From positions 1 to 50,166 of the forward strand of contig JAIOJF010000030.1 of NCBI GenBank assembly GCA_019911965.1: a DNA stretch of 50,166 bases. Reading direction: 5' to 3'. The position numbers and the translations under genes were made by a program. A model generated the notes under the pieces. It had not been told where the DNA came from and did not search any database. It was given only the letters and a program-made list of their open reading frames with translations. The stretch is from Paracoccaceae bacterium (GTDB lineage Bacteria > Pseudomonadota > Alphaproteobacteria > Rhodobacterales > Rhodobacteraceae). How positions within the stretch are numbered: position 1 is the stretch's first letter; the number at the start of each line of letters is the position of its first letter. This document shows positions 1-50,166 of the stretch, piece after piece.

Positions 1-183
1 CGCGCTCTCGGCGCAACCGGGCGAGTCGCAGAGGCGGCCAGCTACTAACACGAGCTCGCAGCTCATCGTGTGGATCGGCCTGCCCGCACCTTCGTGCTCC
101 CGGTGCCTCTGTCCCGGATGCTCGCAGTATACACCCTGATCCGAGAATCGGGGCCGAACATTGGCACCAAGAACTGCATACCG

Positions 184-393
184 GTTACGAACGCCATTGA
201 GGCGCTGAATTCGAAGCTCAGAAGGGCAGTGCGAACCCGGGGGCATTTTCCAAATGACGATGCCGCGATGAAGCTGCTATATCTCGTTCTCAGCAATGCC
301 GCCGAGGGATGGAAACGGCCGCCAAGAGAATGGGTCGAGGCGAAAAACCAGTTCGCCATTCTGTTCGAAGAGCGCTTTCAAAGCGTGCAATGA
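184..393 (+). pseudogene. IS256-family transposase, C-terminal remnant
   Basis: Only about the last 70 residues of a Mutator/IS256-type transposase remain, running from the conserved VTNAIEALNSKLRR segment to a stop at 391-393. The family's usual protein is about 400 residues with a DDE catalytic core; that core is missing here. The bases upstream of 184 do not continue the transposase in any frame. It abuts a second transposase remnant of another family, so this is IS debris rather than a working element. Family recognition is from the NAIE-LNS-RGHFP-D-AA-KLLYL pattern. Confidence 0.85.
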
Positions 394-434
394 AACCGGC
401 CCGAGCACAGAATTCTGGATACTCCCCCGTCGCC

Positions 435-779
435 CATTATCAAAGCCTTGGCATCACGGTAACCCGCGTGATGACGGACAATGGGTCATGCTACAAGTCC
501 TTCGCCTTCGCGGCGGCGTGCAAGGACCTGAAACTAAAACACATCCGCACCAGGCCCTACACGCCAAAGACCAATGGCAAGGCCGAGAGGTTCATCCAGA
601 CTGCCCTGCGCGAATGGGTATATGCCAGAGCCTATGAAACATCCGATCAGCGGAAATCCTACCTGCCGGACTGGACCCACATGTATAATTGGCATCGACC
701 TCACGGCAGCCTAAACTCAAAGCCGCCGATCAGCCGACTCGATCTTCCCATGGACAACCTGCTGAGGTTCCACAGCTAG
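435..779 (+). pseudogene. IS481-like (rve integrase core) transposase, C-terminal remnant
   Basis: The reading frame encodes the second half of an integrase catalytic core: an MTDNGSCYKS segment carrying the second catalytic Asp, then PYTPKTNGKAERF with the catalytic Glu, and a WHRPHGSLNSKPP tail typical of IS481/IS3-type enzymes. The N-terminal helix-turn-helix and first Asp are absent. It begins about 40 bases after the stop of the IS256 remnant and ends normally at 779, so the 5' part was lost in a junction between two elements. No intact terminal repeats were recognised on either side. Confidence 0.85.
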
Positions 780-917
780 GGGGTTAGAGAGGGTTCGCTG
801 CCAGTCCCGTCCGCTCCGCCATTCGCCCTTCACACAACAAACACTTACGGGTCGTTTGGCAACCTGCCCATTTTCCAGCCGATTGCTGTTGGGTGGCTTT
901 GGCCGGTAACCGGTCGT

Positions 918-2165
918 CTATTCCCGATCCGTGGCCCTGACGACAGATGCGGCGGAAATCCTGCCTTTCAGGATTTCGCTCAGCCCGGTCTCGAAGGCGA
1001 TTGTCGGCTGCCAGGCAAGTTCGCTTTGCGTTTCGCGCCAGTCCAGCCTTGCGTTCCGCCCCGGTCCGGAAAGCCGCGTTTCCTGGTGGATCAATGGTTT
1101 GCCGAGCAGCCGCGCCATCTGCCCTGCGATCTCGGCAGTTTTCAGGACTTCGTATGCGCCCAGATGGTAGACAGCAGATTGCCCCCGCTTGGCCACGGCA
1201 ACGATGCCACGGGCGGCATCCGACAAATGCAGCAGTTCCAGCGCTGCAGGCCCGTCATCGAAACGATGCGTCATCACCGGCCGGCCTGCCAGGATCGCCT
1301 CGGCAAAGCCTTCAATGAATCTGGGCCTGATGGCGCCTGGTCCATAGGTCGGCGGGGTGCGGATGATGGCGCCGCCAAGGGTGCCGTTCTCGACTGCGCG
1401 CTCGAACAACTCCTCCTGTAGCGATTTGATGGTGCCGACAATGCCGGCCGGCCTGCGCCGCGTGCTGGTTGTCACCGCTCGATCTGATGGCCCCGGCCCG
1501 AACACCGCGCTGCAGGACAACAGGACGAACCGCGCCCCGATGGCACCTGCGGCATCCATGACGTTTTTCTGCAGCACCAGTGCTTCACCCAAGGCGGAGT
1601 TGTTGGAGAATATCCTTGGATGCGCAAGGTGGATGATGCAGCCGACATTGGCCGCCGCCAGATGCGAGGCCAGCAGCGCCGGGGCCTGCAGCAGATCGAA
1701 ATCGGCCCGCCCGCGCATCATGCGCCCGGCACCGCCCAGATGATCCGCCACCGCCTGACCGATCGCCCCGGACGCGCCCGTCACCGCGATTGCCTGCGCT
1801 GGCGCGGCATCGACGGGTCGTTCAACCGCCGCCCGCACGGTTGTGATCATCGACAGCTTGATTTCCCGCTCGCCGGTCGCCGCGATGACAGTGTCCAGCG
1901 CCGCATCAAACGGCATTGATTTGAAGCGCGACAGGATACCCGCCGCGATGGCATTGCTGCGCGACACGCCGAAATCGCAGACGACAAGAACAATGCGGCC
2001 TTGCTGAAGCGCTGACAATCCCTGATCAATCAGCGCCGCAACGGTTTCAGCGGAATTGCCCGCCGCATCGACCAGATGGCGCACATCAAGGCGAAAGGCA
2101 CCCTCATGCCGCGCTTCGCTGGCCGGGCCGGTGCCCAGCCGTTCGGGAATGATCCAGCGTATCAT
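918..2165 (-). CDS. Fusion of CX5RS phosphatase-like domain and extended SDR (epimerase/dehydratase) domain
   Basis: This 415-residue protein has two parts. Residues about 1-118 contain VVCDFGVSRS (C63, R69), which matches the CX5R(S/T) catalytic loop of dual-specificity protein phosphatases, although the usual His before the Cys is Val. Residues about 125-400 form an NAD-dependent epimerase/dehydratase domain with TGASGAIG (129-136). In that domain the expected YxxxK catalytic pair appears as V243...K247, so Tyr is missing and redox chemistry may be lost or altered. It is the last gene of a four-gene minus-strand unit; its ATG overlaps the stop of the ATP-grasp gene by four bases. The natural substrate is unknown. 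A nucleotide-sugar or glycan role is inferred only from the neighbours. Confidence 0.75.
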   Translation of the reverse strand: MIRWIIPERLGTGPASEARHEGAFRLDVRHLVDAAGNSAETVAALIDQGLSALQQGRIVLVVCDFGVSRSNAIAAGILSRFKSMPFDAALDTVIAATGEREIKLSMITTVRAAVERPVDAAPAQAIAVTGASGAIGQAVADHLGGAGRMMRGRADFDLLQAPALLASHLAAANVGCIIHLAHPRIFSNNSALGEALVLQKNVMDAAGAIGARFVLLSCSAVFGPGPSDRAVTTSTRRRPAGIVGTIKSLQEELFERAVENGTLGGAIIRTPPTYGPGAIRPRFIEGFAEAILAGRPVMTHRFDDGPAALELLHLSDAARGIVAVAKRGQSAVYHLGAYEVLKTAEIAGQMARLLGKPLIHQETRLSGPGRNARLDWRETQSELAWQPTIAFETGLSEILKGRISAASVVRATDRE

Positions 2166-3199
2166 GCCGGGGATTTTTCGGCGGTGGTGACGGTCTCGGC
2201 CAGCGTGCGCAGATACCAGCCGGGCCGGATATCCAGGGGCCGGGCGACAGGGCGCGCAAGCAGATGCCGGATGAAATGATCAACCTCGTTGAAGCCCGCA
2301 AGGCTGCGCAGATAGGTGCTGGCGGAAAACCTCGGATTGATCTCGAACGGCAGGAATTGCCCGTCCGGGGTGATCCGGCCCTGCACGTTCAGGGGGCCAC
2401 GGCTGCCAAGCGCTTCGGCCATGCGCCGGGCCGCGGCGCAGACCTCGGGGAATGTGTCGATACGCCCCTGGGTGTAGCCGCTGGAGATCAGGAAATCCGT
2501 GCCACGGGTCATCACCGACAGTTTGGAGGTGAAGGACCTTTGCAGGGCGATCACGCCTTCGATATTCCCGCCCAGATCCGACAGCACACCAATTGTAAAT
2601 TCGCCGCCTTCCTCGGGAATATAGGCCTGCAGGATCGGCTGCAGATGGTTGGCCAGCAGATAGGTGGCGTATAGCTCGGCCTCGCTGTCTGAGCGGCAGA
2701 AGAATACGAAGCTGCTGCCGCCGGAATCAAGCGACGGCTTGATGATGCAGGGCATGGGAAAGCCGCGAACATCCCCGGCGGTTTCAATCCTGCGGGTCTG
2801 CGGCACCGGCAGGCCGATGTCCTGCAGACGTTCAAAGCAACGCGCCTTGTCGCTTGCCAGGTCAACCACATCGGGCGCGTTCTGCGCGATGACGATACCT
2901 TCATCCGCAAACGTCGCGCTGGCCGCCGCCAGAATGCGCGCCGGTTTTTCCGCGCCGGGGATAACCACCTGCACATCGTTGCGCGTTGCGATTGCCTTGA
3001 CGCCGGCGACATAATCCGAGGCATCGACAAGGAAGGTTTCAGCGAAATTCGCATCGAAATGGCCATAGGCCAACGGATTGATATCGCACCCCAATATCCG
3101 GTAGCCGCCGGCCAGAACCAGGCTTTTGGCGATCTCGGTTCCCAGCGAGGCACCCGCCGTACCGGCAATCAGGACGGTGATGGCGTCCGAACCGCTCAT
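2162..3199 (-). CDS. ATP-grasp ligase (carbamoyl-phosphate-synthase-large-subunit-like)
   Basis: This 345-residue protein has an N-terminal Rossmann-like pre-ATP-grasp domain (VLIAGTAGASLGTEIAKSL), a central ATP-grasp fold with the PCIIKPSLDSGGSSF lysine and glycine loop, and a C-terminal metal-binding segment ending FEINPRFSAST. Such stand-alone enzymes join a carboxylate to an amine or thiol through an acyl phosphate. It resembles ligases found in polysaccharide and small-molecule tailoring clusters. Its start overlaps the stop of the methyltransferase gene by four bases and its stop overlaps the next start, so the unit is translationally coupled. The amine and acid partners cannot be predicted from sequence alone. 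Confidence 0.8.
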   Translation of the reverse strand: MSGSDAITVLIAGTAGASLGTEIAKSLVLAGGYRILGCDINPLAYGHFDANFAETFLVDASDYVAGVKAIATRNDVQVVIPGAEKPARILAAASATFADEGIVIAQNAPDVVDLASDKARCFERLQDIGLPVPQTRRIETAGDVRGFPMPCIIKPSLDSGGSSFVFFCRSDSEAELYATYLLANHLQPILQAYIPEEGGEFTIGVLSDLGGNIEGVIALQRSFTSKLSVMTRGTDFLISSGYTQGRIDTFPEVCAAARRMAEALGSRGPLNVQGRITPDGQFLPFEINPRFSASTYLRSLAGFNEVDHFIRHLLARPVARPLDIRPGWYLRTLAETVTTAEKSPA

Positions 3200-4368
3200 A
3201 AAAACAGGAAATCGCGCGGTCGGGCATGCAACGGCGCGACGCCTTCGATGATACGTGCGGCATCCTGCGGGTTCAGCCCGACATAGACCGCGCCAATATC
3301 GTCCGGCACCTGATCGGGCGCAAGAATGGGAAGCCCCATCAGGCTGCGGCCCTGACGAAACGGATTCATGTCCAGAAACGCGCTGATACGGCCAGGATCG
3401 CCGAGGGTCGAGGCGATGAACATGCCGTAAACGCCGCTGCCATAGATCACCGCCTTGGCATCGGGATGGGCGGCCTCGAAAGCGGCAATCCGGGTTGCGA
3501 TATCGGCCCAGCTTTTCGCCACCGCGCGGGCCTGTTCCATCGTCGTGCCAAGGTCTTTCGGAGCGGCGGCCACGGGTTTTGCCGCGCCGTCCTCTGGCAC
3601 CGTCGCGGTCACGATGAAGGCGGCGCGGTGGGTGGTGTCGTCGATTTCGACATCCAGATATCCGGCATCACGGAACAGCCGATCAAGCGACGCCGCCGAA
3701 AAATGCTGCGCGTGGTCGATGACCACCAGATCGCTGATATTGCGGTACATGTTCGGGATCACCACATGCACCGACCCGCCCGGGCGGGTAACCTGGGCAA
3801 GATCGCGCACGAATCCCTTTGGATCGGCGGTATGTTCCAGCGCAAAGAACGACAGGACAAGGTCCATCTTGCCGTGCCATGCCTCGGGCACAATGTAGGA
3901 GGCCTGATTGTCCTTCGGCACGAACTGATCCCATAGCGTGGTGTAAATGCCGCTGACATCGAATGTATAAGGTTCAATACCCGGCAATTGCGCCTTCAGA
4001 AGCGCCAGTGTGCGGGCCTTGCCACAGCCATAATCCAGTACCTTCAGCCCGTCCGTCAGGGTATTCTTGGCAATGACCGAGGCCGCCTGATGTTCCGAGC
4101 GGAAAACCTTTCGCCCGTCCGGCATCGCGGTATAGATATCGTCCTCTTCCGCGTCATGCAGTTGAAACTGATAGCCGGTATCGTAATAGGACGCGATATC
4201 CTCCAGCGGCTGGGTCTGGACATGCGAACAGGTCCGGCACATCGACGCCGAGGTCGTCGTCAACTCGTTGGGGCTTTGCGCCAGTGTGAAACCGATGCCG
4301 CGCGCCTCGAACAGCGCCTCGATGTCTGACGATCCGCAGACAAAGCATGTATCCATCGTCCCGGTCAT
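3196..4368 (-). CDS. SAM-dependent C-methyltransferase-like protein
   Basis: The protein begins with a cysteine cluster (CFVCGS and CRTCSH) like the zinc-binding N-terminal domain of NDP-sugar C-methyltransferases. A Rossmann methyltransferase core follows with VLDYGCGKARTLALL as SAM motif I. The C-terminal domain (KAVIYGSGVYGMFIAS) resembles the Methyltransf_14 region of that family. Length, about 390 residues, fits the family. An upstream ATG exists at 4386, but the ATG at 4368 has an AAGGGG ribosome site at proper spacing and is preferred. It lies between the CmcI-like and ATP-grasp genes. A deoxysugar C-methylation role is plausible, but no other deoxysugar genes are present in the window. 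Confidence 0.75.
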   Translation of the reverse strand: MTGTMDTCFVCGSSDIEALFEARGIGFTLAQSPNELTTTSASMCRTCSHVQTQPLEDIASYYDTGYQFQLHDAEEDDIYTAMPDGRKVFRSEHQAASVIAKNTLTDGLKVLDYGCGKARTLALLKAQLPGIEPYTFDVSGIYTTLWDQFVPKDNQASYIVPEAWHGKMDLVLSFFALEHTADPKGFVRDLAQVTRPGGSVHVVIPNMYRNISDLVVIDHAQHFSAASLDRLFRDAGYLDVEIDDTTHRAAFIVTATVPEDGAAKPVAAAPKDLGTTMEQARAVAKSWADIATRIAAFEAAHPDAKAVIYGSGVYGMFIASTLGDPGRISAFLDMNPFRQGRSLMGLPILAPDQVPDDIGAVYVGLNPQDAARIIEGVAPLHARPRDFLFL

Positions 4369-4388
4369 GGTCTGGGCCCCTTGCATTC

Positions 4389-5135
4389 TCAGTCGGTGAC
4401 GCGCCGCAGATAGCCGCCGGGTGAAGATGACATGACCAGCTTGCCGTTGATCACAGGATCGGTTTCAAATGCCGGGTTTTCCGCCAGATAGTCACGCGCC
4501 GCCGACAAGGGCTCATCCCCGCGCGACCAGTGCTTGGAGCGATCCTTCGGGGCCTCTTCCGCCGACAGATGGCCCACCAGCGTGTCCGCCACGATGAGAT
4601 AGCCGTCCCTGGTAACCAGGTCGCCATAGGCGCGGCATTCTTCCAGCACATGCGCATAGGAATGGTCGCTGTCCAGCACCGCCATCACCCTTGCGCCTTC
4701 AGGGATCAGCGCGCGCACCGCCTCCAGCGTTTCCCCGGCCACCGACGAGCCCTCGACAAGCCTGATCCGGCCGGACATCGGATGCGTCTCGATCGCCTCG
4801 CGGTTATGGGCGCGAATGTCGATATCGACGCCGATCACGATACCGTTGCCCATTGCCTGCAAAAGCGTGGCCATGAACAGGACCGACCCGCCGCGCGCCA
4901 CGCCGGTTTCGATGATAACGTCCGGCTTGAAGGCCCATATCACCTCCTGCGTGGCCATGATATCGGCGGGAAGCTGGATGACCGGCACGCCGAACCAGTT
5001 CCACTGATAGGCATAGGCATGTTCGTTCAGGTCGATGATCAGTTTCTTCGAGGATTCAAAGACATCCGGATCGGCACCAAGCTCCAGCGATTTCTGAATC
5101 TGGAACTCGGCGAATTCCTTGCGGTCGTCTTTCAT
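4389..5135 (-). CDS. CmcI/rhamnosyl O-methyltransferase-family protein
   Basis: The protein resembles the cephalosporin-hydroxylase (CmcI) and rhamnosyl O-methyltransferase family of SAM-dependent enzymes. Visible landmarks are NWFGVPVIQLPADI, the nucleotide-binding ETGVARGGS loop, GVDIDIR, and the metal-binding-like LDSDHSYAHVLEE segment. Length of 248 residues is normal. A GTG at 5156 is possible, but the ATG at 5135 is preceded by GGAG and gives a start in keeping with relatives. It is the first gene of the four-gene minus-strand unit ending at 918. Members methylate sugar hydroxyls in lipopolysaccharides or glycolipids; the acceptor here is unknown. Confidence 0.8.
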   Translation of the reverse strand: MKDDRKEFAEFQIQKSLELGADPDVFESSKKLIIDLNEHAYAYQWNWFGVPVIQLPADIMATQEVIWAFKPDVIIETGVARGGSVLFMATLLQAMGNGIVIGVDIDIRAHNREAIETHPMSGRIRLVEGSSVAGETLEAVRALIPEGARVMAVLDSDHSYAHVLEECRAYGDLVTRDGYLIVADTLVGHLSAEEAPKDRSKHWSRGDEPLSAARDYLAENPAFETDPVINGKLVMSSSPGGYLRRVTD

Positions 5136-5350
5136 CTTCGGCAATGCTCCGTTCACGCGGCTTCAAATGCGTAGAGCTAAGTAAATCCTGTGGTTGCGCT
5201 TGTCCAGTCTGGGCGATCCGGCTGGCGGAATTTATCGGCCAGGGCTCCAACCAAGGGCAGGCAGCCGGTTGCGGAATACGTGGTCGATCCGCTGACTTGA
5301 TGTATCAAGCAACCGGATGACCATGCCGTCCGGTCAGTGGCAATGCAGCA

Positions 5351-6283
5351 TCAGAAGGCCACCTTGTCCCCACCCTTGAGGTCCAGAATCTCGCGCGCTT
5401 CATCCGGGGTTGCAACCTCGCTGCCCAGATCCTCGATGATGCGGCGGATCTTGGCGACCTGTTCGGCGTTGCTTCGCGCCAGCTTGCCGCGTGCGATCAA
5501 CAGGCTGTCCTCCAGCCCGACGCGCACGTTGCCGCCCATCTGGCTGGCGGTGGTGGCCAGCGGCATCTGTGCGCCACCCGCCCCCAGAACCGACCAGCGG
5601 TAATCGTTGCCGAACAGGCGATCGGCGGTGCGCTTCATGAAGATCAGGTTATCCACCTCGGGGCCGATGCCGCCAAGGATGCCAAAGATGAACTGGATGA
5701 ATACCGGCGCCTTGAACAGCCCGGCCTCCATGCAGAATTTCAGATTGTACAGATGGCCGACATCGTAGCATTCATGTTCAAACTTGATATTGTGCGGTGC
5801 CAGGGTTTCCGCCGCCTCGCGGATATCGCGGAAGGTATTGCGGAAGATATTGCCTTCGGAACTGGCCACATAATCCTTTTCCCAGTCGAATTTCCAATCG
5901 TCATAGCGTTTGGCCAGCGGATGGAACGAGAAATTCATCGACCCCATGTTGAGCGAGCACATCTCGGGCGAAAACGTCGTCGCGGGCTTGACCCGATCCG
6001 CGATGCTGAGCGTCAGCGACCCACCGGTGGAAATATTGACCACCGCATCGGTCGCCTGCTTGATCCGCGGCAGGAAGGCGGCGAAATGATCGACATCGAC
6101 CGACACGCCGCCATCTTCCGGGCGGCGTGCATGCAGGTGCAGGATCGACGCCCCCGCCTCGGCCGCCGCGACCGCCTGCGAAGTGATATCGTCCGCCGTA
6201 TACGGCAGCGCATCCGACATGGTGGGGGTGTGAATCGCGCCGGTTATGGCGCAGGTGATGATGGTCTTTTGCTGTCTTGCCAT
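5351..6283 (-). CDS. BKACE-family beta-keto acid cleavage enzyme (DUF849)
   Basis: This 310-residue TIM-barrel protein belongs to the beta-keto acid cleavage family (Kce/BKACE), which uses acetyl-CoA to split a beta-keto acid into acetoacetate and a new acyl-CoA, with Zn as cofactor. The start TCAITGAIHTP, the HLHAR metal motif (H49, H51), FEHECYDVGH and the late GLEDSL segment are all present. It is the last gene of the operon that begins at 12903 and starts two bases after the livM stop. With the dehydrogenase at 11 kb it suggests a beta-hydroxy to beta-keto to cleavage route, like carnitine catabolism through dehydrocarnitine. The exact substrate is not determined by the sequence. Confidence 0.9.
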   Translation of the reverse strand: MARQQKTIITCAITGAIHTPTMSDALPYTADDITSQAVAAAEAGASILHLHARRPEDGGVSVDVDHFAAFLPRIKQATDAVVNISTGGSLTLSIADRVKPATTFSPEMCSLNMGSMNFSFHPLAKRYDDWKFDWEKDYVASSEGNIFRNTFRDIREAAETLAPHNIKFEHECYDVGHLYNLKFCMEAGLFKAPVFIQFIFGILGGIGPEVDNLIFMKRTADRLFGNDYRWSVLGAGGAQMPLATTASQMGGNVRVGLEDSLLIARGKLARSNAEQVAKIRRIIEDLGSEVATPDEAREILDLKGGDKVAF

Positions 6284-6285
6284 GC

Positions 6286-7314
6286 TCAGGTTTCCTTGTC
6301 CCTGTTGGATCGTTCCACCCGGAAGCCAAGTGGAAAAAGCTGAAGGTCAAAGCGCGCGCGGATCAGCCCCCAGACCCCTTTGGGGGCCTTCAGCATGATC
6401 ACGATGGCAACGATGCCCAGCACGATCAGGTAAATCGTGCCAAGATCCGCCAGCGTTTCGCGCAGCGCGAAAAAGATCAGCGTGCCGATGATCGGGCCTT
6501 CCACTGTGCCGATGCCGCCGATCACCACGATGAAGATCACAAATGCCGTCCAGTCATTGACCGAAAAGGCCGCGTCCGGGGATATCCGCAGTTTCTGCAG
6601 GAAGATCAGCGCCCCGATCACGGCGGTCAGGGCGGCAGTGATTACGTAGACCAGGAACTTGGTGCGCCAGATATCAATGCCGAGCGATCCTGCCGCCAGC
6701 TCATTGTCGCGAATGGCGCTGAGTGCCAGGCCCTTGTTGGAGCGCAGGAACAGGTAGACCACGCCGATCACCAGCACCGCCGCGCCAAGTGCCAGCCAAT
6801 AGCTGAGCGCCTCGCGCCCGTCGCGCGACGCCGCCATCGACCGCACGATATTGGTCGGAAGCGACGAACCGGACCCGCCCCCAAGCGCCGATATCTGCGC
6901 GAATGACAGGCGGAACACCTCGGCCATGACCCAGGTGCCGATGGCAAAATAGGCTCCGCGCAGCCGGAAGATCAGCAGCGCCACCGGCACCGCGACCATC
7001 GCCCCCAGAACCCCGGCACCCAGAACCGCCACCACCGGCGGCAGCCCGGCAAAGATGGTCAGCGCGAACAGCATGTAGCCGCCGAATCCGACAAATGCCT
7101 GCTGGCCCACTGACACCAGACCGGCATACCCCGCCAGCAGGTTCCACAGGCTGGCCAGCGCCAGATACAGGAACAACTCGCCCAACAGGCGCATATCGGC
7201 ACGTCCCGCCCACCACGGGGCCAGGACAAGCAGGACAAGAACGATTGCGCCCAGAACGGTGGCAATGCGGGCCGCGCGCGAAGTGCGGGTGACGCTGAAA
7301 TCCTGATGGCTCAT
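6286..7314 (-). CDS. livM: Branched-chain-amino-acid-type ABC transporter permease LivM
   Basis: This 342-residue inner-membrane permease has about nine to ten hydrophobic segments. It carries the LivM landmarks NLLAGYAGLVSVGQQAFVG near residue 60 and a central VIGGIGTVEGPIIGTLIF cytoplasmic coupling loop. Its ATG overlaps the livH stop by four bases. With LivH it forms the membrane channel for the ligand delivered by the binding protein encoded at 9.7-10.9 kb. Liv-type importers carry many acids and amides besides branched amino acids; here the neighbours (dehydrogenase, BKACE) suggest a hydroxy acid or carnitine-like solute. Confidence 0.92.
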   Translation of the reverse strand: MSHQDFSVTRTSRAARIATVLGAIVLVLLVLAPWWAGRADMRLLGELFLYLALASLWNLLAGYAGLVSVGQQAFVGFGGYMLFALTIFAGLPPVVAVLGAGVLGAMVAVPVALLIFRLRGAYFAIGTWVMAEVFRLSFAQISALGGGSGSSLPTNIVRSMAASRDGREALSYWLALGAAVLVIGVVYLFLRSNKGLALSAIRDNELAAGSLGIDIWRTKFLVYVITAALTAVIGALIFLQKLRISPDAAFSVNDWTAFVIFIVVIGGIGTVEGPIIGTLIFFALRETLADLGTIYLIVLGIVAIVIMLKAPKGVWGLIRARFDLQLFPLGFRVERSNRDKET

Positions 7315-8174
7315 CCGCTAATCCTCGGGAACAGGCCGTTGGGGCGCACCGCCAGAATGATCAGAAACACCAGATGCCCCGACAGCAATTGCCAGCCGGG
7401 ATGGATTTTGGCACCGATGGTCTGCGCCACCCCAAGAATGACACCGCCCGCAAGTGTTCCCCAGAGGTTGCCAAGGCCGCCGATGATCACCGCCTCGAAG
7501 CCGAAAATCAGGCGGCCGCCGCCGATGGATGGATCGAAACTGGTGCGAATGCCCAGCAGAATGCCGGCAATCGCCGTCACCGCCAATGCCAGCGCCATCG
7601 ACAGCCCGAAGATGTGGTGCCGGTTCAGCCCCATCAGTTGCGCGATATCCTGATTGTCCGATACCGCGCGAAACGCGCGGCCTAGTGCGGTGCGGTAGAA
7701 CGTCCATTGCAGAGCGGCAATCACCAGCACCGCCACCGCGAAGGTCAGAACCGGCAGAACCCCCAGCGACAGCCCGCCAACCGACACCGACGCCGTTTCC
7801 AGCACACCGGCATTCATCTTCTGCGGGTCGGCGGAATAAACCTCCAGCAAGGCGTTCTGGATGATGACCGACAGCCCGAAGGTCACCAGAAGCGGTGGCA
7901 GCAGGTCCTGGCCCAAAGTCTGGTTGAGGATACCGCGTTGCAGGACATAGCCCGCCGCCGCCATCGCCGGCACCACGACGACCAGGGCCAGCAGGGGGTG
8001 AACACCAAGGGCCAGGGTCACCGAAAGGCCCAGATAGGCCGCCAGCACGATCAGATCACCATGCGCGATATTGACCAGCCGCATCACCCCGAAAATCAGC
8101 GACAGGCCAGCCGCGAAAAGCGCGTAAAGCCCGCCCAGAAGGGCACCCTGAACAAGTGCATTGAACCATTCCAC
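7311..8174 (-). CDS. livH: Branched-chain-amino-acid-type ABC transporter permease LivH
   Basis: This is the partner permease of LivM, 287 residues when started at the GTG at 8174 (VEWFNALVQGALLGGLYAL). That start fits family members and begins three bases before the livF stop triplet; a longer in-frame extension to 8267 would run deep into livF and has no support. Landmarks are GLSLIFGVMRLVNIAHGD and VIIGGLGNLWGTLAGGVILG, the loop contacting the ATPases. About eight membrane segments are visible. It is translationally coupled to livM downstream. Confidence 0.92.
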   Translation of the reverse strand: MEWFNALVQGALLGGLYALFAAGLSLIFGVMRLVNIAHGDLIVLAAYLGLSVTLALGVHPLLALVVVVPAMAAAGYVLQRGILNQTLGQDLLPPLLVTFGLSVIIQNALLEVYSADPQKMNAGVLETASVSVGGLSLGVLPVLTFAVAVLVIAALQWTFYRTALGRAFRAVSDNQDIAQLMGLNRHHIFGLSMALALAVTAIAGILLGIRTSFDPSIGGGRLIFGFEAVIIGGLGNLWGTLAGGVILGVAQTIGAKIHPGWQLLSGHLVFLIILAVRPNGLFPRISG

Positions 8175-8176
8175 GA

Positions 8177-8884
8177 TCAGGTCACTCCGAAATAGGCGCG
8201 GGAGATTTCCGCGCGTGATAGGCCGCCCGATGCACCTTCCAGCGAGACCCGACCCTCCTGCAGGCAATAGGCGCGCGAAGACACCGACAGCGCCCTGGCG
8301 ATATCCTGTTCGACGATCAGCGCCGTCATTCCCTCGCCGACGATATTCGGCAATGCCTCGTAGATCGACTTGATGATGACCGGCGCAAGCCCGAGGCTGA
8401 TCTCGTCAAACAGGATCAGGTCCGGATTGGCCATCAGGGCGCGGCCGATCGCCACCATCTGCTGTTGGCCACCCGACAGCGAGGTCGATTGCTGGTGCCG
8501 CCGTTCCTTCAGGATCGGGAACAGCGCATAGATTTCGGACAATGACCACGGCCCCTTGCGCCCGATCTGCCCGCCGATGACAAGGTTTTCCTCGACCGAA
8601 AGCGAGGGGAACAATTGTCGGCCCTCCGGCACCAGCGCGATGCCAAGCCGGGCCACCTGATCGGCACGCATGGCGCCAATCGCGGTGCCGTTGTAGCGGA
8701 TCTGATCATCGCGGTTCTTCATCAACCCAGCGATCGAGCGCAGCAATGTCGTCTTGCCGGCACCGTTCGCACCAATGATCGCCAGCACTTCGCCGCGCGC
8801 CACATTCATGTCGATCCCGTAAAGCGCCTGAAAGTCGCCGTAATGCGCGTCCAGCCCGTAGATTTCCAGAACCATGTCAGGCAT
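8177..8884 (-). CDS. livF: ABC transporter ATP-binding protein LivF
   Basis: This ATPase subunit has Walker [10 protein letters not shown], a clear LSGGQQQ signature and Walker B LILFDE, followed by the LivF-type tail [21 protein letters not shown]. The ATG at 8884 has a GGGGA ribosome site nine bases upstream and overlaps the livG stop by a few bases; an alternative ATG lies nine bases further in (8875). The 235-residue length matches LivF. It pairs with LivG to drive the importer. The in-frame extension upstream to 8974 lies inside livG and is not used. Confidence 0.92.
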
Positions 8885-9605
8885 CGACTTCGATCCCCAG
8901 ATAAATCTCCTGAACTTCGGGGCTTTGCATGATCGCCTGCGGCTCGCCCTCGGCGATCTTGCGACCGAAATCAATCACGATCAGCCGGTCCACCACCGCC
9001 AGAAGCGCATGCACCACATGTTCGATCCAGATGATGGTAACGCCGCTGGCATGAATGTCCCGGATCGTCTGCACCAGCGCGGTGCATTCCGCCTCCGTCA
9101 GGCCACCGGCGATTTCATCCAGCATCAGCAGCCTTGGCTGCGTGCACAAGGCGCGGGTCAGTTCCAGACGCTTGCGGCCCAACAGCGGCAGAGAACCGGC
9201 AAGCGTATTGGCCTTGTCCAGAAGCCCGGTCTGATCCAGCACCTGAAGGCACAGGCGCTCGGCAGGTTTGCCCGTCAGACCCGCGGCCTGGGTCGCCGCG
9301 ATCATCGCGTTTTCATAGACCGTCATGCCGGAAAACGGCTGCGGCACCTGGAAGCTGCGCACCAGCCCCGACCGGCACCGGCGTGCGGCACTGAGGCCGG
9401 TCACGTTTTTTCCCTGAAAATACACCTGCCCTGAATCCGGCCTGAGCGTGCCGGTGATCAGGTTGAACATTGTCGTCTTGCCCGCACCGTTCGGGCCGAT
9501 GATGCCCAGTGCCTCGCCCTCGGCCAGATCATAGCTAAGATCATCGGCAACGGTCACCGCGCCGAACGACTTGCAGACATTTTCAAGCCTGAGAAAGGCG
9601 GACAT
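8877..9605 (-). CDS. livG: ABC transporter ATP-binding protein LivG
   Basis: This 242-residue ATPase has Walker A GPNGAGKTT and Walker B LLMLDEIAGGL. The signature region reads LPLLGRKRLELTRAL, the usual degenerate LivG form without the full LSGG. The tail VVDRLIVIDFGRKIAEG is family-typical. It is the first of the four membrane and ATPase genes and is separated from the upstream binding-protein gene by 64 bases that contain a strong hairpin. It overlaps livF at its 3' end. Confidence 0.92.
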   Translation of the reverse strand: MSAFLRLENVCKSFGAVTVADDLSYDLAEGEALGIIGPNGAGKTTMFNLITGTLRPDSGQVYFQGKNVTGLSAARRCRSGLVRSFQVPQPFSGMTVYENAMIAATQAAGLTGKPAERLCLQVLDQTGLLDKANTLAGSLPLLGRKRLELTRALCTQPRLLMLDEIAGGLTEAECTALVQTIRDIHASGVTIIWIEHVVHALLAVVDRLIVIDFGRKIAEGEPQAIMQSPEVQEIYLGIEVDA

Positions 9606-9626
9606 CTTATCTCCCGAAGCGGTTAT

Positions 9627-9656
9627 GCGTGGTGCCCGACAGCGCGGGCACCACGC
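9627..9656 (-). promoter_or_regulatory. 12-bp perfect intercistronic stem-loop between binding-protein gene and livG
   Basis: The two arms GCGTGGTGCCCG (9627-9638) and CGGGCACCACGC (9645-9656) pair perfectly around a six-base loop. No run of T follows in the minus-strand sense. It sits between the stop of the solute-binding-protein gene and the livG start. In ABC operons such hairpins commonly protect the 3' end of the binding-protein message or partly terminate transcription, giving more binding protein than membrane subunits. That role is inferred here. Confidence 0.75.
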
Positions 9657-9669
9657 CGTTATCTGGCGA

Positions 9670-10947
9670 TCACAGCAGTTTCAGCGACCCTGTCAGCGGA
9701 ATGTCCGGGGCGGCGGAATTGGCCACGATCTTGAGGTCGAAGGCGTCGCCTTCGCGCTGCCACTGTCCGGCCACCAGCGGTGTCTTGGTGACATTGTTGA
9801 TCGGACCATTGGCCCAGTTGACCGGCCCGACGATGGTGTTGAGGTCGGTCGCGGCAATTGCCGCCACGATGGCCGAGGGGTCATCCAGATCGTCCGAACG
9901 CCGGATCACATCCGCCACCACCTCGAACAAAGCATGCTTGAAGCCGATGGGCTGGGTCCAGGGGCGGCCCGAAGCAGCGCTGTAGCCATTTGCGAGGTCT
10001 TTTGCGCTTGCGCCGGTCAGCGAGGACGAGAACGGATGGTGCGGCGACCACCAGACCTCGGAACTCAGCCCGTCGCCCCGCGCACCCAGCGATTCAATCA
10101 CCGACGGGAACAAAAGCGCCTTGCCGATGGTCACGATTTTCGGCGCGAAACCCTGTTGCGCGGCCTGCGCCCAGAAGGTGGCGAAATCCGGCGGGATCAT
10201 GTTGCCGGTCACGATCTCGCAGCCTGCCGCCTTGAACGCGGCGATCTGGTTGGAAAAATCGTCCGACAGGGGCTGATAGCGGCCCGGATCGGTCAGGCTG
10301 TAACCGGCAGCGGCCAGCGGCTTCGGCAGGCCAAGCTCCGCATCGCCCCAGGCATTGCCATCGGCATCGTTGGGAAACAGCCCGCCAACCGTTTTGGTCA
10401 CGCCGCTTTGTCCCCACATGTCCAGAAAGGCCCCGATCACATCCTCCAGACCCCAGAAGAAGTGGTATGTGTTCTGGAACCCCTGGCCCGGAACGCCATT
10501 GCGGCCAAAGAAATAGGGCTGCCAGGGGCAATCGGTGGTGATGCAGGGCACCTCGTTGATTTCGGCCTGATCGGACACCGGGTTCACGGTGTCCGGCGTG
10601 GAGGCGGCAACGATGATATCCACCTCGTCGCCAAGGATCAGGTCCGCCGCCACTTCCGCCGCGCGGTTCGGGTTGGACTGGCTGTCCTTCGAGATGATCT
10701 CGACCGAATAGGTCTTGCCGTTGTTTTCCAGACCGGCGGCGAAGGTCTTGGCGATCGCGTCCAGCACGTAATCATCGGCTTCGGCGAAGCCTGCCAGCGG
10801 GCCGGTGCGCGGGCTGACATGGCCCACCCTCAGCACCGGGTTCGCGGCATAGGCACGGGTTGCGCCAAGGATGGCAGGCGCCGCAACTGCCGCCGCGCCG
10901 GCTTGCAGAAACTTGCGACGGGACGGATTGACAGGTTTGCGTTTCAT
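9670..10947 (-). CDS. Liv-type ABC transporter periplasmic substrate-binding protein (Tat signal)
   Basis: This 425-residue periplasmic binding protein of the Peripla_BP_6/LivK type is exported by a twin-arginine signal, SRRKFLQAGAAAVAAPAIL, near the N-terminus, which suggests export in folded form. The ATG at 10947 follows a GGGGAGAAGAAC ribosome site; the in-frame extension upstream to 10995 is unlikely. The mature part opens with VLRVGHVSPRTGPLAGFAE, typical of the fold. It lies between the dehydrogenase gene and livG. Its larger size than classical LivK fits the group binding amides and organic acids; the ligand is unknown. Confidence 0.9.
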   Translation of the reverse strand: MKRKPVNPSRRKFLQAGAAAVAAPAILGATRAYAANPVLRVGHVSPRTGPLAGFAEADDYVLDAIAKTFAAGLENNGKTYSVEIISKDSQSNPNRAAEVAADLILGDEVDIIVAASTPDTVNPVSDQAEINEVPCITTDCPWQPYFFGRNGVPGQGFQNTYHFFWGLEDVIGAFLDMWGQSGVTKTVGGLFPNDADGNAWGDAELGLPKPLAAAGYSLTDPGRYQPLSDDFSNQIAAFKAAGCEIVTGNMIPPDFATFWAQAAQQGFAPKIVTIGKALLFPSVIESLGARGDGLSSEVWWSPHHPFSSSLTGASAKDLANGYSAASGRPWTQPIGFKHALFEVVADVIRRSDDLDDPSAIVAAIAATDLNTIVGPVNWANGPINNVTKTPLVAGQWQREGDAFDLKIVANSAAPDIPLTGSLKLL

Positions 10948-10984
10948 GTTCTTCTCCCCTTCATGTGGCGCGTGGCCACGGTTG

Positions 10985-11911
10985 CTAATCTTCAAGAATG
11001 CTATCCAGCCGGGTCAGGTGACTGGCGACCCTGGCGCGGACCTTGTCGGCCTCGGCACTGGTCCAGGTTCTGAAGCCTTCACCGGATTTCATGCCCAGGC
11101 GGCCATCTTCCACCAGCTTTTCCAGATAGGGCGACGGGCCCTTGCGGCTTTCGAGATCGAACAGCACGTTTTCATGGATATCGAGCGTCAGATCGGTGCC
11201 CACCAGATCGGCGTTTTCCAGCGGGCCAAGCACCGCTAGGCGGCGGCCAAAGCTGGATTTGATCACCGTATCCACCGCTTCGGCATCGCAGATGCCGTTT
11301 TCCACAAGGCTGATCGCCTCGCGCCACAGGGCATGTTGCAAACGGTTGCCGATGAAGCCCGGCACGTCCTTTTTCACCCGCACCGGGGTTTTGCCAATCT
11401 CCGCCAGCAGCCGCATCATCCGATCGGCCACCGCGTCATCGGTCCATTCGGTGCTGACCACCTCGACCAGCGGGATCAGATGCGGCGGGTTCCACCAATG
11501 GGTGCCAAGGGCGCGGTTCCTGTCGCGAAGCCGCGACATGATTCCGGTGATCGGCATCACCGAGGTGTTCGACGCCAGGATGCAATTCCCGGACGCATGT
11601 TCCTCGATCTCGGCAAAAATCGCCTGCTTCAGGTCCAGCTTTTCCGGCGCGGCCTCGAATACCGCATCGGCCTGTCTGACGGCATCGGCGACATTATCCG
11701 CAACCGTGATATTTTGCAGGATGGCGGAAATGCCGCTGTCGCTTTCGCCCAGCGTCTTCAGGCTGTCGGCGATCCGCCCGATCACGCTTTGACGTGCCGC
11801 CGCAAACGCATCGGTAACCGCCACCTGTTGGCCGCCTCGCGCCAGCGCAAGGGCTATGCCGTGCCCCATGAGGCCTGCACCAACAATACCGATCCGAAGC
11901 TGTTCAGTCAT
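10985..11911 (-). CDS. 3-hydroxyacyl-CoA dehydrogenase-family enzyme (carnitine/3-hydroxy acid dehydrogenase-like)
   Basis: This 308-residue NAD-dependent dehydrogenase starts with RIGIVGAGLMGHGIALA. It contains the family segment LGTHWWNPPHLIPLVEV with the catalytic His, then GFIGNRLQHALWREAISLVENG. The family includes 3-hydroxybutyryl-CoA, L-gulonate and L-carnitine dehydrogenases. The ATG at 11911 with GGGAT upstream gives the normal N-terminus; a longer in-frame extension is not conserved-looking. Its place in one operon with a BKACE makes oxidation of a free beta-hydroxy acid to a beta-keto acid the likeliest role. Carnitine is a candidate substrate but is not shown by the sequence. Confidence 0.85.
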   Translation of the reverse strand: MTEQLRIGIVGAGLMGHGIALALARGGQQVAVTDAFAAARQSVIGRIADSLKTLGESDSGISAILQNITVADNVADAVRQADAVFEAAPEKLDLKQAIFAEIEEHASGNCILASNTSVMPITGIMSRLRDRNRALGTHWWNPPHLIPLVEVVSTEWTDDAVADRMMRLLAEIGKTPVRVKKDVPGFIGNRLQHALWREAISLVENGICDAEAVDTVIKSSFGRRLAVLGPLENADLVGTDLTLDIHENVLFDLESRKGPSPYLEKLVEDGRLGMKSGEGFRTWTSAEADKVRARVASHLTRLDSILED

Positions 11912-12066
11912 GATCAATCCCGTTTCGCGCCGACCCGGACGCTGCCACTTGCGAATCCCGCACGAAGGTTTCCGTAACACCGGTTGTCGGGTGATGATCG
12001 GTTGTGGCGCATGCCTGCCTTGCAATAAAATGGCCGCCGGTTGCCCGGCGACCAGTCAGGGAGAAT

Positions 12067-12903
12067 TCAGAATTCGGCACCATCGTCGATACGGAACGAC
12101 TGGTCCTTGTCGATCATCGCCACCAGGCGAATGATGCAGCCATCGCCGCGATCCCAGTTCCACGGGAAGAAGGCAAAGGTACAGCGCTTGCCGGTCACCG
12201 CGTCCAGATCGCCGCCGACATTTTCAATGCCGAGGATGCCGTTCCTGAACAGGATCTGGTGCACCGGTTCCCATTCGGGGAAATCGTCTTTCCAGTCGTT
12301 GCCGCCGGACCATTCCTTGTATTCCTGTTCCAGATGCGGCAGCAGCGGACCGTTGCGCTGCGGGCCGATCGCGGTTGCCAGCGGGTGGTCGTTGGCCTGG
12401 GTATCGTGGCCGACAACCTTGATGCCCTTTTCCACCATCCATTCGCCTGCCGAGGGAACGAAGCCGGGGCAATAGGCGAAATAATCGCCGTCGTCATAAT
12501 CGTGATGCCAGCCGGTATTGATGATCAGCACATCGCCCTTGCGAATGACATGGCCACAGGCCTTTTCCAGATCGTCGCCAGTGATGAATTCCCATTTCTT
12601 CTTCGGGATCGAAACCACGATGCCGGTGCCGAAGAAATGCGGCAGCGGCACCTCGTCGATGAAGGGTGTGCCCTGCACCACATGCGCGGGCGCGTCGATA
12701 TGGGTGGTGGCGTGCATCGTCGTGGTGATCCGCTGGCTCAGCACGCCGGATTTCGCCATGTAATGGATACGCTCGATCTTGGTATCCTCGAAATACGGCC
12801 AGTTGGGGTTCTGAAACCCGAACCGGTGGGAGAGGTTGTAAAACTCCAGCCCCATGTCGTTTTCGGTATTCGACTGGAATTCAATTCCGCGGATCTTGAC
12901 CAT
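12067..12903 (-). CDS. Cyclase-family (kynurenine-formamidase-like) metal-dependent hydrolase
   Basis: This 278-residue protein carries the cyclase-family metal motif HATTHIDAPAH, matching HxxTHxDxPxH, and the later WHHDYDDGDYF and GHDTQANDHPLA segments. Family members hydrolyse amides, lactones or cyclic products, usually with Zn or Mn. The ATG at 12903 is preceded by GAGGTG at good spacing; a GTG three codons upstream is less likely. It is the first gene of the operon running to 5351 and diverges from an IclR gene, with a shared intergenic region holding a candidate operator. Confidence 0.85.
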   Translation of the reverse strand: MVKIRGIEFQSNTENDMGLEFYNLSHRFGFQNPNWPYFEDTKIERIHYMAKSGVLSQRITTTMHATTHIDAPAHVVQGTPFIDEVPLPHFFGTGIVVSIPKKKWEFITGDDLEKACGHVIRKGDVLIINTGWHHDYDDGDYFAYCPGFVPSAGEWMVEKGIKVVGHDTQANDHPLATAIGPQRNGPLLPHLEQEYKEWSGGNDWKDDFPEWEPVHQILFRNGILGIENVGGDLDAVTGKRCTFAFFPWNWDRGDGCIIRLVAMIDKDQSFRIDDGAEF

Positions 12904-12995
12904 CAAGCGCACCTCGTATGTTCACCGGATCGACCGGTTTTTGCCAGTTGGATTCTGAAAGACCTATCCTATGTGTCTTGCAATATGATGCACTT

Positions 12996-13015
12996 GTATC
13001 GTATGGTGGTCAAGT
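12996..13015 (+). promoter_or_regulatory. Candidate IclR operator, copy A
   Basis: GTATCGTATGGTGGTCAAGT lies between the divergent cyclase gene (start 12903) and iclR gene (start 13082). It matches 15 of 20 bases of copy B at 14589. The flanking CACTTGTATC also resembles the flank of copy C. Repetition at three promoters beside two related IclR genes supports an operator. Binding is inferred. Confidence 0.5.
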
Positions 13016-13081
13016 AAAATTGTGGGAAATGTTTGGCCGCATTGCCTTACACTGCAACGCGAACAGCTTCAGGGGCAGCAA

Positions 13082-13894
13082 ATGCCGACAGATAAAACAG
13101 ACACATCCACGCTGAACCTGCCCGAAAAAGACAATGAAAACAGCAGAGGCGGTATTCAGGTGATCGCCCGGGCCGCGTCGATCCTGCGCGCGTTGCGCGA
13201 CAACCAGACCGGGATGAGCCTTGGCCAGATCGCCGACCGCGTGGGCCTGCCACGCTCGACGGTACAGCGAATCGTTGCGGCGCTGGCAACCGAGCGGATG
13301 ATCATCGCTGACTCGCAGGGCGGTGCGCTGCGGCTGGGGCCGGAAATCACCACACTGGCCGAAGCGGCGAATTACAACATCGTCGAACATTGCCGTCTGT
13401 TGCTCAGGGAACTGGCGTTGAAAACCGGGGAAACCGCCGATCTGTCGGTACTGCGCGGCACCGGCATGATCTTTCTGGACCAGGCGCCGGGCAGTCACCG
13501 CCTGCGCACGGTTTCATCCATCGGCGAGGTGTTTCCGCTGACCACCACCGCAAACGGCCGCGCCTGCATGGCGCAATTGCCCGAATCCAAGGCGCTACAG
13601 CTGATCGAGAACGAGTGGGAAAGAAACCAGATCAACGGCGATCTTGCCGCCATGCTGGCCGATCTCGGAGAAATCCGCCACTCCGGCCTGGCCTATGATC
13701 TGGACGATCACACATCGGGCATTTCGGCAATCGGATTTGCCTTCGGGGACTGGACCGGCGATCTCCATGCAATTTCGGTTCCGATCCCGTCCAGCCGGTT
13801 TCACGAGAAGCGAAAACTGGTTGAAACGGAGTTGCTGCGGACTCGGCAAAGCATCAGCCGGATGATCGCGCAGGCAGCAATCGGCGGAAGCTAG
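13082..13894 (+). CDS. IclR-family transcriptional regulator (first copy)
   Basis: This 270-residue regulator has an N-terminal winged helix (MSLGQIADRVGLPRSTVQRI) and a C-terminal IclR effector-binding domain with VFPLTTTANGRACMAQL and YDLDDHTSGISAIGFAF. The ATG at 13082 follows an AGGGG ribosome site. It is transcribed away from the Liv/BKACE operon, the usual arrangement for a local regulator. It is strikingly similar in its DNA-binding helices to the second IclR protein encoded at 18828-19595, which supports a shared or overlapping operator. The effector is probably the imported acid or a derivative. Confidence 0.9.
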   Translation: MPTDKTDTSTLNLPEKDNENSRGGIQVIARAASILRALRDNQTGMSLGQIADRVGLPRSTVQRIVAALATERMIIADSQGGALRLGPEITTLAEAANYNIVEHCRLLLRELALKTGETADLSVLRGTGMIFLDQAPGSHRLRTVSSIGEVFPLTTTANGRACMAQLPESKALQLIENEWERNQINGDLAAMLADLGEIRHSGLAYDLDDHTSGISAIGFAFGDWTGDLHAISVPIPSSRFHEKRKLVETELLRTRQSISRMIAQAAIGGS

Positions 13895-13896
13895 CG

Positions 13897-13924
13897 GCGC
13901 GAAACCGGTCCTGACCGGCCGCGC
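13897..13924 (+). terminator. GC-rich stem-loop after iclR gene
   Basis: GCGCG (13897-13901) pairs with CGCGC (13920-13924), and CCGGT (13905-13909) pairs with ACCGG (13914-13918) around a four-base loop, with a small internal bulge. It begins three bases after the iclR stop. There is no T tract, so it may be a weak or Rho-assisted terminator. Confidence 0.45.
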
Positions 13925-14098
13925 GATCCTTCGGATGGCATTGCCAGGCAGGACGGTCAGAAACCCGGCGTTGCGGAGCATCCCGAATACTGCCCGGGCG
14001 GATTCGACCTGAAGGGCGAATTTCAGACTGCTTGTGCCAGCCAGATCAGCGCCGCCGCCACATCCCGGCAAAGCCGGTTGGGTTCCCGGTTCCGCAGG

Positions 14099-14458
14099 TC
14101 AGTCCGCCTCCGGCTTCAGGGTGCCCTCGTTCAGCAACCATCGCCTGATGGTGAATGTTCGGGCCCCCGAGGAATGCATCGGGTCGTTTTCGGCGATATC
14201 TCTGGCCGCCGCCAACGAGCCCGCGCGATAGACTATCAGTCCCTCGCCCTGCATATGCTCCCCGGACAGATCGGACATCGGCCCGGCCAGGGCAAGCGCA
14301 CCTGCCGCCTCCTGCTGGTCCTGATAGGCCAGGTGCTCCGCCAGGAACGATTTCACGATCTCCGGGGGCTTTGCCGGCGTGCTGATGACAACATAGAGTT
14401 CAAGCGCCAGCGAACCGCGTTCGCGTGCCTGTTGTTTGTAATCTTTCCAGGCAACCAT
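14099..14458 (-). CDS. YciI-family protein
   Basis: This 119-residue protein resembles the YCII dimeric alpha/beta-barrel fold (ferredoxin-like), with HLAYQDQQEAAGALALAGPM and the late PMHSSGARTFTIRRWLL, where the family's conserved Asp/His region lies. A GGGAGAGG ribosome site precedes the ATG at 14458. YciI-like proteins include hydrolases, isomerases and dehydrochlorinases of small acids or lactones; the reaction here is unknown. It diverges from the RutE-like gene, and the gap between them holds candidate operator copy B. Confidence 0.75.
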   Translation of the reverse strand: MVAWKDYKQQARERGSLALELYVVISTPAKPPEIVKSFLAEHLAYQDQQEAAGALALAGPMSDLSGEHMQGEGLIVYRAGSLAAARDIAENDPMHSSGARTFTIRRWLLNEGTLKPEAD

Positions 14459-14588
14459 TCAAAACCTCTCCCTTTGGTTCGTTTCACATCAGCGTCGGCA
14501 GGACAACCTTTCGCCTGCAGACAATCGGTGCCGTCATCGAAGGCAGCAACATACAGCTTGACCATGCGTCCCGCATCATGATACATAA

Positions 14589-14608
14589 GTACCGTATTGC
14601 GGTCAATG
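14589..14608 (+). promoter_or_regulatory. Candidate IclR operator, copy B
   Basis: GTACCGTATTGCGGTCAATG lies about 85 bases upstream of the RutE-like gene and 130 upstream of the divergent YciI gene. It differs from copy C (19691-19710, opposite strand) at only two of 20 bases. The core ACCG-N5-CGGT is an inverted repeat, as expected for a dimeric regulator. Confidence 0.55.
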
Positions 14609-14693
14609 CAGAGTGGATGGCGGGTTATTGCGGGAAATTGTAATTCCGCTGGCACAGGAAGGCAGGAAAAGTGCTGATGATGGAGTTCGGTAA

Positions 14694-15359
14694 ATGAGTG
14701 CCCTGACCGGCGAAGCCCTGGCCGTTGCCCGCGCCGAGGCACAGAAGGCGGTGCGCAAGCTCCGTGCCACATCACCCGTGCTGAGCGATGCTGCAATTGA
14801 TCTTATCCTGCGTGACGCCCGGTCGCATTATGCCTGGCAGGACCGTCCGGTTTCCGACGACATGCTGCACACCATATACGAAATTGTCGCGAACGGTCCG
14901 ACCAGCATGAATTGTTGCCCGGCCCGTTTCGTTTTCGTGAAATCGCCCGAGGGCAAGGCGCGGCTGGCGAAATCGCTGAAGGACAAGAATATCGACAAGA
15001 TGATGGCAGCTCCGGTGACCGCGATCATCGCGCATGATCTGGAGTTCTGGAAAGAGCTTCCGTTCCTGTTTCCGCACGAGGACCGCCGGCCGCATTTTGA
15101 AGGCAAGCCCGAGCATTCCCAGGATACGGCATTTCGCAACGGCACGTTGCAGGGTGCCTATTTCATGATTGCCGCCCGCGCCATCGGCCTTGATGTCGGT
15201 GCCATGTCGGGCTTTTCAAACGACATCTGCGATCGGGAATTCTTCAAGGGCACATCGCTGCGATCGAACTTCCTGTGCAATATCGGGTATGCCGACGAAA
15301 GCGCCCTGTTCCAGAAACTGCCGCGCTTTGCCTTCGACCAAGTCTGCTCTTACGCATGA
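14694..15359 (+). CDS. RutE-like nitroreductase-family reductase (malonic-semialdehyde-reductase-like)
   Basis: This 221-residue FMN-dependent nitroreductase-fold protein has the RutE-like segment GPTSMNCCPARFVFVKSPEG. The C-terminal FKGTSLRSNFLCNIGYAD is also typical. RutE reduces malonic semialdehyde to 3-hydroxypropionate in uracil breakdown. No other rut genes are nearby, so the enzyme may reduce another semialdehyde or an enone. The OsmC gene follows after four bases, implying cotranscription. It lies downstream of candidate IclR operator B. Confidence 0.75.
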   Translation: MSALTGEALAVARAEAQKAVRKLRATSPVLSDAAIDLILRDARSHYAWQDRPVSDDMLHTIYEIVANGPTSMNCCPARFVFVKSPEGKARLAKSLKDKNIDKMMAAPVTAIIAHDLEFWKELPFLFPHEDRRPHFEGKPEHSQDTAFRNGTLQGAYFMIAARAIGLDVGAMSGFSNDICDREFFKGTSLRSNFLCNIGYADESALFQKLPRFAFDQVCSYA

Positions 15360-15363
15360 GGAC

Positions 15364-15840
15364 ATGATGGCCGGGATCAGGATGAAGACAAATGTCAAGC
15401 TGAGAGCGACGGCCGATTGCCCGACGCATTCGCAGGCGGTTGTCTCGATCCGTGATCTTGAGTTTGCCATTGACGAGCCGCTGGAACGCGGCGGCACCAA
15501 TTCCGGACCGACGCCGACAGATACCGCATTGGCAGCGCTTGTCGGCTGTACGAATGTCATCGGCCACAAATGCGCCAAGGCTCTTGGGGTCGATATCGGA
15601 CAATTGTCGATCGATGCGGTCTGCGATTTCGACCGGCGGGGTGTGACGCTTGAGGAAGAAATCGCCGTGCCCTTCACCGCGGTCACGCTCACGGTAAAAG
15701 CCAATGGCCGCGCGTCGCAGGCTGAACTGGACCAGGTCGGTGTTGAAACCGAGAAATACTGCCCGTTGTCAAAACTGTTTCAGGCGGCGGGTACGAAGTT
15801 GGAGGTTGTCTGGCTGAATGCCGGGGATGCTTTGACATAA
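15364..15840 (+). CDS. OsmC/Ohr-family protein
   Basis: The protein of about 158 residues has the OsmC fold landmarks: GGTNSGPTPTDTALAALVGC with the first conserved Cys, and ETEKYCPLSKLF with the second. Both redox cysteines of hydroperoxide reductases are therefore present. Two adjacent ATGs (15364 and 15367) follow a GAGG just after the RutE-like stop; either may be used. It probably removes organic hydroperoxides or acts on thiol-reactive by-products of the neighbouring pathway. Confidence 0.8.
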   Translation: MMAGIRMKTNVKLRATADCPTHSQAVVSIRDLEFAIDEPLERGGTNSGPTPTDTALAALVGCTNVIGHKCAKALGVDIGQLSIDAVCDFDRRGVTLEEEIAVPFTAVTLTVKANGRASQAELDQVGVETEKYCPLSKLFQAAGTKLEVVWLNAGDALT

Positions 15841-15862
15841 CATGTGAAAACGGGAGGAAACC

Positions 15863-16936
15863 ATGACTATGTTTTCAAAAGGACTGGCGCTCGGCGCCCT
15901 GATGGCGGGGCTGACGGCTGTACCCGCCCTTGCCACCGAAACCATCAAGGCGGTGGTGATCGACGGCTATCCGGCTCGGGCGATGTGGGTGCAGGAATTC
16001 ACCAATTTCTTCATCCCCGAAGTCAACGCGCGCCTGGCCAAGACCGGCAATTACGCGATGGACTGGCAGGAAAGCTATGGCGGTTCCATCGTCAAGCCCA
16101 AGGGCGTGCTGGATGGCGTGAAGCTGGGGCTGGGCGATATCGGCATTGTCACGACGATCTTCCATTCGTCCAAGCTGCCCTCGCAGGGCATTTCGGCGGT
16201 GACACCGTTTGTCGCGGCGGATGCGCGTGCAGTGGCGCAGGCGGTTGACGAGATCGCCCGGGAATTCCCGACGATGCAGAACGAATTTGCCGCGCAGAAC
16301 CAGGTCTATCTGGCAACCGGCGTGGTGCTGGACACCTATCAGGTGTTCTCGACAACACCGATCGCCTCGGTTGCCGAATTGAAGGGCATGAAAGTCGCCG
16401 GGGCCGGCATGAATCTGCGCTATCTTGAAGGCATCGAAGGTGCCGCCGGGGTGCGTGGCGGTCTGACCGACTTCTACAACATGCTGCAGACCGGACTTGT
16501 GACACAGGCAATGCTGTGGCCCGAAGCCGCCAAGACCTTCAAGATCGCCGAAGTTGCGCCTTACATGCTGCGGGTCGATCTCGGGGCGGTGAACTCGAAA
16601 ACCGTGACGGTGAACCAGGATTACTGGAACAGCCTGCCGGAAGAGGTGCAGGGCGTGCTGAAAGAGGTCGCCGTGCTCTATCGCGATCATGTTGCAGGGA
16701 TTGCGATGGATGAAGCCGCCGCAAGCCGCGACGCCTATGTCGCTGCCGGTGGCACCATTGTCGAGGTCAGCGCCGAAGATCGCGCCGCATGGGCCAATGC
16801 AATGCCGAACATCGCCGCAGAATGGGCCGCCGATCTGGACGCCAAGGGCGAACCGGGATCGGAGATGCTGAAGGCCTATTTGGCCAAGCTGGCAGCCGCC
16901 GGTTATACCGGCGTGCGTGACTGGTCGGCCAAGTAA
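15863..16936 (+). CDS. TRAP transporter periplasmic binding protein (DctP/TAXI type)
   Basis: This 357-residue protein starts with a Sec signal (MTMFSKGLALGALMAGLTAV, cleavage near ALA-TE). A TRAP solute-receptor fold follows, with AELKGMKVAGAGMNLRYLEG and the FYNMLQTGLVTQAMLWPEA segment. A GGGAGGAAACC ribosome site supports the ATG at 15863. It heads a complete TRAP set with the small and large permeases downstream. The ligand is likely an organic acid. The YNMLQTGLVTQAML region lines the ligand site in the family, but the specificity cannot be read directly. Confidence 0.9.
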   Translation: MTMFSKGLALGALMAGLTAVPALATETIKAVVIDGYPARAMWVQEFTNFFIPEVNARLAKTGNYAMDWQESYGGSIVKPKGVLDGVKLGLGDIGIVTTIFHSSKLPSQGISAVTPFVAADARAVAQAVDEIAREFPTMQNEFAAQNQVYLATGVVLDTYQVFSTTPIASVAELKGMKVAGAGMNLRYLEGIEGAAGVRGGLTDFYNMLQTGLVTQAMLWPEAAKTFKIAEVAPYMLRVDLGAVNSKTVTVNQDYWNSLPEEVQGVLKEVAVLYRDHVAGIAMDEAAASRDAYVAAGGTIVEVSAEDRAAWANAMPNIAAEWAADLDAKGEPGSEMLKAYLAKLAAAGYTGVRDWSAK

Positions 16937-16972
16937 GCGCCCGTTCCCGCAAAGCGAAAGGCGATTGTTACG

Positions 16973-17521
16973 ATGCTGAGAACCATCAACGCAGTGATTT
17001 GTAGAATCGCCCGCAGCCTTGCCATAAGTGCCAACATCGCCGGGACCCTCGTGGTCCTGGCGCTTGTCGGAGTGGTCAACTTCGATGTCATTGCCCGCGG
17101 TGCCTTCAACGCGCCGTTTCTGGGGGCGGTCGAGGTGGTGCAGTTTTCCATGATCCTGATCGTGTTCCTGCAATTGCCGGATGTGGTGCGGGTGAACCGC
17201 CTGACCAGATCCGACGGATTCCTGGTTCTGCTCAACAAGAAAGCGCCGCGACTGACCGCGATCCTGACCCATGTGATCGAAACGATTTCGGCGGTATTCA
17301 TGACCCTGATCGCCATCGCGATATGGCCGGAATTCATCGAGATGTGGCAGACCAGGGATTACTTCGGCGTACCCGGCGTCTTTACCGCGCCCTGGTGGCC
17401 GATCAAGCTTGTCATCTTCCTCAGCACATCTTTATGCGCCCTGATCTTCGTGCTGAAAGTCCTGTCGCCGGCACATCAGCCCGAACTGATCCGGGCACCC
17501 GAACTGAAGGACCTGCCATGA
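16973..17521 (+). CDS. TRAP transporter small permease (DctQ)
   Basis: This 182-residue protein has four membrane segments, typical of TRAP small subunits. The family region VNFDVIARGAFNAPFLGAVEVVQFS is present around residues 36-60 (quoted in part: ARGAFNAPFLGAVE). It follows the binding-protein gene after 36 bases, and its stop overlaps the large-permease ATG (ATGA). It supports the large permease in Na+-driven uptake. Confidence 0.88.
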   Translation: MLRTINAVICRIARSLAISANIAGTLVVLALVGVVNFDVIARGAFNAPFLGAVEVVQFSMILIVFLQLPDVVRVNRLTRSDGFLVLLNKKAPRLTAILTHVIETISAVFMTLIAIAIWPEFIEMWQTRDYFGVPGVFTAPWWPIKLVIFLSTSLCALIFVLKVLSPAHQPELIRAPELKDLP

Positions 17522-18825
17522 GCCCGATTGAAATCGGCCTGATTTCGGTCGCTGCCATTGTCGTGCTGATCTATCTGGGTCTCTATATTCCGATTACGCT
17601 GGGTGTCGTCTCGTTCGTGTCGATCTGGCTGATGCGGGACAATTTCGACCTGGCGATGAACCTGCTGAAGATCGCCGTCAGCGACAGCGTCATGGAATAT
17701 ACCTTCGCCACGGTTCCCCTGTTCACCTTCATGGGGCTGATCGTGTCCAAGGCCGGTTTGGGGGCCGATGTCTACGAGGTGATGAGTACCGGGTTTCGCC
17801 GCGTGAAAGGCGGTATCGGCATGGCCACGGTCGGGGCAAACGCGGTCTTTGCCGCCGTCACAGGATCGTCCATCGCATCGGCCTCGGTGTTTTCCAAGGT
17901 TTCGGTGCCACAGATGCTGAACCTCGATTACAACCCTCGTTTTGCGGTCGGAGTGGTCGCCGGCTCGTCGGTGCTGGGCATGATCATCCCGCCTTCGGCC
18001 ATGCTGATAATCTATTCCTTTGTCGCCGAGCAATCCGTGGGCGACATGTTCCTGGCCGGCGTGGTACCGGGCCTGATGCTGGCCGGCGCCTATATCGTGG
18101 CAATCTTCGTGATGGGGCGGCTGACGCCGGGTTTTGTCGGCGGTCGTCCGGCATCCGAGTTCGAGCCGATGCCCTGGGGCGAGATCGCAACCAAGACGCT
18201 GCCGATACTCGGGCTGATCGTCATCGTCCTGGGCGGCATCTATACCGGCTGGATGACCCCGGTCGAGGCCGGTGCGGCGGGATCGCTGGTCGGCCTGCTG
18301 ATCGCGCTGGTTCGCCGCAAGATCACGCTGCGCGGGTTTTGGGAGGCGCTGCTGGAAACCGGGCATATCACCGCGGCAATCCTGTTCCTGATCACGGCGG
18401 CCTCGATCTACAGCCGGATGCTGGGACTTGCCGGATTGCCAAACCAGTTGGGCGACATACTGGCGACCAGCCAGGCCAGTTTCTTCATGGTGATGTTGCT
18501 TTATGTGTTGCTGATGCTGTTTCTAGGCACGTTGCTGGACACCGCATCGATCATCCTGATCGTGGTGCCGCTGTTCCTGCCCCTGATCGAACCGATGGGC
18601 CTGTCGCTGGTCTGGTTCGGCATCGTTACCGTGGTGGGCGCGGAAATCGGCCTTCTGACGCCGCCGCTCGGAATATCCTGCTTTGTCATCAAGGCGACCC
18701 TGAACGACGACCGGATCACGCTGAAAGATGTATTCCTGGGTGCGTTGCCTTTCGCCGCGGTCATGCTGGTCATTCTGATCCTGCTGATCCGCTTTCCGAT
18801 CCTCAGCCTTGCCATCCTGAACTGA
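17518..18825 (+). CDS. TRAP transporter large permease (DctM)
   Basis: This 435-residue protein has about 12 membrane segments with the DctM landmarks VTGSSIASASVFSKVSVPQM, GSSVLGMIIPPSAMLIIYS, GTLLDTASIILIVVPLFLP and LTPPLGISCFVIK. The ATG at 17518 overlaps the DctQ stop by four bases; the much longer in-frame extension upstream lies within dctQ and is rejected. The gene ends three bases from the convergent iclR stop, leaving no room for a separate terminator between them. Confidence 0.92.
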   Translation: MSPIEIGLISVAAIVVLIYLGLYIPITLGVVSFVSIWLMRDNFDLAMNLLKIAVSDSVMEYTFATVPLFTFMGLIVSKAGLGADVYEVMSTGFRRVKGGIGMATVGANAVFAAVTGSSIASASVFSKVSVPQMLNLDYNPRFAVGVVAGSSVLGMIIPPSAMLIIYSFVAEQSVGDMFLAGVVPGLMLAGAYIVAIFVMGRLTPGFVGGRPASEFEPMPWGEIATKTLPILGLIVIVLGGIYTGWMTPVEAGAAGSLVGLLIALVRRKITLRGFWEALLETGHITAAILFLITAASIYSRMLGLAGLPNQLGDILATSQASFFMVMLLYVLLMLFLGTLLDTASIILIVVPLFLPLIEPMGLSLVWFGIVTVVGAEIGLLTPPLGISCFVIKATLNDDRITLKDVFLGALPFAAVMLVILILLIRFPILSLAILN

Positions 18826-18827
18826 CG

Positions 18828-19595
18828 TCAGAGCGCGGCCTGAACCCTTTGCAGCGTTCCGCGCAGCGCCTTGACAAGTTTGACTTTTTTGGACGCGAAG
18901 CGGTGCGACGGCACCGGCAGGGAAATCGAATAGATCAGCCCGGTCGGATCCTTGAACGCCATTGCGGCGGCCGAAATTCCGTCGGTATGTTCATCAAGAT
19001 CGTATGCCACGCCGGTTTCGCGGATATTCTCGATCTCGGCAATCACCTGGGACAGCGATTTCTTCCGATCGCCCGACTGGCGCAGTTCGCGCGCGGCGAT
19101 CCTGGCCACCTCTTCTTCGTCCATCTGGGCCAGCGTGGCCTTGCCGGTTGCGGTGGTTGTCATGGGAAATGCCTCGCCGACCGCCGAAACGGTTCTGAGC
19201 CGCTGCGTGCCGACAACCTGATCCACGAACAATACATGCTGATCGCGGTAGATCGACAGATCGACGGTTTCCCCGGTTTCCTTTGCCAGGTCGGACAGGA
19301 CGGGGCGGATCAGTTCCGCCACATTGATCCGGCCCGCCGCCGCCAGGGCCTGGATTTCCGGCCCCAGCCGCAAACCGCCTTCGGGCGAGGCGGCCATCAC
19401 CAGCCGTTCGGCAAGCAAGGCATTGACGATCCGCTGGACGGTGGATCGCGGCAGCGAGACCTGCTTTGCGATCTGCCCGAGGCTGAGACCTTCGTTGTCG
19501 TTCTTCAGCACGCGCAGGATGTCGGCCGCCCGCTCGATGACCTGCACGCCCTGGGTGCTTTTGCCTTTGATGTCGGTCTCGATTTCCATTTCCAT
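18828..19595 (-). CDS. IclR-family transcriptional regulator (second copy)
   Basis: This 255-residue protein has a winged helix with LSLGQIAKQVSLPRSTVQRI and an effector domain containing AFPMTTTATGKATLAQMDEE and YDLDEHTDGISAAAMAF. Its recognition region is close to that of the first IclR protein at 13.1 kb (PRSTVQRIV and RLGPEI are shared). It diverges from the cupin-led operon starting at 19762, and candidate operator copy C lies between them. It probably controls that operon and, given the shared motif, possibly the 14.7 kb and 12.9 kb promoters too. Confidence 0.9.
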   Translation of the reverse strand: MEMEIETDIKGKSTQGVQVIERAADILRVLKNDNEGLSLGQIAKQVSLPRSTVQRIVNALLAERLVMAASPEGGLRLGPEIQALAAAGRINVAELIRPVLSDLAKETGETVDLSIYRDQHVLFVDQVVGTQRLRTVSAVGEAFPMTTTATGKATLAQMDEEEVARIAARELRQSGDRKKSLSQVIAEIENIRETGVAYDLDEHTDGISAAAMAFKDPTGLIYSISLPVPSHRFASKKVKLVKALRGTLQRVQAAL

Positions 19596-19690
19596 TTCTC
19601 ACGCGCCTTCAATCGAAACGTCCGGGTAGAAAGCATGAACCGGCAGGCAACATAAAGCCCTAATTGATTTCGGAACAGCGCCAGATTCAT

Positions 19691-19710
19691 CATTGACCGC
19701 ATTATGGTAC
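19691..19710 (-). promoter_or_regulatory. Candidate IclR operator, copy C
   Basis: On the minus strand the sequence reads GTACCATAATGCGGTCAATG, 18 of 20 bases identical to copy B. It is 52 bases upstream of the cupin ATG and about 95 upstream of the second iclR gene, so it could serve both divergent promoters. Confidence 0.55.
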
Positions 19711-19761
19711 AAGTGTATTAATATGTGATGCAAGCTTTGGTTCTATTCTGGGGGCAGACAC

Positions 19762-20106
19762 ATGCAAATCAAGCGGTTTTCCGACGCAAAGCCTTACGAG
19801 GCGCCTAATCATTTCGATTGCAGGTCGCTGCGGCTTGCCGGGTTTGAAGATGGCGGGCCCGAAAACTTCTGGGTGGGATGTTCGCATTTCCTGCCCGGTG
19901 GCGGTGCCGGCCCGGACTCTTCGCCGATGGAGAAGGTCTATGTGATCCTGAGCGGTGAATTGACCATCCGCGTTGGCGGCGTCGAACAAAAGGCCGGCCC
20001 GATGGACAGCGTCACGATCCCGGGCGGGGAAGTGCGCGAAATCGTGAACCAGGGCAACGATATCGTCACCATGATCGTGGCGATGCCCTATCCCGCAAAA
20101 CCCTGA
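19762..20106 (+). CDS. Small single-domain cupin protein
   Basis: This 114-residue protein forms a single cupin barrel, with EKVYVILSGELTIRVGG as strand motif one and SVTIPGGEVREIVNQGN as motif two. The usual metal-binding His residues of cupin motif one are mostly absent (PDSSPMEKVY), so it may not bind metal conventionally. It begins an operon with SDR, aldolase and dehydrogenase genes. It could be a sugar-acid isomerase, a lyase-like accessory protein or a ligand-binding protein; function is not assigned. Confidence 0.7.
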   Translation: MQIKRFSDAKPYEAPNHFDCRSLRLAGFEDGGPENFWVGCSHFLPGGGAGPDSSPMEKVYVILSGELTIRVGGVEQKAGPMDSVTIPGGEVREIVNQGNDIVTMIVAMPYPAKP

Positions 20107-20121
20107 ACCAAGGACAGTCCG

Positions 20122-20916
20122 ATGAGCTTTTTCAATGATCCCAATTCCCTGTTCGACCTGAAGGGCAAAGTTGCCCTGATCGCAGGCGCGTCCGGCGCGT
20201 TCGGCAATGTGGCCGCGCAGACATTGGCCGGGGCAGGATGCAAGGTTGTGCTGGCAGCGGGCAACAAGGACGCCCTCGCCGAGATCGGCGCGAAATGCGA
20301 AGCACTCGGTGCCGAGGTGACGCTGATCAATGATCGCCCGACCACCGAGGCATCCTGCGAAGCGATGGCTCAGGCTGCGGTCGATACCTACGGCGCGCTC
20401 GATATTCTGGTGGTTGCCTCCGGTATCAACCGGGTCGCCAAGATCGAAGCGATGGCACCCGAAACCTTTCTTGAAGTGATGGACGCCAATGTCACGCAAT
20501 CCTGGCTGCTGTCGCGCGCTGCAACCAAGCACATGCGTGCGCAGGGATCGGGCAAGATCGTGCTGGTCTCCTCGGCCCGGGGCCTTCTGGGCCATCCGGC
20601 GGGGTACACGGCCTATTGCGCCTCGAAATCCGGCATCGACGGCGTGGTCAAGGCGCTGGGTTGCGAACTGGGCCCGGACGGTATCACCGTCAACGCCATC
20701 GCACCGACGGTGTTCCGCTCGCCGCTGACGGCATGGATGTTTGCCGATACCGACGAGGCGAAAAAGGTGCGCGAAGGCTTCTATGCCCGCCTGCCCAAGG
20801 GTCGTCTCGGCGAGCCTGAGGATCTGGCAGGGCCGCTGTTGTTCCTGACATCGAAGGCCTCGGATTTCTACACCGGCCATATCCTTTATGCCGATGGCGG
20901 CTACACCGCCGGCTAG
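20122..20916 (+). CDS. Short-chain dehydrogenase/reductase
   Basis: This 264-residue classical SDR has an ASGAFGNVAAQTL cofactor loop, VASGINRV, a catalytic Ser in LVSSARGL, and YTAYCASKSG carrying the YxxxK pair. The C-terminus DFYTGHILYADGGYTAG is typical. It starts 15 bases after the cupin gene. Relatives act on gluconate- or 3-oxo-type sugar acids and alcohols. With the adjacent HpcH/HpaI aldolase, oxidation of a sugar-acid-like or hydroxy-acid substrate is plausible. Confidence 0.85.
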   Translation: MSFFNDPNSLFDLKGKVALIAGASGAFGNVAAQTLAGAGCKVVLAAGNKDALAEIGAKCEALGAEVTLINDRPTTEASCEAMAQAAVDTYGALDILVVASGINRVAKIEAMAPETFLEVMDANVTQSWLLSRAATKHMRAQGSGKIVLVSSARGLLGHPAGYTAYCASKSGIDGVVKALGCELGPDGITVNAIAPTVFRSPLTAWMFADTDEAKKVREGFYARLPKGRLGEPEDLAGPLLFLTSKASDFYTGHILYADGGYTAG

Positions 20917-20948
20917 TACCAGCGCATGGAACACGGGCGAATTGCACG

Positions 20949-21734
20949 ATGACGAACGAATTTCACAATCCGGTCAGGCAAAAGCTGAAGGATGGTCAAA
21001 AGACCGCCGGAGCGTTCCTGCAGATCCCGCATTCCATCCCGGCCGAGATTTTTTCGATGGCCGGATTCGACTGGCTGATCGTCGACATGGAACATGCGCC
21101 CGGCGATTATGGCGACCTGTTGCACCAGTTGCAGGCGATCAGCGGGTCGGGAACGGTGCCGTTCGTGCGCCCGCCCTGGAACGATGACGTGGCGATCAAG
21201 AAAATCCTCGATGCCGGGGCGCAGGGCGTGCTTGTGCCTTACGTGAATACCGGTGCCGAGGCGAGATCCGCGGTTGCGGCATGCCGCTATCCGCCGCTGG
21301 GTGTGCGGGGCGTTTCCGGCAGCAACCGGGCCGCGCGGTACGGCAACAACGTGAAGAACTACCTGGACGTTGCCAACCGCGAAATCATCGTCATCACCGC
21401 CATCGAAACCCGCGAGGCGATCGACAATCTGGATGACATTCTGGCGGTGGACGGGCTGGACGGAATATTCATCGGCCCGATGGATCTGGCGACCAATCTT
21501 GGCCATATCGGCAATCCGGGCCATCCCGATGTGCTGGCGGCTTTTGCAGAAATCGAGGCCAAGGTGCTGGTAACGGACAAGTTCCTGGGCACCCTGACAA
21601 CCACATGGGAACGCACGCAGGAATGTTTTGCCAAGGGCTATCAGTGGTTGATCGTGATGCAGGACGGCTCGGCGCTGGTCAGGGCGGCCAATGAAATGGC
21701 TGCCCGGATCCGCCGCGAATACGGAGAAGGTTAA
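20949..21734 (+). CDS. HpcH/HpaI-family aldolase (2-dehydro-3-deoxyglucarate-aldolase-like)
   Basis: This 261-residue metal-dependent class II aldolase has FDWLIVDMEHAPGDY, the basic PFVRPPWNDDVAIKKILDAG segment with the catalytic Arg region, the metal-ligand ITAIETREAIDN, and GIFIGPMDLATNLGH. Family members split 2-keto-3-deoxy or 4-hydroxy-2-oxo acids into pyruvate and an aldehyde. It overlaps the LVIVD-protein start (ATGG/TAATGG junction at 21734). It likely supplies the C-C cleavage step of the operon. Confidence 0.88.
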   Translation: MTNEFHNPVRQKLKDGQKTAGAFLQIPHSIPAEIFSMAGFDWLIVDMEHAPGDYGDLLHQLQAISGSGTVPFVRPPWNDDVAIKKILDAGAQGVLVPYVNTGAEARSAVAACRYPPLGVRGVSGSNRAARYGNNVKNYLDVANREIIVITAIETREAIDNLDDILAVDGLDGIFIGPMDLATNLGHIGNPGHPDVLAAFAEIEAKVLVTDKFLGTLTTTWERTQECFAKGYQWLIVMQDGSALVRAANEMAARIRREYGEG

Positions 21735-22993
21735 TGGCACATCGTGATCTCCTGAAACCCGATTACGCCCGCAACATGCGCATCCTGGGTCACAGCGATC
21801 AGGGCGGGCGCGGCGACGGCGTACAGGTGATGGTGACCGGCGGACATGCCTATGTCGGGCATCTGTTTTCGCAGGGCTGGTCGGTGATCGATGTGCGCGA
21901 TCCGCGCAATCCGGCATTCGTCAAGCACTACCCGATGCCCGGTTCGACCTGGAGCCAGCATCTGCAGACCCACGGCGATCTGCTGCTGGTCGTGAACATG
22001 AAGAACGTGATGGCCGACGAAGGCGTCAAGGGCGGCAATTACTACGAAGGCTCGATCGGCGACAAGATCGACACCACCGGCAGCGACCAGAGCTATTGCG
22101 CAGGCATGCGGGTCTATGACATTTCCGACCGGGCCAACCCGGTCGAGATCGGCTTCATGCCGCTGGAGGGCCTGGGCCTTCATCGCATCTGGTATGATGG
22201 CGGGCGCTGGGCCTATGTCTCGGCGCTGCCGCCGGGATTCACCGACGACATCTTCATCATCATCGACATGGCGGACCCGACCAACCCGAAACCGGTCAGC
22301 AAGCTCTGGCTGCCGGGCATGAATGCCGCCGCCGGCGAAAAACCCGGCTGGGACCCGAAATACCGCTATGCGCTGCATCATGCGATCGTCAAGGGCGATC
22401 TGGCCTGCGGTGCCTGGCGCGACGGTGGCCTGACGACGATGGATGTCAGCGACCGGTACAATCCGAAAATCCTCAGCCACGTGAATTTCTGCCCGCCTTT
22501 CGCAGGCGGCAGCCACAACGCGCTCGCCTTGCCCGACCGCAACCTGCTGGTTCTGGTGGAAGAGGCCACGGGCAACGACATGGCAGACGGTATCAAGCGC
22601 AACTGGATCTTCGACATCACCGATCCGTCCAGGCCGATCAGCATCTCGACGCTACCGATCCCGGATGATGCGGACTACGCCACCAAGGGCGGTCAGTTCG
22701 GCCCGCACAATATCCACGAAAACCGGCCCGAAAGCTTCCAAAGCTCGGACATGATATTCGTGACCTACCAGAATGCGGGCCTCAGGGTCTATGACATCCG
22801 CGACCCCTTCCGCCCGAAGGAAATCGCCGCGCTGGTACCGCCAGCCCCGGAAAAGATCTTCGATGTCCGACCAGACATGCCGAAGATCGTCGATACCACC
22901 GATGTATTCGTGGCCGAGGACGGGCTGATCTACATCACGGATTTCAACGCCGGGCTTTACATCCTCGAAATGGACAAGGGCTTGCTGGATTAG
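21734..22993 (+). CDS. LVIVD-repeat beta-propeller protein
   Basis: This 419-residue protein has about six repeats of the form VyDisDpxnP: WSVIDVRDPRNP, MRVYDISDRANP, FIIIDMADPTNP, LTTMDVSDRYNP, NWIFDITDPSRP and LRVYDIRDPFRP. This is the LVIVD pattern of a six- or seven-bladed propeller. No signal peptide is seen, so it appears cytoplasmic. It is embedded between aldolase and hydroxyacid-dehydrogenase genes with no gap. Several conserved His residues (LGLHRIWYD, YALHHAIVKGD, GSHNALALP, FGPHNIHENRP) face the repeats and hint at a metal site or enzyme activity, for example a lactonase-like role. That idea is inference. Confidence 0.8.
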   Translation: MAHRDLLKPDYARNMRILGHSDQGGRGDGVQVMVTGGHAYVGHLFSQGWSVIDVRDPRNPAFVKHYPMPGSTWSQHLQTHGDLLLVVNMKNVMADEGVKGGNYYEGSIGDKIDTTGSDQSYCAGMRVYDISDRANPVEIGFMPLEGLGLHRIWYDGGRWAYVSALPPGFTDDIFIIIDMADPTNPKPVSKLWLPGMNAAAGEKPGWDPKYRYALHHAIVKGDLACGAWRDGGLTTMDVSDRYNPKILSHVNFCPPFAGGSHNALALPDRNLLVLVEEATGNDMADGIKRNWIFDITDPSRPISISTLPIPDDADYATKGGQFGPHNIHENRPESFQSSDMIFVTYQNAGLRVYDIRDPFRPKEIAALVPPAPEKIFDVRPDMPKIVDTTDVFVAEDGLIYITDFNAGLYILEMDKGLLD

Positions 22994-23003
22994 GGAACTG
23001 GCG

Positions 23004-23981
23004 ATGAAAAAGGTAACCGTCATCGGCAAGCTGCATCAGGCCGGGCTGGATATTCTTTATGGTCACGGCGGGCTGGACATCACCGTGTTCGCCGATCCCG
23101 CCATATTGCCGACCGCCGCCAGCATCTCCGGGGCGGATGCCCTTCTGGTGCGGACCGGCAATCTGACCGAGGACGATATCAGGGAGGCGCATAATCTCTG
23201 CGTGGTGTCGCGCCACGGTGTGGGTTGTGACAATCTGCCGGTCGATGCGCTGTCGGCGCGCGGCATTCCTGTGACCATCGTCGGCCCGGTCAACGCGATC
23301 TCGGTGGCCGAACAGACGCTGGCCATGATGCTGACGCTGACCAAGCGCATCGGCGAATACGACCAGGCGGTCCGCAACGGCAGATGGGAAATCCGCAATT
23401 CCCTCAGAACCGCCGAACTTGCCGGCAAGACGCTGCTGCTGCTGGGGCTGGGGCGTATCGGCAGCGAGGTTGCCAAGCGCGCGGCGGCGTTCGACATGAA
23501 CATACTGGTCTTCGATCCCTACCTGTCAGCCGATGCGGTTGCCGCCGCCGGCGCCAGCAAGATCGAGAACTGGAAAGACGTGCTGGGGTCCATCGACATC
23601 CTCAGCATCCATTTGCCCCTGAGCGAGGCCACGAGGAACATCATTGATGCGCCGGTTCTGGCGGCAATAAAACCGCAAGCCATCGTGCTGAACGCGGCGC
23701 GTGGCGGGCTGATCGACGAGGCCGCGCTTTTTCACGAGCTGAGCGGCAGAATGGCCGCAGGCGGTGCCGGGCTGGACACGTTCGAGGTGGAACCACCCGC
23801 TGCCGACAACCCGCTGTTTGGCCTGCCGAACGTGGTTCTCAGCCCCCACAGCGCCGCCATGACCGAGGAATCGGCCCGCAAGATGGGCGAGGTTTCGGCC
23901 CGCAATGTCATCGCCGGACTGGACGGCAATCTCGATCCGTCGCTGATCTTCAATCGCCGGGCACTCGAAAACAGGGGCTGA
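23004..23981 (+). CDS. D-2-hydroxyacid dehydrogenase (phosphoglycerate-dehydrogenase-like)
   Basis: This 325-residue NAD(P)-dependent dehydrogenase has the Rossmann loop LLLGLGRIGSEVAKRA and the full catalytic set: Arg in NAARGGLIDE, Glu in DTFEVEPP and His in LSPHSAAMTEE. It is 10 bases downstream of the LVIVD gene. Such enzymes reduce 2-keto acids or oxidise D-2-hydroxy acids (hydroxypyruvate, glyoxylate). In this operon it could process a 2-oxo acid released by the aldolase. Confidence 0.88.
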   Translation: MKKVTVIGKLHQAGLDILYGHGGLDITVFADPAILPTAASISGADALLVRTGNLTEDDIREAHNLCVVSRHGVGCDNLPVDALSARGIPVTIVGPVNAISVAEQTLAMMLTLTKRIGEYDQAVRNGRWEIRNSLRTAELAGKTLLLLGLGRIGSEVAKRAAAFDMNILVFDPYLSADAVAAAGASKIENWKDVLGSIDILSIHLPLSEATRNIIDAPVLAAIKPQAIVLNAARGGLIDEAALFHELSGRMAAGGAGLDTFEVEPPAADNPLFGLPNVVLSPHSAAMTEESARKMGEVSARNVIAGLDGNLDPSLIFNRRALENRG

Positions 23982-23982
23982 C

Positions 23983-24696
23983 ATGAAACCTGACATTCCA
24001 ACCGAGTTTTACGTCGCCTTTCTGGACCGAACCTTCCAAATCCACTGGAACCTGCACGCGGCTTTGATGTTCACCTGCTGGTTCGTGCTGGTGCCGTTCG
24101 GTGTCATCTCGATCCGCTATTTCAAGACCCGCCCAAAACCCTGGGGCCTGCCGCGCGGGGTCGGCAAGTTCGATCCGCTGTTCATCTGGTGGGGCATGCA
24201 TATCTGGACGCTCTATACCGCGATCACATTGTCGCTCGGCGGCCTGGCGATCGCGCTGATCGTCAGTGGCGGATTCAGCGGCTCGATGCATGCCTGGTTC
24301 GGCGCGCTTACGGTGTTTTTCGGCACGATGCAGATCGTCATTGCCTGGCAGCGCGGAACCCACGGCGGGCATAATCACCTCAGCACAGACCCGGATGATC
24401 CTTCCACCTGGCGCGGCGATCATTTCGACATGACGACCAGACGGCGCTGGTTTGAAGCCTATCACAAGCCCGGCGGATATTTTGCCCTGTTCCTGGCAAC
24501 CGGCGCGGTGACGACCGGTCTCATGCAATTCTGGATGCCGCTGATTGCCATCTTGTTGCCGATCATGTTCGTGGCGATCTTTGCGCTGGTCGTCGTTCTG
24601 GAGGGCACCCGACAGCGCCATGACACCTATGAGGCGGTCTTTGGCAATCACCCCGATCACCCCGGCAACAAGAACAAGCTTTCGACGGGCGAGTGA
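23983..24696 (+). CDS. Cytochrome b561-like membrane protein
   Basis: This 237-residue protein has about five membrane helices with histidines at H25, H73, H103 and H161 in the segments NLHAALMF, WGMHIWTLY, SMHAWFGAL and AYHKPGGYFALF. That is the spacing expected for the two haem b groups of cytochrome b561-type transmembrane ferric or ascorbate reductases. It starts one base after the dehydrogenase stop and ends the operon. It may pass electrons across the membrane for a pathway enzyme. The partner is unknown, and its coupling to a catabolic aldolase operon is unusual. Confidence 0.75.
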   Translation: MKPDIPTEFYVAFLDRTFQIHWNLHAALMFTCWFVLVPFGVISIRYFKTRPKPWGLPRGVGKFDPLFIWWGMHIWTLYTAITLSLGGLAIALIVSGGFSGSMHAWFGALTVFFGTMQIVIAWQRGTHGGHNHLSTDPDDPSTWRGDHFDMTTRRRWFEAYHKPGGYFALFLATGAVTTGLMQFWMPLIAILLPIMFVAIFALVVVLEGTRQRHDTYEAVFGNHPDHPGNKNKLSTGE

Positions 24697-24845
24697 TCTA
24701 GCTGAATCTGCCGAACCAAACCCTGATTGATTTACCTTCAGGTGCCGTCAGACCAATGATTGATCAAGGCAACGCGGAATGATTGTGCGAATTGAGATCG
24801 ACGCTATGATAGGTCAGACGAGAACAAGGCACAGGCAGGCCAGTC

Positions 24846-25766
24846 ATGCGGTTTCAGAAACTCGATCTTAACCTCCTGGTTACGCTTGACCGCCTGCTGA
24901 CCGAAAGAAGCATTTCACGGGCAGCCGAAAAACTGTATCTCAGTCAGTCGGCAACCAGCAGTGCGCTGGCGCGGCTGCGTGAATATTTTCAGGATGAACT
25001 TCTGGTCAGGGTCGGTCGCACCATGGTGCCAACCCCCCGGGCGCTTGAACTGTCGCAATCGGTGCGCGAGGTCCTGTTGCAGATCGAAGGCAGGGTAATC
25101 AAACGCCCTGAATTCGACCCCGCCCGGGAAAGCCGCGAAATCAGGATGATCGCATCAGATTATTCCCTGATCGCCGGCCTCGCCGCGGCCCTGATCGATA
25201 TCCGCGCCGAAGCCCCAAAGTTGCGCTTCGTATTCTCGCCGCAGCAATTGAACCCAAGGGAGGACCTGGAACGTGGCGAGGCCGATTTCCTGATTATCCC
25301 GGAAATGTACCTGTCGCCGCTGCATCCATCCCAGAAACTGTTCTCGGATGATTATTGTGTCGTCAGTTGGGATCAGAATACCTGCGATTATTCGACCATG
25401 AATGTGGGCGAATTCATGCACCAGAACCATGTCGCGGTGCAGTTTCCCAATTCAAAGCCCACATATGAATCCTGGGTAATCGAACGCTATGGCTCGGATC
25501 GCAATGTCGAGGTCACCGTCGGTTCCTTCGCGGCCGTGCCCTATCTTCTGATCGGCACCGATCGAATTTCCCTGATGCACCGCCGGCTTGCTGTCGAGCT
25601 TGGCAAGACCTTGCCGTTAAAGATATGCGAACCACCCATAGATATCCCGCGCATTGATGAATTCATTCAATGGCATATCTATAATGACGGCGATGAATGC
25701 CTGGCATGGGTGCGCAACAAGCTGGCGGCGTTCTTTCAGGACGAGACCGCAAGCGAAACCGACTGA
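24846..25766 (+). CDS. LysR-family transcriptional regulator (NodD/NahR-like group)
   Basis: This 306-residue regulator begins MRFQKLDLNLLVTLDRLLTE and continues with the helix-turn-helix SISRAAEKLYLSQSATSSAL. The effector domain has LRFVFSPQQLNPREDLERGEADF. The opening and helix-turn-helix resemble the NodD/NahR group, which often responds to aromatic inducers. It lies just upstream of, and in line with, the 25880 gene. The second LysR protein (35754-36677) is a close relative in the DNA-binding domain. Confidence 0.9.
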   Translation: MRFQKLDLNLLVTLDRLLTERSISRAAEKLYLSQSATSSALARLREYFQDELLVRVGRTMVPTPRALELSQSVREVLLQIEGRVIKRPEFDPARESREIRMIASDYSLIAGLAAALIDIRAEAPKLRFVFSPQQLNPREDLERGEADFLIIPEMYLSPLHPSQKLFSDDYCVVSWDQNTCDYSTMNVGEFMHQNHVAVQFPNSKPTYESWVIERYGSDRNVEVTVGSFAAVPYLLIGTDRISLMHRRLAVELGKTLPLKICEPPIDIPRIDEFIQWHIYNDGDECLAWVRNKLAAFFQDETASETD

Positions 25767-25812
25767 CTATTCGTCAGTCAAATCCGGCATATCATCTCTA
25801 TCAATTTGTCCG
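25767..25812 (+). promoter_or_regulatory. Candidate LysR-box region shared with the 29.5 kb promoter, copy 1
   Basis: Aligned without gaps to 29502-29547, this stretch matches at 32 of 46 positions. The conserved blocks are CTATTC, CAGTCAAAT, TATCA, CTAT and ATTTGT. It begins directly after the lysR stop and ends 68 bases before the 25880 start. The length and block spacing suit a LysR footprint. Confidence 0.55.
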
Positions 25813-25879
25813 TTTGTCACCCGGATTGTAGGCTGGAATTGCCCGGCTCTAGTGCCCGATAAACACCAACGGATATTGC

Positions 25880-26716
25880 ATGCCCGATCACCAGCACCCC
25901 CTGTGGCAACCGATGCGCAGTTCAATCATGGTCTCGGTCAGGGATGACAGCGACCTGCCCGCCGCCTATCGGTGGCTGTACAAGCACCATGTCAATGACA
26001 GCATCTCGCAATTCGCCCCCTATGTGACGAAATACGCCACCTATCGCGCCCTTCCCCTGCCAAAGGCCGGCGAAGATTTCGGCACCTATAATTTCATCAT
26101 GACCGAACATTACTGGCTGATCGACCCGTTCAACGGTTCTAAAACCGGTGCACCTGCCGGATTGGCATTCAATGAGCATTTCACCGACGAATATCTTGAA
26201 ATAACGCGTCAGCCAACCGGCATGGGATTGCGCCCGACCAGTTGGATGGGGTCACGCGATGGCTACCACCCGACCGCGTTCACCTTCCTGCCCCTGTTTT
26301 GGGAGGACGACTTCAAGGGCAGGCGATCCGTTGAAGATGGCCCCAATTATCGCTGGCAGTTTACCTTTGCCTATCCCGAGGGGGTTTCCTGCGATCAGGG
26401 CGATCAATGGTTCCGGCACGAGTTTGCCCCGGCGATTTGCGATCTGCCGCAGGTAACCCGCTTTTTCTCCAGCCGGGTTCTGAACAACCCGCGGAAATCG
26501 CCGTTTCACCGTTTCGCCGAGATCTGGTTTGAAAACAGCCGCGAATGGGAAGCAGCGATTGCAACCGTCAGAAACACGGTCCGGAAGCCGGACTGGGCGA
26601 CCTATGATGAGTTCCCGTTCTTTGAACCTTACAAGGATTTCGTCGGCGTTTTCCTGTTGGATCGGCCGGAATCCGATCATCTTCAGCAATTTCGCGGTTA
26701 TGTCACCACACGCTGA
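25880..26716 (+). CDS. EthD-like dimeric alpha/beta-barrel protein, function unknown
   Basis: This 278-residue protein is not recognised with certainty. Two half-repeats look EthD/ABM-like: SSIMVSVRDDSDLPAAYRWL at the front and DQWFRHEFAPAICDLPQV in the second half, each followed by strand-rich aromatic sequence. The ribosome site before the ATG is weak. The gene sits between a LysR gene and a PhlG-like gene. Small barrels of this type often act in polyketide or phenol metabolism as cyclases, monooxygenases or decarboxylases. The role here is open. Confidence 0.55.
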   Translation: MPDHQHPLWQPMRSSIMVSVRDDSDLPAAYRWLYKHHVNDSISQFAPYVTKYATYRALPLPKAGEDFGTYNFIMTEHYWLIDPFNGSKTGAPAGLAFNEHFTDEYLEITRQPTGMGLRPTSWMGSRDGYHPTAFTFLPLFWEDDFKGRRSVEDGPNYRWQFTFAYPEGVSCDQGDQWFRHEFAPAICDLPQVTRFFSSRVLNNPRKSPFHRFAEIWFENSREWEAAIATVRNTVRKPDWATYDEFPFFEPYKDFVGVFLLDRPESDHLQQFRGYVTTR

Positions 26717-26748
26717 ATTGCCCGAAACAGACAATACCGGAGGAACAT

Positions 26749-27372
26749 TTGGAATACACCGTCACGCATGATGATCTGGGAACCCATCTCGACTGGTCGC
26801 TGGAGGGCGTCACCGCCCATGAGGTTGACTGGTTCTGGAGCAATATGGAGAAGTGTTTCATCCTCTGGCACCCCGAACAGCATGAAACACTGAGTTGGCC
26901 CGTACCCCCGGTTCACGGCAACCCGATCGGGGCGATCCACAATGCGCCGCAAACCTGGGATGATGGTCGCAGGCAGGATCTCTACATTCGCTTTGAAGCG
27001 ATCGAATGGCTGAAGCCGGAACTCCGCGATGTGATTGCGCATGACCATGTGATTATCGCGGCAGGGCTGGGTTTCGGGGATGAGGCGCTGGAAAAGGCCG
27101 ACCCGATGGGATATCGCCTGCATCAGTGGAGCAAGTCCGATCGCGGCATCACGGGAAAATCGTCCGCCCTGCCGACGCGCATTCCCGAAACGGTTGAGCA
27201 GGGAAAAATCTGGGCCGCACATTGCGCCCAGGAGATCGGCAACTGGGAAGTATTCCTGCCGCAGCTTTACCGGCTCTACAAGGTGGTTACGGATACCCGG
27301 CGCAACCCGTGCAGCGACATGACGGTCGAGGGCAAGGGACGCAACGCATATTACAAGTTTATCAGCGCCTGA
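26749..27372 (+). CDS. Short PhlG-like (DAPG-hydrolase family) protein
   Basis: This 207-residue protein resembles the fold of 2,4-diacetylphloroglucinol hydrolase PhlG. It shares VDWFWSNMEKCFILWHPEQHE near residues 26-46 (quoted in part: WFWSNMEKCFILWHPEQH), and has an HxxxE pair in AAHCAQEIGNWE (H158, E162) where PhlG places two Zn ligands. It is about 80-90 residues shorter than PhlG and lacks the N-terminal extension. PhlG cuts the C-C bond between an acetyl group and a phloroglucinol ring. It lies 32 bases downstream of the EthD-like gene. Family assignment is from motif recognition; substrate unknown. Confidence 0.65.
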   Translation: MEYTVTHDDLGTHLDWSLEGVTAHEVDWFWSNMEKCFILWHPEQHETLSWPVPPVHGNPIGAIHNAPQTWDDGRRQDLYIRFEAIEWLKPELRDVIAHDHVIIAAGLGFGDEALEKADPMGYRLHQWSKSDRGITGKSSALPTRIPETVEQGKIWAAHCAQEIGNWEVFLPQLYRLYKVVTDTRRNPCSDMTVEGKGRNAYYKFISA

Positions 27373-27397
27373 TCCGGGAACGGAAATTTTGCCGAAA

Positions 27398-27544
27398 ATG
27401 GCCCCCCTGTCTGCCAGGGCGCGTTGCGTTCGATCAGTATCGCGCATTCACCCGATGACCCGAGGCAGCGTTTGCGCAGGCAAATGCGTTCGGGGCATCG
27501 GGTGAATTCGATTTGACGCAACATGCCCTGGACAGGAGGGCCAT
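27398..27544. repeat. 147-bp imperfect palindrome between convergent genes
   Basis: The two halves are imperfect inverted copies with small gaps. Matching blocks, from the outside in, are ATGGCCC, CCTGTC, CAGGGC, GTTGCGT, a perfect 12-mer ATTCACCCGATG (27446-27457, complement at 27496-27507) and CCCGA. It occupies most of the gap between the stops at 27372 and 27586, so its RNA could fold into one long hairpin in either direction and terminate both transcripts. A MITE-like mobile element is an alternative. Confidence 0.75.
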
Positions 27545-27585
27545 ATTGTCATGGCATTGCAGTCAGCCGCAAAGGCTGGTCGGCC

Positions 27586-28482
27586 TCATGCCTCCATCCG
27601 GCCACCGAATTCAGCGTAGATGCGCGGCAGGAAATACTTGAACCGCGTGAACTCCTTCACGTTGTGGCGCGCCAGGCCCTGAATTGCCTCGACCGGCACC
27701 GAAATCCCCGGCGGCAGTGACAATTCGGGCGTGCCATTCGACAGGCGATACCCCATCCAGAACCGCGTGCGATGCTCCAGCCCGTCAGGGTGCTGACGGA
27801 AAATGTGGCACATCATGGCCGGTGCAGTGATCGACATATCGGTCTTGTCAACCGTAACCGCCCAGCCTTGCCCGCCGGCAAAGGCGGAAACGAACGGTTC
27901 CTTGAAACGGCTTGTGTCAAACCCGAAACTGGTTGGCGACAGGAAATTGATATCAATGTTTTCCATGCCGCAATTGCAGTCTTCGGTGACATGGTGGATC
28001 TGCCCCCAGTTCTTTTCCGCAAACGGTACCGCAGGATCCAGCAGGCGTTTGCGCGCCTCGGGGCTGACCATGATGCCGCCATGTTGCGGCGGATACCAGA
28101 TGCGATAGCGCAGATCTTCCAGCGCGTGCCATGCAAACCACCAGTCGATCATGTCGGCGGTGATTTCCGGATAAATGATACGGTTGGCGATGAATCCGGC
28201 ACCGTTTTCAAGATTGCACCAGCCAATTTCAACATCCAGATCGCCGGGATTCAACAGATCGTTCATCTGGTGCGGCTCGATGGCCAGTGCCGGATCGCAG
28301 GGCTTGTCCATCTTCCCCAGATGTACGGGATCGGGTTCGGGGATTTCCTCGTAATAATACTTGGAAAACGGCCTCGCCTCTTCCTCCGGGGTCAGCGGCG
28401 GGCGCAGGGATTTGGCTTTGGTTGACGCGTACCAGTCGGCGAAATTCTTCTGGGCGCGGATTTCTGCGGTAGCGGTCGGCAT
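27586..28482 (-). CDS. PhlG-like (2,4-diacetylphloroglucinol hydrolase family) C-C hydrolase
   Basis: This 298-residue protein matches PhlG in size and key segments: EIGWCNLENGAGFIANRII, MIDWWFAWHALEDLRYRIWY and YPPQHGG, then HHVTEDCNCG and a late HxxxE in ARHNVKEFTRF (H273, E277). PhlG binds Zn through two His and two Glu residues; H134, E167, H273 and E277 are the candidates here. The ATG at 28482 has AGGAG upstream; the longer in-frame extension is rejected. It would hydrolyse an acyl-aryl C-C bond in an acylphenol. It follows the EthD gene in the same operon. Confidence 0.8.
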   Translation of the reverse strand: MPTATAEIRAQKNFADWYASTKAKSLRPPLTPEEEARPFSKYYYEEIPEPDPVHLGKMDKPCDPALAIEPHQMNDLLNPGDLDVEIGWCNLENGAGFIANRIIYPEITADMIDWWFAWHALEDLRYRIWYPPQHGGIMVSPEARKRLLDPAVPFAEKNWGQIHHVTEDCNCGMENIDINFLSPTSFGFDTSRFKEPFVSAFAGGQGWAVTVDKTDMSITAPAMMCHIFRQHPDGLEHRTRFWMGYRLSNGTPELSLPPGISVPVEAIQGLARHNVKEFTRFKYFLPRIYAEFGGRMEA

Positions 28483-28502
28483 CTTTATGGCTCCTCTGGT
28501 TC

Positions 28503-29288
28503 TCAGGCGTCCTGGGGGGTGTCGCGGATGATCACAACCTGCCGGGTGTAAAGGTAAAACGACTTCGACCAATTGGCGAAGGTCGTCGGATAGGCTTGCA
28601 TCGCCTCGAAATATTGGCGAAATGCGCCGACCTGTTCGATCGTGTCAAACCAGTGGCTGACCACCAGATCGTAAACCGGCGGATCGACCATTTTGAAATG
28701 CGCACGCGCCGCACCGTCGTTGTCGTTGATGCGGCAACGCTTGTTCATCACGCAGCGGCGCAACTGTTCCTTTGCATAGGGCGCATTTTCCATCGCGAAC
28801 GCATGCGCCTTACGCCAGTGCATGAGGTAATCCTCAAGAAACATGCTGTCATCCCGCATGATATATTGCAGCACCTTCATGCCACCCACACCCTTGACGA
28901 TGCCAAGGCCCGGATTGAAGCTTGGCACCGGGTTTGGCACCGCCACCTCCTCTTCTTCGGCCATGACGATGATGTTGGTGCATTCATCGGCAAAGAACTT
29001 GCCATCCTGCGAGGCGGCTGATGGAACGGCAGGTTCCAGCGTTTCCATCATGTCGCGAAAGTTGTCGAACCCAAGCTCGACAACCGCATCACGGTTTGCC
29101 ACCTGCTGGTGATTTGCATCCGCCAGTACGCCAAACGCACCATCAATCACATGGTTCTGCACATAGGTATTGATCTTGAATCGCTCCTGACGGGCGATGG
29201 TACCGTGATAGAATTCGATATATCGCTGATACTCCGCCCTTGTCAGGCCGGGGCGCCGCCGCGAGGCCGCCATCAATTTGATCGCCAT
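28503..29288 (-). CDS. EthD domain-containing protein (two repeats)
   Basis: This 261-residue protein has two EthD-type ferredoxin-like halves. The first is LMAASRRRPGLTRAEYQRYI...YHGTI, and the second is VLQYIMRDDSMFLEDYLMHW followed by RRCVMNKRCR. Each half has the conserved His near its first helix. The ATG at 29288 has GAGAGGA upstream; the 65-codon extension to 29483 is unlikely. EthD-like proteins support oxidative degradation of ethers and phenols, and some act as decarboxylases. It precedes the PhlG-like gene by 20 bases. Confidence 0.78.
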   Translation of the reverse strand: MAIKLMAASRRRPGLTRAEYQRYIEFYHGTIARQERFKINTYVQNHVIDGAFGVLADANHQQVANRDAVVELGFDNFRDMMETLEPAVPSAASQDGKFFADECTNIIVMAEEEEVAVPNPVPSFNPGLGIVKGVGGMKVLQYIMRDDSMFLEDYLMHWRKAHAFAMENAPYAKEQLRRCVMNKRCRINDNDGAARAHFKMVDPPVYDLVVSHWFDTIEQVGAFRQYFEAMQAYPTTFANWSKSFYLYTRQVVIIRDTPQDA

Positions 29289-29601
29289 GATTTTCCTCTC
29301 CCAATCTCCACGAGATGTCCCGACAAATTTATTGCTGGCACCGGGTTTGAGAAGTCGTTTCTGTGGAGATCGGGTATCAACCGAACGGATCAGTAAACGT
29401 GACAGCCAATGGATCCCGCGACCGGCCGGATGAAACGCAAGAAGGGCCAGGCGGACCGCAGCAGGAAAGTTGACCTGCGCCAATATCCCTGACAGCGACC
29501 GCTATTCACCAGTCAAATTTCCGCTATCACAACTATGGATTTGTTCGCATCCAAGGCCGCCGATAGGCTTGCGAAAACATGATGCGCAAACAGGAGGAAT
29601 T
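29289..29601. other. Divergent promoter region between EthD and flavin-monooxygenase genes
   Basis: This 313-base stretch has no supported gene. It separates divergent start codons at 29288 (minus) and 29602 (plus) and contains the candidate LysR-box region at 29502-29547. No other strong repeats were noticed. Confidence 0.6.
29502..29547 (+). promoter_or_regulatory. Candidate LysR-box region, copy 2
   Basis: This stretch matches 25767-25812 at 32 of 46 positions without gaps, including CTATTC, CAGTCAAAT, TATCA and ATTTGT. It lies 55 bases before the monooxygenase ATG and about 214 before the divergent EthD start, consistent with activation of one or both operons by a LysR protein. Confidence 0.55.
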
Positions 29602-30642
29602 ATGCGGTTTTCCTATATCGGCGGCCCACGACAGCGGCCCGATCTGAAACAGCCCGCAAAAGAGGCGTGGCAGAATTTCGTTGATGACGGCCTGCGCGCA
29701 GAAAAGCTGGGGTTTGATTCATTCTTTATTGGAGAACACCATTTCTGCTTTGCCTCTGGTAACAGCTCACCCTTCGTGATGCTGGCCGAAGTCGCGGCAC
29801 GTACCGAACGCATTCGCGTTGGCACCTCCATCACCTGCCTGCCGTTTCACAACCCCTTGCGCGTCGCCGAAGACATTGCGGCGGTCGATATCGTATCCAA
29901 AGGACGGTTTGATTTCGGCTTTGGCGTCGGCTCGCAATATCGCGAGTTCCACACCTTTGGCATTCCTTACAAAGACCGTTTCGCCCGCACCTGGGAAGCC
30001 GTCGACATCATTGAACGCTGTCTGAGCGGCATCGAGGAAGAATTCTCGCACGCGGGCAAGTACTATAATTTCCCTGATATCCGCTGGATCATCCCGCCCT
30101 ATCAGGAAAAGGTGCCGTTCTTTTGGGGTGGTTTCGGCCCGCAAGGTGTGAAACGCGCCGCTGAACGTGGCTTCAACCTGGTCGCGCCGGATGTCACCGG
30201 CATGTTCTGCAAGACAATCCGTGAAAGCGGCGGCAAGCCTGAGGACAAGTTTATCGGCTTCGCCCACCACTTGGCCGTCGGCAAGACCCGCGAGGCGGCG
30301 TTTGAAGCGATTGCCGAGCCATCCCTGTGGGTGAACAACATCTATGCAACGCGACGCGAGCTGGACGGCAGCTATCCACCGGAATCCAACCGCATCAGCA
30401 TGGAGGCCTTCCGCAAGGGCCATGCCGAAGGCAAACCGGTCGGCATGTTCGCCCCCATTGCCGGCACGGTCGAGGACGTTATCGAACGGTTCCTGCCCAT
30501 CGTGCGCGGCGAAACGGGCCTTATCAACCACATCATGCTTGAGTTCCGCCCGCCCGGAACAAAAACCGCCGATGTTGAACGTTCCATGACATTGTTCGCC
30601 AAAGAGGTCATGCCGGTGCTGAAAGCCGAAGCGAAATACTGA
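29602..30642 (+). CDS. LLM-class (luciferase-like) flavin-dependent monooxygenase
   Basis: This 346-residue bacterial-luciferase-fold protein has FDSFFIGEHHFCFASGNSSP, RIRVGTSITCLPFHNPLRVA, GRFDFGFGVGSQYREF and the FFWGGFGPQGVKRAAERGFN phosphate-binding region. An ideal AGGAGG site precedes the ATG at 29602; the longer in-frame ORF start at 29470 is inside the promoter region. Such enzymes use reduced FMN and oxygen for hydroxylation or Baeyer-Villiger reactions. With PhlG-like neighbours, oxidation of an acylphenol or derived ketone is plausible. A flavin reductase was not found in the window. Confidence 0.9.
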   Translation: MRFSYIGGPRQRPDLKQPAKEAWQNFVDDGLRAEKLGFDSFFIGEHHFCFASGNSSPFVMLAEVAARTERIRVGTSITCLPFHNPLRVAEDIAAVDIVSKGRFDFGFGVGSQYREFHTFGIPYKDRFARTWEAVDIIERCLSGIEEEFSHAGKYYNFPDIRWIIPPYQEKVPFFWGGFGPQGVKRAAERGFNLVAPDVTGMFCKTIRESGGKPEDKFIGFAHHLAVGKTREAAFEAIAEPSLWVNNIYATRRELDGSYPPESNRISMEAFRKGHAEGKPVGMFAPIAGTVEDVIERFLPIVRGETGLINHIMLEFRPPGTKTADVERSMTLFAKEVMPVLKAEAKY

Positions 30643-30772
30643 AGTTTCGCGGTTTCAGCCTGGTCTCTATCCTGCTGCGCAACAATCGTTCCTGCATTCT
30701 TGTGGTGCGACAGGTCGCAACCTTCGGCCAGAGCGTCAAACTTCTGGCCGAATGCACTGGCGGCCTGGCGCA

Positions 30773-30871
30773 GGCATCCCGGTTCGCAAGCAACGCAAGG
30801 CAGCAATCCGATGCGGCAAGCGGCGCTACAGATGCCGCAACCGCATCGAGATCATGTTCGCCAGGCTCAAG
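30773..30871 (+). pseudogene. IS5-like transposase fragment
   Basis: About 33 codons encode GIPVRKQRKAAIRCGKRRYR and then CRNRIEIMFARLK, which matches the C-terminal catalytic region of IS5-family transposases (KRRYKRRNRIEIMFGRLKDW). Both sides are unrelated sequence. It marks an old insertion or recombination junction between the luciferase-like gene and the FAH-family gene, whose transcripts converge here. The rest of the 250-base gap holds nothing recognised. Confidence 0.65.
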
Positions 30872-30892
30872 CCACATCTCACCGCCGGCATC

Positions 30893-31861
30893 CTATCCTT
30901 TCAGCGCCACGACCCGCTGGTTGATTTCCCCGAAGACCGGCGCGTCTTCGCGCGTTCTGCATTCCATTCGCACGCAATCGCCAAAGGACATGTAGGCGGT
31001 TTCGGCGGCCCCCTTGTCCAGCAACTCGATCCCGCGCCGTTCCGCGATGCAGGATGATCCGATGTCCCGGAAATTGCTGTTTGAAACGGTGCCGGACCCG
31101 ATGATCGTGCCTGCAACGAGATGTCTGGTTCTTGCCGCATGGGCGACCAGTTCATCGAATCCATAGGACATTTCAAAACCTTCCGCCGCGCCAAACCGGG
31201 CACCATTGAAGTCAACGACCAAAGGCAGATCAACCCGCGCGTCCCGCCAGGCATCGCCCAGTTCATCCGGCGTCACTGCAACCGGAGCCATCGAACAGGC
31301 GGGCTTGGCCTGAACCCAGCCAAAGCCGGTTTTCATCTCGATCGGGGCCAGCGTGCGCAAGGACCAGTCGTTGATCTGCACGACAAGACGGATATGGCCT
31401 CGGGCGGTTACGACATCGGTTGCCATCGGCACGGCATCACAGATCACCCCGAATTCGCCCTCAAAATCAATGCCATCCGCCTCGCTGGGCAGAGGTACAT
31501 CGGCCGTTGGGGGCAGAAAACGGTCCGACAGGCCCTGATACATAAGCGGCCGCCCTTTCGGGGTCGGGTCCAGTTTGAACACTTTTTGCATCAGATCGCC
31601 GTGGCTGTCATAGGCCGAACCATCCAGCCATTGCCACGCGCGCGGCATCGGCGCGAGGGCTGAACCCGGGTCAAACGCCTCCCCCGCGCCGTCATTGAGC
31701 CGGGCATATTGCGCTTCAAGTTCTGGAGCCAGCGCGGACCAGTCCTCCATCAGCATCTGGAGGGTCAAAACATTGTCGGCTGGTGCGGCCCGCGCCAGGT
31801 CGCGGCTGACCACGTGCAGTCGCCCATCGGCGGTTCCATTGCGCAGGGTTGCAAGTTTCAT
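30893..31861 (-). CDS. Fumarylacetoacetate hydrolase (FAH)-family protein
   Basis: This 322-residue protein has the FAH-family C-terminal fold with metal-site segments GIDFEGEFGVICDA (acidic ligands), VVQINDWSLR, KPACSMAPVAVTPDELG and AGTIIGSGTVSNSN. Members hydrolyse beta-diketone C-C bonds or hydrate and decarboxylate dienoic acids after aromatic ring cleavage. Its start overlaps the epimerase stop (ATGA), and it is the last gene of the operon led by the LysR or FAD-monooxygenase gene. It is a good candidate for processing the ring-cleavage product. Confidence 0.88.
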   Translation of the reverse strand: MKLATLRNGTADGRLHVVSRDLARAAPADNVLTLQMLMEDWSALAPELEAQYARLNDGAGEAFDPGSALAPMPRAWQWLDGSAYDSHGDLMQKVFKLDPTPKGRPLMYQGLSDRFLPPTADVPLPSEADGIDFEGEFGVICDAVPMATDVVTARGHIRLVVQINDWSLRTLAPIEMKTGFGWVQAKPACSMAPVAVTPDELGDAWRDARVDLPLVVDFNGARFGAAEGFEMSYGFDELVAHAARTRHLVAGTIIGSGTVSNSNFRDIGSSCIAERRGIELLDKGAAETAYMSFGDCVRMECRTREDAPVFGEINQRVVALKG

Positions 31862-32754
31862 GTTCGGCTTCCTTGTGACATGGCGTCGTGAATGAGGGAG
31901 TCCAGCCCGTTATCGGGCTTGAAACCCGCGGCCAGACTGTCGCTGAAATCCAAGTGCTGCGCCTGTCCGAAGATGCGCATGATGTCGGCGTCGGGGGCAA
32001 AATCGACTTGTGATGCGCTGTCGGGAAAAGCCTTGTGCAAGCCTGTGACAAGCTCGGCGAATTCGCAGCGAAGCATGGGCAGGGTCAGGCTGCGAACGGG
32101 GCCGAGGCGCTGCGCCAGTGCCGCATGCATGAAGTTGGTGGCAACATTGATTGCCGAACACAGCCATGTCGCTGCCTTCGGCGAAACCGGCAGGGTAATA
32201 TCCTTGCCATCGTGAACGGCCCAAAACACTTGCGACAGGAAGGCCGACCTGAGGGCGGCATCCAGCCCCCTGCGCGCAACGATGCCGCCGGGGCGCAGCG
32301 ATATGCCGTCAATCTCGCCCCGCCTTGTCGCCGTTTCAATCGCGATTTCGGCCATGGCCTTTTGCGCGCCATAAACCATTGTCGGCGCGCGTTCGGATGA
32401 CGTCGCCCCCAAAACCGCCAGTGACGAGGCATAGACAAACCGGGTTCCCGGACGGCAGGCCGCCATCAGGTCGAGTGTGGCGTCAAGATTGACATGGCGC
32501 GCAGCCAATGGATCCGCTTCGGCGGCGGCACCTAGCGTGGCCGCGAGGTGCACCACGATATCCGCGTCGGACGCGGCACCAGAAATTGCCGGGTCCGACA
32601 GATCGCCGACTATTTCGGACAGCCTGGGGTGGCTGATCCCTGTAGAAACACGGTCGGTCGCGATCACATGGTCAAGTCGGAGGTTTGCCAGCGCCAGGTC
32701 CAGAACCGTGCGCCCCAGAAATCCGCTGGCGCCCGTGATGGCCAGCACTGTCAT
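31858..32754 (-). CDS. NAD-dependent epimerase/dehydratase-family protein
   Basis: This 298-residue extended SDR has ITGASGFLGRTVLDLAL at the N-terminus, a YASSLAVLGA strand and MVYGAQKAMAEI with the YxxxK pair intact. It overlaps both neighbours by four bases (cupin upstream, FAH downstream), showing tight coupling. In aromatic pathways, such proteins may reduce or dehydrogenate alcohol or keto side chains; a sugar role is not implied by the context. Confidence 0.85.
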   Translation of the reverse strand: MTVLAITGASGFLGRTVLDLALANLRLDHVIATDRVSTGISHPRLSEIVGDLSDPAISGAASDADIVVHLAATLGAAAEADPLAARHVNLDATLDLMAACRPGTRFVYASSLAVLGATSSERAPTMVYGAQKAMAEIAIETATRRGEIDGISLRPGGIVARRGLDAALRSAFLSQVFWAVHDGKDITLPVSPKAATWLCSAINVATNFMHAALAQRLGPVRSLTLPMLRCEFAELVTGLHKAFPDSASQVDFAPDADIMRIFGQAQHLDFSDSLAAGFKPDNGLDSLIHDAMSQGSRT

Positions 32755-33359
32755 GCGGCGCCGGCCTTCACGAGCGCGTCCTGTTTCGACTGCGCGGCCT
32801 TCAATTCAGGGCTGAATCGCGCATCCGTCAAAATAAAGGCCATGCGGCAAATACCGGACGAGCGGTTGGCCCAGGCATGGATCGTGCCCCGCTGGATGAC
32901 GACATCGCCGGGGCGCAGCGCGACTTCGTCCTCGTCCAGCAGCAAAACGATCTCGCCCGCGATAACGATGCCATAATCCACGCTTTCAGTGCGGTGCATC
33001 AGCGGATGCCGCCCGGGAATCGTGTGTTCGGCGTTTTCGCCAAGTCCGACCGCTTCGAACAAGGTCTTAGCCTGGGTCTTGTCAAAGTCGGGGCCGTTTC
33101 TGCCCTCGGGCGGGATATCGACAATGCGGATGATCGTGCCATTTGCCGGCGGGGCGGTATCGCGGTGCCGGTCGGTCGGCTCGGCTTCGGTGAAGCCCAG
33201 GGGCATCGGCGTTGCATCGGTGTTCCAGATTTCGTGAAACGCCAGCCCCGGCTGCATCGGCGGGCGGATCACATGCGGCAGAGGCCCGCTTTCGGCGACG
33301 ATGGCCTTGCCGGTGGCATCATGTGCCGTGACGATGCGGCGAATGTCGGGAAGGGCCAT
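32751..33359 (-). CDS. Cupin-domain protein
   Basis: This 202-residue protein contains one cupin barrel near residues 120-175, with MHRTESVDYGIVIAGEIVLL and GDVVIQRGTIHAWANRSSG. The metal-type His in HRTESVDYG and RGTIHAW are present, so a mononuclear Fe or Mn site is possible. The N-terminal part contains PPMQPGLAFHEIWNTDATPM. It overlaps the epimerase gene and starts 10 bases after the hydrolase stop. It may be a dioxygenase, an isomerase or a sensing protein; the reaction is not assigned. Confidence 0.75.
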   Translation of the reverse strand: MALPDIRRIVTAHDATGKAIVAESGPLPHVIRPPMQPGLAFHEIWNTDATPMPLGFTEAEPTDRHRDTAPPANGTIIRIVDIPPEGRNGPDFDKTQAKTLFEAVGLGENAEHTIPGRHPLMHRTESVDYGIVIAGEIVLLLDEDEVALRPGDVVIQRGTIHAWANRSSGICRMAFILTDARFSPELKAAQSKQDALVKAGAA

Positions 33360-33369
33360 GTTCCACCTC

Positions 33370-34530
33370 CTAGCTTAACCGGCCGCCCAGCGTTTCGGCA
33401 AACCAGTCGGCAATGTAACTGCGGCCAAAGCTCATGTTGTCGGCACCGACATGTTCCACACCGCCCTCGCGATCGGTGAAGATCTTCAACTCGCGGCGCG
33501 GCGAGTTGACCAACTGATCATAACTTTGATGGGCGTATTCGAGGCCAATCTGTCGATCCCTGGCACCATGCGTAACCAGGAACGGAACCTTGATTTTCTC
33601 CATCTGGCCGTTCAGGTTCATGCCTGCGGATTTCTCAAGGAAATCATCCATGTCGCTGGCCCCGAAGACCCATTGGACGTGTTGCCAGTAATGCGGCACC
33701 GGGTTCTGGCCTTCGCGTTTCAGGCGCTTTTGCTGCACCTCGGCCCAATTGTGGTTCGCCCCCCAGACGGCCCCCGAGGCATAGCGGGGTTCGTTCGCAC
33801 AAACGCGCGGTGCATAATATCCACCCAGGGAAATACCGGTCACACCGATTCGCGCCGCATCGACATCGCCGCGCTCCGCCAGCCAGTCGTAAACCGGCGT
33901 GCCCCAATCCTCGGATTTCCAGGTCGCGGGCAGGCCTTGCAATCGCAGGCTTTCGCCGGTTCCCGGCTGATCGACACACAGACAGGAAATACCGCGTTTC
34001 GCCAGTTCCTGCGGCAGCCGTGACCAGTACAGCAGTTCCTTGTTGCTGTCCAAGCCGTTCAGGTACACCACCGCCGGTGCCGGCCCTTCGACCCCGATGG
34101 CCCGCGTGTACAGGACCGGAATCGTCTTGTCGCCATAGGGGATTTCATGGCGTGTGACATCCTCGCCGGTAAATTCCGTGCCCTTCAGGAAACAGGCCAG
34201 CCCTTTCCTGAACGTCTCCAGCCGCCCGGCGCTGCCATGAGCCTGCATCCGTTCGGCAGTCAGATAATAAAGGGCGGCGCGTTGCAGTTTCGGCCCGGCG
34301 GACAGCAGGCGGCCTTTGGCCTCGTCCTCATTCGCCAGTTCGACCAGCTTGTCCGCCACCTTCATCCATTCGCGCATGAACTCGACCGTGCCCGCGTCTT
34401 CGCCGGTCTCGGCCTTGGCCAGCAGGGGCTGGCACATATCCATGATCTCGCCCAGTTCGGCACCACTGGCCATCGCGATGGAAACCGACAGGTTCCAGAC
34501 ATAGTTTGGGAAATAATCGAACATGGCCAT
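33370..34530 (-). CDS. Alpha/beta hydrolase, DHPON-hydrolase/FrsA-like
   Basis: This 386-residue hydrolase has a helical N-terminal cap (about 1-140) and a C-terminal alpha/beta domain with VYLNGLDSNKELLYW, nucleophile GISLGGYYAPR (S234), acid THGARDRQ (D325) and VEHVGAD (H360). The architecture and GLxSxKE oxyanion-region segment resemble 2,6-dihydroxypseudooxynicotine hydrolase, which cuts a C-C bond next to a hydroxylated ring. The ATG at 34530 has AGGAG eight bases upstream. It follows the FAD monooxygenase gene by 22 bases. An acyl-aryl C-C hydrolase role is attractive here, but esterase activity is possible. Confidence 0.82.
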   Translation of the reverse strand: MAMFDYFPNYVWNLSVSIAMASGAELGEIMDMCQPLLAKAETGEDAGTVEFMREWMKVADKLVELANEDEAKGRLLSAGPKLQRAALYYLTAERMQAHGSAGRLETFRKGLACFLKGTEFTGEDVTRHEIPYGDKTIPVLYTRAIGVEGPAPAVVYLNGLDSNKELLYWSRLPQELAKRGISCLCVDQPGTGESLRLQGLPATWKSEDWGTPVYDWLAERGDVDAARIGVTGISLGGYYAPRVCANEPRYASGAVWGANHNWAEVQQKRLKREGQNPVPHYWQHVQWVFGASDMDDFLEKSAGMNLNGQMEKIKVPFLVTHGARDRQIGLEYAHQSYDQLVNSPRRELKIFTDREGGVEHVGADNMSFGRSYIADWFAETLGGRLS

Positions 34531-34552
34531 TGGCGGCGCTCCTGTCAGGGGG

Positions 34553-35674
34553 TCAGATCGGTTGGGCCATAAGGCCGATGGTTTGACCATTCAGGGCGCC
34601 GACATCGAACGGCGGCACTTTGCCCATCTGCATGTCGCCAATGCGAATGGAGTTTTCGGCGATGAATTTCACCCGTGGCAACCGGCGCGTCCGATAGGCC
34701 CTGAACGCATCTTCGGTCGTGTCTGCCTTCACCAGTTCTTCGACCAGGACCAGGCAATCCTCGATCGCCATGCCCGCCCCTTGTGCGAGATGCGGCGTTG
34801 CGGCGTGGATCGCGTCGCCTATCATGACAACCCGGCCCTTGTGCCAGTCGCCTTCGACGAACACCACCTCAAGCGGTCGGGCGACAACGGCGGCGTCATT
34901 GGTGATCTGCTCCAGAAGGGCCGCAATCTGCGGCGGCGCCATCCGGGCGCGTTCCCGCATTGCCCTGGCCGAGCCTTCGACAGGCAGCACCATGCCTTCC
35001 GGCTCCTGGCTGAGCAGGAACATATACATCAGGTCGTCCGCAATCGGCACCAGGCCCGCATTGCATGGCCCGGCGAATACATGGATGCCGTCGTGATCCG
35101 CGGGCTTTGGCAGGTTGTAGCGCCAGACCCATTGGCCGGTGTAACGCGGTCTGGGCACGTCGGGCCGGATCATGCCGCGGATTTGTGAAAACACGCCATC
35201 CGCCCCGATGACCACGTCAAAGCGGCCGGTGCTGCCGTCCGAAAACGTGACATCCACCCCGGCACCATCATCGTTCATCGCCGAAACGGTCAAACCCAGC
35301 CGGACCTTCGCCCCCAGATCCGTGGCGCGTTCTGCCAGCACCTGTTGCAGATCCACGCGGCGGATCCCGGCATTGGAAGGATAATCGGGTCCGGCAAGGC
35401 GCGGCGTGTCAAACTGGGCCTCCTTCTGGCCGCCCGGCCCGACAAACAGGGTGGTTCTGTCGAACCCGCAGGCTTTCGCCAGATAGGCATCCAGCATGTC
35501 GAGTTGCCCCATTGCCCGGATCACGTTCAGTTGCTGAATGATGCCCACGCCATAGGCTGTCCAGTTTGGATCGCGTTCAATGATCTCGACCGGGATGCCC
35601 TGTCGCCGCAGGGCGATGGCGGCAGTCAATCCACCAATACCCGCACCGACGATAAGTGTTGATCCAACTTGCAT
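34553..35674 (-). CDS. FAD-dependent aromatic monooxygenase (salicylate-hydroxylase-like)
   Basis: This 373-residue class A flavoprotein hydroxylase begins with the GxGxxG loop LIVGAGIGGLTAAIAL. It has the DG motif VVIGADGVFSQIR and the GDAIHAATPHLAQGAGMAIED ribityl-binding motif (quoted in part). All three hallmarks of NAD(P)H-dependent phenol and salicylate hydroxylases are intact. It lies downstream of, and in line with, the LysR gene and starts the enzyme portion of the operon. It probably hydroxylates the ring to prepare it for cleavage by the VOC dioxygenase encoded on the divergent operon. Confidence 0.9.
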   Translation of the reverse strand: MQVGSTLIVGAGIGGLTAAIALRRQGIPVEIIERDPNWTAYGVGIIQQLNVIRAMGQLDMLDAYLAKACGFDRTTLFVGPGGQKEAQFDTPRLAGPDYPSNAGIRRVDLQQVLAERATDLGAKVRLGLTVSAMNDDGAGVDVTFSDGSTGRFDVVIGADGVFSQIRGMIRPDVPRPRYTGQWVWRYNLPKPADHDGIHVFAGPCNAGLVPIADDLMYMFLLSQEPEGMVLPVEGSARAMRERARMAPPQIAALLEQITNDAAVVARPLEVVFVEGDWHKGRVVMIGDAIHAATPHLAQGAGMAIEDCLVLVEELVKADTTEDAFRAYRTRRLPRVKFIAENSIRIGDMQMGKVPPFDVGALNGQTIGLMAQPI

Positions 35675-35722
35675 TGTTCTTGTCTCCCCATTGCAACCTG
35701 GCCCAGACTAAATTCGCCAAAG

Positions 35723-35737
35723 CCATTAGGAAAATGG
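35723..35737. promoter_or_regulatory. Short palindrome before FAD monooxygenase gene
   Basis: CCATTAGGAAAATGG has five-base inverted arms around a five-base spacer, 49 bases upstream of the monooxygenase start, in the 79-base gap after lysR. It could be an internal operator for the enzyme genes. Support is limited to symmetry and position. Confidence 0.3.
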
Positions 35738-35753
35738 AAAGACTTGATCCGAC

Positions 35754-36677
35754 CTATTGATCCGGTGAATGCGATGCCATACGTGCCGCCGCCATTTCAA
35801 AAGTCGAGCGCAGCCAACTGATTCCGGGATCAAGATCGCGATAGGCATGCCATTGGATCATCTGCTGCAAGGGTTGGGCTTCAAAAGGAAGCGGGTGAAT
35901 ATCCAGGTCGTTCTTGCCTGCAACCAGTTCGGCAAGCCGCTTGTGAACCGTGGCAACCCGGCTTGTTCCGGCAACCAGATATGGCAGGTTTGAAAATGAA
36001 AATGTCCGGACATCAGCTTTGCGCTTGATGCCCGCACTTTCAAGGAAACCATATTCGATCGCCCCTGCATTGTTTGGCGGAACCATGACCACATGCGAGG
36101 CAGCTTCAAACGCTGCCAGGTCCAAGACAGCCTTGCCGTAAGGGCCGTTCTTGCAAGCGACGACTACGTATTCGTCTTCAAACAGCAACGAAGACGGGTG
36201 ATCCCTGGAGGTGAAGGGCTCCGGCGTCACCAACAGGTCAACTTCGCCCTTTTCCAGAAGGGTATATGGCGCGTCGGTCTGCGGAATAAGGTTGAAGCGG
36301 ACGGTGGCGTCCTGTGCTTCGCCAACGGCAAGGACATGCGGCATCAATACGCGCATGGTGTAATCGGACAGAACGATATTGAATACCCGCGTCGATTGAT
36401 CCGGATGGAACTCAAGCTCGGTGTCGATCGTCGCTTCGATCCGCACAAGAATGTCGCGAATGGCAGGCCGCAGAACCTCGGCGCGCGGCGTCAGATTCAT
36501 CTGCCTGCCGACCTGCACCAGCAAGGGATCGTCAAAATAGGTACGAATGCGGGTCAGCGCATTCGACATGGCTGACTGGCTCATGAACATCTTGTCGGCA
36601 GCGGCACTGACCGAACGTAGCTCCAGCATGTGGTCAAGCGCGACCAGCAGATTGAGATCAAGCCGTTTGAACCGCAT
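35754..36677 (-). CDS. LysR-family transcriptional regulator (second copy)
   Basis: This 307-residue protein begins MRFKRLDLNLLVALDHMLEL. It has the helix-turn-helix SVSAAADKMFMSQSAMSNAL and an effector domain with VRFNLIPQTDAPYTLLEKGE. The ATG at 36677 follows AAAGGAG; an ATG 18 bases upstream is less likely. It is transcribed in the same direction as the monooxygenase-hydrolase operon and divergently from the VOC dioxygenase operon. A symmetrical LysR box lies in the shared gap. It is related to the 24.8 kb LysR protein, most clearly in the first 60 residues. Confidence 0.9.
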   Translation of the reverse strand: MRFKRLDLNLLVALDHMLELRSVSAAADKMFMSQSAMSNALTRIRTYFDDPLLVQVGRQMNLTPRAEVLRPAIRDILVRIEATIDTELEFHPDQSTRVFNIVLSDYTMRVLMPHVLAVGEAQDATVRFNLIPQTDAPYTLLEKGEVDLLVTPEPFTSRDHPSSLLFEDEYVVVACKNGPYGKAVLDLAAFEAASHVVMVPPNNAGAIEYGFLESAGIKRKADVRTFSFSNLPYLVAGTSRVATVHKRLAELVAGKNDLDIHPLPFEAQPLQQMIQWHAYRDLDPGISWLRSTFEMAAARMASHSPDQ

Positions 36678-36736
36678 GGATTGCTCCTTTGGCATCTCGG
36701 GTGTTGAGTGTCAGGAAGATGGGTCAAGGTTAATGT

Positions 36737-36751
36737 ATTGACGAGATCAAT
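36737..36751. promoter_or_regulatory. LysR box (T-N11-A) in divergent lysR/dioxygenase promoter
   Basis: ATTGACGAGATCAAT has five-base inverted arms ATTGA/TCAAT and contains the classic T-N11-A spacing. It lies 60 bases upstream of the lysR start and 79 bases upstream of the dioxygenase start, the usual position for a LysR regulatory site. Confidence 0.6.
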
Positions 36752-36829
36752 TCAACACATCAAAAGTTCCAATTTTTTAGATGCAAAACAGTCAGCTAAG
36801 AGTTGTCCAAACAGACTGGAGACTGAACA

Positions 36830-37759
36830 ATGCGAATTATCGGACCTGACGAGCTTGTTTTCGGCGTGGACAACGTCAAGGCCTGCGAAACCTTCCTTGT
36901 GGATTACGGTCTGGCATCAGTCGGCAATGGCCGCTTTACCGCCCTGGACAACACCGCGATTACAGTGCGCGAAAAATCCGATCCGTCACTGCCCGCGCCA
37001 CTGAAAACGGCCACCATGCTGCGCCAGACCATTTGGGGGGTCGAGGATCAGGCGACGCTGGATCAGATCGAGGCCGAACTGTCCCGGGACCGCGCGGTGG
37101 CGAAAGCCGCCGACGGCACCTTGAGTTGCAAGGATGACAGTGGTTTTGAACTGGCCTTTCGCATCACCCGGCGGACCGTTCTGAACCTGCCTGCCGAATT
37201 GATCAATTCGCCGGGTGCCGCCCCCGGGCGTGCTGTCAACGCAATCGGCGCGAATGAGGACGCCGAGGCTAAGCCGCGTACCCTCAGCCATATCGTGTAC
37301 TTCCTGCCCAACATGGACGAGGCGGCCAGATTCTACACCGACCGCCTGGGCTTTGTCGTCACCGACAAGTTCACCAATACCGGCCCGTTCCTGCGTCCGC
37401 AGGCCAATAACGACCACCATGTGCTGTTCATGATCCAGACACCGGATTACATGCAGGGCCTTGAGCATCTGGCCTTTCACATGCAAGGCCCGACCGAATT
37501 GATGCTGGCCGGATCGCGCATGGTCAAGAAAGGCTACGAGAGTTTTTGGGGGCCGGGTCGTCACAAGTTCGGATCGAACTGGTTCTGGTACTTCAACTGC
37601 CCGCTGGGGACGCATTTTGAATACGACGCCGACATGGACAAGCATGACGGCGAATGGATCGAACGTGAAACCGCGCTGACCAAGGAAGCCTCGCAGATGT
37701 TCCTGTTCGAGAATGTCGAGAAATGGTCTCCGGGTGGTCCGCCGCCGGACGCGAAATGA
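36830..37759 (+). CDS. VOC-family extradiol-type dioxygenase
   Basis: This 309-residue protein has two vicinal-oxygen-chelate halves, like catechol 2,3-dioxygenases. The C-terminal catalytic half has TLSHIVYF (H154), GLEHLAFH (H213) and GTHFEYDADMD (E264), matching the two-His-one-Glu Fe(II) site, with HKFGSNWFWYF preceding the Glu. The N-terminal half is degenerate, as usual. It heads the plus-strand operon with Rieske, cyclase and TRAP genes. It probably cleaves the hydroxylated ring, although other VOC activities (ring-product isomerase, lyase) cannot be excluded. Confidence 0.85.
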   Translation: MRIIGPDELVFGVDNVKACETFLVDYGLASVGNGRFTALDNTAITVREKSDPSLPAPLKTATMLRQTIWGVEDQATLDQIEAELSRDRAVAKAADGTLSCKDDSGFELAFRITRRTVLNLPAELINSPGAAPGRAVNAIGANEDAEAKPRTLSHIVYFLPNMDEAARFYTDRLGFVVTDKFTNTGPFLRPQANNDHHVLFMIQTPDYMQGLEHLAFHMQGPTELMLAGSRMVKKGYESFWGPGRHKFGSNWFWYFNCPLGTHFEYDADMDKHDGEWIERETALTKEASQMFLFENVEKWSPGGPPPDAK

Positions 37760-38118
37760 TGCCAGAACCGCAATTCCTGTGCCAACTAGACGAGATCGAG
37801 GAAGGCCGTTCCAAAGGTGTCGCCCCGAACCGTCGCGGGCGGGATCGTATCCTGTTGGCGCGACGGGACGGTGAGGTTTACGGATATGTCAACACATGCC
37901 CGCATTACGATCGTGCGCCAATGGCATGGAAGAAAGACGAATTTCTGAATGCTGACGGCACGCGGATCATGTGCGCGTCGCATGGGGCGTTGTTTCGTAT
38001 CGAAGACGGGGTTTGCGAGGTTGGGCCATGCCTCGGGCAAGTCCTTAGACGCGTTGACGTATTCATCCGGGAGGGTGCCGTTTATGGCGTGAACCTTCCC
38101 GAAGAACCGAAAGTCTGA
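37756..38118 (+). CDS. Rieske [2Fe-2S] ferredoxin-like protein
   Basis: The small protein of about 120 residues carries CPHYDRAPM and MCASHGALFRIEDG, giving CxH...CxxH for a Rieske cluster. Two adjacent ATGs (37756, 37759) overlap the dioxygenase stop, so the genes are coupled. Similar Rieske proteins pass electrons to ring-hydroxylating oxygenases; none is seen here. It may instead keep the extradiol enzyme's iron reduced, as ferredoxins do for some catechol dioxygenases, or serve another oxygenase elsewhere. Confidence 0.88.
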   Translation: MMPEPQFLCQLDEIEEGRSKGVAPNRRGRDRILLARRDGEVYGYVNTCPHYDRAPMAWKKDEFLNADGTRIMCASHGALFRIEDGVCEVGPCLGQVLRRVDVFIREGAVYGVNLPEEPKV

Positions 38119-38180
38119 CGCCGGCGACGAGCGATGAAGCATCGAAGGCCCACGGATCCAGGGGCGATTGGGAGAAGATC

Positions 38181-38954
38181 ATGTCACGCAAGATCATCGA
38201 TTTGTCGGTTTCGCTGACGGATACGATCAAATCGGACCCGCCCGGCCTGGGGCCGGAAATCGACTATCTCGATCATGCCGGCGGGGCGGTCGAGTTCGAG
38301 AAGATGTTCGGCGTGCCGCCGGGCGCTCAACGTGACGGCGCAGGCCCGGCCAGCGAACGTTGCCGGATCACGACACATAACGGCACCCATATGGACGCGC
38401 CCTGGCATTATCATCCGACGATGGATGGCGGGGCGCGGGCGATCACGATCGACGAGGTTCCGCTGGAATGGTGCATGGGCCGGGGCGTCAAGCTGGATTT
38501 CCGTGACAAGCCCGACGGGCATACCGTCTCGGCAGCCGAGGTCGGGGGGGAATTGGAGCGCATCGGGCACGATCTGCAGCCGGGCGATATTGTCGTGGTC
38601 AATACCGCGGCGGGTGCCCGCTATGGTCAGGACGATTATGTCGCCACGGGCTGTGGCATGGGGCGCGAAGCAACGTTGTTCCTGACGGCACGGGGTGTCA
38701 GGGTCTGCGGCACCGACGCCTGGAGCTGGGACCCGCCACTGATGACGCAGGCGATCAGGGCGCGCGAAACCGGCGACTGGTCGGTGTTCTGGGAAGGCCA
38801 CAAGGCGGGCGCGGACACCATCTATTGCCATATGGAAAAGCTTGCGAATTTGCATCTGCTGCCATCAACTGGCTTTGAAATCATTGCCCTGCCGGTGAAG
38901 GTTGCCGGCGGGTCCGCGGGTTGGTGCCGCGCAATCGCATTGCTGGATACCTAA
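38181..38954 (+). CDS. Cyclase-family (kynurenine-formamidase-like) hydrolase
   Basis: This 257-residue metal hydrolase has the strict cyclase motif HNGTHMDAPWHYH and later DIVVVNTAAGARYGQDDY plus RVCGTDAWSWDPP. It belongs to the same broad family as the protein at 12.1-12.9 kb, but the two are not close. Cyclase-family enzymes open lactones or cyclic amides, and some cut vinylogous 1,3-diones formed from polyhydroxylated rings. It is between the Rieske and TRAP genes. A ring-opening or lactone step is a reasonable inference. Confidence 0.85.
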   Translation: MSRKIIDLSVSLTDTIKSDPPGLGPEIDYLDHAGGAVEFEKMFGVPPGAQRDGAGPASERCRITTHNGTHMDAPWHYHPTMDGGARAITIDEVPLEWCMGRGVKLDFRDKPDGHTVSAAEVGGELERIGHDLQPGDIVVVNTAAGARYGQDDYVATGCGMGREATLFLTARGVRVCGTDAWSWDPPLMTQAIRARETGDWSVFWEGHKAGADTIYCHMEKLANLHLLPSTGFEIIALPVKVAGGSAGWCRAIALLDT

Positions 38955-38984
38955 AGAATGAACCGGCACGTTCCCGAGGGAATC

Positions 38985-40907
38985 ATGACACGCAACACGT
39001 TCATTATCGCTCTTAATCGCTGGGCCGAGAAGGCAACCGGCCTTGTCTCGGTTGTCGCCATTGCGGGGTTGTTGATCGGGGCGTCGATCATCGTTCTGGA
39101 TGTCACCGGACGGTGGCTGTTCGGCACCTCGATCGTGGCATTGAACGAAATGATGTCGTCGATTTTCGCGATGGCTATCGCGGCGACCTTTCCGGCGGGG
39201 GCGACAAATCGGGTTCATCTGAAGGTCGATCTGCTGGCGCATGTCACCGGCACCAGACTGACCGCCTGGCTGCATCTGGCGGGCTCGGTTCTTCTGACGC
39301 TTTTCTTTTCCATTCTGGCATGGCGCATTTTCGATCTTTCAATACGCTATCTTGAGCAAGGGAATGCCACGTCGCTGCTGCATCTGCCTTTATGGCCGGT
39401 CTATCTGGTGGTGTCGGTCTTGATGGCGGCAACGGCGCTCGTGCAGTTCCTTCATGTGGTCAACGACACCAGGGCAGCCATCGCCACATCAGGCGACCGG
39501 CGCTCGCATGTTGGCGTGCTCGTTTGCATGACCGCGCTGGCGGTCATTGTGTTCGCAGGGCTGGGCTGGGCCATCTGGGACCTGAAGGGGTATTCCGGAT
39601 TTGTCGCCGGGCATCCGGGAACGGCGGTTGGTTTCGCCTTTGCCGTGTTGTGGCTGGGCGTCCTGGCCCAATTGCCGCTGGCGACGGTGACGGCCTTCAT
39701 CGGCATAGCGGGAACACTGGCCTATGTCGGCACCCCGGCAGCGATCAACGCATTTTCCGGCGATTCGATCAGGTTCCTGCGTGACGAACAGGTTGTCACC
39801 CTGCCATTGTTCCTGATCATGGGGGCGTTTTCCGTGGCGGCCGGGGTCTCGGAAGATCTGTTCCGGCTCGGCAATGCCCTGCTGGGGCGGTTTCGCGGCG
39901 GACTTGCCTATGCGACAATTGCCGGATGTGCCGGGTTTGGCGCAGTCTGTGGCAGTTCGATTGCCACTTCGGCCACCTTTGGCCGCATGGCGCTGCCGTC
40001 AATGTCGAGATTGGGCTATGCCCAGTCATTGTCCACAGCGTCGGTCGCGGCAGGGGGCACGCTTGGCGCGCTTGTGCCACCCTCCGGGGCAATCATCATG
40101 TTTGCATTGCTGACCGAGGAATCCATCGGAGCCTTGTTCATGGCCGCAATGATCCCCGCGGCGCTGGCAATATTGCTGTACTTTTGCGCGGTGTTCATAA
40201 TGGTCAGGTTGAAGCCCGAACTGGCACCGGACGTGACAATCGGGGCTCCGGGCGAGTTCTTTCACGCCTTGCGCGGAGCTATTCCGGTGGTGGTCATGTT
40301 CGGCATCGTGATCGGCGGCCTTTATGGCGGCCTGTTCACCGCAACCGAAAGCGCCGCGGTCGGGGCAGTTGGCGCATTCCTGCTGGCCCTGGGGCGCGGC
40401 AAGTTGAACCGTTCCTCGATCCTGCAGGTATTCTCGCAGACCACGGCCACGACGGCGATGATCTATGCGCTGATCTTTGGCGGGCTGATGTTCTCCTTTT
40501 ATGTGAATCTCGGGCAGACCCCGGACATGGTCAGCGCCTGGATCGCGTCACTGGACGCCAAGCCTATTGTGGTCCTGATAATCCTGATCATCATCTATCT
40601 GTTGCTTGGATCGGTCATGGACAGCTTCGGGGTCATGATCATCACCGTCCCGGTTGTCACGCCGCTGATCCTTCATCTGGGGTATGACATGCTGTTCTGG
40701 GGGGTTCTGATGCTGGTCGTGGTAGAGATCGGCATGATCACCCCGCCGTTCGGCATGAACCTGTTCATCATCAAGAGCCTCGATCCCGAAGTGAGGCTAT
40801 CGACCGTCATGAAAGGTGTCTTGCCGTTCATTCTGGCGGACCTCGTCAAGATTGCCCTGCTGGTCGGCATACCCGCATTGTCGTTGTGGCTGCCTTCGAC
40901 GATGTAG
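38985..40907 (+). CDS. Fused TRAP transporter permease (DctQ-DctM fusion)
   Basis: This protein of about 640 residues joins a small permease domain (about 1-170, four membrane segments, with VLDVTGRWLFGTSIVALNEM) to a large permease domain (about 210-640) with CGSSIATSATFGRMALPSMS, ALVPPSGAIIMFALLTEES, GSVMDSFGVMIITVPVVTP and ITPPFGMNLFIIKSL. The ATG at 38985 has GAGGGA upstream and is preferred to the ATG at 38958. Fused QM permeases need only a separate binding protein; the convergent gene at 41.3-42.3 kb supplies a likely one. It closes the dioxygenase operon. Confidence 0.9.
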   Translation: MTRNTFIIALNRWAEKATGLVSVVAIAGLLIGASIIVLDVTGRWLFGTSIVALNEMMSSIFAMAIAATFPAGATNRVHLKVDLLAHVTGTRLTAWLHLAGSVLLTLFFSILAWRIFDLSIRYLEQGNATSLLHLPLWPVYLVVSVLMAATALVQFLHVVNDTRAAIATSGDRRSHVGVLVCMTALAVIVFAGLGWAIWDLKGYSGFVAGHPGTAVGFAFAVLWLGVLAQLPLATVTAFIGIAGTLAYVGTPAAINAFSGDSIRFLRDEQVVTLPLFLIMGAFSVAAGVSEDLFRLGNALLGRFRGGLAYATIAGCAGFGAVCGSSIATSATFGRMALPSMSRLGYAQSLSTASVAAGGTLGALVPPSGAIIMFALLTEESIGALFMAAMIPAALAILLYFCAVFIMVRLKPELAPDVTIGAPGEFFHALRGAIPVVVMFGIVIGGLYGGLFTATESAAVGAVGAFLLALGRGKLNRSSILQVFSQTTATTAMIYALIFGGLMFSFYVNLGQTPDMVSAWIASLDAKPIVVLIILIIIYLLLGSVMDSFGVMIITVPVVTPLILHLGYDMLFWGVLMLVVVEIGMITPPFGMNLFIIKSLDPEVRLSTVMKGVLPFILADLVKIALLVGIPALSLWLPSTM

Positions 40908-41315
40908 CAGGGTGTGAAACAGGAAACATCGTGCCCTTGGTCAGGGCCGTATGGCCATTGGCGTATCGCGGAGTATCCCTGTTCCCGACAACGTTCGCCC
41001 CCGATACTGTCGGCTGCATCAACACCCAATGTCAGGCATTTCCGGGCGATGGCTCAAGGGTGTATTCAATGTCAATGAACCGGATTGCAACCTGCGCCAA
41101 CCCGAGGGGCGATCCGTCGCTGCGCTGTCAAGATCGGCCTGATCGGGGCTGCGATCTGGCGGTACGGCACTGGCAACCGCGGTGTCAGCCAAAATCAACT
41201 GGTTTTCAAACAGCCTACGGACAGACCAAGGCCGGCTGAGCGATCAACCGGCCTTGTCATTGTCAGGAAGGTTTTCAGACGGGGGGCAGTTTGAACCGCC
41301 CCCTGTCCATGTCGG
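40908..41315. other. Gene-free stretch between convergent TRAP genes
   Basis: These 408 bases lie between the stop of the fused permease and the stop of the TRAP binding protein. Short open frames exist on both strands but none has a ribosome site or a recognisable family. The only clear structure is the stem-loop at 41227-41256. Confidence 0.5.
41227..41256. terminator. Bidirectional stem-loop between convergent genes
   Basis: CAAGGCCGG (41227-41235) pairs perfectly with CCGGCCTTG (41248-41256) around a 12-base loop. There is no long T tract. It is 60 bases beyond the stop of the minus-strand binding-protein gene and could end transcripts from both sides. Confidence 0.6.
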
Positions 41316-42323
41316 TTATTCTGCGTCGGCCTTGGCCACCTGTTCGCGCCACAGGGCGATCAGTTCCTCGCCACCGGGAACCCGCGACGCGTAGCCTTTG
41401 GCAACCGCGTCGGACACGCGACCCCTCAGCTCGGCCAGATCCGCGTCGGAGATCTCGGTAAAGGTGTGGCCCTCCTGGGCCATCACAAATGCCTTTGAAT
41501 CCGCCTCCCACTGATCGACCTTGGCACCGGTTTCGCGGGCCAGGTCGCAGCCGGAATTTGCTTTCAGAACGGCCTGCGCTTCGGGGGACAGGGCATCGAA
41601 CCGTGCGCGGGTCATGAAGGCAAGACCGGTCGCACCGCCCAGGGGCACATCCAGATGATCGGTTGTAACCTCGTTCAGGCGGAACCCGGGAAACGCGGTA
41701 TAGGTCATGAAAGTTCCATCAGCGGTGCCGCGTTGAAGGGCCTGATACTGGTCCTGAATATTGATCGACAACGGCGTGCCGCCATAGGCCTGAATGATCC
41801 CGGCAGCCGCCGGGGCCTGTGTCATGATCTTCTTCCCGGCAATATCCTGCATCGACGTCAGCGGCGAACCGTTCAGATGCGCACCAACCTGCGGGAAAGG
41901 TACGATCAACAAAGGCACATATTTCGCCCATTCATCACCGAAATCGCCGTTTTCCAGCATGCGGCAGAATGCGACCGCCGCTGCGGCAGACGATCCGTCA
42001 ACCAACGGCGTGGTTGACACGAGCGATCTGGGGAAGTTTCCCGGTGCGAAGACCGGCAAGCCCCATGTAATCTGCACAACGTCATCGGTCAGGCGATCGA
42101 GAAAGTTGCCGGGATTGATCAGCATCCCGCCGTGGCGCATGTCGATCTGGATGGCGTCGCCACCTTCCGCATTCACGCGTTCGACCCAAGGTGCCAATAT
42201 CCGCTTGATGATCGGATGCTGTTCGACGTTGCCGCTGCCGAAAATCAGCGTTTCGGCTGATGCGGCTGTGCAGACAGCCAGCGATGCCGTTGCCAGGGCG
42301 CTTGCAAAAAGTAGGCTCTTCAT
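41316..42323 (-). CDS. TRAP transporter periplasmic binding protein (DctP-like)
   Basis: This 335-residue protein opens with a Sec signal (MKSLLFASALATASLAVCTA, cleavage near ASA-ET). The mature part is a TRAP receptor with SPLTSMQDIAGKKIMTQAPA and FMTYTAFPGFRLNEVTTDHL. The ATG at 42323 has GGAGGAAGAC upstream. It has no permease of its own and faces the fused QM permease gene across a convergent gap, so it probably works with it. A separate promoter allows different expression levels. Confidence 0.88.
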   Translation of the reverse strand: MKSLLFASALATASLAVCTAASAETLIFGSGNVEQHPIIKRILAPWVERVNAEGGDAIQIDMRHGGMLINPGNFLDRLTDDVVQITWGLPVFAPGNFPRSLVSTTPLVDGSSAAAAVAFCRMLENGDFGDEWAKYVPLLIVPFPQVGAHLNGSPLTSMQDIAGKKIMTQAPAAAGIIQAYGGTPLSINIQDQYQALQRGTADGTFMTYTAFPGFRLNEVTTDHLDVPLGGATGLAFMTRARFDALSPEAQAVLKANSGCDLARETGAKVDQWEADSKAFVMAQEGHTFTEISDADLAELRGRVSDAVAKGYASRVPGGEELIALWREQVAKADAE

Positions 42324-42402
42324 GTCTTCCTCCAACAAAACTGTGGCCGGGACCGGCCTCAGCTTTCACTCTAGTCGCAGCGTGGACTTTTGAATATTTG
42401 AT

Positions 42403-42419
42403 TGATTGAATTGTAATCA
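42403..42419. promoter_or_regulatory. Palindrome upstream of TRAP binding-protein gene
   Basis: TGATTGAATTGTAATCA has five-base inverted arms around a seven-base AT-rich spacer, 80 bases upstream of the start at 42323. Position and symmetry suggest an operator, possibly for one of the LysR proteins. Support is weak. Confidence 0.3.
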
Positions 42420-42567
42420 TTGATGCGCTGAATGTATGTGGCGCGTCATCCCCCGGCAGGACCCTTTCGCAGCACAGCCTGAATGAACGGCGGCAGCGAC
42501 ATCGCGCGCGTCAGATATCGGGTTGTCCAGGCGTATCGGCTATAATGGATGGCCAGCACCCCGGGGA

Positions 42568-43467
42568 TCAGTAGGTCTGCAGATCTTCGCTGATCGAAAC
42601 GGTTCCGGCAAAACGCGCCGCAATGCGGGCGATGTAACCCGGTGCCGTTTCAGGGGTTGCCAGACCGGGCGGCAAATGCGTTGCCACAACGTGCTTTGCC
42701 CCGGCAACACGCGCCAGATCGCCCAATTGTTCCGCGCTCAGATGATGCTCGGCAATATGTTTGCCGATCTTGGCAATTGCGGCATCCGGCATATGCGGAT
42801 TCATCGTGCGCACTTTGCGCATCGTCAGATCGGCATCCATCATTTCACCCACCAGCAGGTCTACGCCGCTGGCCAGTTTTTCCACCGCCTTGCACGCGCC
42901 GGTATCGCCGGTGAACAGGATGCTGCGGTCCGCCAGATCGAACCTGTAAGACAGCGACAGATATCCCGGCCTGCCGGATTCGGATTCCGGCCGGTAATGG
43001 GTATTCTCGCAATTGGTGACGCTCAGGCCCTCAAGCTCAACGACATCGCCCGGTACGATTTCATGAACCGAGACAAAATCCCGTATTTGTGGCAAGCTCT
43101 GCCCCGGCACGCCAAACCCGATTTCCTGCGGAACCGCACTGGCGGCAATCAGGCCATCGACAATTTTCTGCGTTCCCGGCGGGCCATAGATCGACAAGGG
43201 CGTCTTGCGCATCGTCATCATATTGACGCCAAGGCAGGTGAACAGGCTGCCGATATGGTCAAAATGATGATGTGTCAGGAAGATTTCTGCCACATCCCGG
43301 AACTCGACACCGGCGCGGCGCAATTGGCGAATGGCCCCTTCGCCGCAATCGACCAGAACAGGCTTCGTGCCGTTCATCAACAGATGGGCGGGCTGGCTGC
43401 GCGCCGGGTTCTGCACGGGTCCGCCACCGGTTCCAAGGGTGGTAAAACTCGAAGGGTTCGGGGCCAT
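42568..43467 (-). CDS. MBL-fold metallo-hydrolase (RNase Z/arylsulfatase-like group)
   Basis: This 299-residue metallo-beta-lactamase-fold enzyme has LTHHHFDHIGSLFTCL as the main metal motif, LVDCGEGAIRQL before it, ILFTGDTGACKAV with the bridging Asp, and VATHLPPG near the end. The start MAPNPSSFTTLGTGGGP resembles the RNase Z-like subgroup that also contains arylsulfatases and lactonases. In a catabolic region, hydrolysis of an ester, sulfate or lactone is likelier than RNA processing. It lies upstream of, and in line with, the TRAP binding-protein gene, with a 244-base gap. Confidence 0.85.
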   Translation of the reverse strand: MAPNPSSFTTLGTGGGPVQNPARSQPAHLLMNGTKPVLVDCGEGAIRQLRRAGVEFRDVAEIFLTHHHFDHIGSLFTCLGVNMMTMRKTPLSIYGPPGTQKIVDGLIAASAVPQEIGFGVPGQSLPQIRDFVSVHEIVPGDVVELEGLSVTNCENTHYRPESESGRPGYLSLSYRFDLADRSILFTGDTGACKAVEKLASGVDLLVGEMMDADLTMRKVRTMNPHMPDAAIAKIGKHIAEHHLSAEQLGDLARVAGAKHVVATHLPPGLATPETAPGYIARIAARFAGTVSISEDLQTY

Positions 43468-43814
43468 TCCGTGGGTCTCCTGCTCATGTTGGTGCCAATG
43501 GAACGGTCCATCGGTGGTGAATGATGCCTTGCGTTAAAGAGGCGCCCCGTGCGGAAATTTTGCCAATGCAAGAGCAGCCCGATTTTCTGCGGCAGCATGT
43601 TTCTATCAAAACAAGTAGCATCACGAAAATCGTATTGTTCAATACGTCACATTCACCCGGCAAATGAATGCGCAACAGATTCTTGACAGTAGAATGTTGT
43701 AACAAGTCGGTTTCGCAGGCTGGGATGGGGCCAGGCAATTGCGGACGCGCAACAGGATGCATCAACGATGAAAAGGAGCTGTCAATTCTTTGACAAGAGC
43801 GCCTTTACAGGGAG
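43468..43814. other. Intergenic stretch upstream of MBL-fold gene
   Basis: This 347-base stretch has no supported gene and is more AT-rich than its surroundings. It contains the perfect palindrome at 43631-43646 and then runs into transposase debris. Confidence 0.5.
43631..43646. promoter_or_regulatory. Perfect 7-bp-arm palindrome, candidate operator
   Basis: CGTATTGTTCAATACG has perfect seven-base arms around TT. It is 164 bases upstream of the MBL-fold gene start. It resembles compact operators bound by dimeric GntR, MarR or TetR proteins. No gene for such a regulator is adjacent, so a distant regulator or a relic is possible. Confidence 0.4.
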
Positions 43815-44006
43815 GTGAATCGTCGGGCCGATGTCGTCGGAAAACTCCCAAACGAAGCTACCATTCTGCGTCTGATCGGCTCGGTCCGGTTCGAGCAGAA
43901 CGACGAAAGACAGATTTCAAGCCGCTGCATGATGGCCGAGGCATTCGCACAATTCGCCAAGGACGCGATCGAGCCCATTCTGAGCATAGCCACAATAGCC
44001 TTCTGA
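43815..44006 (+). pseudogene. IS256-type transposase, C-terminal fragment
   Basis: Sixty-odd codons encode VVGKLPNEATILRLIGSVRF followed by EQNDERQISSRCMMAEAFAQ, which matches the extreme C-terminus of a subgroup of IS256/Mutator transposases (FPNEA...RLVG...LEQNDEW...RYM). It ends with a stop at 44004-44006. The catalytic portion is missing. It differs from the IS256 remnant at 184-393. Confidence 0.65.
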
Positions 44007-44025
44007 TCGTGACTTCCGACCATAT

Positions 44026-44109
44026 GGGGAAATACACCACCCTGACGGATGCCAGTCGTTTGATCTCCGGGTTGCGGTGAAAGTACTTGAAGGGGTCGCG
44101 TTTTGTCAT
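44026..44109 (-). pseudogene. IS6-like transposase, N-terminal fragment
   Basis: The minus strand encodes MTKRDPFKYFHRNPEIKRLA followed by SVRVVYFP, resembling the first residues of IS6-family transposases (FKYFHxSPEIIRLAVMMYVRFPL). The match stops after about 28 codons. It lies 20 bases from the IS256-type fragment and 170 bases from the tRNA-Ser 3' end. Confidence 0.6.
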
Positions 44110-44278
44110 CCGTGCAGGCTACGAAACCGCCCTGCCCAACTCTCGCCTGTTTCCTCTGACAGCGCCAACTCGCCCTGATGCGCTTGATCACGGTCGGCTC
44201 TCCGGCAGATGTCACAGCCTCCCGGAAAAACGGGAAAAACAGGGGAAAGGGCAGGTTGCTGACATAGACTGGCGTCAG

Positions 44279-44368
44279 TGGCGGAGAGACAGGGATTCGA
44301 ACCCTGGAGACGGTTCCCCGCCTACACACTTTCCAGGCGTGCGCCTTCGACCACTCGGCCACCTCTCC
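44279..44368 (-). tRNA. tRNA-Ser (GGA)
   Basis: The 90-base minus-strand sequence folds as a class II tRNA. It has acceptor GGAGAGG pairing with CCTCTCC's complement at the 3' end, a GGCCGAGTGGTCGAAGGC D arm, an anticodon loop CTGGAAA with anticodon GGA, a long variable arm (GGCGGGGAACCGTCTCC region), a T arm with GGTTCGAATCC, discriminator G and an encoded CCA. The long variable arm and G discriminator confirm serine. Its 3' end faces the IS debris and the accessory catabolic region. Confidence 0.97.
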
Positions 44369-44380
44369 GCAATTCGGCGT

Positions 44381-44408
44381 GTTATATAGGGAAATGCGTC
44401 CGGTGCAA
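44381..44408 (-). promoter_or_regulatory. Promoter of tRNA-Ser gene
   Basis: On the minus strand TTGCAC (44403-44408) and TATAAC (44381-44386) are separated by 16 bases, a good housekeeping sigma-factor promoter. It ends 12 bases before the mature tRNA 5' end. Confidence 0.65.
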
Positions 44409-44535
44409 GGGCCGTTGCGTGCGATTTGTGCGGGTTTGCGGCAGCGCCATTCGCCGTGGTTTCCGATCCCCGGCATTTGCCCGGAACAGTCGCACCCTGG
44501 CAGTAATATTGCGGCAAACGCGGACAGCCCTGCCC

Positions 44536-45255
44536 TCAGCCTTCGGCGAAATGGATGTTCACGCGGCGGTTCAGGCGGCTTTTCTTTTCCACCTTGCCAA
44601 GCCGCATCGCGCCGATCTCGGCGGTGCGGCGCACATGCGTGCCGCCGCAGGGCTGCAGATCGACCAAAGCCGCGCCGTCATGAATGCGCAGCAGGCGCAC
44701 CCGCCCTGCCCCGGTTGGCGGCTGTACCGACATGGTCTTGACGAGGTCAGGATTGGCGGCAAGTTCGGCATCGGTGATCCAGTCCTCGGACACCTCCAGA
44801 TCACGCGCGATCAGGGCGTTCAGCGCATCCTCGATGGCCTGCTTGTCCGCAGGCGCATCCGGCATGTCGAAATCCAGACGGCCCTTGTCGGGCGAAATCT
44901 GGCCACCGGTGACCGGCAGCGGGATCACCACCGACAACAGGTGCAGCGCGGTGTGGATGCGCATGTGGCGATAGCGGCGATCCCAGTTCAGCACCTGCAT
45001 CACTTTCGCACCGACCGGCGGCAGGACCGCGCCATCGGCGGGGATCAGCACGATCCCCTCGCCCTCGCCCTTCAGGGTGTTCACCACCTCCAGGCCACCG
45101 CCCTCCCAGTCCAGCCGCCCGCAATCGCCGGGCTGGCCACCGCCATTGGGATAAAACAGCGAGGCATCCAGCACCAGGCCGCCATTGCCGGTATGCGCCA
45201 CCACGCGCCCGGGTGCGGATTTCAGATAGGCATCGCCGTATAGCCGGGCGCTCAT
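44536..45255 (-). CDS. alaX: Alanyl-tRNA editing protein AlaX
   Basis: This 239-residue stand-alone editing protein is homologous to the AlaRS editing domain and removes Ser or Gly wrongly attached to tRNA-Ala. It has an N-terminal [15 protein letters not shown] strand, RIHTALHLL with the HxxxH zinc pair, and [13 protein letters not shown] with the remaining Cys/His zinc ligands. Its start overlaps the channel-gene stop by four bases, so the two are cotranscribed. It belongs to the core-type gene block right of the tRNA. Confidence 0.93.
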
Positions 45256-47615
45256 GCCTTGTCCTCCCGCTCGCGGATCGCGCGTACCAGCGCGTCGATA
45301 TTGCGGACATTGATGTCGCGCTGGGCAAAGGGAATCTCGATGCCTTCCTCGCGGAAGCGGCGGGCGATTTCGTGGTTCATGTCGGATTTCACCGCCAGCA
45401 CGTAGTTCACATCCTTCAGCACGGCGCGAATCTCGAAATCCATCGAATCCGCGCCAAAGCCCAGGAACACCACGTTGACGTTGAAGCGGTGGTCGACCAT
45501 GTCGTGGCTTTCCGCCACTTCCAGCAGGATATTCTCGACCTGCCTGGTATCGCTGTCATAGGCCACGCCGACCGGCACCTTGACCCGGCCATTCATGCTG
45601 GAATGCGTGTAGTTGATCACCGTGCCGGATATGAAATCGGCATTCGGCACCACCACGGTGGCGCGGTCGAAGGTGTCGATCTCGGTCGAGCGTACCGAGA
45701 TCTTGCGCACATAGCCGGAATAGGAGCCAACCTCGATCCAGTCGCCCTCCTTGATCGGGCGTTCGATCAGCAGGATGATGCCGGATACGAAGTTCGACAC
45801 GATCGCCTGCAGCCCGAAACCGATCCCGACGGACAAGGCACCGGCTACGATGGCGAGACTGGACAGATCGAGCCCCGCCGATGTCACCGCCGCCAGCCCG
45901 GCGAGGAAAATCCCGACATAGCCGGTGCCGGTCAGGATGGCGTTGCGCCCGCCGGCATCCATGCGGGTGCGCGGCAGGACGGTGGTGCGCAGCGTGCTCT
46001 GCAACAGCCGCGTCAGGGTATAGCCGGCGGCGAAAACGATGGCGAAGGTCAGGAAGACGGAAACCGAAATGCGGTTGTCGCCGATGGCGAAGCCGTCATT
46101 GATCAAAGTCCAGATTTCCAGGAGGTCGGAAACCCGCGCGCCCCAGATCAGCGCCAGCACCGGCAACGCCACGATGATCAGCATCGACCCCAGCGCCACC
46201 GGCACCAGCGACAGGCCTTCATCGGTTTCGTCGCGCCGCTTGCCCTGGGCGGATTGCAGCAGGGTTTCCGCCAGATCGTTCAGCAAACGGTAGAGGATCA
46301 GGCCAAGCCCGATCAGTGCCAGCGTCTTGATCATCGGGAATACGAAGGAGGTCGAGGCGGTGAAATAACCGATTGCCGCCAGCAACGGCCCGGTTACCCC
46401 AAGCACGATGGTGGTGCGCGTGATCAGGCCGACAAGCCGGCGGCGCAGCGGGTTGGCCTCCTGCCCCGGCTCCAGCACCTGGCGTGCCGGGTCCAGCAGC
46501 AGCCCGAAGCGGACCAGCAGCAGACCGGCCACCACGACGATGGGGAACGACAGCACGATCTGCGCGGTATCGGTGAAATCCACCTGCGTGGCCAGGGTTT
46601 CCAGCAGGTGATCGAGCGCCACCACCACCCCGAGGGCCGAGGCGATCCTGAGGCCTGCGCGCGCATCCGCCTCGCGCAGGCTGAGGAATGTCGGCGTGCC
46701 GTCGGTTTCGGTGAACAACGTGCGCCCCAGCCAGCGGCCACCAAGGATCGACAATGCCATCCACGGCACAGCCACGATCAGGTTCTGCCCCCGCAACCCG
46801 GTCATGCCACTGAGATTCACCGCCTGCAACAGCGCCGCAACCCCCAGCATCGGCACCACCACCTGCGTGACTGACAACAGAAGCGACCGCGCCTCGCCCG
46901 CGCGGGCCTCGCGCGGGATCGGCATCAGCCCCATGAAACTGATCAGCCAGTGACGCGCCCGGGTCATCAGCAGCAGCCCGATAACCGCCAGCAGCAGGAT
47001 CACCGGCAGGTTCTGGCGCGTCATAACCATCTGCGCCTGGCTGGCCATGCCCTCGTCGATTTCCTCGCGCACATCGGTCAGATACCCGGCGACGATGCTA
47101 TAGGCTTCCGGCCAATGCGCCGGATTGACCGGCGAGACACCCAGCGTGAACAACTGATCGGCCAGCCGTTCGCGGATGATCCTGTCAATCTCGCCGATCA
47201 TGCCGTTGGCGCGTTTATAGGCCTCCTGCGCGGCCAGCACCGGGGCGCGGGCCTTGGCAAGCTGATCGTTCAGTTCGCTGCGCCGCTGCGCCACCTCGGC
47301 GGCCTCGATCTCGCCTTCCGCGGGGGCCGGGCCAAGGGCGGCAAGTTGCGAGCGCAGCGTGTCGATCCGCGCCTGGTTGGAATCCTGCAAGGCCAGCGCC
47401 TTGGTGCGGAACTCGCTCAGCGTGGTGCGCAGGGCTTCCAGCGCGGTGGACGAGGCCTCGGCGTTTTCGATGATACGTTCGGCGCGTTCGGCGGTTCTGG
47501 CCCATTCATCGAAATCAAGTGCCTTTTTCGCGTCTTCCTGCGCCAGCGCCGGCAAAGCCACCAGCCAGGCCAGCAGCGCCAGAATGCGAAACCAGTTGTT
47601 CAAAGCGACGCGCAT
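45252..47615 (-). CDS. Large MscS-family mechanosensitive channel with DUF3772
   Basis: This 787-residue inner-membrane channel has a signal peptide (MRVALNNWFRILALLAWLVA), an N-terminal coiled-coil periplasmic DUF3772 region (about 30-200), about ten or more membrane segments, and a C-terminal MscS pore and beta domain: LSSLAIVAGALSVGIGFGLQ, IVSNFVSGIILLIERPIKEG and VVVPNADFISGTVINYTHS. It opens under membrane tension to release solutes. It starts nine bases after the cysteine-synthase-like stop and overlaps alaX. Confidence 0.9.
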   Translation of the reverse strand: MRVALNNWFRILALLAWLVALPALAQEDAKKALDFDEWARTAERAERIIENAEASSTALEALRTTLSEFRTKALALQDSNQARIDTLRSQLAALGPAPAEGEIEAAEVAQRRSELNDQLAKARAPVLAAQEAYKRANGMIGEIDRIIRERLADQLFTLGVSPVNPAHWPEAYSIVAGYLTDVREEIDEGMASQAQMVMTRQNLPVILLLAVIGLLLMTRARHWLISFMGLMPIPREARAGEARSLLLSVTQVVVPMLGVAALLQAVNLSGMTGLRGQNLIVAVPWMALSILGGRWLGRTLFTETDGTPTFLSLREADARAGLRIASALGVVVALDHLLETLATQVDFTDTAQIVLSFPIVVVAGLLLVRFGLLLDPARQVLEPGQEANPLRRRLVGLITRTTIVLGVTGPLLAAIGYFTASTSFVFPMIKTLALIGLGLILYRLLNDLAETLLQSAQGKRRDETDEGLSLVPVALGSMLIIVALPVLALIWGARVSDLLEIWTLINDGFAIGDNRISVSVFLTFAIVFAAGYTLTRLLQSTLRTTVLPRTRMDAGGRNAILTGTGYVGIFLAGLAAVTSAGLDLSSLAIVAGALSVGIGFGLQAIVSNFVSGIILLIERPIKEGDWIEVGSYSGYVRKISVRSTEIDTFDRATVVVPNADFISGTVINYTHSSMNGRVKVPVGVAYDSDTRQVENILLEVAESHDMVDHRFNVNVVFLGFGADSMDFEIRAVLKDVNYVLAVKSDMNHEIARRFREEGIEIPFAQRDINVRNIDALVRAIREREDKA

Positions 47616-47624
47616 ATTGCCCGC

Positions 47625-48659
47625 CTATTCCATGACCGAAGGCAGGTCCGCCGCCGGGCGGTCCAGCCATGCCGGCACCGGCAGGTCCTTGGCCCGCAGG
47701 AATTCCGGGTTGAACAGCTTGCTCTGATAGCGCGTGCCGTAATCGCACAGCATGGTCACGATCACATGCCCCGGCCCCAGATCGCGCGCCATGCGGATCG
47801 CCCCGGCCATGTTGACCCCGGACGAGCCGCCCACACACAGGCCCTCGTTCTGCAACAGATCGAAAATCAGCGGCAGGCTTTCGGCATCGGGAATGGAATA
47901 GGGCAGGTCAACCGCAAGCCCCTCAAGGTTGTTTGTGATCCGCCCCTGCCCGATGCCTTCGGTGATCGAGCCGCCTTCGGATTTCAACTCGCCATTGGCG
48001 TAGTAATTGTACATTGCCGAGCCATGCGGATCGGCCAGCCCGATCTTCACGGCCCCTGATCGCGCCCGCAGCCCCTCGGCCACCCCGGCAATCGTGCCGC
48101 CCGAGCCGACCGAGCAGATGAAGCCGTCGATCCTGCCGCCGGTCTGGTCCCAGATTTCCGGTGCGGTGGTTTCGACATGCGCCTGCCGGTTGGCGACATT
48201 GTCGAACTGGTTGGCCCAGATCGCGCCATGCGGCTCGGTCGCCGCCAGCGCCTGCGCCAGCCGTTCGGAATAACGCACGTAATTGTTCGGGTTCTTGTAA
48301 GGCGCGGCCGGCACCTGCACCAGTTCCGCGCCCGCCAGCCGGATCATGTCCTTTTTTTCCTGGCTTTGCGTTTCAGGCATCACGATCACGCTGCGAAACC
48401 CCATCGAGGCGGCCACCAGCGCGATGCCGATGCCGGTATTGCCCGCCGTGCCTTCGACAATCGTACCACCAGGCAGAAGATCGCCGCGCGCAATCGCGTC
48501 GCGGATGATGAACAGCGCCGCGCGATCCTTGACCGACTGGCCGGGATTGAGAAACTCCGCCTTGCCAAGGATGTCACAGCCCGTTGCCTCGGAGGCCTGG
48601 TTCAGCCGGATCAGCGGGGTATGGCCGATCGCGGCCTCAAGATTGCGGTAAACCTGCAC
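47625..48659 (-). CDS. cysK: Cysteine synthase A-like PLP enzyme
   Basis: This 344-residue fold-type II PLP enzyme has NPGQSVKDRAALFIIRDA with the Schiff-base Lys, VEGTAGNTGIGIALVAASMG as the substrate loop, the GSGGTIAG phosphate cup and GLCVGGSSGVNMAGAI. It joins O-acetylserine and sulfide to cysteine in classical members. The asparagine loop reads EGTAGNTG, and length slightly exceeds CysK, as in a subgroup that includes cysteine desulfhydrases, so the symbol is tentative. It is upstream of the channel gene. Confidence 0.85.
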   Translation of the reverse strand: MQVYRNLEAAIGHTPLIRLNQASEATGCDILGKAEFLNPGQSVKDRAALFIIRDAIARGDLLPGGTIVEGTAGNTGIGIALVAASMGFRSVIVMPETQSQEKKDMIRLAGAELVQVPAAPYKNPNNYVRYSERLAQALAATEPHGAIWANQFDNVANRQAHVETTAPEIWDQTGGRIDGFICSVGSGGTIAGVAEGLRARSGAVKIGLADPHGSAMYNYYANGELKSEGGSITEGIGQGRITNNLEGLAVDLPYSIPDAESLPLIFDLLQNEGLCVGGSSGVNMAGAIRMARDLGPGHVIVTMLCDYGTRYQSKLFNPEFLRAKDLPVPAWLDRPAADLPSVME

Positions 48660-48727
48660 GTCTGTTGCCCCTTATGCCCGGGTATGTCCTGATTATCGCC
48701 CGACGATACGAAAGCCCCGGTAGGGTT

Positions 48728-49870
48728 TCAAGCGCCACTATGGGCGGACCGCAGCCGGTCGCGGTTCCGCGCCAGCCAGTAAAGCGAAATCAGCAGCGGC
48801 CCGACATCGATCTCGCCGCTTGCCAAAGCCGCCATCGCCGCATCGAAACTGACGGTGATGGTGCGGATATCCTCGGCTTCCGATGCCAGCCCGTGCACGG
48901 ATTCAGATCGGTCTGCCAGATCGGCAATACCGATATAGGAGATCAGGTATTCCGAATAGGCGCCCGGGCTGGGATAGCAGCGCCCGGCCTCTTCCAGGGC
49001 ACGCAGCTCCAATCCGGCCTCCTCAAAGGTTTCGCGCATCGCTGTTTCGGCGTAGCTTTCATGCGGGTCGCGTCGCCCTGCCACCGGTTCCAGCCGCCAG
49101 GGATGGGGATCGCCGCGCATCAGCGGGCCGGCGCGGAATTGCTCGATCAGCAGCACCTGATCGCTGGCGGGATCGTAAGGCAATACCGTAACCGCATCCG
49201 CCGTCATGAACACCGCCCGTGTCACGGTTTCGCTGAATTCGCCGCCGAACTTGCGGAATTTCAGATCGCGTTCTTCTACCGCGAAATACCCCAGATAGGG
49301 ACGGCGCAGCGCCTCGGTCACCACATCATCGGCACCCAGTCCCCGGCGCAGCACGACAGGCGGTACATCCTCGCGCGCCGCCAGCCGCGACTGCGCGCGC
49401 ACCCGCATCATCGGGTAATGCTGCAGCGCCTCGGTGGCGCTGTGGCTGACCATGTAACCCATGAATTCCCGCGCCGCCTCGACCGAAATGCCCTGATCCG
49501 CCGCCTGAAAGCCGCCCAGCGACCAGTCACCGCCTGGCTGCAGGCCGCCATCGACCGTGGGCATGTAAAGCCCGGCCTCGACCACACCGTCGGCGGTATT
49601 CAGCGACACCGTGATCCGGTCATAAAGATGCGCGCCTTCGTAGTAATCCAGCCGCGCCAGGTCCAGCGCGGACAGATCCGAGATCAGCAGGCCTTCCGCC
49701 GCCGCCCCGGCCATCGCGCGCACCATCGGATAGCCTTCGCCCTTGACCTTCTGCACCTGATGATCCAGCAGAACCGCCGGCTCGGTACGGATCGTCTCGC
49801 GCGGACGCCCCACCACCACCGACAACAGATCGTCGTCGCGCAGCGTGCCATAGACAAACAACCGGCTCAT
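48728..49870 (-). CDS. Fusion of gamma-glutamylcyclotransferase-like and Nudix domains
   Basis: The 380-residue protein begins with a cyclotransferase-like (GGCT/AIG2) domain: MSRLFVYGTLRDDDLL and LDYYEGAHLYDRITV with the acidic catalytic region. Residues about 185-375 form an ADP-ribose-pyrophosphatase-type Nudix domain with the complete box GRRDPHE...RETFEEAG and the preceding LEPVAG. The ATG at 49870 gives the natural GGCT start. The fusion links peptide or amino-acid cyclisation to nucleotide-sugar hydrolysis. It is downstream of a class V aminotransferase by four bases. Confidence 0.88.
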   Translation of the reverse strand: MSRLFVYGTLRDDDLLSVVVGRPRETIRTEPAVLLDHQVQKVKGEGYPMVRAMAGAAAEGLLISDLSALDLARLDYYEGAHLYDRITVSLNTADGVVEAGLYMPTVDGGLQPGGDWSLGGFQAADQGISVEAAREFMGYMVSHSATEALQHYPMMRVRAQSRLAAREDVPPVVLRRGLGADDVVTEALRRPYLGYFAVEERDLKFRKFGGEFSETVTRAVFMTADAVTVLPYDPASDQVLLIEQFRAGPLMRGDPHPWRLEPVAGRRDPHESYAETAMRETFEEAGLELRALEEAGRCYPSPGAYSEYLISYIGIADLADRSESVHGLASEAEDIRTITVSFDAAMAALASGEIDVGPLLISLYWLARNRDRLRSAHSGA

Positions 49871-49874
49871 CGCG

Positions 49875-50166
49875 TCACAATTCCCGCTCCAGCGCGGCAA
49901 TCGCGCGGCTCACGTCATCCGCGCTGGTATAATGCACGAAACTCAGGCGCAACACGCCATGCGCCGGGTCCTCGCCCATCGCGCGGATCACCCGCAGGCC
50001 GTAGAAATCACCACCCCCGGCCATGATGCCATGCGCCGCCAGCCGCGCCGCCACCGCCGCGCCCGGCTCGCGCAGCGCCACCGCTACGGTCGGCGCGCGA
50101 CGCCTGGCATCGCCCGGCCCGAGCAGCCGCACCGCGTTTTTCGCCGCGAGGAAATCCAGGAGCGGC
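49875..50166 (-). CDS. Class V aminotransferase (cysteine-desulfurase-like), partial C-terminus
   Basis: The reading frame is open at the window edge and encodes the last 96 or so residues. It contains the C-terminal small-domain segments GIMAGGGDFYGLRVIRAMGE, GVLRLSFVHYTSADDVSRAI and AALEREL, typical of class V PLP aminotransferases such as cysteine desulfurase-like proteins. The PLP lysine and N-terminus lie outside the window, so the exact subfamily is uncertain. Confidence 0.8.
   Translation of the reverse strand, partial: PLLDFLAAKNAVRLLGPGDARRRAPTVAVALREPGAAVAARLAAHGIMAGGGDFYGLRVIRAMGEDPAHGVLRLSFVHYTSADDVSRAIAALEREL

Follow-up and report, generated by a model that had tools for sequence, protein, structure and literature searches.

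A candidate flavonoid catabolism locus in an alphaproteobacterium joins chalcone isomerase and phloretin hydrolase homologues to an oxygenase-type gene set

The window analysed here covers 50,166 nucleotides of a Rhodobacter-like bacterium's DNA, in which a preliminary description had placed a locus for the breakdown of acylated polyphenols at 24846-43467. That description left out the chalcone isomerase, the cupin at 32751-33359, the epimerase-type SDR at 31858-32754 and the phloroglucinol-type pathway on the left. The locus reaches left to about 5351, and its left and central parts contain the following features, with matches to other genomes (G) and loci (L) given as percentages.

5351-6283, minus: BKACE-family protein, predicted 3,5-dioxohexanoate:acetyl-CoA acetone transferase (Pfam, 5e-105; NF053538, 534 bits, cutoff 430)
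6286-10995, minus: branched-chain-type ABC importer, with two permeases, two ATPases and a binding protein (Pfam)
10985-12025, minus: 3-hydroxyacyl-CoA-dehydrogenase-like protein resembling TfD, triacetate-forming dehydrogenase (Pfam, 1.8e-52; 45% to L018)
12067-12912, minus: cyclase-family hydrolase resembling DPGC, dihydrophloroglucinol cyclohydrolase (W-P-Y motif, aligned with homologues from chalcone isomerase clusters)
13022-13894, plus: IclR regulator (Pfam)
15863-18825, plus: TRAP importer DctP-DctQ-DctM (Pfam)
20122-20916, plus: SDR resembling PGR, phloroglucinol reductase (39-44% to L007, L012, L018 and L023; 33% to L015)
20949-21734, plus: HpcH/HpaI aldolase (Pfam)
21734-22993, plus: LVIVD beta-propeller protein, the second family associated with chalcone isomerase (Pfam, 9.7e-13)
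23004-23981, plus: 2-hydroxyacid dehydrogenase (Pfam, 2.5e-53)
23983-24696, plus: 237-aa protein of no family (no Pfam match at 0.001; 74% in G006)
24846-25766, plus: LysR regulator of the chalcone isomerase module (Pfam; 84% in G006)
25880-26716, plus: bacterial chalcone isomerase, CHI, by prediction (PF18232, 3.3e-28; PDB 3zph, 5.2e-52)
26749-27372, plus: x207, a 207-aa CHI-associated protein of predicted PhlG fold, candidate auronol C-C hydrolase
27586-28482, minus: phloretin hydrolase/PhlG family protein (PF18089, DAPG_hydrolase, 9.6e-69; PDB 5xe5, 3.5e-34, and 3hwp, 5.7e-26)
28503-29288, minus: EthD-domain protein, 261 aa from the start adopted, in an open reading frame at 28503-29483 (Pfam, 2.5e-12)
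29470-30642, plus: luciferase-like FMN/F420 oxidoreductase (Pfam, 1.7e-53; 92.6% in G006)

By sequence the product of 25880-26716 is a bacterial chalcone isomerase of predicted activity, its Chalcone_N domain scoring 98.5 bits against a cutoff of 25. This gene had previously been counted as one of two EthD-like genes, and only the other, at 28503-29483, is of that type. An ungapped phmmer alignment places His37 at the catalytic His33 of the Eubacterium ramulus enzyme, Asp40 at Asp36 and His77 at His73; in a 40-row alignment His37 is histidine in 39 rows (one gap), Asp40 is aspartate in 37 and glutamate in two (one gap), and His77 is histidine in all 40. The E. ramulus His33 is reported to be catalytic and Asp36 to be water-bridged, with His73 near the substrate and described as non-catalytic (PMC9694015). 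The presence of CHI points to flavonoids, rather than acylphloroglucinols of the 2,4-diacetylphloroglucinol (DAPG) type, as the substrate class. Chalcones, dihydrochalcones and open auronols are themselves chemically acylphloroglucinols, and the earlier proposal of polyphenol deacylation and ring opening is probably right. In anaerobes an Fcr-like FMN reductase gene adjoins CHI, and a search of the window with one query, from L018, found no homologue of this reductase, leaving no obvious source of dihydrochalcone. Catenibacillus scindens is reported to degrade flavonols without a recognisable CHI (PMC11170127), so that such chemistry is not always CHI-dependent.

Open reading frames for the three acyl-aryl C-C hydrolases proposed earlier are present, at 26749-27372 (plus), at 27586-28482 within 27586-28572 (minus) and at 33370-34530 within 33370-34590 (minus), and the two described as PhlG-like have held up, the second as a family member and the first as a predicted PhlG fold. 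The DAPG_hydrolase domain of the 27586-28482 protein scores 231.8 bits (cutoff 22.7), and Glu167, His226, His273 and Glu277, which we take to be metal or catalytic residues of the PhlG family, are among 26 columns invariant in all 11 aligned rows. This protein shares fold and family with PhlG, the DAPG hydrolase, but is nearer to phloretin hydrolase, its closest solved relative in a PDB sequence search, and lies well under the DAPG hydrolase equivalog cutoff (NF047887, 89.1 bits against 600), on which ground DAPG detoxification was set aside. PF18089 occurs in 18 of 33 CHI genomes and 9 of 398 Pseudomonadota, an unmatched control in that most CHI genomes are not Pseudomonadota.

Searched singly, the x207 sequence matched nothing in Pfam at 0.001 and nothing significantly among PDB sequences, and a profile search of PDB sequences returned 0 matches. 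All seven family members scanned match PF18089 weakly (best 5.1e-5), that of the window with an E value of 0.0071 and 16.4 bits, under the gathering cutoff of 22.7, and the x207 family aligns with the PhlG family by hhalign (probability 97.3, E 2.3e-11). The structural comparison suggested in the preliminary description bears out the fold: the five best PDB matches of an AlphaFold model (pLDDT 91.4) are all phloretin hydrolase (E 7.8e-8) or PhlG (3.4e-7), with a TM by query of 0.58. The Glu/His set is, however, incomplete. Gln68 stands at the position of the family-invariant Glu167 in all ten sequences and Ser31 aligns opposite the family-invariant His119, so the metal site could be altered or inactive; His45, His125, His158 and Glu162 are invariant in 10/10.

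Because some CHI clusters include a 2-oxoacid oxidoreductase, we propose, tentatively and at somewhat less than even odds, that x207 is an auronol C-C hydrolase acting on alphitonin, the CHI product, a prediction drawn from sequence and model. It is also conceivable, if doubtful, that x207 is no hydrolase and works alongside CHI as a binding protein or an isomerase, with a Bet v 1-like pocket for chalcone or auronol. Such a role would fit the replacement of the invariant Glu and His, and the fold is common to plant PR-10 ligand carriers, one of them solved with catechin, whereas retention of the other three histidines and Glu162 and a top fold match to phloretin hydrolase argue for hydrolysis.

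x207 accompanies CHI across phyla. It is strong in 9 of 33 CHI genomes, in one of 398 Pseudomonadota (the window's own genome) and in 2 of 226 genomes from the class to which Clostridium nigeriense belongs, each of the two also having CHI. LVIVD is strong in 27 of 34 CHI genomes; seven of the 34, a count that excludes the second C. difficile genome (L028), have strong matches to x207 only, 23 to LVIVD only, four to both and none to neither. Strong x207 is absent from 23 of the 34, with weak matches in four (G547, G549, G554 and G559; E 7e-15 to 3e-11). Fisher tests of x207 against LVIVD gave 3.6e-5 for 32 loci, 6.1e-5 for 34 genomes and 1.9e-4 without G727, values that are too strong given that 4 label changes suffice on the CHI tree, against a shuffled mean of 9.1, the second being further inflated because G727 was picked for having x207. 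The 32-locus test leaves out seven of 39 CHI loci (L008, L028, L041 and L043, from C. difficile and represented by L026; L039 and L040, which are short; and L044, with a partial CHI) and counts L012 and L015 as x207 loci though x207 is about 10-11 kb distant.

Genes resembling those for 2-oxoacid:ferredoxin oxidoreductase, phosphotransacylase and acetate kinase are grouped in 7 of the 39 CHI loci, as expected if the CHI product ends as an arylpyruvate. The Leptolinea loci L019 and L020 carry the oxidoreductase module and LVIVD without x207, which counts against the proposed role of x207. More speculatively, x207 and LVIVD could be two unrelated enzymes for one missing step, auronol C-C cleavage to phloroglucinol and arylpyruvate. 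If this is true, each CHI bacterium would have x207, LVIVD or both, and the present locus has both. A 2025 paper expects alphitonin to be cleaved "by an unknown enzyme" (PMC12203004), and the co-occurrence pattern yields two candidate genes, x207 and LVIVD, for that step. For a gut bacterium, 3,4-dihydroxyphenylacetate has been reported as one end product from quercetin, taxifolin and alphitonin (PMC11170127).

The left part of the locus contains homologues, by family, of all four enzymes of the Clostridium scatologenes phloroglucinol pathway (PGR, DPGC, TfD and TAL; PMC10470551), although here the genes are divided between two groups. The four were compared with CHI-cluster proteins that were themselves named by family and gene order, and are 31-50% identical to those of clusters L007, L012, L018 and L023. 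Trp20 and Tyr22 of DPGC are kept, as W-P-Y, in the 12067-12912 protein. The acetone transferase step is the last of a phloroglucinol route, and the BKACE protein exceeds the NCBIfam cutoff for the 3,5-dioxohexanoate enzyme but is without Trp16 of CsTAL, having Ile-His at that position like L023. The TfD-like protein is under the cutoff of all 19 NCBIfam models listed and keeps, in an alignment by eye, a Ser/His/Asn set that is a weak indication, being common to other hydroxyacyl-CoA dehydrogenases. No clear TR(S/N) motif is seen at the expected place in the PGR-like SDR, the position of this motif being uncertain. In Silicimonas L127 the PGR-like gene adjoins a DPGC-like gene, and ABC-importer genes adjoin the TfD/PGR/DPGC-like genes. 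A carnitine-type reading of the BKACE and 3-hydroxyacyl-CoA-dehydrogenase-like genes was rejected on the NF053538 score and on the two carnitine dehydrogenase models, whose scores of 156 and 132 bits fall far short of their cutoffs of 592 and 414. The 2-hydroxyacid dehydrogenase at 23004-23981, also under the cutoff of all 19 models, is possibly an arylpyruvate reductase.

The right half of the locus contains the following.

30893-31861, minus: FAH-family hydrolase (76% in G014; 62% in Roseomonas L006)
31858-32754, minus: epimerase-type SDR (34% in Roseomonas L006)
32751-33359, minus: cupin, IfcD-type candidate (Pfam, 7.5e-9; 44-46% in L005/L006)
33370-34530, minus: alpha/beta hydrolase like DHPON hydrolase (PDB 2jbw, 3.3e-17; 83% in G014)
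34553-35674, minus: group A FAD monooxygenase, FdeE/IfcA-type candidate (71% in G014)
35754-36695, minus: LysR regulator (Pfam)
36830-37759, plus: VOC extradiol-dioxygenase-like protein, FdeC/IfcB-type candidate (80% in G014; 64% on Bradyrhizobium elkanii pUSDA76)
37723-38118, plus: Rieske ferredoxin (Pfam)
38181-38954, plus: second cyclase-family hydrolase (72% in G014)
38958-42338: TRAP importer, fused DctQ-DctM (38958-40907, plus) and DctP (41316-42338, minus) (59% and 52% in G014)
42568-43467: metallo-beta-lactamase fold protein (Pfam)

Pfam agrees with the earlier naming of the FAD monooxygenase, luciferase-like monooxygenase, VOC, Rieske, FAH, cyclase, two LysR and TRAP genes. FAD monooxygenase, VOC dioxygenase, cupin and DHPON-like hydrolase, the set that defines fde/ifc clusters, all occur together in 30893-42338, which resembles the naringenin/isoflavone A-ring clusters fde of Herbaspirillum seropedicae and ifc of Variovorax. 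Those clusters are described as pairing FAD monooxygenase, VOC dioxygenase and DHPON-like hydrolase (PMC11069340), and the likeness, which rests on gene content and the published description, also covers hydrolase and regulator genes; in contrast to fde and ifc, this locus is linked to CHI and phloretin hydrolase homologues. The likeness of the 33370-34530 protein to DHPON hydrolase stands, with 2jbw its second PDB match after the Yellowish-green-1-like hydrolase 8qd7 (1.3e-17), and a start at 34530 fits the G014 homologue, which matches from residue 21. Its suggested part as a third deacylase is unsupported, deletion of the DHPON-like gene in the ifc work being reported to leave daidzein degradation unaffected (PMC11069340).

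From the family assignments, the fold, the order of genes and the co-occurrence seen here we infer all reactions and substrates in the host organism, and give a probability of about 75% to a locus for flavonoid catabolism that combines a CHI/phloretin hydrolase/phloroglucinol route with an adjoining oxygen-dependent route. Flavonoid degradation as the role of the locus is highly likely, the phloroglucinol arm likely and the fde-type oxygenase arm reasonably likely. The locus would consist of two joined units, at about 5.3-30.6 kb and 30.9-42.3 kb. In the first, CHI would open flavanones to chalcones and, like its E. ramulus counterpart in published work, contract flavanonols such as taxifolin to auronols such as alphitonin. 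The phloretin hydrolase homologue would act on (dihydro)chalcones, splitting the acyl carbon from the phloroglucinol ring, and x207 would make the equivalent cut on the auronol, giving phloroglucinol and an arylpyruvate that the adjoining 2-hydroxyacid dehydrogenase may reduce. The PGR-, DPGC- and TfD-like proteins and BKACE would then take phloroglucinol through reduction, ring opening, oxidation and cleavage. In the second unit the FAD monooxygenase would hydroxylate the A-ring, the VOC dioxygenase would open it, and the products would be hydrolysed. The locus also suggests that an alphaproteobacterium can combine a phloroglucinol route described from an anaerobe with an oxygenase route that handles plant compounds of the same class.

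It is unlikely that these are two unrelated neighbours, brought together by chance or by a shared regulator or importer, with the first unit acting on flavanones and flavanonols and the second on another hydroxylated aromatic. Genome G006 keeps the first unit with no close VOC in the genome and no close second-unit genes on the 40 kb fetched, the relative G014 keeps most of the second unit with no CHI match, and both units come with a LysR gene and an importer of their own; but the content of the second unit matches a published isoflavone cluster, itself described as flavonoid catabolism (PMC11069340). A locus that degrades or detoxifies acylphloroglucinols of microbes or plants, DAPG among them, to which two PhlG-fold proteins might point, is very improbable in view of the equivalog score, the CHI within the same module and a best PDB sequence match to phloretin hydrolase before PhlG.

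The favoured flavonoid route shares with that of E. ramulus and Flavonifractor plautii a CHI with its catalytic histidine, a phloretin hydrolase homologue and phloroglucinol as the presumed product; it differs in its alphaproteobacterial host, its oxygenase genes, the presence of both x207 and LVIVD, and a window without an Fcr-like reductase homologue. The single parts are already known, and their combination in one locus appears to be new: among titles and abstract openings of open-licence papers we found no report of CHI and phloretin hydrolase combined with these genes, of CHI with such a gene set in Rhodobacteraceae or marine proteobacteria, or of x207 or LVIVD in flavonoid degradation. 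The preliminary description did not mention the likeness of the right half to fde and ifc.

The EthD-domain gene adjoins the phloretin hydrolase gene in G006 as well, and the structure model of its product, built from two sequences, is poor (pLDDT 39). The real start of the neighbouring luciferase-like oxidoreductase is probably downstream of 29470.

The genes that the preliminary description had listed between 24846 and 43467 were all found in place as window ORFs, but the list was incomplete, overlooking a bacterial chalcone isomerase (CHI). The breakdown of acylated polyphenols that it proposed is correct in outline, with flavonoids better read as the substrate class, and we likewise did not find this gene combination described as a whole, although its parts are known; the locus is mostly known routes joined together. 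The testable part is a 207-residue protein (x207), with an LVIVD beta-propeller protein as its possible stand-in.

Features of the locus, in window coordinates
5351-6283, BKACE
10985-12025, TfD-like dehydrogenase
12067-12912, DPGC-like cyclase
20122-20916, PGR-like SDR
21734-22993, LVIVD beta-propeller protein, the second CHI-associated family
25880-26716, CHI (Chalcone_N domain, 3.3e-28; E. ramulus chalcone isomerase, PDB 3zph, 5.2e-52)
26749-27372, x207
27586-28482, phloretin hydrolase/PhlG family protein (DAPG_hydrolase family, 9.6e-69)

Alignment with 3zph places His37, Asp40 and His77 of the window CHI at His33, Asp36 and His73 of the E. ramulus enzyme, in which His33 is the acid-base catalyst (PMC9694015), and the His37 column holds histidine in 39 of 40 aligned CHI rows, the window's counted, with a gap in the other. 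The window makes up contig C8 of G000, a 3.67-Mb genome. CHI is rare in Pseudomonadota: it is present in 2 of 147 relatives, and among 398 genomes of the phylum it occurs only in the window's; a pattern-based scan of genome_contigs with one genome per species (84,980 species) gave 36 loci, six of them (L010-L014 and L023) assigned by record title to the proteobacteria as formerly defined. Silicimonas and a Desulfobacteraceae MAG each have another CHI-like protein, 26-28% identical to the window CHI, close to CHI and x207 (L010:9203-9991 and L014:2340-3098; the L010 copy matches PF18232 at 7.8e-8), and a distant one (26%), annotated as hypothetical, lies beside PQQ dehydrogenase and acyl-CoA ligase genes on a Novosphingobium sp. 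EMRT-2 plasmid (L009:14890-15717).

Both PhlG-like proteins recognized earlier are borne out, that at 27586-28482 by its family match and x207 by predicted fold and profile comparison. Chains of phloretin hydrolase supply four of the top five Foldseek matches in PDB of the x207 AlphaFold model (pLDDT 91.4, pTM 0.89; 10 sequences) and PhlG the remaining one, with other Bet v 1/START-like proteins at lower rank, and comparison of the x207 and PhlG family profiles gives a probability of 97.3 (E 2.3e-11). The PhlG site is only partly kept. The PhlG-family alignment (11 rows) has 26 fully invariant columns, whose Glu and His residues within the part aligned to x207 are H119, E167, H226, H273 and E277; residues such as these presumably bind zinc in PhlG. 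The last three correspond to x207 H125, H158 and E162, but E167 is replaced by Gln68 in all ten x207 sequences and H119 by Ser31.

x207 accompanies CHI. Of 33 CHI genomes, 9 have a strong match (E 5.6e-71 or better), and the count at E 0.001 is 13, the additional four matching weakly. Samples drawn without regard to CHI yielded it in one of 398 Pseudomonadota, the window's genome, and in 2 of 226 genomes from the class to which C. nigeriense belongs, C. nigeriense itself, the centre of that sample, being one of the two. Both carry CHI, and in G727, one of the pair, x207 and CHI are ~1.3 kb apart. Within up to 10 kb on each side of CHI, some loci being much shorter, LVIVD is present at 26 of 39 CHI loci and x207 at 7, with both at one and neither at 7. 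Across 34 whole CHI genomes (the window's G000, G727, and 32 of the 33 searched for x207), 27 have a strong LVIVD match (E 1e-140 or better) and G545 has a weak one, while 11 have a strong x207 match; both are strong in four (G000, G533, G546 and G563), x207 only in 7, LVIVD only in 23 (four of these with weak x207 matches) and neither in none. This pattern needs only 4 label changes on the tree and thus reflects few independent events.

We infer for x207 the chemistry of an auronol C-C hydrolase, a role for which it is a candidate with a probability of about 0.4. CHI-linked genes would be expected to serve the auronol branch, since the flavanone-cleaving C. butyricum had no identified CHI gene and showed no ring contraction to auronols (PMC11868195). 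The breakdown of flavonols by C. scindens without a recognizable CHI, described in PMC11170127, counts against this argument; that paper also proposes 3,4-dihydroxyphenylpyruvate as a hypothetical intermediate. Genes resembling 2-oxoacid:ferredoxin oxidoreductase, phosphotransacylase and acetate kinase (families assigned from the copies at L018, and elsewhere by homologues) occur together at 7 of 39 CHI loci, with x207 at L007, L018, L130 and L012 (at ~10 kb in the last) and with LVIVD at L016, L019 and L020. Together these enzymes could convert an arylpyruvate to an arylacetate with a gain of ATP. No homologues of the L018 oxidoreductase, phosphotransacylase, kinase or Fcr-like reductase were found in the window; a 2-hydroxyacid dehydrogenase (23004-23981) is our guess for an arylpyruvate acceptor, and the luciferase-like oxidoreductase at 29470-30642 could supply the missing reductase step.

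Phloretin hydrolase (5xe5, 3.5e-34) is the best PDB match of the 27586-28482 product and PhlG (3hwp, 5.7e-26) a weaker one; with the model for true DAPG hydrolases the protein reaches 89 bits, well short of the cutoff of 600. PF18089 is present in 18 of 33 CHI genomes versus 9 of 398 Pseudomonadota, a rough contrast between different groups. A Holophagaceae MAG (CTSoil_007; G563, locus L044) has nine PF18089 matches and four strong x207 copies, exceeding the other CHI genomes in the same searches. In G006, from the window's genus and counted above as G533, an EthD-domain protein (28503-29288 in the window, 261-aa form; 89% identity) and the luciferase-like oxidoreductase (93%) are also grouped with CHI and phloretin hydrolase.

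Genes for a probable phloroglucinol-type lower pathway lie outside the coordinates first described, and window 5351-30642 matches contig C6 of G006 with the order rearranged. The PGR-, DPGC- and TfD-like proteins and BKACE are 31-50% identical to CHI-cluster counterparts, named by family and gene order, in L007, L012, L018 and L023, and BKACE scores 534 bits with the NCBIfam equivalog model '3,5-dioxohexanoate:acetyl-CoA acetone transferase', above its cutoff of 430. Against the diagnostic residues for DPGC, TfD, TAL and PGR in PMC10470551, which also reports a phloroglucinol cluster in marine alphaproteobacteria, the cyclase has Trp20/Tyr22 as W-P-Y and the dehydrogenase keeps the Ser/His/Asn set, while TAL Trp16 is absent from BKACE; the SDR did not show the PGR motif at its expected, though uncertain, position. 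Silicimonas has homologues of the SDR (73%), cyclase (82%) and dehydrogenase (56%) in one contiguous group with the ABC importer, on a different contig from its CHI and x207, and the 19.5 kb examined there contained no BKACE match. A nitroreductase-family protein at 14694-15359 scores 267 bits with the NCBIfam model for malonic semialdehyde reductase, whose cutoff is 152.

The right half, from FAH (30893) through the second TRAP importer (42338), recurs largely as one block in G014, of a different genus in the same family (alpha/beta hydrolase 83%, VOC 80%, FAH 76%, cyclase 72%, FMO 71%, TRAP and LysR 59%, Rieske 54%, DctP 52%); the cupin and epimerase-SDR had no match in that block at the cutoff used, and CHI none in G014. 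A close VOC match is confined to the window's genome and G014 among 101 relatives, the next near full-length matches being 36% (G090, G113), and is absent from all seven CHI genomes tested (G006 and six others; two weak matches). By gene content, rather than by Fde/Ifc sequences, the right half agrees with the ifc isoflavone cluster, for which PMC11069340 gives an FAD monooxygenase C8-hydroxylase, a VOC enzyme (65.8% to FdeC), a DHPON-like hydrolase and cupins; PMC11303751 describes the fde operon with FdeE. A tRNA-Ser (GGA) at 44279-44368, just right of this fde-like unit, could mark an insertion boundary; the unit was not found in G006. Much of the right-half gene set is carried by a Roseomonas mucosa plasmid, and less by B. 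elkanii pUSDA76; on the former, the FAD monooxygenase gene is annotated as two pieces flanking an IS5-family transposase (L006:12985-15091).
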